37,062 bases of DNA from a virus: IMG/VR virus record IMGVR_UViG_3300017971_000155, positions 1-37,062 of that record, one strand, 5' to 3'. A model generated the notes under the pieces. The model was given only the letters and a program-made list of their open reading frames with translations, was not told the DNA's origin and did not search any database. The position numbers and the translations under genes were made by a program. Shown here in pieces: positions 1 to 37,062 of this stretch (position 1 is its first letter; the number at the start of each line of letters is the position of its first letter).

Positions 1-123
1 CCACTCATAGGCCCAGTCTGCGCCTTGCTGAAACGTTTCATGTTTTTCAGTGTCTACACCGCAGAACCCTGGATCACTCACTTGATAGTTGGCCGAAGCC
101 TCATCCCTGGCCTTTTTAAACTC
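1..123. repeat. Exact terminal direct repeat, left copy
   Basis: These 123 bases are identical to 36940-37062. The repeat sits inside a coding region that reads correctly across the joint, which is expected for a circular or circularly permuted genome assembled with an overlap. A true short terminal repeat would more often lie between genes. The unique genome length is therefore 36,939 bp. Confidence 0.95.
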
Positions 124-168
124 TTCACTCACAGCGAATACCCCACAAAAATCCCTAGGCTTATCCAT
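1..168 (-). CDS. N-terminal part of a 125-residue unknown protein split by the window joint
   Basis: The ATG at 166-168 opens a frame that runs off the left edge and continues without interruption at 36939, ending at 36730. Joined, it encodes 125 residues. The N-terminal part holds a short internal echo: the tetrapeptide FCGV occurs at residue 8 and again about residue 35, each time followed by an acidic, aromatic-containing stretch. The start overlaps the stop of the upstream gene (168-419) by one base (TGATG), so the two are probably translated in sequence. I recognise no family. A GTG at 37018-37020 could be read as a start if the joint were ignored, but the longer ATG start is coupled to its neighbour and is preferred. 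Confidence 0.8.
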   Translation of the reverse strand, partial: MDKPRDFCGVFAVSEEFKKARDEASANYQVSDPGFCGVDTEKHETFQQGADWAYEW

Positions 169-419
169 CAAAACATATCCAAAAGCATATCAATGCGCTG
201 GTGCAGATCAGCTCTTAATGAATCGGTCAGATCACGTTTAAAACTGTACTTCTCAGAGCGGTAAATCATGATCTCATCCATTAGCTTTCTTTTCTCTCTT
301 TCAAGGCGATCAATCTTGTCTGAAAGATCCTTAATCATCATGGCCTCACTTTGAGAGATTCCCTCATCTGAAAACCACATATCTACTGTTTTAAACAGCT
401 CATCTTTTGTTTTAGACAT
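168..419 (-). CDS. Small charged coiled-coil protein, unknown function
   Basis: An 83-residue protein rich in Lys, Glu and Asp. From about residue 28 to 60 it has heptad-like spacing of Leu, Ile and Met among charged residues, so a helical coiled coil is likely. There is no signal peptide or membrane segment. It is the first gene of the leftward operon that crosses the joint and continues to the tRNA and the PAPS-reductase-like gene. A GGGGAG ribosome-binding sequence lies 11 bases before the ATG, slightly far. The operator-like palindrome at 458-473 lies just upstream. Function is unknown; position suggests an early gene. Confidence 0.7.
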   Translation of the reverse strand: MSKTKDELFKTVDMWFSDEGISQSEAMMIKDLSDKIDRLEREKRKLMDEIMIYRSEKYSFKRDLTDSLRADLHQRIDMLLDMF

Positions 420-457
420 AGCTCTACTAACTCCCCTACCCTATCCGGGCAGCGCAG

Positions 458-473
458 GCGGCATAATTGCCGT
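458..473. promoter_or_regulatory. Operator-like palindrome, site 1
   Basis: The sequence is GCGGCA, TAAT, TGCCGT. The central 12 bases GGCATAATTGCC are identical to those of site 2 at 2381. It lies 39 bases upstream of the gene starting at 419 and thus of the leftward small-gene operon. I see no good sigma70 hexamers with it, so how it would act here is not clear. The proposed ligand is the HTH protein at 3552-3797. Confidence 0.55.
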
Positions 474-817
474 TTAAATCTAAAGCTCACGCGCCACGTT
501 TTTATCGGGTGGTAAGTCCGCTTTTACATTTGCTTTAGATGACTGGGTAATATAGCCCAGCCTCGATGTTTTTCTTTGAATCCACCGCTAGTGCTCCCTC
601 GATCAATGGTGTGTCACTGCTGATATCAGGCCCCTACAACCCGATCTCCCCATGATGTCTTCTTTCACAGCTATGAATTACTGGCGTTTTTTTTTGCCGA
701 TATTCGCCCAGGTTTACGAGTTTTTGGCTACTCCGCCCTCGACCAATGTTGACAACCGAGATGTAAGTGGATACTTATAGACCTGGGTTGTTTTTTGGTA
801 CAAAGAACCTATATGGG

Positions 818-854
818 AAAGCCCCGGTGAGCAAGTCATTGGGGCTTTTTTTTT
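818..854. terminator. Strong intrinsic terminator (hairpin plus T-tract)
   Basis: A 13-bp stem (818-830 with 836-848, two G-T wobbles) encloses the 5-base loop GCAAG and runs into nine Ts on the plus strand. Read on the minus strand it begins three bases after the stop codon of the gene at 857-1096, with a weaker TTTCCC tail, so it probably ends the lipoprotein operon. The plus-strand form is stronger, so it may also stop rightward transcripts arising in 420-800. Confidence 0.85.
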
Positions 855-856
855 GT

Positions 857-1096
857 CTAGATCAATCCGTTCTGCCGTAAACCCTTAAAAGACAAGGGCT
901 CATTGTGAGTGACTTGCAGCTTAATGATCTGCCGCAAGTTAGATAGTGAATTATTTGCAATAGCGTTTACTAGATACCAATACTCTATGGAATCATCCTC
1001 TTGATGTGGGATCAGGCTTAACGCTATGCCGCAGATCTCTGCGTGTTTAGGGCCTAGGACTTTAAAGATATCGGCGTAGGTTTTGTTGGGTTTCAT
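857..1096 (-). CDS. Unknown 79-residue protein, last gene of the lipoprotein cassette
   Basis: Starts at ATG 1096, three bases after the stop of the lipoprotein gene at 1100-1417. It ends with TAG directly beside the terminator at 818-854, so it is the last gene of a five-gene operon. The protein has no signal peptide or obvious membrane segment. It has a hydrophobic central stretch with several Ile and Leu (residues about 20-30) and a helical-looking C-terminal half. I recognise no family. Confidence 0.7.
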   Translation of the reverse strand: MKPNKTYADIFKVLGPKHAEICGIALSLIPHQEDDSIEYWYLVNAIANNSLSNLRQIIKLQVTHNEPLSFKGLRQNGLI

Positions 1097-1099
1097 GGC

Positions 1100-1417
1100 T
1101 TAATCTCCCCGGTATATGCTGGTGATCTGGCCTGTGTCGCAATCCACATCAATCGAGTAGTAATAGCACCAGTCATAGGTATTCACATTGAACTGATCAA
1201 ACTGGTAATTGTTAGAGCAATAGCTGCCAGACTCATAAACGCTTGGAGCTATGGTAGCCATAATCGGATGATCCGAACGCAAGTCACCTACCCGGATCTG
1301 AGACAACTGAGAAGCTATTGAGCTGTTGCACTTTTCTACTGAGGCACCGTTTTTACTAGAGGTCTGTGGAGCACAATTAGCCAGAGCTAGCGTGAGCAAT
1401 ATTATTATGTATCTCAT
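1100..1417 (-). CDS. Small predicted lipoprotein
   Basis: A 105-residue protein. The chosen ATG at 1415-1417 gives a typical lipoprotein leader: Arg2, a hydrophobic run of residues 3-13, and Cys15 in LANC, a lipobox with an unusual Asn just before the Cys. The mature part is short and Cys-containing, with a Tyr-rich and Asp-rich C-terminal half that may form disulfides in the periplasm. The start overlaps the end of the upstream lipoprotein gene by four bases (ATGA). An in-frame start at 1489 would put 24 polar residues ahead of the leader and is rejected. A surface or periplasmic role such as blocking superinfection is a guess from the phage context; no family is recognised. Confidence 0.75.
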   Translation of the reverse strand: MRYIIILLTLALANCAPQTSSKNGASVEKCNSSIASQLSQIRVGDLRSDHPIMATIAPSVYESGSYCSNNYQFDQFNVNTYDWCYYYSIDVDCDTGQITSIYRGD

Positions 1418-1941
1418 TGGCCAGCCCTCGTGTAGTAAACAGGCATAGCATATTGACCTGGCGGCATAGACCATTCTTTGACATTCCAATTAATGACATC
1501 ATCACCATAGCCATCCACTGCGATAAAGCCACCGCCGATAGTCACATCTTGAATGCCCTCTTTCCATGGGCAGCCATCTACATCTGTCGGGCCTGTAAAT
1601 CCGGTTTCAACTAAGTAGTTAGGGAAAGTCACTCCCCCTTGGCCCTCAACCGGGTTGTCAACACCATCTAAGTTCAAAAGCCCAGTCTCATTGCAAATAG
1701 AACGGCTGTAGGTACAGTCGGCATTGATGGTCAAAGTATCGGTGAATCCACCTATATCACCCTCCCAAGTGCCCACCATAAAGTGGCCTAAACACTCCCC
1801 TTGAGGCTCTAATTGTGCTGGGTCATCCACTGGTGGCGCTATGGCCTCCACTTGCTCCACAGCTGGCTTACAGCCGATTAAAAATAAAATGCTGAAAACT
1901 AACGTAACGCACCTCATCAGATTTTCTCTACTAAATGGCAT
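1414..1941 (-). CDS. Predicted lipoprotein with a beta-rich, Cys-containing body
   Basis: A 175-residue protein. The ATG at 1939-1941 has a clear AAGGGGAG ribosome-binding sequence five bases upstream. The leader is residues 1-23 with a good lipobox L21-I22-G23-C24. Lys follows the Cys, so retention in the inner membrane by an Asp+2 signal is not expected. The body is Gly-rich and Cys-rich, with GTWEG followed by alternating hydrophobic residues (DTLTI), reminiscent of small lipocalin-like barrels. That resemblance is weak. Phage lipoproteins are known in other phages as superinfection-exclusion factors; that role is inferred here from type and context only. Confidence 0.78.
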   Translation of the reverse strand: MPFSRENLMRCVTLVFSILFLIGCKPAVEQVEAIAPPVDDPAQLEPQGECLGHFMVGTWEGDIGGFTDTLTINADCTYSRSICNETGLLNLDGVDNPVEGQGGVTFPNYLVETGFTGPTDVDGCPWKEGIQDVTIGGGFIAVDGYGDDVINWNVKEWSMPPGQYAMPVYYTRAGQ

Positions 1942-1952
1942 ACGTACTCCCC

Positions 1953-2162
1953 TTACAAAGTGTTTAAAAAATCCCAAACTACTGATTCCAAAGCCTCATC
2001 GTTTTCAGGCGTTTTCTCGGTGAATACTGGCAGCTCTACCTCGCCTTTATCGGTTTCAATCATCAAAGAAAGGCCATCATGGTAAGCGCCTAGAATCTCA
2101 TCAGCGCCATACTCGGTGTAGATAATGCTTTTAGCCGTTTCTACTAAACCATTTAAATCCAT
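1953..2162 (-). CDS. Small, strongly acidic unknown protein
   Basis: A 69-residue protein with about sixteen Asp/Glu against three Lys and no Arg. It starts at ATG 2162, eleven bases after the end of the preceding gene. No signal peptide or membrane segment is visible. Strong acidity and small size resemble DNA-mimic inhibitors of host defence, but no motif supports that and the idea is speculative. It is the second gene of the operon that also makes the two lipoproteins. Confidence 0.7.
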   Translation of the reverse strand: MDLNGLVETAKSIIYTEYGADEILGAYHDGLSLMIETDKGEVELPVFTEKTPENDEALESVVWDFLNTL

Positions 2163-2172
2163 CTCATCTCCC

Positions 2173-2352
2173 TTAAACCTGTATATCCAGCAAAAAACTC
2201 AAGCTTTGGCCATACTTCGCCTCAAGCTTCGCAATGACAAATCCACAATCCTCAGCAAAATCCAGTGTCTCAGTCGCCTCATCGTAAGTCGGCAGGCCCT
2301 TGCAAATGTCGATAAACTCTTTGGCTATCGCAGCCATATTTAAATTTCCCAT
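2173..2352 (-). CDS. Small acidic unknown protein, first gene of the lipoprotein operon
   Basis: A 59-residue protein that is moderately acidic and probably helical. The ATG at 2350-2352 is chosen because a GAGAGG ribosome-binding sequence lies six bases upstream. A GTG at 2358 is also in frame but would overlap that sequence. It is the first gene behind the promoter at 2394-2422, and the predicted message would begin inside the operator palindrome at 2372-2387. No family is recognised. Confidence 0.7.
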   Translation of the reverse strand: MGNLNMAAIAKEFIDICKGLPTYDEATETLDFAEDCGFVIAKLEAKYGQSLSFLLDIQV

Positions 2353-2371
2353 ACGCACCTCTCACAAAAAC

Positions 2372-2387
2372 ATGGCATAATTGCCAT
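2372..2387. promoter_or_regulatory. Operator-like palindrome, site 2 (perfect arms)
   Basis: ATGGCA, TAAT, TGCCAT: a 16-bp spaced palindrome with perfect 6-bp arms. It covers the predicted start of the leftward transcript of the lipoprotein operon (-10 at 2394-2399). It also overlaps the -35 of a possible rightward promoter (TTGCCA at 2381-2386). Bound protein here could repress both directions. The site matches those at 458, 3810 and 34194. Confidence 0.65.
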
Positions 2388-2410
2388 AGTTTTAGTGTAA
2401 GCATTACAAC
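2381..2410 (+). promoter_or_regulatory. Possible rightward promoter toward the ERF operon
   Basis: TTGCCA (2381-2386), 18 bases, TACAAC (2405-2410): five and four matches to the sigma70 hexamers. If used, it makes a leader of about 240 bases before the ERF start, interrupted by the terminator at 2583-2615. It shares the operator at 2372-2387. The evidence is weak apart from position. Confidence 0.35.
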
Positions 2411-2422
2411 GCACCATGTAAA
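2394..2422 (-). promoter_or_regulatory. Sigma70-like promoter of the lipoprotein operon
   Basis: On the minus strand, TTTACA (2417-2422), a 17-base spacer and TACACT (2394-2399). The spacer contains a second small palindrome TGTAA-GCA-TTACA (2396-2408), a possible additional protein site. The predicted start near 2387 lies in the operator, about 35 bases before the first gene's ATG. Confidence 0.55.
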
Positions 2423-2656
2423 TAGGTGGGCGTGAAAAGTGCTGTATTGCCTCTAGATTCGTCCCCGCTGTATCAATTAGAGATTGACGAGGCCCTGCAA
2501 CCGCGTAACATTAGAGCATCTTTGAGATACATCCGACCGGAGAGTAATCCACAAATTCCTTTTCGGTGCTCAAATGCTCACTAAAAGATCTCTGCTTGCA
2601 GGGATCTTTTTTTTTGGGTAAACCCTTTTTGAGCAACAATTTGAAAGGATGTACCT
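2423..2656 (+). other. Gene-free leader region upstream of the ERF gene
   Basis: About 230 bases without a supported gene. It holds a short direct repeat TGCTCAAATGCTCA (2567-2580), the strong hairpin terminator at 2583-2615 and a small GGGTAAACCC inverted repeat followed by Ts (2616-2630). The AAAGGA ribosome-binding sequence of the ERF gene follows. A terminator placed between any upstream promoter and the coding start suggests either a small RNA or a leader controlled by attenuation. Confidence 0.45.
2583..2615 (+). terminator. Intrinsic terminator in the ERF leader
   Basis: A 13-bp stem (2583-2595 with 2598-2610, one T-G wobble) capped by CTTG or TT and followed by Ts to 2615 on the plus strand. 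It is partly symmetrical, so the minus strand also ends in TTTT. It lies 41 bases before the ERF start codon, so it would stop rightward transcripts begun in 2380-2580 unless anti-terminated. Confidence 0.85.
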
Positions 2657-3364
2657 ATGCACCAATCCGATACAGTCGGGGAGCTTGCTGGCGCTTTAGC
2701 CAAAGCACAAGCCACCTTTGCAAAGCTAACTAAAGACAAAGTTGCAGATGCTGGCACCTACAGCTACCGCTACATAGACCTATCAACAGTCATTGAACAT
2801 ACTAAAAAAGGCCTCTGTGAGAATGGTCTAGCCATTACACAAGCCGTAGATGTATCTGACGGCCAAACCATACTTGTTACCACCTTAATACATTCATCCG
2901 GGGAGTGGATGAAAAGCCAATACCCACTACCAAGCCCGACTCAGGTCAAACCACAAGCATTTGGCTCTGCCATCAGCTACGCTAGACGCTATAGCCTGCA
3001 GTCCATGCTTAATGTAATGGCTGATGAGGATGATGATGGGGCAAAAGCTCAAAATACCGCCTCACAGCCTCGTCCTGAGCCGCAGGCGCAAAGGCCGCCC
3101 AATCATGCCCCTGGCGCTGAAAACGCCTCAGGCGGGCTTGCAGACTTCGTAATCCCTAAAGGCAGGCTTGAGGGGAAAGCGCTTAAGGATTGCTCTTATT
3201 CCGAGATTAAAGAGTCAGTCGACTTCTTCACAGCAAATGGCACTAAAACTCCCCGCGGCTGGCCTAAAAAAGTGGTAGAGTACTTCGAAACCATCAAAGA
3301 TCAAAACCAGGCCTCATATGGTGAGCCGCCACCACCAGATTGGGCTGAAGAAATTCCGTTCTAA
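2657..3364 (+). CDS. erf: ERF-family single-strand DNA annealing protein
   Basis: A 235-residue protein. Residues about 10-130 match the ERF superfamily pattern: a Tyr-rich YRYIDLSTVI element, GLAITQ (58-63), the HSSGEW motif (79-84), GSAISYARRYSL (103-114) and an acidic DEDDDGA (123-129). A Pro-rich linker follows, then a small C-terminal domain. The last residues DWAEEIPF resemble the acidic tip of single-strand binding proteins. In P22, Erf anneals single strands and circularises terminally redundant genomes; that role fits this circularly permuted genome. The AAAGGA ribosome-binding sequence lies eight bases before ATG. It is the first gene of the rightward operon. Confidence 0.9.
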   Translation: MHQSDTVGELAGALAKAQATFAKLTKDKVADAGTYSYRYIDLSTVIEHTKKGLCENGLAITQAVDVSDGQTILVTTLIHSSGEWMKSQYPLPSPTQVKPQAFGSAISYARRYSLQSMLNVMADEDDDGAKAQNTASQPRPEPQAQRPPNHAPGAENASGGLADFVIPKGRLEGKALKDCSYSEIKESVDFFTANGTKTPRGWPKKVVEYFETIKDQNQASYGEPPPPDWAEEIPF

Positions 3365-3370
3365 GGGGAG

Positions 3371-3613
3371 ATGATGAAAAAGCTTGAGCTTACTTGGGAA
3401 ACTGACTTCGGCGATGATACTGTGGAAACCCATGCCATTGACCTTGATAAAGCCAATCTAGTCATAGACGGCAAAACAGTAGGCTCCATGGCCCAATTCG
3501 TCGCCGATGTCATCGGCCTTATGGCTCAGCTTGAAAACCTAAACGAAGCCATCATTCAGCAAAGAAAGAGCCAAGATCAGCAGCAACATTCGAATCTGAT
3601 AGTGAAACCTTAA
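3371..3613 (+). CDS. Small acidic unknown protein downstream of ERF
   Basis: An 80-residue protein starting at ATG 3371 (a second ATG follows at once) behind AAGGGGAG, only six bases after the ERF stop, so it is co-transcribed. The N-terminal half has alternating hydrophobic residues suggesting beta strands. The C-terminal half (from about residue 40) looks like a coiled coil ending in a Gln-rich tail. The last 62 bases overlap the 3' end of the antisense regulator gene at 3552-3797. It is not a recognisable RelE/ParE/HigB toxin, so it is not an obvious partner for that antidote-like regulator. Confidence 0.7.
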   Translation: MMKKLELTWETDFGDDTVETHAIDLDKANLVIDGKTVGSMAQFVADVIGLMAQLENLNEAIIQQRKSQDQQQHSNLIVKP

Positions 3614-3797
3614 CGCCCAGCACATCTGCCAGCGCCAGCGCAAGCTTTAGGCTTGGAGTATTCTCTAGCTCAAATACCCGATAAAGCGTTTTTGGCTGCA
3701 CGCCTATATCTTGAGCCGTCTTGTAAAGCCCACGCTCCCTTGTCAGCCTCTCAAGATGCTTGATAAACGCCTCATAATTGTCTTTCGTCAATTCCAT
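3552..3797 (-). CDS. HigA/antidote-like helix-turn-helix regulator (candidate phage repressor)
   Basis: An 81-residue protein. Residues about 22-66 follow the pattern of the small XRE-type addiction-module antidote proteins (COG3636-like): RGLYKTAQDIGV as the first helices, QPKTLYRVFE as the recognition helix, then LALALADVLGVKVSL. Those proteins bind operators in their own promoters. The gene lies antisense between two rightward genes and is divergent from RusA. Its promoter has a perfect TATAAT, and an operator-like palindrome fills the spacer. No toxin gene is adjacent. I infer a repressor of its own gene and of the other operator-bearing promoters. An orphan antitoxin remnant is the alternative. 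Confidence 0.82.
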   Translation of the reverse strand: MELTKDNYEAFIKHLERLTRERGLYKTAQDIGVQPKTLYRVFELENTPSLKLALALADVLGVKVSLSDSNVAADLGSFFAE

Positions 3798-3804
3798 GGC
3801 TTGT

Positions 3805-3833
3805 ATTATATGGCATTTACGTCATACTTTAAA
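3805..3833 (-). promoter_or_regulatory. Promoter of the HTH regulator, apparently leaderless
   Basis: Minus strand: TTTAAA (3828-3833), 17 bases, perfect TATAAT (3805-3810). Start of transcription is expected near 3798, one base before the ATG at 3797, so the message would have almost no leader. This resembles the leaderless cI message from lambda PRM. The operator palindrome at 3810-3825 fills the spacer and touches the -10, so bound protein should block the promoter. Confidence 0.6.
3810..3825. promoter_or_regulatory. Operator-like palindrome, site 3
   Basis: ATGGCA, TTTA, CGTCAT: the same arm length and spacing as sites 1 and 2, with one arm degenerate. Only 38 bases separate the divergent starts of the regulator (3797) and RusA (3836), so a protein bound here would cover both. 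The arrangement is typical of autoregulation. Confidence 0.6.
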
Positions 3834-3835
3834 GC

Positions 3836-4291
3836 ATGGAGTCAAAAAAATTACTATTTAAAGCTGATATTGATGTGATTAAGCATACATCAAAGAAGAA
3901 TCGCAAAACGATACGCTACAACCCTAAGACCAGAAAGCCTTTCATCGCCACAGACACCTCTGAGGATAACCACCTAAAAGTGCTCGAGGTGAAGCTTTTA
4001 AAGGCCAGGGCTCAAAATGGGCTTAAAAAACCACTCGATTGTGAGATGAGAGCTAAGTTTTTATTCCATTATCCCGATAGAGTCCTTAGGACACGTAAAG
4101 ACGGCTCAGCAGTCACACAAAGGGCTAAACGTCTTATTGACTTGTCTAATCTCATTCAAGGCGTCGAGGATGCGCTCCAGGTAGCCGGGGTCATCCTCGA
4201 CGACCTCCTTATTGAAAGCTATGATGGTACAAGACGCATCTACGGAGAGAGATCAATGCCTGCCATCGAGATTGAACTTTATGAACTTTGA
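3836..4291 (+). CDS. RusA-like Holliday junction resolvase
   Basis: A 151-residue protein. The C-terminal half carries the RusA pattern: an Asp-containing IDLSNLIQGVEDAL (101-114), then VILDDLLIES (119-128) with paired Asp at 122-123. These acidic residues correspond to the metal-binding set of RusA enzymes, which cut four-way junctions. The N-terminal 60 residues are basic and longer than in E. coli RusA (120 residues). With ERF it makes a recombination pair able to resolve junctions before packaging. Only a poor ribosome-binding sequence precedes the ATG. The operator at 3810-3825 is directly upstream. Confidence 0.85.
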   Translation: MESKKLLFKADIDVIKHTSKKNRKTIRYNPKTRKPFIATDTSEDNHLKVLEVKLLKARAQNGLKKPLDCEMRAKFLFHYPDRVLRTRKDGSAVTQRAKRLIDLSNLIQGVEDALQVAGVILDDLLIESYDGTRRIYGERSMPAIEIELYEL

Positions 4292-4697
4292 CTCGATACT
4301 GCTTACAGTCTTTGGCTTTATCACCACAGGCCTACTAGGTGTCATCTGGTGGGTCATGCAACAATACTACCAAGAGGATAAGAAGTGGAAAGGCTCATCC
4401 GACAATAGGCTTAGGCGCATTGCTCAAAAAATTGATGAGCTAGATCTTGAGGTAAAATCCTTTAAAACCATCACCACTCAAAAATTAGAAGTCACAGCCA
4501 CTAAAAACCTTTCCCAATACAAGCTAGTAAAAGAAGAAATAGCCCTACAAGCTGATAAGCACCAACACGCAATCGAGATGCTGCAAATGGAGCTTGAACG
4601 ATCAGGCGTAAAAGCTAACCATGGAAAAATTGTGCTTTTAGAAAAGAAACTAGGCGTAATCTACAATGCGCTGATCAAGGTCAAAGGGTCACAGTAA
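4281..4697 (+). CDS. Membrane-anchored coiled-coil protein, unknown function
   Basis: A 138-residue protein. The ATG at 4281 overlaps the RusA stop by 11 bases. A longer frame from 4212 would lie mostly inside RusA and is rejected. Residues about 4-28 form one hydrophobic segment ending in Trp-Trp. The remainder is charged and helical with long coiled-coil character. The layout (N-terminal anchor, long coiled coil) resembles inner-membrane spanin subunits or phage membrane tethers, but no partner or motif confirms this. The last 17 bases overlap the convergent gene at 4681-4995. Confidence 0.65.
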   Translation: MNFDSILLTVFGFITTGLLGVIWWVMQQYYQEDKKWKGSSDNRLRRIAQKIDELDLEVKSFKTITTQKLEVTATKNLSQYKLVKEEIALQADKHQHAIEMLQMELERSGVKANHGKIVLLEKKLGVIYNALIKVKGSQ

Positions 4698-4995
4698 GCG
4701 TAAACGCCACACCACCTAAAAAGCCAATAAGAAGCTCAGTCCACCAATGGGGCTTAGCCTTTTTAGACTTTTCTAACTCAGTTTCTAAATGAGCTATCTG
4801 CTGCATGTAGTTTATTTGTAGATCCTGAGCCTCTGTATAGTCGCGATATCTTGATTCTTTGACCAACACTCCCCTGTGAGGGGCCTTTTGGCCAAACTTC
4901 AATATCAAGTCTGCATCATCACTTATTGCGTGACTCGTACCGCTCATTGTTACGAGCAACAAGCTCATCAAGACTTGTATCGTCAATTTCTTCAC
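4681..4995 (-). CDS. Exported protein with C-terminal membrane anchor, possible lysis protein
   Basis: A 104-residue protein with a GTG start at 4995 and AGAGGA seven bases before it. Residues 1-23 form a cleavable-type signal peptide ending SHA. Residues about 45-80 are charged and helical. Residues 84-103 are a second hydrophobic segment starting with Trp-Trp. There is no lipobox Cys, so it is not a typical outer-membrane spanin. It overlaps the preceding gene by 77 bases in another frame, an architecture reminiscent of Rz/Rz1. It is the last gene of the late region and meets the rightward operon tail to tail. A lysis role is inferred only. Confidence 0.6.
   Translation of the reverse strand: MKKLTIQVLMSLLLVTMSGTSHAISDDADLILKFGQKAPHRGVLVKESRYRDYTEAQDLQINYMQQIAHLETELEKSKKAKPHWWTELLIGFLGGVAFTLTVTL
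4871..4888 (+). terminator. Possible weak terminator for the rightward operon
   Basis: CCCCT-GTG-AGGGG (4871-4883) followed by CCTTTT, about 175 bases past the stop of the last rightward gene and inside the convergent leftward gene. The stem is only 5 bp with a 3-base loop, so the call is tentative. No better hairpin is visible between the convergent operons. Confidence 0.3.
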
Positions 4996-5149
4996 GTCTT
5001 ATCCTCTTTTGCTCTTTCAATTTTAAAATGTTCTTAGAAAACTCAGCCTCTTGCCGCTTTTCCTTTTCACGCTTGTAAGCTATCCACATCACACCGCCAC
5101 CAAAAATGGCGGCAAGTAAAGTTTTAATCAGATCGCCAAGGTCACTCAC
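4919..5149 (-). CDS. Small inner-membrane protein with charged helix, possible spanin or holin partner
   Basis: A 76-residue protein with a GTG start at 5149 that overlaps the stop of the giant gene 5142-9914 by eight bases; AGAGG lies upstream. Residues about 7-25 form a Gly-rich membrane segment. Residues 26-76 are a strongly charged helix rich in Lys, Arg and Glu. This is the outline of an inner-membrane spanin subunit, though short for one. The following gene starts inside it in another frame. Its end-of-late-operon position fits a lysis gene. The real endolysin is far away at 30543-30935. Confidence 0.6.
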   Translation of the reverse strand: MSDLGDLIKTLLAAIFGGGVMWIAYKREKEKRQEAEFSKNILKLKEQKRIRREEIDDTSLDELVARNNERYESRNK

Positions 5150-8100
5150 CTAATACCTCTTTGATCTGTTCTTTTTTGTAGCCTGCTTTTTTAAGCCGCT
5201 CGATCACCTGCTTGCGGTATTTAGGCACATCAATGATGTTTTTAATCTCTACATCTACGCCAGCTTGCTTTAAACGCTCATAAGTATCCATCAAGCGCCT
5301 ATCACTGGGCTTGCCGGGGAAAGCTGATCTTGCCATTTTATAAGGCAATTGATCTACATTGCTATCGGGCATCCCACTAAACCAGAGGTTAACTTTCGAG
5401 CCTTTAGGTATCAGCTCCGCATAGTCATCTTTGCCAATTAGGTCACTGGCTGTGTTGATCTCAACACTTTTGCCAACACTATTAAGCCTCTTAAGCCAAT
5501 CTTTTGACCATTTAAATTTGTCATCCATCCAGGCAAAGGCATCTAAAAACCCACTCTCAGGCCCAGCAATCACATCAGGATCACCCATCACACCAGTCTT
5601 GAGCGGATTATAGTTGGCACTCATTACCGCAAAACCACCTACATCTTTATCATAAACATAAGGCATATCCTCTGCGCCTTGCTCCATTAACTTGCGTAGC
5701 TCTTTCATTTTTTCAGGCTTTCTTAAAAAAGTCCTTTCTATCATCACTCTTTGATCATCATTAAAAACTTGATTTTGCATAACAAAATCCTCAGCCTCAT
5801 CATAGGCCTTTTCTCTAGCCATTCGAGCCTGCTTTTCTGCGGTTTTCTCTTGAATCTCCCCGCGTATTCTTTGCAGATCCTCTTGAGTGGTAGGCTTAAA
5901 CTTTCTAGACTTTCTAAGCTTATCCAGCTTTTTAAGCTCAGCAGGCGTGACCTCTTGACCTAAGCCAATGTCATAAAGCCCTTGTGGCTCTGCCGCAGCT
6001 CTTTTGCCAAGTGGCTTGAATCTCTCAGAGGCCTCAATGACTTGGCCCATTGGTCTCACCTCTTGAGCCTCATCTAAAATGCGGCCTTGGAATCCCTCTC
6101 TGAATTGAGCGGCCTCAGCTTTTTCTGCGGCTTGCCTGCGCAGTTCTTTTCTAGCCTCTAAAAGCTCTCTACCGCTAGCGCGTCTGCCACCGGCCTTTAG
6201 CTCCGCTCGAACATACTCCTCAGCAAATTGAGGCTCGACTTTTAAATTCTTTTCGACAATATCTGGGAAAACTGCGCTTTGATAGACATCCTCATAAACC
6301 GGCAGGCCACCTTGTCTTAAACCTAATACTGGCGCAGCCTCTCCCTCTACTGTTGGCCGCTTGCCAAAGGCTCTAAACTTACTGGCAGCCTCAATGACTT
6401 TCTTTCGCTGCCTGCGGCTGGTCTCCACCCACTGATTCTTTTTAGAATCAAAACGCATGTTGATGGTTTCCTCAGGGCCTTTGAGCGTTACTTTTTTGAT
6501 CTCTTTTGGCACTCGATCTTTGAAACGCTTTAAAACATTGTAAGCGCCGCCCAAATAATCGACATCAGAATAAGGCGCAATGTCTAAAGTGGCCTTTAGC
6601 CCTCTACTTGTGCGCTCTACCTGGATGTCTGTTGCAAAGCCGCCAAATGGTTTACTCAGTTCACTTCTCATATCCTCAAGATATTGATCAGTCTTTTTGA
6701 TGGCTTTTAATTGCTCTTTTTTTGATCTAGCCTCAGCCGCCTCTTTTAGTTTCTCAGTCTGTCGGCGAATTCTCTCAGGCGTTTTCTCACTAAAAGGTAA
6801 TACCGTTTCTTCTTGCACAGATCTGCGCAATATTGTGCCTGCATCCTCTGCACGCTCTTTAGCTAGCTTGGTCGGGAATTGCAGCACGTTATCCACTTTC
6901 TTCACAGTGCCAGCCATGCCAGGCACCACACCTGCTTTTGCAGCCCCTATCCCAGGAATACCAGGCTCAAGCATTGATAAAGCTATAGCACTTGCTGTGC
7001 GGCCTATGCCCTCTTTCATGCCCTGTCGCTCTAGAATCTGTTCATATGATGGGGATAGAGCAGGGTCTCTTAAAAAACGAGACTTTGCCATCCTAATTCC
7101 ACCTAGAGGATCACCCTCTAGGGTCCGGTCTAAAAAACTACGAAAAGGCCCTCCAATACCACTTTCTAGCATCTCAAGTGGGGCCTCCCCGGATCCATAC
7201 TGACGGCCGGTGTCTCGATATTGGCCCCCACCCATCATGGGCTGAGCCTCCATCAATCCGCGCTTTTTAAGCTCACTGGTCGATTGCTCAAACTCAGGAT
7301 CCGCAATTTTTTCAGCATGGATAAGCTCACCATGCCTATTTAAGTGAGCAAGCACCTTTGCCTTAGTCATCGGATCTAGCATCTCATTGCGAGTCACATC
7401 CTCTCTAATTCTTGGGATATCCTCAGGCGCTACATCTACAGGCTGACCAGCTATGAAACCAGCAATGTAAGTGGCTCTAAAATCCCTTACCAAGTCATCT
7501 TTAATGGCATTCGGCAGATCCAGCTTTTTGATCTTTTGAACTGTTGGAATGCCTTTAATAGATAAAACACCATCAAGCATTCTTTTAGTCATCGCAGGGC
7601 CATACTTATCGACCATTAAGCCCATAATGGATCCTGCAATGATGCCAACAGGGCCACCCATAATGGCCCCAACAGCGCCACCCATTCCTGTGCGGCCTGT
7701 AAACACATCACCAACACCCATGCCTAGAAACTGCCAAGCGTTGACGTTTCTTGAGCCTCTGATGAAGTCTCGTGAAAAAGCCTCTTGCATCTGTAGTGAG
7801 CTGATCAACTCTAAAAAATCTTGATCGCCCATTTGAGTGAGCTTTTCAAATTCCTGCCTAAGGGTCATACCCTCGCCACGCTTGCCACTGTTTAAAACAG
7901 TCATGGCTCTAGATAGCTTTTGCTCTGAGCTGGTTTCTCTAAATGTTTTCACCATCTCAACTGCTGCCTCAGCATTGGCTTTTCTGGCAGTAGCAGCTGC
8001 AAGCTCTTGTGACTCCCTGGACTTGTTTTTAGCCCTTTGAATCATCACCTGCTTTTGGAGATCATGCCTGTTTTCAAGCTCAGCCAAGCGATCTTTTGCT

Positions 8101-9914
8101 TTTTGAAAATCCTCGTATGAATCAAGGTTTCGATAAAATTCTTCTTTTCCCTCAAGCGTTGATAGTTTTTTTAGCTCATTTTTAGTCTTGATGTAATCCT
8201 CTACATCCTCAGTAAGATCTACGCCAGTTCTAGCCCCAAGCTCCCTTAAGGCCATGCGCTTATCATTGTTAACAGCCTTATCAATGCTGTTTAGCGAGCT
8301 TGCAATGCGCCTAGACTTACCAAAATACTGCCTAGCCTCAGAAAGAGCTGCCGCATCCTCGGCGACTTGAGCCATCACCTCAGCATAACCAGGGCTTGCC
8401 TCTTTTAAAGACTTATCAAGATACCTACGCACGTTTTTGGCAGCATTTACATCAGGTCTAGAGAATTTACCAAACTCTCCCTCGCCCCAATCTATATAAT
8501 TATCAAGCTGCTTTATGTATCTTTTGGCATCGTATGGTGTGAGCTTGCCGCCAAAGCTTGCAATATCATCTTGCAAAGCTTTTATCTGTAAAGCTATAGG
8601 CCTTGCCTCACCAGCCTCAGGAATACCAGCTAGAAAATCTTCTTTCAAAACCTCTTTGCCAGGCTTTTTAATTCTTAAACCATCAAGAGCATCATCTAAA
8701 ATAGTGGCAGCACCCTCTATGTTAATTTCTTGGCCCTTAAGCTCTTTTTGCAATACCTGCATGGCCTCATCAGAGCCCTTAACCACTTGAGTCTTAAGGC
8801 GATCTAGTGAGGTCTCTATGGTGTCTTGTAGATATAGAGGTGGTGCTACTTTGTTTAGCTGATCATATGACGTTTTGTATTCTCTATCTAAAGTGGTTTT
8901 GGCCTCTTGAAAGGCCTTTTTAATGGCATTATCCTCATCTTTTAAATCTGATACTATTCGAGCCTCAGCCCGCCTGACTCTTTCTTGAGCCTCTTTAAAG
9001 CTGATCTCAGCCTCATCAAGCTCTTTTCTGATCGGGTTTACAATGTCATCAATAGCATTTTTTACAGCCTGAAAATCTTGAGCCTTTGTGATCAACTCTG
9101 GGTTTTCCAGATATTCTTTGATTTTAGCTTCTTCGACACCAAAGCCAGCTGATAAGAATTTCTTACCCGCCCAGCCACTAGCATCCATAAACTTTTTGCC
9201 TGCATAAACGGCAGGCTTAACAGCAGCACCCACAGCCTTTAGTGCCGGAGGTACAGCGGCGGCAAAAGCACCACCGGTCATAATCTGCTGTAATTTGTCT
9301 TGCTCAATAACTTGGCCAGTCTCAGGATCCACATAATCAGGATTGTAAAGAGCACTTTCTGCAGCTCCCAAAGTACCCATGCCAGCTATACGCTGAGACA
9401 TAGGGCCTTTCATCAAGCTACCCTCTGCAAGTCTGCCTGCAGTCTGCAGGCCCTTACCAGCTTTAGCTCCCTTAGCAATTCTGGCAGCCCTGGCAAGCTT
9501 TGACACCGCTTGAGCGCCCTTAGCCGCACCCGCACCGGGAATGGCAAAGCCCGCAAGCTCACCGCCTAAAGCATATCCTGGGGCCTTTGCTTGAGTTTCA
9601 GCCAAGCTTTGGCGGTAGCCTCCGAGTCTTTCTTCATAAGGCGCAGCCTCGCCTAAATCCTCACCTGTTACCGCCTCGTATATGGCTTGGCTCACAGGCT
9701 CAGTGGCTGCTTGTATCTCTGGCAGGTAACCAAAGGTGGCCGACTCCCCGAATCCACTCACAGCGGCCTCAGCTTTCTCACCAGCACTTGGGCCACGCTC
9801 AGCATCTAATTGCTCTTGGGCTCTTTTGGCTGCCACTTGCTCACGTAATCTTTTAAGCTTTACTTGCTCACGTAACTGAGCCAACTGGTCGTTTTCTTGA
9901 TTCTGATCAGCCAT
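5142..9914 (-). CDS. Giant virion protein, probable DNA-ejection (internal) protein
   Basis: A 1590-residue protein, the largest here. Residues 1-45 are charged helix. Residues about 90-260 are Gly/Ala-rich with hydrophobic stretches. About 280-720 are long charged helices, then a second Gly-zipper hydrophobic stretch near 735-775 (GGAVGAIMGGPVGIIAGSIM), and highly charged helical segments to about 1400. A more globular C-terminal region of about 150 residues follows. Membrane-active Gly-rich segments between long helices, and a place after the nozzle region, fit podovirus ejection proteins such as T7 gp16. I see no lytic transglycosylase motif. A siphovirus tape measure is less likely, since no tail-tube or tail-assembly genes are seen. 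Confidence 0.65.
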   Translation of the reverse strand: MADQNQENDQLAQLREQVKLKRLREQVAAKRAQEQLDAERGPSAGEKAEAAVSGFGESATFGYLPEIQAATEPVSQAIYEAVTGEDLGEAAPYEERLGGYRQSLAETQAKAPGYALGGELAGFAIPGAGAAKGAQAVSKLARAARIAKGAKAGKGLQTAGRLAEGSLMKGPMSQRIAGMGTLGAAESALYNPDYVDPETGQVIEQDKLQQIMTGGAFAAAVPPALKAVGAAVKPAVYAGKKFMDASGWAGKKFLSAGFGVEEAKIKEYLENPELITKAQDFQAVKNAIDDIVNPIRKELDEAEISFKEAQERVRRAEARIVSDLKDEDNAIKKAFQEAKTTLDREYKTSYDQLNKVAPPLYLQDTIETSLDRLKTQVVKGSDEAMQVLQKELKGQEINIEGAATILDDALDGLRIKKPGKEVLKEDFLAGIPEAGEARPIALQIKALQDDIASFGGKLTPYDAKRYIKQLDNYIDWGEGEFGKFSRPDVNAAKNVRRYLDKSLKEASPGYAEVMAQVAEDAAALSEARQYFGKSRRIASSLNSIDKAVNNDKRMALRELGARTGVDLTEDVEDYIKTKNELKKLSTLEGKEEFYRNLDSYEDFQKAKDRLAELENRHDLQKQVMIQRAKNKSRESQELAAATARKANAEAAVEMVKTFRETSSEQKLSRAMTVLNSGKRGEGMTLRQEFEKLTQMGDQDFLELISSLQMQEAFSRDFIRGSRNVNAWQFLGMGVGDVFTGRTGMGGAVGAIMGGPVGIIAGSIMGLMVDKYGPAMTKRMLDGVLSIKGIPTVQKIKKLDLPNAIKDDLVRDFRATYIAGFIAGQPVDVAPEDIPRIREDVTRNEMLDPMTKAKVLAHLNRHGELIHAEKIADPEFEQSTSELKKRGLMEAQPMMGGGQYRDTGRQYGSGEAPLEMLESGIGGPFRSFLDRTLEGDPLGGIRMAKSRFLRDPALSPSYEQILERQGMKEGIGRTASAIALSMLEPGIPGIGAAKAGVVPGMAGTVKKVDNVLQFPTKLAKERAEDAGTILRRSVQEETVLPFSEKTPERIRRQTEKLKEAAEARSKKEQLKAIKKTDQYLEDMRSELSKPFGGFATDIQVERTSRGLKATLDIAPYSDVDYLGGAYNVLKRFKDRVPKEIKKVTLKGPEETINMRFDSKKNQWVETSRRQRKKVIEAASKFRAFGKRPTVEGEAAPVLGLRQGGLPVYEDVYQSAVFPDIVEKNLKVEPQFAEEYVRAELKAGGRRASGRELLEARKELRRQAAEKAEAAQFREGFQGRILDEAQEVRPMGQVIEASERFKPLGKRAAAEPQGLYDIGLGQEVTPAELKKLDKLRKSRKFKPTTQEDLQRIRGEIQEKTAEKQARMAREKAYDEAEDFVMQNQVFNDDQRVMIERTFLRKPEKMKELRKLMEQGAEDMPYVYDKDVGGFAVMSANYNPLKTGVMGDPDVIAGPESGFLDAFAWMDDKFKWSKDWLKRLNSVGKSVEINTASDLIGKDDYAELIPKGSKVNLWFSGMPDSNVDQLPYKMARSAFPGKPSDRRLMDTYERLKQAGVDVEIKNIIDVPKYRKQVIERLKKAGYKKEQIKEVLGE

Positions 9915-9922
9915 TTCCCGTC

Positions 9923-10942
9923 CTATTCGTTAAGCTCAGCTTCTAGCTCTTTTCGAGACATTGCATTGATGTCTTTGAGTGGCTTACCGCCCACAGCAGC
10001 CTTTGCTCTTTCTAGCTCCAAAAGTGAATTACCATCTTTATAGGCCTGCATGTAAGCCTCTTGAGATCCATCCTCGTAGCCAGGTACTTCATATGGACTC
10101 ATGCCAAAACTTTGTAGCCGCCGGTCCATTTCTTCACCCATCTTTTGTAGCTTTGTGAGCTGCATCTCTTTGGAATCTGACCAGCTGGGCACAAGTCGTC
10201 TAAAGTTGGCCGCTTCTTCTTTGTTGATAGCGCCACCAGATTGCATCCGGCCAATGGCCTCATTCCACCTGTTAGCAGCAAATGTAAATGGATTATCGCC
10301 TATCATTGTGAACGTATTGTAACCCTCAGCAAAAGCTTTTGACATATCCTTAAGAGCTGCCTTGCCCATAATAATATTATCAAGACGCTTTCTTTCCTCG
10401 GCTCCGAGCTTTTCTATTTTTTGCTGGTAGCCCGCAGGCTGTGCGCCGGCATCTTTTTTCTTAGCCTCAGCCATAGCTTTTTGAGCCTGTGCAGCCCTTA
10501 GGCGTCTTTGACTCTCAGTCTCAATGCTTTTTAAGCGGTACTCTTTTTCCCACTTTTCTTCTTCGCCACGCTCTTTAGCTAGTTGCGCCTCTGCCGCTTG
10601 ACGCTTTTCTTCGGCCGCTTTCGTTTCCATGGCCTCTTTTTCTCGGCCAGCTCTTAGCTCTTTTAATCCAGCCATTCCGGCCTCAGCACCAATGGCACCA
10701 CCCTCATAGCCACCAAAGGCTGCACCGATTAAGGTGGGCAATGTCGTAAGCGCCACATCTGAGCCATACTTATCCCAGAATCCTGGCTTTTCTTCTTTTT
10801 GAGGCTCAGGTGCTGCCGGTGGTGGGGCGGTAGGTGACTTAGTTTTTTGAATGTTCTTAGCTACATCAGATAGGCCCATAGCCTTTTTTTCTTTTCTTTC
10901 CATCGGACCAGCACCTTTAGGCATATCCATCATCCTAGCCAT
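9923..10942 (-). CDS. Probable ejection protein with Gly-zipper segment
   Basis: A 339-residue protein. The N-terminus is basic and Met-rich, followed by a Pro/Ala linker (about 36-50). A hydrophobic Gly-zipper segment lies at about 63-95 (LIGAAFGGYEGGAIGAEAG). Then comes a long Lys/Glu/Ala helix (about 95-170) and a helical C-terminal domain. It starts on the stop codon of the preceding gene (TAATG-type overlap) and is nine bases from the giant gene. By composition and position it belongs with the internal proteins ejected ahead of the DNA, like the P22 gp7/gp20/gp16 set. No specific family is recognised. Confidence 0.6.
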   Translation of the reverse strand: MARMMDMPKGAGPMERKEKKAMGLSDVAKNIQKTKSPTAPPPAAPEPQKEEKPGFWDKYGSDVALTTLPTLIGAAFGGYEGGAIGAEAGMAGLKELRAGREKEAMETKAAEEKRQAAEAQLAKERGEEEKWEKEYRLKSIETESQRRLRAAQAQKAMAEAKKKDAGAQPAGYQQKIEKLGAEERKRLDNIIMGKAALKDMSKAFAEGYNTFTMIGDNPFTFAANRWNEAIGRMQSGGAINKEEAANFRRLVPSWSDSKEMQLTKLQKMGEEMDRRLQSFGMSPYEVPGYEDGSQEAYMQAYKDGNSLLELERAKAAVGGKPLKDINAMSRKELEAELNE

Positions 10943-11772
10943 TATTTCTTACCTCCGCCCTGCCTGCCGGCTGCTGCCGCGTATTCCTTAGCCGCTGCTG
11001 CACTGGCTGCACTTGATCTCTCAGCCACACCAAGACCAGCCTCCCCGAACATGGCAGTAAGCCTGCCCATGATCTCTCTACGCTTTTGCTCTTGGTTATA
11101 TTTCTGCCGCTCTAGCTCACCTGCCTCAGTAGCACCTAGACTTTGTTCATATTGGCCAAGGGATTGCTGCTTTTGAGCTACGTTTTGCAAAAACATATCC
11201 CGCTCTGCAGCCTGCCTTTGCTGTTGTTGTTGCTGCATTAGGCCCATTTGCTGGCCCATGGCCACGCCACCGGCAACACCTGCCCCAGCTTGGGCTCCAC
11301 GCAATTGGCGCTGTTGCATTTGCTCAGCCCTGGAAAGACCTGAAAGCCTAGCCTCTCTGGCTTTTTGAAACGCCTCAGCTCCAAAGCCCTCTTGAGCCTG
11401 CTGTTGGCGCTGGGCAAGAATATCCGACATGGCCCCTGATCTGCCTTGCTCAACCCGGCCTAGAGCGCCCTCACCAAATAGCTGCTGGCCTCTTTGCTCC
11501 CCTCTTAACATATCAAGTTCACGCTGAGTGCGACTTAGCTCCGATTGCTGGGCCTGCTTTTGAATCTCAGGATCCTGCACGACGCGCGTCTCTGTTTTGT
11601 AATCATACTTGGGTTGCCCAGTGTACGGATCTCTGCCTGTCTGGACTAGCTGCCGCTCTTGCACCTCTTTGGTGCCAAGGCCCTTTATCTGCTTCTTAAG
11701 TTGGGCCTCTCTGGACTTGTAGGGATCAGGTTTCGTTACTTTAGCCATTTGCCCGGCAGGATTATATGCCAT
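10942..11772 (-). CDS. Gln-rich virion protein, probable ejection protein
   Basis: A 276-residue protein, unusually rich in Gln (including a run of six), Ala, Gly and Arg and poor in hydrophobic residues, apart from a short Gly/Ala stretch near 160-178. Long helical segments are likely. The last residues are Gly/Lys-rich. It overlaps the upstream GNAT-like gene by 11 bases and the downstream gene by one base. T7 gp14 and P22 internal proteins have comparable Gln/Ala-rich helical composition. The role is inferred from composition and order. Confidence 0.6.
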   Translation of the reverse strand: MAYNPAGQMAKVTKPDPYKSREAQLKKQIKGLGTKEVQERQLVQTGRDPYTGQPKYDYKTETRVVQDPEIQKQAQQSELSRTQRELDMLRGEQRGQQLFGEGALGRVEQGRSGAMSDILAQRQQQAQEGFGAEAFQKAREARLSGLSRAEQMQQRQLRGAQAGAGVAGGVAMGQQMGLMQQQQQQRQAAERDMFLQNVAQKQQSLGQYEQSLGATEAGELERQKYNQEQKRREIMGRLTAMFGEAGLGVAERSSAASAAAAKEYAAAAGRQGGGKK

Positions 11773-12322
11773 CTTTCAAACCCTTTGTTAGATCATTGAG
11801 CCATACATCAAATTCGCCATTTTGATATATTCTCTTTCGTCGTTTCTTCTCATCTTTTAAATCTTTTGGCTGATTCTTGCTGTAAGTCTGGCTTATCACA
11901 CAAGACACATTGCCTACGGAATAGGTGAGGCCCCTTAAAAGCATTCGTTTTCTATAAGATGGCCTAAACCAGATTCCCCTCACTACCAATACGCTATCAA
12001 AAAAGTAGTAATACAGCATAAAACCTATTACCTTTTTGCCACATATCGCTAGCCTTAATTTACAATGCTCCTCTAGCAAATACCAATACAATAAGGCCTC
12101 AAGCTCAGAGCACTCCGTTTCTGTGCCATCGGCTTGCTTATAGGTAAAATACCGATTCTTATCCTCTCGATGTACTTCAAACCAGTAGTCGTTAAGAGCA
12201 AAGAGCATGGCCGTTTTATCGCGGCTCTCATCATAATCTCTGTACTCTACCTTAAGAAAACTATCGTCACCGTCACCGGATTTACGTGATAGTTTTTCAT
12301 CGACACCTGATCTAAAGTCCAT
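11762..12322 (-). CDS. GNAT-like protein in the ejection-gene cluster
   Basis: A 186-residue protein. The middle resembles a GNAT acyltransferase core: a strand with CKLRLAICGKKVIGFMLYY (about 88-106), a strand with VVRGIWFRPSYRKRMLLRGL (about 113-132) that matches the shape of the acetyl-CoA motif (x-P-x-x-R, then a helix), and a basic C-terminus. The usual Gly-rich turn of that motif is replaced by KRML, so catalysis is doubtful. T7-like phages carry a similarly placed gene (gp13 class) beside tail and ejection genes. It overlaps the preceding gene by 76 bases in another frame with no later ATG that keeps the domain, so the overlap seems genuine. Confidence 0.55.
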   Translation of the reverse strand: MDFRSGVDEKLSRKSGDGDDSFLKVEYRDYDESRDKTAMLFALNDYWFEVHREDKNRYFTYKQADGTETECSELEALLYWYLLEEHCKLRLAICGKKVIGFMLYYYFFDSVLVVRGIWFRPSYRKRMLLRGLTYSVGNVSCVISQTYSKNQPKDLKDEKKRRKRIYQNGEFDVWLNDLTKGLKDGI

Positions 12323-12606
12323 TCAGCATCACCATCCACCACCAAGTGAGCTCCCTCACCACCTCTAACAATAATGCGTTGCGTAGGGATACGTTCTCTC
12401 AATTGGTTTCTAAAGCTTTTTTCTTCGCCTGAGGCAAAGGTCACATCAGCCTCTACCCAGCCCTCGAAGTTATCTGCAAATGAAAGCTTGCTCAATCCTG
12501 TAGATAAGGTTTTTAGAGTGATCTGCAAGTCAGTCTCAAGATAGGTATAGACATCCTCAATGCTGCCTAGATACCGCCTGAATTGCCGAAAGATAGGGAA
12601 TCTCAT
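12247..12606 (-). CDS. Small structural protein after the nozzle gene
   Basis: A 119-residue protein whose ATG overlaps the stop of the nozzle gene at a single base. It is predicted mostly beta with a short helical N-terminus. No export signal or membrane segment is seen. Position between the nozzle-like protein and the ejection set suggests a tail completion or tail-needle accessory protein, but I recognise no family. Its last 76 bases also encode the start of the next gene in a different frame. Confidence 0.6.
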   Translation of the reverse strand: MRFPIFRQFRRYLGSIEDVYTYLETDLQITLKTLSTGLSKLSFADNFEGWVEADVTFASGEEKSFRNQLRERIPTQRIIVRGGEGAHLVVDGDAEWTLDQVSMKNYHVNPVTVTIVFLR

Positions 12607-15089
12607 TACTCTTTAATCATCGTCCTATATGGTGCGTTAAGTTCTAGCTCCCAGCCAGTTACATCCACGTTTTGAAGCGGCTCATTGTTATCAATAACAA
12701 AACGAATAGCTTTGGCCTTAATGGGGCCAATCTTGTGCTTTCTATTTGGGTCTGTTACATCGCCATAAGGACTAACACCGTAGGCACTAACCCCATATCC
12801 AAAGCCATTATCAGTAAAATCAATGTCGAATTGGCCAATGACCGAATCATCTAGAAAATCCTTTTCTATGGAGATATTGACTAAATACTGATTAAAGTCC
12901 GTATCCTCAGAGCCAAAGAGCTTAAACCGATTGTACTTTTTAAACACCGATGGCTCGTTTAGGTGATACCAAGCACTTGAGTAGCTGAAAAAAGTGGGCT
13001 CGGTGTCATCATTGTAATCCCAAGCATCTCCCCGATTGTTTTGGCTGTAGAGATAATTGGCAATCCGGCCAAAAGCTACGCTGTTACGCTTTTCAGAGAA
13101 AAATAGCCGGTCATTAAAGATCACAGCACCGGCGGCCATATTCATATTATCCCATTTTAGCCAGGCACCTCGATAATAATCCTGAGTAACCACCACACTA
13201 AAATCATTAGCATAATTAGCGCCAGCAAGTTGGGATTCTGCGGGAATGAATACAATATATTGCTCTTTTTCTCGGTGGTTTACAGCTATGGCACGCTTTA
13301 GGATCGGCACAAGCTCAGGATCATCTACAGTTGATGATATATCAAAAAGAGGCTCAACGCGAGTAGAGATCTCTTTTGGCAGCTGCCCTGACACTAAGCT
13401 ATACACTCCCCGATCTGATAAAAAGTAAAGCTGGCCCCTTACCTCTTGTATTGTTCCATGTGAAGCACAGCCCACATCTTTGGTAATCGTTTCCACTCGG
13501 ATCAATAGATTGGGGATATCTCCGGTGATAATGTGGATAGCTCGCCTTTCAAAAACTGCCATCACTTCATTGTTTTGCTTTAAGCCTGTGATCTTATCCC
13601 CATTGGGGCTTTGCAGTCTTAGGTTTCCAATGGCCAGGTAAAAGCTCTCAGGCTTTCCAACATCCGAAAAGTAAGCAAGGTTTGGGTTATCAAGATTGCC
13701 AGAGATAAACAGCTGGTTATTGTAGCTGGCAATGTACCTGCCCTTAGGCGGCAGATCATTTGAGAATATCGGAATCAAAAGCTCAATGCCTAAATTAGCG
13801 TCTGCAACATTGTCATTGTAGACCTGAGTGGTCGTAAAAGAGTCGTTTGGAATCTCAGCTACTAGAAAGTGGGTTGAGCCACTGTTAGCCGTTCTAAAAA
13901 TCCCTATTCGCAGGTTGTTTGATATAACAGCATTATCAGCAACAGTAACAGCAGCGCCCGCCACGGTAATCGTGCCGACACCTGTTGCGGTGACTTCTCT
14001 TTCGACATAATCTCCACTCACTGAATCAAAGAAATAAGCGGTATCACCGACTTTCATCGTATGGTTACCGCCAGAGCCATCATCTACCGTAATGGTGTTC
14101 ACTGGCCCTTGCGCGCCCGCAACTATAGCACAATTGGTGTTGAATCCGCTAGAGGCTTGGATGTTACTAACTGTTACATCTATGGATTGGTTAGTGGATA
14201 CTAGTGAGCCGGAGGTATCAGATCCGTTACCCTCTGCAATATTTCCGGCGGCATCAAACTGATAATAAGCAAGGCGATAAGTATAAGTACCATTAGGGTT
14301 ACCAGCGCCACTAAGAGCCGCAGTAGGCTGTGCAGGCTTCGGTAGGCCTGCCTTATAAGCGTTTTGGCCGTCATACTTAATGACTTCATCATATCCATTT
14401 GAAAAGTAGATCACATTGTTAAGCTGCACCCAAGACGTATTTTCAAAGTCTGCATCATCTTTGAAAGTCACATTGCCCGGTAAAAGGCTTGCCAGAGGCT
14501 GGTTAGCGTCATTCCAACAATGGTTAGACAAGGTGTGATCGCCCTCAGCTAAATTGATGCCTCGGGCTAGCTCTAAAAAAGCGGCAGGGGATGCGGTGTC
14601 GCCTACAATGGTGGCACTAAAATTGGCCAATGCATCTATTGCTGTTTTAAGGTCTGAAAGTGTTACCGGAGTTGCCTCATCTATCCCCTTGCCCAGAGAA
14701 AAGTCTAAAACGAGAGTGGTATTTTCTACGATCTGGCACTTGTATTCATCAGCACTAGGATCAAAGAATAACTCTAAAACCACTGAAAGCTCAGCGCCTG
14801 AATAGCTTAACGTAATTGTGTTTTCTTGTAAGACCTCAAGCTTTTCAGAGATCGCTATGAGAATCTCTTGCTCTGCGGCTGTTGTAGGATCAATTCTGTT
14901 ATACACAGCCAGACCAGCGCCGCCAGACTCGCAAGCAGTACCGCGATAACCAACACGCTTAGAGATATTGCCGTTTTTCCGGTATTCAGCATTGAGCATA
15001 TCAGATGCAAATTGCGGCTCCCTGACAATATCTGAGCTTTTAAGATCAAGCCCAAAGTGGTTTACAAATTGCTTTACAAGATTGGCCAC
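12606..15089 (-). CDS. Tail nozzle / stabilisation-type protein (beta-propeller-like)
   Basis: An 827-residue protein with a GTG start directly after the adaptor gene. The N-terminus (MANLVKQFVNHFGLDL then SKRVGYRG) resembles podovirus nozzle proteins that begin by listing mesh-like strands. Around residues 480-570 the pattern KPESFYLAIGNL, GDKITGLKQ, VMAVFERRAIHIITG and FLSDRGVYSL is typical of the P22 gp10/T7 gp12-type propeller of the tail nozzle. Insertions at about 250-420 look like Ig-like strands. The product should form the distal tail tube. Domain identity is read from repeated motif style, not alignment. Confidence 0.7.
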   Translation of the reverse strand: MANLVKQFVNHFGLDLKSSDIVREPQFASDMLNAEYRKNGNISKRVGYRGTACESGGAGLAVYNRIDPTTAAEQEILIAISEKLEVLQENTITLSYSGAELSVVLELFFDPSADEYKCQIVENTTLVLDFSLGKGIDEATPVTLSDLKTAIDALANFSATIVGDTASPAAFLELARGINLAEGDHTLSNHCWNDANQPLASLLPGNVTFKDDADFENTSWVQLNNVIYFSNGYDEVIKYDGQNAYKAGLPKPAQPTAALSGAGNPNGTYTYRLAYYQFDAAGNIAEGNGSDTSGSLVSTNQSIDVTVSNIQASSGFNTNCAIVAGAQGPVNTITVDDGSGGNHTMKVGDTAYFFDSVSGDYVEREVTATGVGTITVAGAAVTVADNAVISNNLRIGIFRTANSGSTHFLVAEIPNDSFTTTQVYNDNVADANLGIELLIPIFSNDLPPKGRYIASYNNQLFISGNLDNPNLAYFSDVGKPESFYLAIGNLRLQSPNGDKITGLKQNNEVMAVFERRAIHIITGDIPNLLIRVETITKDVGCASHGTIQEVRGQLYFLSDRGVYSLVSGQLPKEISTRVEPLFDISSTVDDPELVPILKRAIAVNHREKEQYIVFIPAESQLAGANYANDFSVVVTQDYYRGAWLKWDNMNMAAGAVIFNDRLFFSEKRNSVAFGRIANYLYSQNNRGDAWDYNDDTEPTFFSYSSAWYHLNEPSVFKKYNRFKLFGSEDTDFNQYLVNISIEKDFLDDSVIGQFDIDFTDNGFGYGVSAYGVSPYGDVTDPNRKHKIGPIKAKAIRFVIDNNEPLQNVDVTGWELELNAPYRTMIKE

Positions 15090-16046
15090 CTAAAACGCCA
15101 CCCATAAGTCATCATCATCAATGAACTGCGTATCATCTATGGCAATGTGTTTTACATCATCATCCACTTGAGCAAATACGCCAACAAGCTCATCACGCAT
15201 TGAAAGCAGCTCTTGCGAGCCCTCACCACTATCCGCACTAGAATCACGCTTAAAAGCTTTCCAATTAGAATATTGAATCAAATACCGCTCACAGGTGTCA
15301 GGCAGATCTGAGACATTAGTGGCATTGTAGCCTCTCACCACATAAAAGCCATTTTCAGCCGTCTCGCCCTCACGGTAAGTAAAGCCACTTTCTACCGTCA
15401 CCACACCAGTATTAGGATCAATGTCGGTAAACTCAATGCGGCTCATGGTTTGAACGCCCTTGCGATCAACTATGCACATATAGGCATCTTTTAAAAGCTC
15501 ATCACGCTGAAAGTCAGATGTGGTGTCCAAAGTCAAACTTGTGATCTGCCTGGTATTTGTATCAAGCGTGATGGCCGATATCTGCGCTCTACGCACGTCA
15601 AGCTCAGGCAGCTTTCTCACATAGTTAATTGTGAGCCCATTAGCCACAAATGACCTTGGGATGGGGCTCAGCAAAATCTCCCCGGTGCGCCTGATGTAAA
15701 GTGCTGGCACGTTAGAGCGATCAAAGATCCTTTCTGTCAGCGTGCCTGATCTTAAGCGCCTATTATCCCGGCTCTTACCTGTGTCTGAATACCAGACATT
15801 GGTGATCCGGTTATCAAGAAAGATGTCATCGGGTAGAGCATAGGCCTCTTGGCCACTTACCACATCTTGCAGGTCCTCAGCAATGAACACATTTTGATGC
15901 TGCCGGGCTATGGCTGATTGCATATCCTTTTGAGCGTCATTGAGAAAGTCTACAAATTCTTGATCCTGAATGCCTGTAGTCTCTGTGAATTCCTCATTCT
16001 CAGTCTCACGCCTAACTCTCTCAATTTGCAGCTCTACTCTTTGCAT
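15090..16046 (-). CDS. Head-to-tail adaptor protein
   Basis: A 318-residue protein. The N-terminal helix pattern FVDFLNDAQKDMQSAIARQH (30-49) followed by GQEAYALPDDIFLDNRITNVWY is characteristic of portal-attached adaptors in podoviruses (P22 gp4, SU10-type). A central beta region follows, then a C-terminal helix and an acidic tail with runs of Asp. It directly precedes the nozzle gene with no gap, the usual adaptor-nozzle order. It should form the ring between portal and nozzle. Confidence 0.65.
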   Translation of the reverse strand: MQRVELQIERVRRETENEEFTETTGIQDQEFVDFLNDAQKDMQSAIARQHQNVFIAEDLQDVVSGQEAYALPDDIFLDNRITNVWYSDTGKSRDNRRLRSGTLTERIFDRSNVPALYIRRTGEILLSPIPRSFVANGLTINYVRKLPELDVRRAQISAITLDTNTRQITSLTLDTTSDFQRDELLKDAYMCIVDRKGVQTMSRIEFTDIDPNTGVVTVESGFTYREGETAENGFYVVRGYNATNVSDLPDTCERYLIQYSNWKAFKRDSSADSGEGSQELLSMRDELVGVFAQVDDDVKHIAIDDTQFIDDDDLWVAF

Positions 16047-16050
16047 ATCT

Positions 16051-16269
16051 CTACCTTAAAGCCGCGCCAAAGCCGCTCATCATCTGGCCTATGGCTTGCT
16101 GTGAGCCTTGCTGCAATTGTTGAGCTGCGGCCTTTTTCATCTCAGCCTCTTTACCCAAGGCTTGTAAAACTCGCTGCCTGCGGGCTTGCTCAGCCTGCGC
16201 TTTGCTTGAAAGTAAGCCGCCAACTAACTGGCCGCCTGCCGTGATTCCTGCACTAATAGGATCAACCAT
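16051..16269 (-). CDS. Small Gly-zipper/helical protein, probable internal virion protein
   Basis: A 72-residue protein. Residues about 4-21 are Gly/Ala-rich and hydrophobic (ISAGITAGGQLVGGLL). A charged Gln/Lys/Ala-rich helix and a hydrophobic end follow. The composition is a miniature of the ejection proteins further downstream. It lies four bases before the adaptor gene, behind a GGGGAG ribosome-binding sequence. The function is not recognised. Confidence 0.6.
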   Translation of the reverse strand: MVDPISAGITAGGQLVGGLLSSKAQAEQARRQRVLQALGKEAEMKKAAAQQLQQGSQQAIGQMMSGFGAALR

Positions 16270-16284
16270 ACTACTCCCCTTTTC

Positions 16285-16803
16285 TTATCCAATGTTAAGC
16301 TGCCACCTACCAATAAAGTCAGTGCCATCATAATCAAGGTAAACCACATCAACCCAAGAGTTTTCACTGTATTGGCTGGGCTCTTCACCTTGAGGCCATT
16401 TTACACTAGCTGGCCAAGTGATGGTGCGCTTTGTTGCGTGCTGCAAAACCTTTATCCTGTAATCGGCTCCCTCAATGGGATTATTTAGCGTCAATGTCAC
16501 ATCGCCTGTGGTCACTGTCAGATCTAAGATCACCTTGCCACCCAGATCAAAGTCTATGGTTTCAGTAGTGCCAGCAGGCTGCAAAGTCTGCTGCCAAGGG
16601 CCTACGTTTTTCTCTAGCTGATCTTTGCCGATTGAATTGTCATTAAGGCTTGAGCCTGTGAGCTTGTTGCCATCGCCGCTGCCAGTGTGCTGGTGATCAT
16701 TGATCTTTTTCCAGGTGCTGTTTTTCAGCACTGTGCCCCAGTTTGTCGTGGAATTCGTGGGCAGAACTAACTCTAGCCCACCTGTCAGCGTCTCATATGG
16801 CAT
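16285..16803 (-). CDS. Fibre- or spike-like protein with HxH motif
   Basis: A 172-residue protein. The N-terminal part has KINDHQHTGSGDGNKL followed by an SLNDNSI segment. Such His-x-His sequences occur in trimeric phage fibres, where they bind metal or start a trimer. The C-terminal half is beta-rich (alternating strands with Trp and Tyr). Its neighbours are also fibre-like. The exact place on the particle cannot be told. Confidence 0.6.
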   Translation of the reverse strand: MPYETLTGGLELVLPTNSTTNWGTVLKNSTWKKINDHQHTGSGDGNKLTGSSLNDNSIGKDQLEKNVGPWQQTLQPAGTTETIDFDLGGKVILDLTVTTGDVTLTLNNPIEGADYRIKVLQHATKRTITWPASVKWPQGEEPSQYSENSWVDVVYLDYDGTDFIGRWQLNIG

Positions 16804-16805
16804 CT

Positions 16806-17324
16806 TTAAACCTCACTAGCCAAGTAAGCCGTAAGCTTATCAATGATGTCCTGTTTTTCAGGCACAGTATAATAAGCTGTTAAGTCAGTTGCTGTAAGTA
16901 AATCCCTTGCAGTCTCGATGTAACCATCAGTCAAAAGAGCTGAGAGCTGCTGAATGCTAGCATCGGACTGATAAGTAGACCACGCAGCTGCATCCCAGCC
17001 CTTAGAATCATTGATAATTGCCACCCTGGCTTTGATCTCTATTCCGTAAGCTATTCTTGCGATCTTTTTCTCTAAAAGATCGGATGCAGCAGCGGCAACA
17101 TCTTTTGCGGCAATATCCGCATCTTTTGCCGCCTGATCTAAGCTAAAAGCGTAGTCAGTAACGGCAGGATCATACTCGTTAGGCGACTTTGTAACAATAA
17201 GATAGGGCTCGTCCTCAACAGACCAGCCATCTGGCAAAACACCTACGGATTGTGCCGGAGCAAAACCTTCCGCCCCAACAATTGCATAAGTATCTGGTGC
17301 AGTCTCTAATACGTGTAATTGCAT
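16806..17324 (-). CDS. Unknown protein beside a fibre gene, possible fibre accessory or chaperone
   Basis: A 172-residue protein. The N-terminal 55 residues look like a small beta domain. Residues about 60-95 are an Ala/Asp/Lys-rich helix, and the rest is helical. It starts on the stop codon of the 702-residue fibre-like gene (TAATG). Many phages place a fibre assembly protein just after a fibre gene, which fits the position, but I see no confirming motif. Confidence 0.5.
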   Translation of the reverse strand: MQLHVLETAPDTYAIVGAEGFAPAQSVGVLPDGWSVEDEPYLIVTKSPNEYDPAVTDYAFSLDQAAKDADIAAKDVAAAASDLLEKKIARIAYGIEIKARVAIINDSKGWDAAAWSTYQSDASIQQLSALLTDGYIETARDLLTATDLTAYYTVPEKQDIIDKLTAYLASEV

Positions 17325-19432
17325 TATGCTTTCCTTTCTGCTGTGAGATAAGCCGTCACTCTAGCATTGGCAAAAGTGCCAGCACCTACAAAAGCGACTA
17401 AATACACTGTGGCTGGCTCTGTTAATTCTACTAAAACAGATCCTGTAGAAAGCCGTCTAGATGATCCAAAGTTGCTAGCCCCACTGATAACAGTTTGAAC
17501 TAAACCATCGTCATAAGCTGATGATAGCACCGTAAGCCCTGAAATTGTGTTTAAGTCTGTAGGCGTGCCATTTGAGGCCGACCATCTCACGCCACAGTTA
17601 TCGTAAGACGGTGATGATCCACTGTTACCAAAATCAATCTGGCTAGGCTTAAGCTCCCAAGTGCCAGGGCTTAAATTTAAGGAATTACCAGTCATTGTGA
17701 GCCATGTATTGTCTGCTGCTGGTGTAGCCACACTACTTATAGCGGATTTAATCTCTTTAGTGCCGTAGACTGAAAATGTGTTGAAGTCTGGCAGCTCGGC
17801 AAGGCTCATTGTAATTGCACTAATAGTAGCATCTGAGCTATTTTGCCCGATCTCTAATGTGTCACCTTTGTTTAGGTCTAGAATGATAGAGCCCGAGGCA
17901 TCTAGCCTGCCTGTGTGGGCTACAGTTGCTCTGTCCGCAGCAACTAATACCCATGAACCACCATTTACTCTGTAGGCCACATTAAAATTATCACTCGGGC
18001 TGTTCCAAGCGATACTATCAGTTAGCCCAATAAGAGATAAGAGATAGCGGCCTGATCTTGGGATAGTAATATCATCAGCCGTTGCATCAACAATATTCAA
18101 ATTGTCTACGTTAACAGTGTTGAAAGTGGCTTTGCCAATTGTCACTGCTGACGTGACGTTCATTGAGGCCTGCACTTGAGCTGTTGTTAAGTTAGCCTCA
18201 GTAGTGCTCAAGGCCGCTGATGCTGCCCAGCCCTCGATGGGTACTTTGAAAGTTAAGGTAATGATATCAGTATTTGCCCAAGTAAATGGCGTTGTGGCAT
18301 TGATACCTGTTTTTACTACATCACTGCCAGATGTCTGCAAAGTGTTTAATACGAGCTTATTTGTAGCATTGTAGCCTAATACACCAGTATGAGAAGCTGT
18401 ACCATTGTCTACCAACTGACAATCACCCAAAACTGTCGTAGAGCCAAATGCTGACAATGCTACATTAGTATCTATCAGCTCCCCATCGGGTATCTCAAAA
18501 GTGATACCGCCTGTTATAGCCGTTGTAGAGCCTAAAGTTAATGAGGCGTACCCCATCATAAACTGGCCCTCACGCCAGTAGCTGCCATCCACTGTACCGT
18601 TACCAAGAGTAACTCCATCAGGAAAATTGGGCGTGAATGGTTGAGGCTTTTTCACTATCGCGCCAGGCACTGTTACATCGGGACTGACCGATACTGAGTC
18701 TAAAAGTATGTTGAAATTACCAGTGCTTGTAGTGGCGTAATGCAAAATTAGCCTGTAATCAGATGCTCCGGCGACGGTCTCAAATGAGCCAATAAACCTT
18801 GATACATCGCCAATTGAAGTTAGCACTTCGCCATTATTGTCGTTTTCAACAACGCCTAGCAAAGTGGAATTGGTCACATCATAAATGTAAACAACTATGT
18901 CACCATTAACCATGGCGTTGCCGTTTTGATATTCAAAGGAAACTGTCAGCCTTTTTGATCTGTCATAGTCAGCGCGATCAACTGAAAAGTCATAGCTCAG
19001 GCCCTGACCTTGAACATTTACAGCGCCACCTTTTGCGAGGTTACCGTAAGCCGAGCCGCGTATTATTTGCCCTGCTGTTCGAGAAAAAGTCACTGTGGGA
19101 GAGCCGCCAGTGCCGTCAACAGGCACGGCCACAGCTCCATCATCGTAAACAACCCACCCATCTGTACCAGTCTCAAAGTCTGGATTCAAAATGTAATTTA
19201 TTCCGCCGGCCCCTGAGCCACTACCATCTAGCTCCCAATTGGTGCTAGATCCGTTATCTAACTTTCGATACCAATCGCCACTATCTGTTTTTATATATTT
19301 GGATCCGAGTGGGGCATCTTTTGCCACCGATGTGGGATCATCAGTGCCTGTAAGAATCTTGTGGGCGTCATTGAGATTGAGCGAACTTTTGAGTGCTTTG
19401 ATCTCCGGGCCTGAAAATATAGTTGCTGGCAT
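17324..19432 (-). CDS. Large fibre-like protein, candidate receptor binder
   Basis: A 702-residue protein, Ser/Thr/Asn/Gly-rich and mainly beta. Residues about 40-70 hold a module (DAPLGSKYIKTDSGDWYRKL then NWEL) shared with the gene at 22850-24019. Residues about 78-250 begin NYILNPDFETGTDGW, the entrance of CBM4/9-like carbohydrate-binding jelly rolls. Two further beta regions follow, each with collar-like strands. Composition suggests a trimeric adhesin. Carbohydrate binding is inferred from the jelly-roll-like start. Confidence 0.65.
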   Translation of the reverse strand: MPATIFSGPEIKALKSSLNLNDAHKILTGTDDPTSVAKDAPLGSKYIKTDSGDWYRKLDNGSSTNWELDGSGSGAGGINYILNPDFETGTDGWVVYDDGAVAVPVDGTGGSPTVTFSRTAGQIIRGSAYGNLAKGGAVNVQGQGLSYDFSVDRADYDRSKRLTVSFEYQNGNAMVNGDIVVYIYDVTNSTLLGVVENDNNGEVLTSIGDVSRFIGSFETVAGASDYRLILHYATTSTGNFNILLDSVSVSPDVTVPGAIVKKPQPFTPNFPDGVTLGNGTVDGSYWREGQFMMGYASLTLGSTTAITGGITFEIPDGELIDTNVALSAFGSTTVLGDCQLVDNGTASHTGVLGYNATNKLVLNTLQTSGSDVVKTGINATTPFTWANTDIITLTFKVPIEGWAASAALSTTEANLTTAQVQASMNVTSAVTIGKATFNTVNVDNLNIVDATADDITIPRSGRYLLSLIGLTDSIAWNSPSDNFNVAYRVNGGSWVLVAADRATVAHTGRLDASGSIILDLNKGDTLEIGQNSSDATISAITMSLAELPDFNTFSVYGTKEIKSAISSVATPAADNTWLTMTGNSLNLSPGTWELKPSQIDFGNSGSSPSYDNCGVRWSASNGTPTDLNTISGLTVLSSAYDDGLVQTVISGASNFGSSRRLSTGSVLVELTEPATVYLVAFVGAGTFANARVTAYLTAERKA

Positions 19433-19458
19433 TTAAGTAATCTCCCTAGATTAGTACC

Positions 19459-21018
19459 TTAGCCAAGGTAGTTAATTGCCAAGCTGCCTACCGTGGCAGC
19501 ACTTGTGGAATCCACTCGGCGCACGCTGATGCGAGTGCCTGAGCTAACTTCTATTTTAATTGGCTGATCATTACCAGGCCCGACTAATGCCACTCGCACT
19601 TCGCTGGCAGCCGCCCCGGTCATAAGCTCTAAAAATACGCCTGTGGTATCAAATACCTGCACTTCTTTTATGTCAGAGCCTGTTGATGCAATAAGCTCAA
19701 GCGGTGCCGTAGCACTCCCCGGAATATTAGTGCTTGAGGCATCTGTGTAAGTGGTCGCAAAAACAGAGGCTGGATCCACTATCACAGTGATGTTTTCTAA
19801 GGCCGCAAGCGTCTCATCAGTCAAATGCACGCGCCTGGTGTTAGCACTTACAGCCCCTGCGCCTTTATCAAGCCCTGTCACCTCAGTTTCAAGGCTTGAA
19901 AGTGTGGTTTCTGTTGCTGCACCTGTAGGCAATGCACTAGAGGCTATTGTCACGTTTCCGGTATCACAAGCCGTGACCTTACCATCTAAGGTGGCCAAAG
20001 TGGCCTCAGTCGCAGCCCCTGTGGGCAAAGCACTAGAGGCGATAGTCACGTTGCCGGTGTCACAAGCTGTCACCTTGCCATCAAGGCTTGTGGTGTCGCC
20101 TGCAATGGTGCCTAAAGTGGCCTCTGTGGCAGCACCTGAGGGCAGTGGCAGGCTTGCTGCACTTACAGGCACTGTCTGGTCAGATGCGATGTTTACAGGC
20201 ACTGAGGCGGCAGTAACAGCCGCTCCCAACGCAGGCGTCTTACCGTCAATGGATGTTGTATCACCTGCAATGGTGCCAAGCTTTGTATCAGCCGCTGCCA
20301 AAGTGGTCTCTGTGGCCACCTTGGTGTCAATTGATGCTAAAGTGGTTTCTGTGGCTACCTTGCCATCAATGGAGCTGAGGCTAGCTTGAGCCGTGGCATC
20401 TGCCACTGTGGCCTCACCAGAGCCATTCATTGCCAGCAAATTGGTGCCATCACCTACTCGGATTGAATCGAAATTCGCCCCGACATGGGATGACTGCACA
20501 TTTAAATCACCGGCTGTGATGTTCACATCACCTGTCACACCTGTGAGCTTTACTGGCAATGGAGCATTGTTGGCTGGTGTTACGGTATCCTCTGTCACCA
20601 CTTGATTAGAGCCATCAAGCACAAAGGTATTCACTGAGCTAAAGCCACCACCTGATGAAAGTGTTAATGAGACTGGCCGCAAGATAGCAAAAGCATCACC
20701 AGCACCAGGGGCCACACTTAAAGTCTGGCCAAGCGTTATGGTGTCTGTAGTGACGGCTGTTACATCATACTCCCCAGTATCTACTAAAGCACCACTTGTA
20801 AACCGAATGCGATCACCCACTAGCAAAGAATGAGCTGTGGCGGTAATTGTGCTGGTCGTTGATCCGGCCTCGGCTGCATCAGATCCGGCCACAAATACCG
20901 TAGAAACGTCTCTCACATCGAGAGCGTATTTTTGCGGGCCTGTTGGGCTAACAGTAGTGTGCTGAGCCGTTAGGCGATCCTCTTTAAGTGTGCTTGAATA
21001 TCCCTTTGGAGTTGGCAT
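19459..21018 (-). CDS. Repetitive fibre-like virion protein
   Basis: A 519-residue protein. The N-terminus has PKGYSSTLKEDRLTA and KYALDV, an entrance also seen in simpler form in the 144-residue protein at 24364-24798. Residues about 210-385 carry many short copies of ATE(T/A)TLxxIDxK, with one 32-residue unit duplicated in tandem (see the repeat). The last 130 residues form a Thr/Val-rich beta domain. Repeats of this sort form long triple-helical or beta shafts. It is probably a fibre or decoration of head or tail. It starts behind GGGGAG. Confidence 0.65.
   Translation of the reverse strand: MPTPKGYSSTLKEDRLTAQHTTVSPTGPQKYALDVRDVSTVFVAGSDAAEAGSTTSTITATAHSLLVGDRIRFTSGALVDTGEYDVTAVTTDTITLGQTLSVAPGAGDAFAILRPVSLTLSSGGGFSSVNTFVLDGSNQVVTEDTVTPANNAPLPVKLTGVTGDVNITAGDLNVQSSHVGANFDSIRVGDGTNLLAMNGSGEATVADATAQASLSSIDGKVATETTLASIDTKVATETTLAAADTKLGTIAGDTTSIDGKTPALGAAVTAASVPVNIASDQTVPVSAASLPLPSGAATEATLGTIAGDTTSLDGKVTACDTGNVTIASSALPTGAATEATLATLDGKVTACDTGNVTIASSALPTGAATETTLSSLETEVTGLDKGAGAVSANTRRVHLTDETLAALENITVIVDPASVFATTYTDASSTNIPGSATAPLELIASTGSDIKEVQVFDTTGVFLELMTGAAASEVRVALVGPGNDQPIKIEVSSGTRISVRRVDSTSAATVGSLAINYLG
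19898..20089 (-). repeat. Tandem 96-bp repeat inside the fibre gene
   Basis: Two diverged copies, offset by exactly 96 bases (for example GGCAATGCACTAGAGG at 19928 and GGCAAAGCACTAGAGG at 20024). They encode a 32-residue unit with TACDTGNVTIASSALPTGAA. The differences are mostly at third positions, so the copies have been kept by selection at protein level rather than being a fresh duplication. Confidence 0.85.
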
Positions 21019-21042
21019 AGTCTCTCCCCATCCTTTTTGGTG

Positions 21043-21056
21043 GTTCTACGTAGAAC
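21043..21056. promoter_or_regulatory. Perfect 14-bp palindrome between virion genes
   Basis: GTTCTACGTAGAAC lies in the 49-base gap between the repetitive fibre gene and the membrane protein gene. It is perfectly self-complementary and could be a protein site or a 5-bp hairpin, but it lacks a proper T-tract and so is a poor terminator. It does not match the four operator-like sites. Confidence 0.4.
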
Positions 21057-21067
21057 ATTTTAAGTAT

Positions 21068-21445
21068 TCACTTTTTCTGCCACGACCACAACTCATTTTG
21101 ATGCGGCTGATCCTCTAGCTCCACCGACAATAAACAGTGTTGGTCCTGGTCTGCTAACGTCTTAAAGATCCAATCCACAAAAGCTGCCATTGGCTTTACA
21201 AAATACTTAGGCTCACCACTTAACAAGGCGCGTCCTAAGCGACCACTGATAGATTCATCTGGATCACCTAAAAGTAACACATTAACTAATTGATCTAAGC
21301 TCAAGGCAAGATTGAAAGCGTATTGTTTAAAAGTGCGGCTAGTGGACATCACGCCAATTGACCAAAGGCATAGAGCGGCTAAAAGCCAGACAAAGATCAC
21401 AGGCACAGTCCAGGCTAGACCTAGTGGAATTAGTAAATATCTCAT
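21068..21445 (-). CDS. Conserved-type phage membrane protein of unknown function
   Basis: A 125-residue protein. The ATG at 21443-21445 overlaps the upstream stop by four bases. Residues about 3-32 are one or two closely spaced hydrophobic segments. The middle has LSLDQLVNVLLLGDPDESISGRLGRAL. From memory, a phage and prophage membrane family has a very similar LDQLxNxLxGGDPDExISxRxG motif followed by a Trp region and an HC pair, as here (DQHC). The function of that family is not known to me. A holin role is possible, given one or two N-terminal membrane segments, but its place among fibre genes is odd for that. Confidence 0.7.
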   Translation of the reverse strand: MRYLLIPLGLAWTVPVIFVWLLAALCLWSIGVMSTSRTFKQYAFNLALSLDQLVNVLLLGDPDESISGRLGRALLSGEPKYFVKPMAAFVDWIFKTLADQDQHCLLSVELEDQPHQNELWSWQKK

Positions 21446-22194
21446 GTTGCTGGCCCCGCTACCAGGCTCACAGAACAATGAGTGCCAGGCAACTCTAAAT
21501 CATTTTCTGTGAAAAACTTCATTTGCATGGCATAAGCACTGATCAAAACTATGGTATCAGTGTAATCAAATTGAACTGTATTGATGCCGCCACCTAAAGT
21601 GGTCTGGCTACCTGCTGGCGTGTGGTAGTGCTTGTTGCCTAGATCATAGATATCAAAAATTGTGGTGAATATCTTTGAGTCGGAATCCACCCGAGCGCCA
21701 CCTGCCATGATGTCTAAAAGAAACTTCTTGGCGTTATCGTTATTAAAAGCATCAATTACATCATGGGTAAACTGCACCTCGGCTTTAAACACCTTTAAAT
21801 CACCAAGACCTAAAGCCACACTGTCTAAAGCCCATGATGAGTCTGTGGGGCTTGACCATGTGGATGAATCGCAAAAGTTATGCGAGATGTAGGTTTTTGA
21901 ATTACCATCGGGCTTAGTGATGGCCACCTTGTTTAATCCGGCAGGTGTTTTTGTTGTTAAATCAATCTCTTTTGGGAAAGCCCCTTGTAAATGCATTGTG
22001 GCATCAGCAAGACTTAAATCATTTGAGCCATCGTTGTAAACTAAATCACCACTGGCAATGGCCGCTATTACATCATTTGACCTAGAATAAAGAGAGTATT
22101 TTGCTGCATCAATTATTAGCTCGCCATTTTCTGGTACAGTCTCCCCGGTGTCTGTAATAAAGAAAGCCGCGCCTGTTCGTTTAAGTTTTTTCAT
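21442..22194 (-). CDS. Unknown structural protein
   Basis: A 250-residue protein that starts ATGA-overlapped with the upstream gene and ends overlapped with the membrane protein gene. It is mixed alpha/beta with no signal or membrane segment. The N-terminus (MKKLKRTGAAFFITDTGETV) looks like a small beta domain, and the C-terminal part is Thr/Gly-rich (QTTLGGGINTVQFDY). It lies in the run of fibre-like genes, so a virion role is likely, but no family is recognised. Confidence 0.6.
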   Translation of the reverse strand: MKKLKRTGAAFFITDTGETVPENGELIIDAAKYSLYSRSNDVIAAIASGDLVYNDGSNDLSLADATMHLQGAFPKEIDLTTKTPAGLNKVAITKPDGNSKTYISHNFCDSSTWSSPTDSSWALDSVALGLGDLKVFKAEVQFTHDVIDAFNNDNAKKFLLDIMAGGARVDSDSKIFTTIFDIYDLGNKHYHTPAGSQTTLGGGINTVQFDYTDTIVLISAYAMQMKFFTENDLELPGTHCSVSLVAGPAT

Positions 22195-22850
22195 GTCGCG
22201 CTATCTCCGTTAATATTCAAAACCACTTTAGCGTTTTTAAGTGATATCTCTGTAAATATAGCAATCTCTGCATCAGTTGTAACAGACACATTCAAGTTAC
22301 CTATTTTATTAAATGCCTGATTGTTTAAAGTAGCAGTATAAATAGTTGTAAAAGTACCTGTACCAGCAGGGAATCTCTCTTGAACTAGTATATTACCAGT
22401 TCTAGTGTTTTCATTCCCAATAAAAATGTTTCTTATTGTGGCATTAGTAATTCCCACAGGGACGCCAACAATATTTGATTGCACGCCTTGGTTTGGCAAA
22501 TAAGAGTTTTGAGAAGTGTTACCACCGTCACCAAATATTTGCGTCTGAGATACCCCAGTGCCACCACCGCCTGCGAAGTTATCGAGCAAAAACTGTAAGT
22601 CTACAGTTTGAAGATCTTGGTCAACGGCAGTAATATCAGCGGCTCTTAACTGACGCCAGTCTGTATCTAAAGCACCAAATTTGTAATAAATCACATTGGT
22701 GTCTTGTCTAAAATACCAAGTGTTAATCGGAGCGGGGCCACTCGGTGCCCCACTCCCTGTAGTCACATAGAAAAGCACATTGCCATCATCATCCGATATT
22801 GCAAACCCATCCTCATCAAACTCATGTGCTTTGTCTATATTGATCGCCAT
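22191..22850 (-). CDS. Fibre-like structural protein
   Basis: A 219-residue protein. The first 80 residues end in TWYFRQDTNVIYYKFGALD followed by DWRQL. This is the same kind of module (strand, short loop, Tyr-rich strand, DW) that occurs near the N-termini of the proteins at 22850-24019 and 17324-19432. A Gly-rich hinge at about 93-98 is followed by a beta-rich C-terminal domain. The shared module suggests these proteins attach to the particle in the same way. Confidence 0.65.
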   Translation of the reverse strand: MAINIDKAHEFDEDGFAISDDDGNVLFYVTTGSGAPSGPAPINTWYFRQDTNVIYYKFGALDTDWRQLRAADITAVDQDLQTVDLQFLLDNFAGGGGTGVSQTQIFGDGGNTSQNSYLPNQGVQSNIVGVPVGITNATIRNIFIGNENTRTGNILVQERFPAGTGTFTTIYTATLNNQAFNKIGNLNVSVTTDAEIAIFTEISLKNAKVVLNINGDSAT

Positions 22851-24019
22851 TAGATATTAGTCACCTGCACTCTTCTAGCTCTTACAGTTACGCCAGCAGT
22901 AGAAGACGCAGCTCGCAAACGCATATTACCGCCAGAAATATCCACAGAGATAGATAGGTTGAAATTAGCACCTACTTTAAGTTTGGCATAAGTTGTATCA
23001 TCTACAACAGTGCCATTGTTTAAAGCATAAACCTCAAGTGCCTGCTTGTTAGCAGGTGTAGCTTCTTCGAAAGCCTCCACTAGCCACTTACAAGCTGAAA
23101 CGGTAGCCACAGGCACCTCATCAACACTTGCGGCAGTAGTGATGCCAGTCACTTCTAAGACTTTAATTTCCTCAAGCAGGTCTTCAATGCGCTGATAAAG
23201 AGACTTGGCATCTAAGTTATCAGCAAAAAGATCGCCTGTGAAAGTCCCGAAGTCAGTGGAGTTTTCTGCAACACCTGAAAGAGTGATTAGGTCATCTACG
23301 TTTTGATCAATCTCAGCTATTACAAGATCCTGAGCAGCATCATTACCGTCAAGCTTTTCAATAGCCTCTTGAACAGAGTCGCCAGCAGCTACAGTGCCAG
23401 CGGCAGCAGCATAAGCACCACTTAACACAATACCTGTCGCCACGGCCCAATCAACGTCAGCAACCTTAACCATAACCGAAGACGTTTTGATTAAGATGGC
23501 TTGGTTTTCTTGGCCTGATGGGTCAGGTAAGTTGTAACGCACTGAGAACATGTCATCAGGAGACATGGCAGGAGAGGCTACAGCTAGAGTAATGTTAGGT
23601 GAGGAAATGGCCGTCACTTCATAAAGTATCGCAGTACCATCAGCGTCACCTATGACATAATCGCCCACAGTAAAGTTGGCGTCAGTCAAACCATCATCGT
23701 TATCAGTCCAAGTTGATGGGTCTGTGTTACCTGCTGCAAGAGTGTCGTTAGTCGCCGCCCGCACATATTCAGGCCGCCAAACACCAATACTTGAGCTTGA
23801 CTCGTTTAGTTGCCAGTCTGCAGGTGCGCCAGCGTTAGCAATTTTCTGATAAAGCTCACCAGTACCTGAGCGCAGGTAGATAGAGCCAATAGGTGCATCG
23901 GATTGCTGGCCCGATGTACCATCAGGCACTGCCGTGCCAGAAATGATATACGCCTGAGCGTCTCCATTTTCTTCAAATACGCCAAAGCCTAATTCAGCGC
24001 CAAAAATCTCTCTTGCCAT
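22850..24019 (-). CDS. Fibre-like structural protein with shared attachment module
   Basis: A 389-residue protein. Residues about 40-72 carry DAPIGSIYLRSGTGELYQKI then DWQL, the shared module. A beta region follows, then a helical stretch about 215-280 (EAIEKLDGNDAAQDLVIAEI) of coiled-coil type. The C-terminal beta domain ends in RVQVTNI. The order module, shaft, tip-like domain is typical of short fibres. It overlaps the next gene by one base. Confidence 0.65.
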   Translation of the reverse strand: MAREIFGAELGFGVFEENGDAQAYIISGTAVPDGTSGQQSDAPIGSIYLRSGTGELYQKIANAGAPADWQLNESSSSIGVWRPEYVRAATNDTLAAGNTDPSTWTDNDDGLTDANFTVGDYVIGDADGTAILYEVTAISSPNITLAVASPAMSPDDMFSVRYNLPDPSGQENQAILIKTSSVMVKVADVDWAVATGIVLSGAYAAAAGTVAAGDSVQEAIEKLDGNDAAQDLVIAEIDQNVDDLITLSGVAENSTDFGTFTGDLFADNLDAKSLYQRIEDLLEEIKVLEVTGITTAASVDEVPVATVSACKWLVEAFEEATPANKQALEVYALNNGTVVDDTTYAKLKVGANFNLSISVDISGGNMRLRAASSTAGVTVRARRVQVTNI

Positions 24020-24022
24020 ATT

Positions 24023-24367
24023 TTATCCCCTTATTTTTATTCTTGTTAAAGCCCAAACCAAGTCGAATGCCTCGTTATTATCCATTGTCAGCTCAAACTG
24101 CCCCGCATTTAGAGCGCTGCTTACTGCAATGTTAATGGAGTCACCAAACTTGGCATAGACCAGATCTGTAACGTCACCATCGGCTTTGTTGACGCTGATC
24201 TTTAGGCTTTTTGTAAGGGTATTGGCTAAATTTGTGATGGTTAAGATGTAATCGGCATGAGTAAATGACGCGGCACTGAAAGTGTCAATTACGCCACTGG
24301 ATGAGCCTGTGATGGTGCCTGCTTTCTTGCGCCATAGCGGCCTGTAGGCTGCCGTCACAAAGCTCAT
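24023..24367 (-). CDS. Small beta-rich structural protein
   Basis: A 114-residue protein that overlaps the upstream gene by four bases (ATGA) and lies three bases from the next. It is Ser/Thr/Ala-rich with alternating hydrophobic strands and no membrane segment. A virion role is inferred from the run of similar genes after the capsid gene. No family is recognised. Confidence 0.6.
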   Translation of the reverse strand: MSFVTAAYRPLWRKKAGTITGSSSGVIDTFSAASFTHADYILTITNLANTLTKSLKISVNKADGDVTDLVYAKFGDSINIAVSSALNAGQFELTMDNNEAFDLVWALTRIKIRG

Positions 24368-24798
24368 GTGGCTATTTCCTCAATGTCTACGGTGACGCTC
24401 CCAGCGCCTGGCTCTGCCCTTGCGTAAAGCACCAGTGAATCTTGAATCGAGTAGAACCGCTCCCCGCCTGAGATGATGGTCATGGCAGGATCAGTGTAGG
24501 CCCCACTGTTGGTGTGGCGCACTCTGATGTCATAATCTGAATTGTTTTGAATGTTGAGCTGCTGTCTGTCTGTCAAAGCTGTTGCTGGCAGCGCTACCCA
24601 TCCTGCATCTGTCACGGTGACTTGAGAATGAAGTGCTGGACCAGCTAGACCAGAGGATGAAAACGTGCCACTGATGGTGCCCTCTTTAATGGCAACATCC
24701 ATAGCATATTTGTCACCTGATACGTTAGTGCCGGTGACGTTTTGAGGGCTGTCAGCCCCTGTTTTCTTAGTCGGGTAAAGAGATAGGCCCTTTGACAT
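24364..24798 (-). CDS. Small structural protein related at its start to the repetitive fibre protein
   Basis: A 144-residue protein. The start, with PTKKTGADSPQNVTG and KYAMDVAIKEG, parallels the start of the 519-residue protein at 19459-21018 (KYALDV). The rest is beta-rich, with RHTNSGAYTDPAMTI as a central strand pair. It may be a head or tail decoration. It lies ten bases after the preceding gene. Confidence 0.6.
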   Translation of the reverse strand: MSKGLSLYPTKKTGADSPQNVTGTNVSGDKYAMDVAIKEGTISGTFSSSGLAGPALHSQVTVTDAGWVALPATALTDRQQLNIQNNSDYDIRVRHTNSGAYTDPAMTIISGGERFYSIQDSLVLYARAEPGAGSVTVDIEEIAT

Positions 24799-24808
24799 TG
24801 CCTATCCT

Positions 24809-25144
24809 CTACTTGCCGCGTTTATCGTACCAAAGAAAGCAGCTCACATCAGCAGAGCCACCGGCTACTGTCAAATTGGCCCGCACTCTTGGATAAATAA
24901 ATGCGCTGATCTCATTAGTTTCAATGCCATCAGCAGCTAAACCAGAAAACGTGACCAGCGTTTCCCAGTTTTCACCATCAGGACTATGCTGGATCGTACC
25001 TGCGACAGCAGCGCCTGCGGTATTTTCAAGCTTAAGCATCGCAATAAAGTCAATCTGATGCAGTTCTGTGTTTTTCACTGGGCTGATCGTATTGGCCGCT
25101 AGATTTTCGGCTGCAAAAAGCTGAATATTGCCTACGCTTGCCAT
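24809..25144 (-). CDS. Small beta-rich structural protein
   Basis: A 111-residue protein, hydrophobic/Ala-rich strands throughout, with HSPDGENWETLVTF in the middle, a pattern common in small phage head decorations and fibres. It starts behind the hairpin at 25169-25188. It is probably expressed at a lower level than the capsid gene because two hairpins lie between them. Confidence 0.6.
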   Translation of the reverse strand: MASVGNIQLFAAENLAANTISPVKNTELHQIDFIAMLKLENTAGAAVAGTIQHSPDGENWETLVTFSGLAADGIETNEISAFIYPRVRANLTVAGGSADVSCFLWYDKRGK

Positions 25145-25168
25145 GATTACTCCATATCGGCAAAGAAT

Positions 25169-25188
25169 AACCGGCCTTTCGACCGGCT
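25169..25188 (-). terminator. GAAA-tetraloop hairpin, possible partial terminator
   Basis: On the minus strand, AGCCGGTC-GAAA-GGCCGGTT (8-bp stem with G-T wobbles) followed by ATTCTTT. It separates the gene at 25194-25523 from the next one. The imperfect T-tract suggests attenuation or an RNA-stabilising 3' end rather than a full stop, since the genes beyond have no visible promoter. Confidence 0.6.
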
Positions 25189-25193
25189 ACCCA

Positions 25194-25523
25194 TTAAATT
25201 TCGTCCACAGAATCCCAGATGATTAACTCTACGTAAACATCTTTATCTGCAGCAGCCGCAGCTAGGTCTGTAATTTTAAGATCACAGCCAGATACAGTTG
25301 CACTCTCAATGTAACCAGCAGCATCTGCCTCAGCGCCTACAACTAGGCCCTCAATAGCACGCGCGCCAGGCTCATTTAGAGCAATAGAGAAGTCGCCAGT
25401 CCCGTTTTTAGTCAATGTAGCGTGATACTGGCCCAACAATAGGGCAGGCGTAGCCGCATCAACTTTCAAAAGAACACGTCTTTCTCGGCGTTGTGTGCCT
25501 TTAATTTCTTTTCCACTTGGCAT
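25194..25523 (-). CDS. Small protein next to the capsid gene, candidate decoration protein
   Basis: A 109-residue protein with a basic N-terminus (GTQRRERRVLL), then an Ala/Gly-rich beta body and an acidic end. It is the first gene after the major capsid gene and is flanked on both sides by hairpins, so its message level may be set separately. Position and size fit a capsid decoration or head-stabilising protein. No family is recognised. Confidence 0.6.
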   Translation of the reverse strand: MPSGKEIKGTQRRERRVLLKVDAATPALLLGQYHATLTKNGTGDFSIALNEPGARAIEGLVVGAEADAAGYIESATVSGCDLKITDLAAAAADKDVYVELIIWDSVDEI

Positions 25524-25544
25524 TGTCTAATCTCCCATTAAAAT

Positions 25545-25594
25545 GGCCGCGCCCCATCCGTGGGGCTTTCGCCCCTATTCCGTGGGTTGCGGCC
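25545..25594 (-). terminator. Nested hairpin after the major capsid gene
   Basis: An inner perfect GGGGC-GAAA-GCCCC hairpin (25562-25575) lies within an outer GGCCGC/GCGGCC stem (25545-25550 with 25589-25594), with a CCCA/TGGG step between. On the minus strand it ends in ATTTTAAT. It starts eight bases past the capsid stop codon. A strong structure here would lower read-through into the downstream genes and protect the capsid message from 3' decay. Confidence 0.75.
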
Positions 25595-25601
25595 AATATC
25601 A

Positions 25602-26792
25602 TTATACCGCAAGACCTACTAAGCCGCCTAAGAAGCTAGGTACGATGTAGTTTTCATAGTACCCGCCGTAGCGTGCCTCGTAAGAATCTGTGTTGGCGCT
25701 CCGCAACAATACAGTGCCATCCTCGCTAAACCAGCCAAAGCCAGGTCGGTGATAGCAGTTCATATAATTGTCATTGATGAAGTACATGCGATCCTCATCA
25801 CAGAAACGCTCTGGGAATACAGGGATTGCACCAGCAGTAGACATGAACTCGATACCTTTAAAAGAGATTTTTCCTTTAAGCTCAGGCATACGAGGCTCTA
25901 CGATGTACTGCTTTTGATCCTCAAGCAAGTTCAAGAGCTTTCTGAATTGAGTGAACGAAGTCACAATCATGTTAGGCACCTTGCCAGAACGTCTTTGTAC
26001 TTCCAGCATTACCTCATTCATCTTGTCAGTAGTAAGACCAGCTCCGCCAACATCCTCACGCGCAGCAGACCATCTGCGAGAGTAGTTCACGCCGTAAAGA
26101 GATCCACTAGAGAAGTCTAGAACACCTTTAAGACCTTGAGGGTCATTGTTTTCAGAGCCCTGCATAAAGATGTCATCAGCAGGCGCAGGTACTACAGAGC
26201 CAGTGATGCGTTGAACGCGTACAACTTTAGTCGCAGGTACAACTTCGATGATCTCTAAAAGATCAGATGAGCCAGAGCCAATGTTTACATAGTCTTGCTC
26301 TTCGAAGTTGGCCTCATTCCAAGAGGCATCACTGATCACTAGGTCATATTGACCACCACCGTTATCAGTAACACCACCGGCGTCAATTGTACCTAGAACA
26401 CCATCACCAGTACCGAAAAGGATACGAGAGGCGTTTCTCATGTACGACTCTACACCTTTTTGAACTTGCCATTTAGTGGCTCGAACAAATGCACCCTCAT
26501 CGTTAGCTGATGCTTTCATCGCCTCACGGTCAATCTCGATTCGAGCATAGACGCGTTTTGCGAATAGGTTTGCATCCTCTACTTGAGAGAAGTTGGGAGT
26601 AGGCAAGGTGCCTGATCCAACACCACCAGTGAAGCTTGTCGGGACCGGAATGAACATCTGCTTACCAGTAAAGTCATAGCGCTTTACCTGGCGAGCCATA
26701 AGGACGTTCGCTGAGTTGTATACGTTTTCGGAAAGTTTACCGTATTTAATCTTAAACAGATTATTTACGTTGCTAATGCTAAATTCTGCCAT
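25602..26792 (-). CDS. Major capsid protein
   Basis: A 396-residue protein that follows the scaffold gene in the usual portal-scaffold-capsid order. It has an N-terminal arm with helix (NLFKIKYGKLSENVYNS), a strand MFIPVPTSF, and the helical core KWQVQKGVESYMRNASRILFG. It also has the segment KMNEVMLEVQRRSGKVPNMIVTS followed by FTQFRKLLNLL, of the kind found in the axial domain of HK97-fold capsid proteins. The C-terminus is Tyr/Gly-rich. No cleavable pro-domain is evident; the separate scaffold gene takes that role. Confidence 0.8.
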   Translation of the reverse strand: MAEFSISNVNNLFKIKYGKLSENVYNSANVLMARQVKRYDFTGKQMFIPVPTSFTGGVGSGTLPTPNFSQVEDANLFAKRVYARIEIDREAMKASANDEGAFVRATKWQVQKGVESYMRNASRILFGTGDGVLGTIDAGGVTDNGGGQYDLVISDASWNEANFEEQDYVNIGSGSSDLLEIIEVVPATKVVRVQRITGSVVPAPADDIFMQGSENNDPQGLKGVLDFSSGSLYGVNYSRRWSAAREDVGGAGLTTDKMNEVMLEVQRRSGKVPNMIVTSFTQFRKLLNLLEDQKQYIVEPRMPELKGKISFKGIEFMSTAGAIPVFPERFCDEDRMYFINDNYMNCYHRPGFGWFSEDGTVLLRSANTDSYEARYGGYYENYIVPSFLGGLVGLAV

Positions 26793-26806
26793 TTTTCAAA
26801 ACCTCG

Positions 26807-28081
26807 TTAATAGTCAATTTGATCAAATGACCAGACATCTGCCTTAGCCGGATTCACCGGGGTTGTGACAGCATCTGATCCGCTAGTTTTCTGCACTTTC
26901 TTCGATAAGACTTCGGCAGGATTGGTTTCGCCCCACTTGGTATGAGCAAATTGACGTATATCATCTATTCCTACGCCTGCTTGCATCATCTGAACGACTT
27001 GATCAATGTTTTGCTCTAAAAGCACATCGGGGTTGATTGATTCTAGCAGTTGCTCAGCCTCATCCATTTGCCGGTCATAGACTGCGGTTTGGATGATAAG
27101 CTCAGGCGTTATCTGCTGATCAATACGGCCATCGGCTTTCAGGGCTAACAATTCCTCAGCCACTCGGTCGAATGTCTCATCATTCACATTATGAGCTTGC
27201 TGCAATTGGGTAATCTGGCCGCTTAACTCTCTTTGTTGAGCCTCGGCACGCTGTTGCCCCATTACAGATTCATATTGTGTTTTGTAAGTCTGAGCCTCTT
27301 GTTTAGCCTCATAGGCCTCGCGCTCAGCCTCACTCATACCGGCTAGCTTTTGAGCCTCATCCATAAGCTGTTTTTGTAGCGTACCCATGGCTTGCACAGG
27401 CTCTACTCCAAGGCTTTGAAAGAAACCTAGCAGGGCCTCTTTAGGTTTACCTGCCTGAGCTAGTTCAAATATATTGTTAATAGTATTGTCGACGGCACGC
27501 TGTTGCTCAACAAATTTTTGCCGCTCTGTGTTCAAATGGGCAAAGCGTCTATCAACAGCCTCATGCCCAGACCACTTGTTAAGAGCGTCTTGCAGCGTAA
27601 CCTCGACATCCTCACCATCTACCTTGTGCTTGAGCTTTAAGTCTGCTGGTAGTTTTACTGGCTTTCCGTCTAGTTCTACTTTGTAAGCCTTTGTAGTTCG
27701 CTCTCTAGCACGAACTGATTCTTTATCCTCGGCCTTTTCTTCTTTTGCCTCATCCACGGCTTTTTCATCATCATCTTGCTCTGATGACTGTTCTTTATCG
27801 GCTTCGGGTTTTTCTTCTTTTTTCTCTGCCTCAAGATCCTCTTTAGCCTTTTCTTTAGCTACTTCTTTTTCTGCCTCAGCCTTTACATCGGCCTTGGCTT
27901 TATTATCTTGAGCAAATTCCAAAGATTCTAATTGATCGAAAGAAACTGTACCCCCCGGCTCGACCGAGGTCTCAGTTTCTGTGTGCTCTGTTGACGTGTC
28001 TATCTGCAAGTCATCGCTGCTGTACGCTCCGTTATCGACTGGCGCTGACTCTGCTGCTGACTCAGTTGCTTGTGTCTCCAT
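26807..28081 (-). CDS. Scaffolding protein
   Basis: A 424-residue protein, very acidic and Glu/Lys/Ala-rich over residues about 50-125, then a small domain about 130-175 (AYKVELDGKPVKL and VTLQDALNKW). Long Gln-rich helices follow, and the C-terminus ends KADVWSFDQIDY. The small middle domain with KxxGxxxxVTLQDAL is common in phage scaffold or capsid-assembly proteins. It lies between portal and capsid genes. It should drive shell assembly and then leave. Ribosome-binding sequence AAAGGGAG. Confidence 0.8.
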   Translation of the reverse strand: METQATESAAESAPVDNGAYSSDDLQIDTSTEHTETETSVEPGGTVSFDQLESLEFAQDNKAKADVKAEAEKEVAKEKAKEDLEAEKKEEKPEADKEQSSEQDDDEKAVDEAKEEKAEDKESVRARERTTKAYKVELDGKPVKLPADLKLKHKVDGEDVEVTLQDALNKWSGHEAVDRRFAHLNTERQKFVEQQRAVDNTINNIFELAQAGKPKEALLGFFQSLGVEPVQAMGTLQKQLMDEAQKLAGMSEAEREAYEAKQEAQTYKTQYESVMGQQRAEAQQRELSGQITQLQQAHNVNDETFDRVAEELLALKADGRIDQQITPELIIQTAVYDRQMDEAEQLLESINPDVLLEQNIDQVVQMMQAGVGIDDIRQFAHTKWGETNPAEVLSKKVQKTSGSDAVTTPVNPAKADVWSFDQIDY

Positions 28082-28094
28082 TGATCTCCCTTTC

Positions 28095-30293
28095 TTATAT
28101 TGGCATTGGTGGTGGTGTTGGCTGTGAATTCGCTATTTCTTGTGCATCCTCTAAAAGCGGCGCTTGAGATGGCATTGGCTCTTGTGCTGCTATCGTATTT
28201 GCCATCTGACCTATTTGCTCAGCTTTCATGTTCTGTTCAATCGCACCCGGCTCCATCTTAGCATCTAGCACAGGCTCATTGTCTGGCTGTGGTGCTAAGT
28301 GATCAGGCGTGTAAAACAAAGGAAACTGAGGCAATGTTTTAAGCTGTTCTAGATAGCCTGGGTTTTTCATAGAGATCTGACTCATCAGCATCTCATGGGC
28401 TAAGACGTGATCCTTAATGGTGTCTTGTACCTCTGCCGGTAGGTCTACAAAGCCAGGCTTTTGAATCTCTGTCACATGCACTCGCCAGTGCTGCAAATGG
28501 ATCTCATACTCTGCGGGCTGAATGACGTGAGAATCCATCATCATCTCATTCTCACGCTCTGCAGCTCTTACTGCAGCTGTGGCCTCATCGTACCACTTAT
28601 CTGCTTGGCCAAAGTCGATCATATCGGCCACTTGATCCTCGCCCACTAGCGTGGGGAATCGCTCAGCTAGATCTAGAATGGTCTGAATCCGCTGGGCCTT
28701 GCTTTCAGGTAGGGCAGAGCTGTTTTGGATACGCACATCAAAGGGCCTTGATAGCGTCTTCATATCAAAAGGCACTCTAGAGTATTCGTCATTTTTGCCA
28801 ATGACTGCAATGGTGCGCTCATCACTCTCATCATAATACTGAGAACAAACCTTGACCATCTTATCGCCCACTCGCCGGATGAATTCATTGTACTTCGCAA
28901 TGAAAGAGCTTGCTCGCTCGTTTTCTTGCTCATTTAAGAACTGCAAAGCCACACCAGCTTTTACCCCCGCTGGCGGCTCCCCTCGGCTCACTCCATGCAC
29001 GCCACTTACTTGCTGCACATCCTCTTTCAGCATGGTGCGGAGATTAAAGATCTCGGGCGCTATGGTAGATGGTGTGCTCAATACCGGAGGCTGAGGCCCC
29101 TGATACTGCACAAGGCCTGTGTTGTTGTTTAATTGCTCAAGCTTTACCGATCCCTTAGGGACCATCCACTTTGGGCTAGAGGCTAGCTTGATGTTACGCA
29201 CAGCCATGGTGGTGAGGTTATTGATCTGGGCAGTGATCTGCCGGGCATTGATGTAAAAGGACCTTGCGTGCATCTCACCAGGAATATCAATGTCAGTAAG
29301 CCTCTCAAAAGGCCACTCCCCATGCTCGTAAGGGTATTCCTTATTCTCTAGCACCACATCAGGCGTGAAAACTATCTTGCGGCCTTTGGGCAAATACTTA
29401 TCAGGCTTGTACCAAAAGGTGATCTTACGAGTAGAGGTGCGCTCCCTCTTTTCAGTGGTGGCGTAGTATTCCTCCACCCGCTCATCAGCATTCACCTTGA
29501 TCTGGTCAGCTTTCTTAGGATAATCAGCCCGCAATTCTTCTACGTGGCATTCTTCGGTGTGAAAAAAGAACTTCGCATCATCGAACTCATATTTGGTATC
29601 GAACATGAGCATCTCAGGCCGGATGATCTTTAAGCACACATCCCCAATCTTAACCGGCTTATCTATGGTGATCTCATTGCCAAGCTCATCTTTTTCAGGA
29701 TTGCCATTGGCATCTAAAAGCGGCACCTTGTCGCCGTACTGTTCTTTGGCAGCCGTCCACTTAGGGCTCACCGGCCCCTTGTCTGGATCCCACTCAATGA
29801 ACAAATAGCCCTCGCCAGCCACTCGGCTAAACCGCACCGCACTTCGGCTCTTGGCGTCTAAGTGCTCCAAATAGGAAAGATGATCAAAGAGCCTTTTAGC
29901 AAGCTTTGAGGCCTGCTTGTCGTGAAAGTCATCATTGGTGGGCAGAAACTGCACCGATGGCTTAAAGCGGCTTGTGCGGCTCACATGGCTTTCTGTTAAG
30001 TCGTACAGATGGTTGATTACAACCTTACGCTGCACCTGCACGCGCTCGTATTCATCATCCCTATCAGCGTTTCTGCGGTGCATCCTGTCATGGCTAACAC
30101 CTTTGTAGAGCTTGTAGTGGCGGTAGATCTCGTTTTGCCGGTTTCTGTTTTCTTGGCGGAGCTTGCCGATCTCAGTTAGTAGCCACTTGAGGATATTTTT
30201 CTCATTATCAGGATCATCAAGCTTAATGGTCCAGATGGGCTTTTGATTGAACTGTGCATCGGCTGTTATATCCAGGCTATCCCAAATAGACAT
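28095..30293 (-). CDS. Portal protein (P22-like size)
   Basis: A 732-residue protein. P22-type portals are close to this length. The N-terminal half has YRHYKLYKG and KVVINHLYDLTESHVSR, a stem/clip region around 290-420, and the core RTMLKEDVQQVSGVHGVSRG with the Gly-rich turn typical of portals (about 425-444). This is followed by GVALQFLNEQENERASSF. A long helical C-terminal part (barrel-like, Gln/Pro-rich tail PTPPPMPI) ends it. It lies between the lysis pair and the scaffold gene, in packaging-gene order. Confidence 0.82.
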   Translation of the reverse strand: MSIWDSLDITADAQFNQKPIWTIKLDDPDNEKNILKWLLTEIGKLRQENRNRQNEIYRHYKLYKGVSHDRMHRRNADRDDEYERVQVQRKVVINHLYDLTESHVSRTSRFKPSVQFLPTNDDFHDKQASKLAKRLFDHLSYLEHLDAKSRSAVRFSRVAGEGYLFIEWDPDKGPVSPKWTAAKEQYGDKVPLLDANGNPEKDELGNEITIDKPVKIGDVCLKIIRPEMLMFDTKYEFDDAKFFFHTEECHVEELRADYPKKADQIKVNADERVEEYYATTEKRERTSTRKITFWYKPDKYLPKGRKIVFTPDVVLENKEYPYEHGEWPFERLTDIDIPGEMHARSFYINARQITAQINNLTTMAVRNIKLASSPKWMVPKGSVKLEQLNNNTGLVQYQGPQPPVLSTPSTIAPEIFNLRTMLKEDVQQVSGVHGVSRGEPPAGVKAGVALQFLNEQENERASSFIAKYNEFIRRVGDKMVKVCSQYYDESDERTIAVIGKNDEYSRVPFDMKTLSRPFDVRIQNSSALPESKAQRIQTILDLAERFPTLVGEDQVADMIDFGQADKWYDEATAAVRAAERENEMMMDSHVIQPAEYEIHLQHWRVHVTEIQKPGFVDLPAEVQDTIKDHVLAHEMLMSQISMKNPGYLEQLKTLPQFPLFYTPDHLAPQPDNEPVLDAKMEPGAIEQNMKAEQIGQMANTIAAQEPMPSQAPLLEDAQEIANSQPTPPPMPI

Positions 30294-30303
30294 CTACTCT
30301 CCC

Positions 30304-30546
30304 CTAGGGCATTTCTTCGAAGTTAGTCTCATCGTCAAAGAGATCAGACTCATCCTCTAGCTTCTCTCTGGTTTTCTTATCCAAGCTCTCAAACCCACCC
30401 TCTTGTTGATCTGGATAAACATATTGAATCTGGTGAGTGCTTTTCTGCATGGCCTTGATCTCTATGTATGACAATAATGCCACAACCATGGCCAATGAAC
30501 CGATAACAAGGCTAACGAGTGCAAATATCAATGCTAAGTCGATCAT
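30304..30546 (-). CDS. Small membrane protein after the endolysin, candidate holin
   Basis: An 80-residue protein. The ATG overlaps the endolysin stop by four bases. Residues about 3-29 form one long hydrophobic segment (LALIFALVSLVIGSLAMVVALL). The rest is polar and strongly acidic. A single-pass membrane protein translated together with an endolysin is often a holin or lysis regulator. The long acidic tail is unusual for a holin, so the call is tentative. Confidence 0.6.
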   Translation of the reverse strand: MIDLALIFALVSLVIGSLAMVVALLSYIEIKAMQKSTHQIQYVYPDQQEGGFESLDKKTREKLEDESDLFDDETNFEEMP

Positions 30547-30935
30547 TTAATTATCTCAAAGTGAACAAGATCATTGAAAGTTTGATCTTTGAATTGCTTA
30601 TCCCCATCCCAATCGCCGCCCCATCTTAGCTTAATGTTCATCGCCGCTGCAATACCCTTAACGAATCCAGCAAAGTGGTAGAAACGCTTTGTGTCATCCC
30701 AATCAATAGGATAGGGAGCCACATCGACAGCTCTGCTTGGTATTTTATTATGTTTCGAATCCGGCCACTCTACTTTTGAAAGCCCTTGCTCAAAGAGTTG
30801 ATCTTGATCGGCCTCAGAGCGATGGCCCTCTAAGATGGTGCAGTCGTAGTGCAAGATCACTGTTTTCATCAGCTCTTGCAGATCCTCATGGCATGTGTCG
30901 AGCTTTTGTAGGCTCGCTGCTGAAAAGTAAGGCAT
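30543..30935 (-). CDS. Endolysin, M15-type L-alanyl-D-glutamate peptidase
   Basis: A 130-residue protein matching the T5-type M15 peptidase pattern: LEGHRSEADQDQLFEQG (35-51), SKHNKIPSRAVDVAPYP (60-76) with zinc ligands His62 and Asp71, and LVHFE (123-127) with His125 as third ligand. It cleaves the stem peptide of peptidoglycan. There is no signal peptide, so export needs a holin; the next gene is a small membrane protein. It overlaps the terminase stop and the next start (both short). Its placement between terminase and portal, far from the other lysis candidates at 4681-5149, is uncommon. Confidence 0.88.
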   Translation of the reverse strand: MPYFSAASLQKLDTCHEDLQELMKTVILHYDCTILEGHRSEADQDQLFEQGLSKVEWPDSKHNKIPSRAVDVAPYPIDWDDTKRFYHFAGFVKGIAAAMNIKLRWGGDWDGDKQFKDQTFNDLVHFEIIK

Positions 30936-32365
30936 CAGTCTACCTCGTCAAATAGATCCTCGTCGTTTATCGAATAGCTCCAATCATCCTTTTGAGCCTT
31001 AAAGTCTTCATCCATTGTGTACCAAGGTTTCCACTCTTTATTCATTTCCTCTTTGTTTTGAGGCTCAAGCGCTCTGTTCATATCGTAGCCAAGCGCCCCT
31101 AAAATGTAACGCAGATTATCAATCTCGTGATCATTCTCTTTAGGGATCTTTCCGTTTTTATCCCTTATATAGTTGAGCATCTCTTTCATTGTGTTTTTAG
31201 CGCGATCAGAAAAGATGATCATATCTGCAAGCAGCATGTCTTTAATTAGACCTAAGCCTTGCTCTTTCTTGTTTAGTGCTTTTGTAGTGGGCACCCAGCC
31301 ATCATCAAACTGGTCAGCCATCTCGGTTTGAAACCAGGCAGCCGCCTCATCATAGCACTGATACCAATCCGCCTTGGCATAGAGCTGATACCTTTTATTG
31401 ATAATGCGCTTACCGATCACGCTCACTGATGTCTGTCGCTGATCAGTCTCGTAGATCTCATCTAAGATGTAGAGCTTTCTTGTGTAAGGATTGAGCGCTG
31501 CAAAGAGCACAGCAAAGCAAGTATGAGTGCCAGGATCTGCTGAGACTATCCATTGCAGCTTGTGCATGTCTTTTTTAAGGTCACGCATCAGCTCATCATG
31601 CTTTCTAACGTGGCGCTTTGGATCAAGCATTGGGAATATGCTGTTTTTGCCACCAAACACTTTCTTTACCATATATTCCCGCTCCCAGACGTCCCCCTCT
31701 CCCCGGCGGTAAAGCTCAAGCCTTTTGGCATCAAGCACCTCTTTGGCTATGTGGGGATTCTCATAGGATGTGAACTGAAAGAACTTCTTTTTATCATTCT
31801 CTTTGAATTCATCCTCTGTGTGATAGAAGTGGTGATCCTCAATCTCTGGTGGCGTACCGATGATTATTAAGGGGCTGTCATGGGCTGCGTAGTTAGGATC
31901 CATAGCCTCATGGAATTCCGGGCGAAAGTCTTTGAATTCATCATAGACTGTGAGCCCTCTTGGCTTTACTCCACGGTAAGCATCAATATTGTCTGATCCG
32001 TCAAGCTTAATGAAAGAGCCATTGGTAAATCTAAGGCGCATCTCTGTGTTATTAACTCCCCGAGAGCCCTCGTAAAGCCAGGCTCTTGGGCCAAATGTCT
32101 GAATACGTCTTGACGCCCAAGTGATCTCTCTTGCTTGCTTTGCGTATGGAGCAAAATAGTAATTTTCAGAGCCGGGATTACTTTGTGCATATCGCCATAA
32201 AAGGTAGCAGATCAGCTCAGTCTTGCCAAAGTTTCGGCCACATTTGCCAAAGATCTGCTTTATCTCATCATTAAAGAGCGCTTTGCCGATCTCAACCTGT
32301 GCGTCATGGGGCTCCCAATGAGCGTGCAGGCCCTCAATGATCTCAATGTAATTATTTAGATCCAT
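30935..32365 (-). CDS. Terminase large subunit
   Basis: A 476-residue protein. The ATPase has Walker A GKCGRNFGKT (40-49) and Walker B LTVYDEF (138-144), with the coupling-type GTPP at 169-172. The RNase H-fold nuclease has Asp276 in SADPG, Asp338 in CYDEA and the final acidic DHEIDNLRY (411-419). The ATG at 32365 overlaps the previous gene by 14 bases. A TTG at 32422 is in frame but would overlap by 71. It cuts and pumps DNA into the procapsid. The circular permutation of the assembly points to headful packaging. Confidence 0.92.
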   Translation of the reverse strand: MDLNNYIEIIEGLHAHWEPHDAQVEIGKALFNDEIKQIFGKCGRNFGKTELICYLLWRYAQSNPGSENYYFAPYAKQAREITWASRRIQTFGPRAWLYEGSRGVNNTEMRLRFTNGSFIKLDGSDNIDAYRGVKPRGLTVYDEFKDFRPEFHEAMDPNYAAHDSPLIIIGTPPEIEDHHFYHTEDEFKENDKKKFFQFTSYENPHIAKEVLDAKRLELYRRGEGDVWEREYMVKKVFGGKNSIFPMLDPKRHVRKHDELMRDLKKDMHKLQWIVSADPGTHTCFAVLFAALNPYTRKLYILDEIYETDQRQTSVSVIGKRIINKRYQLYAKADWYQCYDEAAAWFQTEMADQFDDGWVPTTKALNKKEQGLGLIKDMLLADMIIFSDRAKNTMKEMLNYIRDKNGKIPKENDHEIDNLRYILGALGYDMNRALEPQNKEEMNKEWKPWYTMDEDFKAQKDDWSYSINDEDLFDEVD

Positions 32366-32576
32366 TCTTTTCTTTAAGGGCCTTAGTTCTGGGATTGATC
32401 CCCACTGTTGGTAAGTAATCAATGATGTCTAGCACTCTATCTGCCCAATCTTTGACAAGGGGATGAGCCTTACCTCTGTTCACTAGCCTCGAGACTGTGG
32501 TGGCCACTAAAATGAGCCCTACGCTGATGTGGCCAAGGGCCTCAACAATTGTCTTTATGTGTTCTAGATATTCCAT
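32352..32576 (-). CDS. Small single-pass membrane protein, possible holin
   Basis: A 74-residue protein. Residues about 12-32 are a hydrophobic segment (EALGHISVGLILVATTVSRLV). A basic loop follows and the C-terminus contains LPTVGINPRTKALKEK. Similar TxGxNPxTK endings occur, from memory, in small phage membrane proteins of unknown role. The start may be ATG 32576 (chosen, behind GGGGAG) or GTG 32588 overlapping the upstream stop. With the candidate at 30304-30546 it gives two possible holin genes near the endolysin. Confidence 0.6.
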   Translation of the reverse strand: MEYLEHIKTIVEALGHISVGLILVATTVSRLVNRGKAHPLVKDWADRVLDIIDYLPTVGINPRTKALKEKNGSK

Positions 32577-32584
32577 AGCTCCCC

Positions 32585-32884
32585 TCACTGTATATGCTTA
32601 GGGTCTATCTTATCCTCATAGTCATCAAGCAAGAAACCATGAGACTTGCCCTCAGAATCAAAGATCACTATTTCACCGTCTCTTAGAATCTCTGTGGCTG
32701 CATAGGTAAGGTTTCCAAAGTCTAGGGGAAAAGAGAGAGTTTTAGAGTTTTGATGCAGTAGATCTCTGATCAGATCCTTTAAGTAAGTGCGTCCCTCAGT
32801 AGACATAAAGATAGTATTCTGTGGCTTTTCCTCGCAGATGATCTCCATCACCTTATCGAGATGCTCTTTATGCTCTTGGCTCAT
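32585..32884 (-). CDS. Unknown small protein before terminase
   Basis: A 99-residue protein. The ATG at 32884 has AGGA nine bases upstream and overlaps the preceding gene by 17 bases. A TTG at 32941 would overlap by 74 and is less likely. The N-terminal third is helical with HKEHLDKVMEIICEE. The C-terminal half looks beta with DGEIVIFDSEGKSHGFLLDDY. No family is recognised. Confidence 0.65.
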   Translation of the reverse strand: MSQEHKEHLDKVMEIICEEKPQNTIFMSTEGRTYLKDLIRDLLHQNSKTLSFPLDFGNLTYAATEILRDGEIVIFDSEGKSHGFLLDDYEDKIDPKHIQ

Positions 32885-33020
32885 CGCCCAATTCCTGAAA
32901 GATGGACCAGATGGTTTTGAGTGTTGCGAGTTCTTTTTCAATTTCCCTCACATCCATGGCTGCATCAGCAACACCGTGCCAATCCTCAGTAGCCATTTTC
33001 ATCCTCATGTAGTCTACCAT
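32868..33020 (-). CDS. Very small helical unknown protein
   Basis: A 50-residue protein if it starts at ATG 33020. Starts at 32996 (better ribosome-binding sequence AGGA, 42 residues) or at TTG 33080 (70 residues) are also in frame. It is helical with VREIEKELATLKTIWSIFQEL. It overlaps both neighbours, as do most genes in this dense run. The start is uncertain and so is the exact product. Confidence 0.5.
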   Translation of the reverse strand: MVDYMRMKMATEDWHGVADAAMDVREIEKELATLKTIWSIFQELGDEPRA

Positions 33021-33210
33021 CTGATCTTTTTGAATCTCTAGAGAGGTTATTTGAATAGGTATGTCTTTGCTCGTTTTCAAGACGTTTTACCAGCCCTTGT
33101 AGCAAGTGAATGGCGTAGCTATACCCAACATCATCCACAATAAAGCCCACAGCGTTAAGTAGATTGTTTTCCGCTATCTGCCACGGTGGCTTTTTCTGAG
33201 ACCACATCAT
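32986..33210 (-). CDS. Unknown small protein after the terminase small subunit
   Basis: A 74-residue protein starting at one of two adjacent ATGs (33210 or 33207) behind GGGGAG. The N-terminal half is helical and hydrophobic (NNLLNAVGFIVDDVGYSYAI), while the C-terminal third is polar and basic. It overlaps the end of the small-terminase-like gene by 56 bases and the next gene by up to 35. No family is recognised. Confidence 0.55.
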   Translation of the reverse strand: MMWSQKKPPWQIAENNLLNAVGFIVDDVGYSYAIHLLQGLVKRLENEQRHTYSNNLSRDSKRSDGRLHEDENGY

Positions 33211-33673
33211 CACTCTCCCCTACCTCTAAAAACCTATCTTTTTTTAATGCCTCTTGCAGTCTAGCTTTATTCACACTTGCGTCATTATTGACATCATTGG
33301 CCTCATCTACAGCCTGCTGGTGAGATTCCTCAGCGTGATGCCGGTGCAGCTCTAGAAAGTATTGAATAAAACGCTCGTTTTTCTCATTCTTGGCCAGATC
33401 AAAGGCAATGTCGTGAATCTCTTTGTAAGCCTCTGATCTACCTAGACTGATTGCGTCAAAAACTTCGGGATTCTCTTTCATTCTGCGCTCTAGCGTGCGC
33501 TTGCCACAGCCCAATGATCCGGCAATGACAGCAAGCGGCAAACCTTGTTTAGCCATGCGGTAGATGATCTGCACAGTTTCAGCATTGAACTCTACTCTGG
33601 GCCTGCCTTGTGGCCTTTTCTCTCTTTTCGTTATGACTTCGGGGAGCAGTGCTTTTTCTTTATCATCCGGCAT
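33155..33673 (-). CDS. Probable terminase small subunit
   Basis: A 172-residue protein. After a basic N-terminus, residues about 31-66 form a helix-turn-helix (AETVQIIYRMAKQGLPLAVI then GCGKRTLERRMKENPE), followed by SLGRSEAYKEIHDIAFDLAK and a helical, acidic C-terminus. DNA-binding N-terminus, helical oligomerisation part and a position four small genes before the large subunit match small terminases, which select the packaging site. A general phage DNA-binding protein is the alternative. Confidence 0.65.
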   Translation of the reverse strand: MPDDKEKALLPEVITKREKRPQGRPRVEFNAETVQIIYRMAKQGLPLAVIAGSLGCGKRTLERRMKENPEVFDAISLGRSEAYKEIHDIAFDLAKNEKNERFIQYFLELHRHHAEESHQQAVDEANDVNNDASVNKARLQEALKKDRFLEVGESDDVVSEKATVADSGKQST

Positions 33674-33863
33674 CTGTGCTTTGTTCTTTTCGCTGCAATG
33701 CTCGCTCTAGGTCTACTAAGGTCTGGGCAATTATCTGAAAGTCATCCTCGAATTTAGAGCCAGGCAGGATTACTTCTTTGCCTTGAGTGATATGCACAAT
33801 GCGTTTTACTTCGGTTAGCGCATGATCATATGAGGATATGATGACTTGAGAATCGTCGCTCAT
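33663..33863 (-). CDS. Unknown 66-residue protein
   Basis: Starts at ATG 33863, overlapping the preceding stop by four bases, and its end overlaps the small-terminase-like start by 11. It is mixed alpha/beta with an acidic middle and a helical C-terminus (FQIIAQTLVDLERALQRKE). No motif or family is recognised. It is the second gene of the presumed late operon. Confidence 0.6.
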   Translation of the reverse strand: MSDDSQVIISSYDHALTEVKRIVHITQGKEVILPGSKFEDDFQIIAQTLVDLERALQRKEQSTDAG

Positions 33864-34165
33864 TGCTTTATCCTCTTACTAGTTGCTTTTTTCTTAGGGG
33901 CCTTTTTCTTTGAGGTGCCAAGTGTTGGTTCGGGGTCTGGTTGCTGCCAGGCCCCGTTTTTCATTATTTCGATAGTTTTAAAAAGAGTCTCAAGCCCTAC
34001 ATCACCAAGAGAAAGTTCGATGTGCTTTTCGATATCCTCAGCCAGTTTCTTTTCTAGAATCTCCGTTACCTTAGCCTCTGAGAGTTTATGGCCATGGTTC
34101 GTTTGAAAGCTGTCAAATAGCTTTTTGATACGTTTTTTCAGCTGAATCTCATTAAAATTATTCAT
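33860..34165 (-). CDS. Unknown first gene of the late operon, basic tail
   Basis: A 101-residue protein. It is helical with Lys/Glu-rich segments (residues 1-70), then a Pro/Gly linker and a strongly basic tail with KKKAPKKKATSKRIKQ, which could bind nucleic acid. The ATG lies only seven bases past the -10 of the promoter at 34172-34200, so the message would be leaderless. The gene opens the operon that includes terminase and virion genes. No family is recognised. Confidence 0.65.
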   Translation of the reverse strand: MNNFNEIQLKKRIKKLFDSFQTNHGHKLSEAKVTEILEKKLAEDIEKHIELSLGDVGLETLFKTIEIMKNGAWQQPDPEPTLGTSKKKAPKKKATSKRIKQ

Positions 34166-34171
34166 GCCTTA

Positions 34172-34200
34172 ATTGTGGCTTAATCACTTATCTATGTCAA
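34172..34200 (-). promoter_or_regulatory. Sigma70-like promoter of the late (terminase and virion) operon
   Basis: Minus strand: perfect TTGACA (34195-34200), 17 bases, CACAAT (34172-34177). The predicted start is about 34165, the A of the first ATG, so translation would begin on a leaderless message. Operator-like site 4 overlaps the -35 entirely. No separate late activator gene is recognised. Confidence 0.55.
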
Positions 34201-34209
34201 ATAAGACAT
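34194..34209. promoter_or_regulatory. Operator-like palindrome, site 4
   Basis: ATGTCA, AATA, AGACAT: arms of six with a 4-base A/T spacer, as at the other sites. Arms differ from the consensus ATGGCA at the fourth position. The site covers the -35 TTGACA of the late promoter. A repressor bound here would keep virion genes silent. Confidence 0.5.
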
Positions 34210-34211
34210 TG

Positions 34212-34427
34212 CTATGATCGTTCTGAGTTCTTGATGAGAGTTTTTAGTTCATCGAGGGTTTCTTGCGTTCTAAAGATGACATGATTGGTCATCTGAATAG
34301 ATCCCTCGCGTTTATGGTTTGATGGATTTTCACCATTAGAGATGGTGACGATGAGTTCTATATTTACGAGGGCTTTTTCGTTTTCGGGGAGAGTGACTTC
34401 AATGAATCTTTTAAGCGTTGTGCGCAT
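34212..34427 (-). CDS. Unknown 71-residue protein
   Basis: The ATG at 34427 is the chosen start. A longer in-frame opening from 34490 would lie inside the previous gene. It is beta-rich in the first half (TLKRFIEVTLPENEKAL) and helical at the end (LDELKTLIKNSERS). It overlaps the upstream gene by 64 bases. It is the last gene before the late promoter, so the small-gene operon appears to end here, though no terminator is seen. Confidence 0.55.
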   Translation of the reverse strand: MRTTLKRFIEVTLPENEKALVNIELIVTISNGENPSNHKREGSIQMTNHVIFRTQETLDELKTLIKNSERS

Positions 34428-34597
34428 TGGCCATCCCACTTGAACTTGTAGTTGTTGCCTTGTTTTACCAGATTCAATTTTGTGCCACAAGCGTAGGTGA
34501 TGTCGATATCACCGCTCGAATGCTCTTCTTTGGTCCGGTAGGCTTTGGCGCAAAAGGGGCAGTTATATGCTGCATTAAAGTCATACTTTTTCAGCAT
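34364..34597 (-). CDS. Small Cys-containing protein after the PAPS-reductase-like gene
   Basis: A 77-residue protein whose ATG lies inside the end of the PAPS-reductase-like gene (17-base overlap). It carries NCPFC (residues 12-16), then YACG (35-38), and one more Cys near residue 58. This suggests a small zinc-ribbon-like fold with incomplete ligands. The C-terminus is basic. Close coupling to the sulfur-type enzyme suggests a partner role, which is only an inference. Confidence 0.6.
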   Translation of the reverse strand: MLKKYDFNAAYNCPFCAKAYRTKEEHSSGDIDITYACGTKLNLVKQGNNYKFKWDGQCAQRLKDSLKSLSPKTKKPS

Positions 34598-35345
34598 TAA
34601 GGATCTCTAGTGTTTTGTCTGCAATGATATCTACGGCCTCGATCTCGCAAAACAGATCGCACTCCGGCATTGGTGGCAGCTTGTGGCGGCCTGAATTTGG
34701 TGAAAGCTCATCAAGATAGGTGTCTTTAATGCAAGTGCGCCCAATCTTTCTTTCTACCTCTGCCATGCGCTTGAAAGTCTCAGGAAAGTCTTGCCTGATC
34801 TTATTCCAGTATCCTTTCCCGCCCTTAACGCATCCTATGCAGTTATTGTTGCTGTAGCCAAGGGCGTACATTGTGGGGAGTTTTATCTCAGCCTTTCCTA
34901 GAATTGCCATGCAGGCGGCTTTATCTAGTTTCTTTTCAATAAGCGGGTAGAGTGGCTTAGTGTGCGGGTTTTGCTCTTGAAACCTTACAGCTCGGTTGAT
35001 CTCTTTTTTTTCGAATTCAAAACCGAAGACCTGGCCATCAAAATCTACTGTTTTCTCATACTTTTGCCGCACTCTTTTCTTAAGTGTTCTAGAACATTCA
35101 GCGCCTGAGATAAAGTTTACCACTTTGAGCTTTTCGCATAGGTCTATGTGATCTTTAAATCTAGTGTCTTGCAGGACCTTGACCTTGCATTTAAACCAGC
35201 CCTCACAGTCTTTGATAAAACGTGGCATATCTTTATGATGGCCGCCGGTTTCAATAAATATCGGCTGCACATCGCTGTAGAGCTGTTGTGCAATTTTGCA
35301 CGCGACTGCTGAGGTCACGCCACCTGAAAACCAAGAGATAATCAT
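34581..35345 (-). CDS. PAPS-reductase / PP-loop family protein
   Basis: A 254-residue protein. SGGVTSA (7-13) is the PP-loop that binds ATP or PAPS pyrophosphate. FIETGGHHKDM (30-40) and YPLIEKK (133-139) are typical of the phosphoadenosine phosphosulfate reductase-like superfamily that also includes DndC. CIGC (169-172) with further Cys at 205, 229 and 233 could bind iron-sulfur or zinc. Many phages carry such a gene; its substrate (DNA, tRNA or sulfate) is not known. No DndA/B/D/E-like partner is seen in this genome. It lies in the operon with the tRNA. Confidence 0.85.
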   Translation of the reverse strand: MIISWFSGGVTSAVACKIAQQLYSDVQPIFIETGGHHKDMPRFIKDCEGWFKCKVKVLQDTRFKDHIDLCEKLKVVNFISGAECSRTLKKRVRQKYEKTVDFDGQVFGFEFEKKEINRAVRFQEQNPHTKPLYPLIEKKLDKAACMAILGKAEIKLPTMYALGYSNNNCIGCVKGGKGYWNKIRQDFPETFKRMAEVERKIGRTCIKDTYLDELSPNSGRHKLPPMPECDLFCEIEAVDIIADKTLEILNAEKV

Positions 35346-35348
35346 GGC

Positions 35349-35444
35349 TTAGTTTTCTTGCTGTAAATCCAATAAAAGCTCTGCACAGTAAGGATCCCCC
35401 CAGGATTCTGGCTGTTGGTATTCGTCTAAGATGTCACTCCCCAT
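35349..35444 (-). CDS. Tiny acidic protein (31 residues)
   Basis: The ATG at 35444 lies inside the end of the preceding gene (11-base overlap), with the stop TAA three bases before the PAPS-reductase-like start. It is acidic and rich in Asp, Glu and Gln. It is supported only by tight coupling on both sides and by GGAG-like sequence near the start. No function can be given. Confidence 0.45.
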   Translation of the reverse strand: MGSDILDEYQQPESWGDPYCAELLLDLQQEN

Positions 35445-35631
35445 CAGCAGGGCTATCAGTATCTCTAGCATCCTCGGTCTCTTTCTTTTCCTCAAGGGGC
35501 GGCATCTGGGCCTCATCATACTCCCAAGGGGCTACGTAGTCGGCGATAAAGATGCCATCTATGGATTTACCTATCTCTAGCCGTGGCTTGCCGTAGACAA
35601 GCTCTGAGGCTCTGTAGCGTCTTGTGTTCAT
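35434..35631 (-). CDS. Unknown 65-residue protein
   Basis: Starts at ATG 35631, overlapping the stop of the tiny membrane peptide gene. The N-terminus is basic (NTRRYRASELVYGKPR), the middle IDGIFIADYVAPWEYDEAQ is hydrophobic and aromatic, and the tail is very acidic. No membrane segment is convincing and no family is recognised. Confidence 0.6.
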   Translation of the reverse strand: MNTRRYRASELVYGKPRLEIGKSIDGIFIADYVAPWEYDEAQMPPLEEKKETEDARDTDSPADGE

Positions 35632-35717
35632 AGGAAAGGGTCCTGGTTAATGTCATCCCATGTTTTAAACGCTGTCACTATGACAATGAATGCGACTGCA
35701 CTCCAAAAGTAGATCAT
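35628..35717 (-). CDS. Single-pass membrane peptide (29 residues)
   Basis: The ATG at 35717 follows a good AAAGGAAA ribosome-binding sequence, and the stop overlaps the next start (ATGA). Residues 2-17 (IYFWSAVAFIVIVTAF) form a membrane segment and the remaining dozen are polar. Such microproteins in phages often regulate host membrane proteins or lysis, but none is recognised here. It lies directly behind the tRNA gene. Confidence 0.6.
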   Translation of the reverse strand: MIYFWSAVAFIVIVTAFKTWDDINQDPFL

Positions 35718-35738
35718 TGCTTTTTCCTTTGTTGGTGT

Positions 35739-35813
35739 TGGCTGGGGCGGCAGGGATCGAACCTGCGCTGGGCGCATTAACAGTGCGCTGCCTTACCGCT
35801 TGGCTACGCCCCA
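35739..35813 (-). tRNA. tRNA-Asn(GTT) with encoded CCA
   Basis: A full cloverleaf can be drawn on the minus strand: 7-bp acceptor TGGGGCG/CGCCCCA, a D arm GCC/GGC with loop AAGCGGTAA, a 5-bp anticodon stem GCGCA/TGCGC with loop CTGTTAA (anticodon GTT), a 5-base variable loop, a 5-bp T arm GCAGG/CCTGC with loop TTCGATC, G73, then CCA. The acceptor, D-arm and T-arm are closer in style to bacterial tRNA-Gln than to common tRNA-Asn. Its first 21 bases overlap the end of the upstream reading frame. Confidence 0.92.
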
Positions 35814-36044
35814 TTTTTTTTTATTTAAATCTAACAAGGCTTGGTAATCCTCAAAACTTATCACCAAAATCATCTCTCCGCTTGTTATCATGCTATCACC
35901 TTTAATCAGCAGGGTTTTTGGCTTTTTGCCTGCTAGCTCTAGGCTTGGCACCACCTGATTAAGCGCCTCAGCTTTGTAAATATCACTGAAAGTCCAGTCA
36001 TGCTTAGGTACTACAAAATTCAAGCCTTGATCTTTATCCACCAT
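35793..36044 (-). CDS. Unknown 83-residue protein whose end overlaps the tRNA
   Basis: The ATG at 36044 overlaps the end of the preceding small gene by 11 bases. It is mixed alpha/beta: GLNFVVPKHDW near the start, then a strand TLLIKGDSM and a helix FEDYQALLDLNKKK. The final residues (WGVAKR) are encoded by the first bases of the tRNA, and the stop TAA lies in its D loop. That overlap means processing of the tRNA destroys the message end, unusual but consistent with compact packing. No family is recognised. Confidence 0.6.
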   Translation of the reverse strand: MVDKDQGLNFVVPKHDWTFSDIYKAEALNQVVPSLELAGKKPKTLLIKGDSMITSGEMILVISFEDYQALLDLNKKKWGVAKR

Positions 36045-36186
36045 ATTGCTTTCTCTTTTTCCTTAACTCTTTTAGCTCTGCTATGGATAGCTTTGTGGCT
36101 GAGACTTTGGCCCTTGAGCCTAAATATCCCTCTTTAGCCGCATCGCTCCATTTCTTTTTTAGTAAGTTCGACCATGATTCATCCAT
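36034..36186 (-). CDS. Small basic unknown protein (50 residues)
   Basis: The ATG at 36186 overlaps the end of the zinc-ribbon gene by eight bases. It is Lys-rich and helical (LSIAELKELRKKRKQYGG at the end). It ends inside the start of the next gene (11-base overlap). The tight coupling on both sides supports it despite its size. It may bind nucleic acid by charge, but this is not shown. Confidence 0.55.
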   Translation of the reverse strand: MDESWSNLLKKKWSDAAKEGYLGSRAKVSATKLSIAELKELRKKRKQYGG

Positions 36187-36352
36187 TTTTAAGGCTCCGG
36201 CATCTTGTGCATTTATCTTGTCTGATGCTTTTCATTCTAAAGGGCTTGCCGCACTTCTTGCAAGCTACGGTGGCGCATTCCCGGCATAGCCCCAGGCGAT
36301 TGATATTGATCTCTTTGCCGCAGCCCTCACAGGGGCCTTTATCTGCTGGCAT
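36179..36352 (-). CDS. Double zinc-ribbon microprotein (57 residues)
   Basis: The ATG at 36352 overlaps the preceding stop by 14 bases. It has four CxxC pairs: CEGC (8-11), CREC (23-26), CKKC (31-34) and CTRC (48-51), which give two complete four-Cys zinc sites. The remaining residues are basic, so nucleic-acid binding is plausible. Such small zinc-ribbon proteins are common in phage early regions with unknown roles. Confidence 0.65.
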   Translation of the reverse strand: MPADKGPCEGCGKEININRLGLCRECATVACKKCGKPFRMKSIRQDKCTRCRSLKNG

Positions 36353-36740
36353 TCTTACTTCTCACTTTCGCCACGGCCTCTACCAGATCCTTTGCGCCCA
36401 GCTTATCTAGCTCTTTCTTAAGCGCCCCATCGGTCATAGTGGGCTCAGGCGGTGGCTGCCATGCTGGTGGCGCTGTACGTCTTACCACCTTTGGCGTGAT
36501 GTCTTTTTCAGCTTTTACAGGCTCGGGCTTGTCTTGATCTAAGAGAAAATCATCAAGCTCGAATTTATCGCCATGCACACTTTTAGTGATCATCAAGACG
36601 CCCACGCGCTCGGTGATCACCCAGTCTTCTTTGAGCTTTAGCTTATCCCAAACGTCTTGAGCCAGTTTCTTAGAGATTTTCTTATCCCCATACTTGGCTT
36701 GCAGCTTTTTCATCTCTTTTACAAAATGCTCAAGATTCAT
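36339..36740 (-). CDS. Unknown 133-residue protein with Pro-rich linker
   Basis: The ATG at 36740 overlaps the preceding gene by 11 bases. The N-terminal part (residues 1-68) is helical, then strands with ERVGVLMITKSVHGDKFELD. Next come a Pro-rich linker (APPAWQPPPEPTM) and a C-terminal helical domain (ALKKELDKLGAKDLVEAVAK) of the sort used for protein contacts. I recognise no family. Confidence 0.65.
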   Translation of the reverse strand: MNLEHFVKEMKKLQAKYGDKKISKKLAQDVWDKLKLKEDWVITERVGVLMITKSVHGDKFELDDFLLDQDKPEPVKAEKDITPKVVRRTAPPAWQPPPEPTMTDGALKKELDKLGAKDLVEAVAKVRSKNASR

Positions 36741-37062
36741 TTGATTCCATTTTCTTCACATCGGCTAGGGCTTGTCTTGCGTATTCATCCATCTGCTCAA
36801 TATAATTTAAGTCGCCAGGTACTATTCCTATATCCCCTCTATCATAAGCTGCTCTTATTAACTCCAACGCCTCTTTGAGCCTGTCTATTATGGCTTGTTG
36901 TTTTTCAATCACGTCTAGCATTTCGCTGCTTTGACTAATCCACTCATAGGCCCAGTCTGCGCCTTGCTGAAACGTTTCATGTTTTTCAGTGTCTACACCG
37001 CAGAACCCTGGATCACTCACTTGATAGTTGGCCGAAGCCTCATCCCTGGCCTTTTTAAACTC
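36730..37062 (-). CDS. C-terminal part of the 125-residue protein split by the window joint
   Basis: This frame is open at the right edge and continues at position 124 into the start at 168. Together the two parts encode 125 residues. The visible part has helices with ADWAYEWISQSSEMLDVIEKQ and an acidic middle. The C-terminus (EYARQALADVKKMESNES) is helical. It ends within the start of the next gene. No family is recognised. Confidence 0.75.
   Translation of the reverse strand, partial: EFKKARDEASANYQVSDPGFCGVDTEKHETFQQGADWAYEWISQSSEMLDVIEKQQAIIDRLKEALELIRAAYDRGDIGIVPGDLNYIEQMDEYARQALADVKKMESNES
36940..37062. repeat. Exact terminal direct repeat, right copy
   Basis: Identical to bases 1-123. 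It marks the overlap that closes the genome into a 36,939-bp circle. Confidence 0.95.

Follow-up and report, generated by a model that had tools for sequence, protein, structure and literature searches.

A palindrome shared by intergenic gaps of an uncultured podovirus-like phage as a possible operator of a small HTH regulator

Does a short palindrome that recurs in the gaps between phage genes mark the operators of a single regulator? The question is raised by the IMG/VR virus record IMGVR_UViG_3300017971_000155, whose 37,062 bases in full are the window analyzed here. A sequence-only reading had described one 16-bp palindrome, ATGGCA-N4-TGCCAT or near variants, at four promoter regions and had proposed that one small protein with an antitoxin fold switches all phage operons in an immunity-type circuit.

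The phage genome and its four palindromic sites

Since the ends of the record repeat 123 bases, the window very likely represents a complete genome that maps as a circle of 36,939 bp. Its genes include those for a P22-like portal, a podovirus-type major capsid protein, a terminase and an endolysin, for an ERF annealing protein and a RusA-like resolvase, and for a tRNA-Asn. Named phages are distant relatives only, portal and capsid showing about 21-23% identity to Arthrobacter phages. In the stretch that runs leftward from about 419 round the circle to 4681, nearly all genes are located on the minus strand. A short rightward block (2426-4697) contains the gene for the ERF-type single-strand annealing protein (2657-3364, plus strand; PF04404, E 3.7e-21; phrog_2324, E 7.6e-41), located downstream of site 2, and the gene for the RusA-like resolvase (3836-4291, plus strand; PF05866, E 1.7e-6). 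A leftward HTH gene (3552-3797) lies within this block and is divergent from rusA. Two observations on the gene map were made in addition. Followed upstream by eye, the frame of the ORF at 36730-37020 crosses the junction of the record and reaches an ATG near 167, and the gap at 1-167 is therefore coding in the circular genome. At 34581-35345 a PAPS-reductase-like protein of 254 aa is encoded (phrog_424, E 3.8e-46), for which IMG/VR holds 70 relatives with 34-60% identity.

The sequences and positions of the four palindromes were all verified, and every one lies inside a gap between genes. Site 1 (458-473, GCGGCATAATTGCCGT) has three mismatches to ATGGCA-N4-TGCCAT and is located 38 bp ahead of the ATG starting at 419, in the terminal part of a 437-bp noncoding gap. 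Site 2 (2372-2387, ATGGCATAATTGCCAT) is a perfect 6-4-6 palindrome with no mismatch; the 67-bp gap that holds it separates the leftward lipoprotein operon from the divergent, rightward ORF52/ERF genes. Site 3 (3810-3825, ATGGCATTTACGTCAT) deviates from the consensus in two of its 12 positions and lies in the 38-bp divergent gap between the HTH gene and rusA (P 0.0005 for that gap in shuffles), and site 4 (34194-34209, ATGTCAAATAAGACAT) is a weak match with three mismatches. The 12-base core GGCATAATTGCC is identical in sites 1 and 2, as had been reported, and is the only 12-mer common to different gaps (P ~0.001 as a shared palindromic 12-mer, from shuffles). Four related sites are thus present; the description as one palindrome goes too far, as they are unequal, with zero to three mismatches, and the count over the whole window is at chance level.

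Occurrence of the palindrome in gaps and genes

When up to three mismatches to ATGGCA-N4-TGCCAT were allowed, 24 matches were found in the whole window, with 23.1 expected by chance, and 20 of these 24 lie within genes. The raw motif is therefore not rare. The other four are located in gaps, although gaps make up only 2.2% of the start positions; by odds ratio, matches are about 8.9-fold denser there (P 0.002 in Fisher's test, and P 0.014 without the seed site). Shuffled gap sets (n = 400) served as a seed-corrected test, in which the choice of the seed palindrome was allowed for. With the spacer fixed at four, none of the 400 shuffles reached the observed count. With spacers of 0-8, three other gaps were reached in 4 of 400 shuffles, and in none of them with one gap at two mismatches or fewer.

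A matrix trained on sites 1 and 2 only placed site 3 at rank 4 and site 4 at rank 16 of 36,939 positions. Scanning of the whole window for equal-scoring sites within genes gave a divided result: on the bare consensus there are many for sites 1 and 4, but not for sites 2 and 3. The matrix ranked one stretch inside an 80-aa gene (30304-30546), at 30468-30483 (ATGACAATAATGCCAC), above site 3; it is either a chance match or an internal operator. A degenerate form, ATGNCA-N4-TGNCAT, which was written after the sites had been seen, has five matches in the window with at most one mismatch. Sites 2, 3 and 4 are among these five, and as many matches were found in one of 100 shuffles.

Promoter-like elements and conservation at the sites

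We infer promoter function at the sites from matches to the sigma70 consensus, not from mapped starts. The top score of the scan of positions 1-5200 was obtained for the predicted promoter of the HTH gene (3805-3833, minus strand; TTTAAA-17-TATAAT, 10/12), and site 3 lies inside its 17-bp spacer. Site 2 begins six bases past the -10 of the predicted promoter of the leftward lipoprotein operon (2394-2422, minus strand; TTTACA-17-TACACT, 9/12) and overlaps the presumed leftward start region. It also contains the -35 of a possible rightward promoter found in a relaxed scan (2381-2410, plus strand; TTGCCA-18-TACAAC, 9/12). The predicted late-operon promoter (34172-34200, minus strand; TTGACA-17-CACAAT, 10/12) has its TTGACA -35 within site 4, and this box is itself one arm of the palindrome. 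The claim that sigma70-like hexamers overlap or abut the palindrome at three sites was thus confirmed, for sites 2, 3 and 4; no sigma70-like promoter of at least 8/12 reads past site 1. Downstream of the possible rightward promoter a 52-aa ORF is present (2426-2614), and a 12-pair terminator (2583-2610) precedes the ERF gene; the ORF may give rise to an early peptide or an early RNA, and ERF could be controlled by read-through.

Using TerL as query, a sister phage was identified in a 13.4-kb partial contig (L026), in which TerL is 74% and the portal 72% identical and the order of the packaging genes is the same. Upstream of its late genes, at 6722-6738, the contig carries ATGACATATTTGACATA, compared with ATGTCTTATTTGACATA in the window, with 15 of 17 positions identical. 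This 17-bp block at site 4 is the best local alignment of the two gaps, one in the window and one in the sister contig (10 of 2000 shuffles were as good), and given the shared TTGACA -35 box the identity of the block has P ~2e-4. The orthologous late promoter of the sister phage reads TTGACA-17-TATCTT at the same place, and an exact match to ATGNCA-N4-TGNCAT is found there. Because both the block and the degenerate motif are kept in the sister phage, site 4 is better than its consensus score suggests. In the other TerL relatives no clear equivalent of the block was detected, one of them (L038) having a single match with two mismatches. Neither the sister contig nor L139, a further relative, has a counterpart of site 1 at the corresponding position. 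Palindromes in the small terminase genes (window 33279, sister contig 8001) were rejected as a conserved pair, as they cover different residues. Queries with ERF and portal revealed no related locus in IMG/VR, and the relatives of a 424-aa protein (26807-28081) are only about 30% identical. Taken together, occurrence of the same motif at several putative promoters above chance is supported, for sites 1-3 by sequence and for site 4 by conservation, and we regard the tie between this palindrome family and promoters as modest but real.

The noncoding gap that holds site 1 (420-856) matches no Rfam family. It contains a 42-bp noncoding block (702-743) that is 95% identical to L139 6481-6522, although TerL of L139 is only 52% identical; with L026 4611-4664 the identity is 78% over 54 bp, and the block contains GGGCGGMGTAGCCAAWAACWCGT. 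No convincing covariation was seen among the three sequences, and the block might encode a structured RNA or serve as an origin or packaging site. Site 1 was considered as part of a conserved RNA and rejected: the conserved core is only about 50 nt long, is located more than 200 nt away and shows no clear covariation. Beside the block, at 749-854, a rightward TTGACA is followed by TACTTA or GATACT and then by a strong terminator (815-851), which makes this stretch a candidate small RNA of about 70 nt. At the matching place the sister contig has, by eye, a terminator-like stem with a T run.

The HTH protein and the proposed circuit

The proposed ligand of the sites is the 81-aa HTH protein encoded on the minus strand at 3552-3797, which is best called a small Cro/C1-type regulator. 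Its matches are below the cut-offs for the Pfam family HTH_3 (22.2 bits, cut-off 23; E 1.5e-4), for dnstrm_HI1420 (PF21716; 21.7, cut-off 27; E 1.8e-4) and for the NCBIfam families TIGR02684 (28 bits, cut-off 53.7) and HigA TIGR02607 (14.5, cut-off 47.7), and its best PHROG match is the transcriptional repressor phrog_4268 (E 1.6e-7). A single-sequence structure model has five helices with a mean pLDDT of 53, which is too low for a fold search. No near homologue was found in IMG/VR, GTDB genomes, phages and plasmids, the IMG/VR and genome scans yielding only domains with 30-39% identity, and no homologue was detected in the 13.4 kb of the sister contig. The HTH gene is alone on its strand, convergent with an 80-aa ORF (3371-3613) that has no PHROG match, and no toxin was recognized among its neighbours. 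With subthreshold matches, a repressor as best PHROG family and no recognized toxin nearby, the antitoxin fold could not be upheld.

A divergent intergenic gap is the usual location for the operator of an autoregulated repressor. In the window a related palindrome lies on predicted core promoter elements at three gaps, one of which separates the divergent HTH and rusA genes, and it is from this position that we infer the HTH protein to be the binder. It is slightly more likely than not that one dimeric Cro/C1-type regulator, most likely the 81-aa protein, uses sites 2 and 3 as operators, and with them probably site 4 and possibly site 1. This reading is supported by the seed-corrected shuffles, the shared 12-mer, the rank of site 3, the hexamer overlaps and the conservation in the sister phage. 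Against it, many matches within genes score as well as sites 1 and 4 on the bare consensus, site 1 has neither a promoter nor a counterpart in the relatives, and the sister contig, which keeps site 4, shows no HTH homologue. An HTH dimer on site 3 would occupy the stretch that separates the -35 from the -10 of its own promoter, next to rusA, and would limit both its own synthesis and that of RusA. On site 2 the protein would lie over the lipoprotein operon's start region and the -35 on the ERF side and would limit both, and on site 4, less surely, it would mask the late -35. Steric repression that times early and late transcription would be the simplest consequence.

Lysogen upkeep, lysis delay and early shut-off are candidate roles that cannot be told apart. 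Searches of the whole circular record for a tyrosine integrase (PF00589) and a serine resolvase (PF00239) gave no match, while the controls for both searches worked, and a timing role is therefore at least as likely as immunity. The proposed immunity-type circuit accordingly lacks support, no other sign of lysogeny having been seen, and control of all phage operons was likewise too broad a claim: site 1 is without an adjacent promoter, and site 4, despite its conservation in the sister phage, is a weak match to the consensus.

Other explanations of the palindromes were weighed against this reading. They might be operators of a host regulator or of another phage DNA-binding protein instead of the HTH protein, as the sister phage keeps the site 4 block without a detectable HTH homologue and half-site position 4 is mostly G at the early sites and T/A at the late sites. 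However, the sister contig is partial, and the location of site 3 in the spacer of the predicted HTH promoter is a typical autoregulatory layout; we consider this explanation rather unlikely. It also seems improbable that sites 2 and 3 alone form a local operator pair round the ERF and RusA genes, sites 1 and 4 being due to chance or serving otherwise, as a hairpin or as -35 context. Among the gap sites, only this pair has at most two mismatches, site 4 reaches only rank 16 and site 1 has no promoter, but the 12 identical bases in sites 1 and 2 and the conserved block at site 4 argue against such a restriction.

Formation of RNA hairpins by sites 1 and 2 near the 5' ends of two leftward transcripts, acting in stability or attenuation, deserves very little credence. 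Both sites can fold on the leftward strand with the loop AUUA, and the stem pair beside the core differs in both bases, being C-G at site 1 but U-A at site 2; GTTTTTG follows site 2, which scored as terminator-like. Their folding energies, however, are ordinary compared with shuffles (z 0.2 and -1.0), sites 3 and 4 would lie outside the leftward transcripts of their own promoters, and no promoter was seen at site 1. The seed-corrected gap test and the conservation at the late promoter also make it quite unlikely that short palindromes were simply picked out after the fact in AT-rich promoters, even though the whole-window count equals expectation and one in-gene site scores above site 3.

Dispersed phage operators are well known, and the principle of one regulator with dispersed operators is already established for lambda, mycobacteriophages and others. 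The C1 repressor of P1 likewise has operators scattered over the genome, but C1 sites are asymmetric whereas those found here are palindromic. Lambdoid immunity regions (CI/Cro, OR, OL) are similar in that a small HTH gene and an early gene point away from each other, an operator lies within the promoters of this pair and another early promoter has a second operator. They have three operators per promoter and the present phage has one; here, moreover, no Cro/CI pair was recognized, no integrase was found and the 81-aa protein is too small for a cleavage domain. PaaR2/YdaS of the E. coli O157:H7 cryptic prophage CP-933P is also an HTH regulator that acts through inverted repeats, located at the phage promoters PR and PRM and at a putative PL, but it heads a toxin-antitoxin operon and its 18-bp repeats are clustered, whereas here the 16-bp sites are single and no toxin gene was recognized (PMC8630535). 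The repressor of Cluster A mycobacteriophages resembles the proposed regulator in having sites dispersed over the genome; it has up to about 30 asymmetric operators or stoperators, mostly away from promoters, in contrast to the four palindromic sites found here, three of them at predicted promoters (PMC6550527; PMC9283540).

An 81-aa autoregulated HTH protein may, as a rather doubtful possibility, act through single palindromic sites as a global timer over early recombination, lipoprotein and late structural promoters, with a late site kept in the lineage, in a phage without recognizable integrase or resolvase. If the operator reading is true, it would link an orphan HTH protein to its predicted DNA sites. 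A lineage of uncultured podovirus-like phages, without a close named relative in the collections searched, would then have a compact control circuit open to direct testing.
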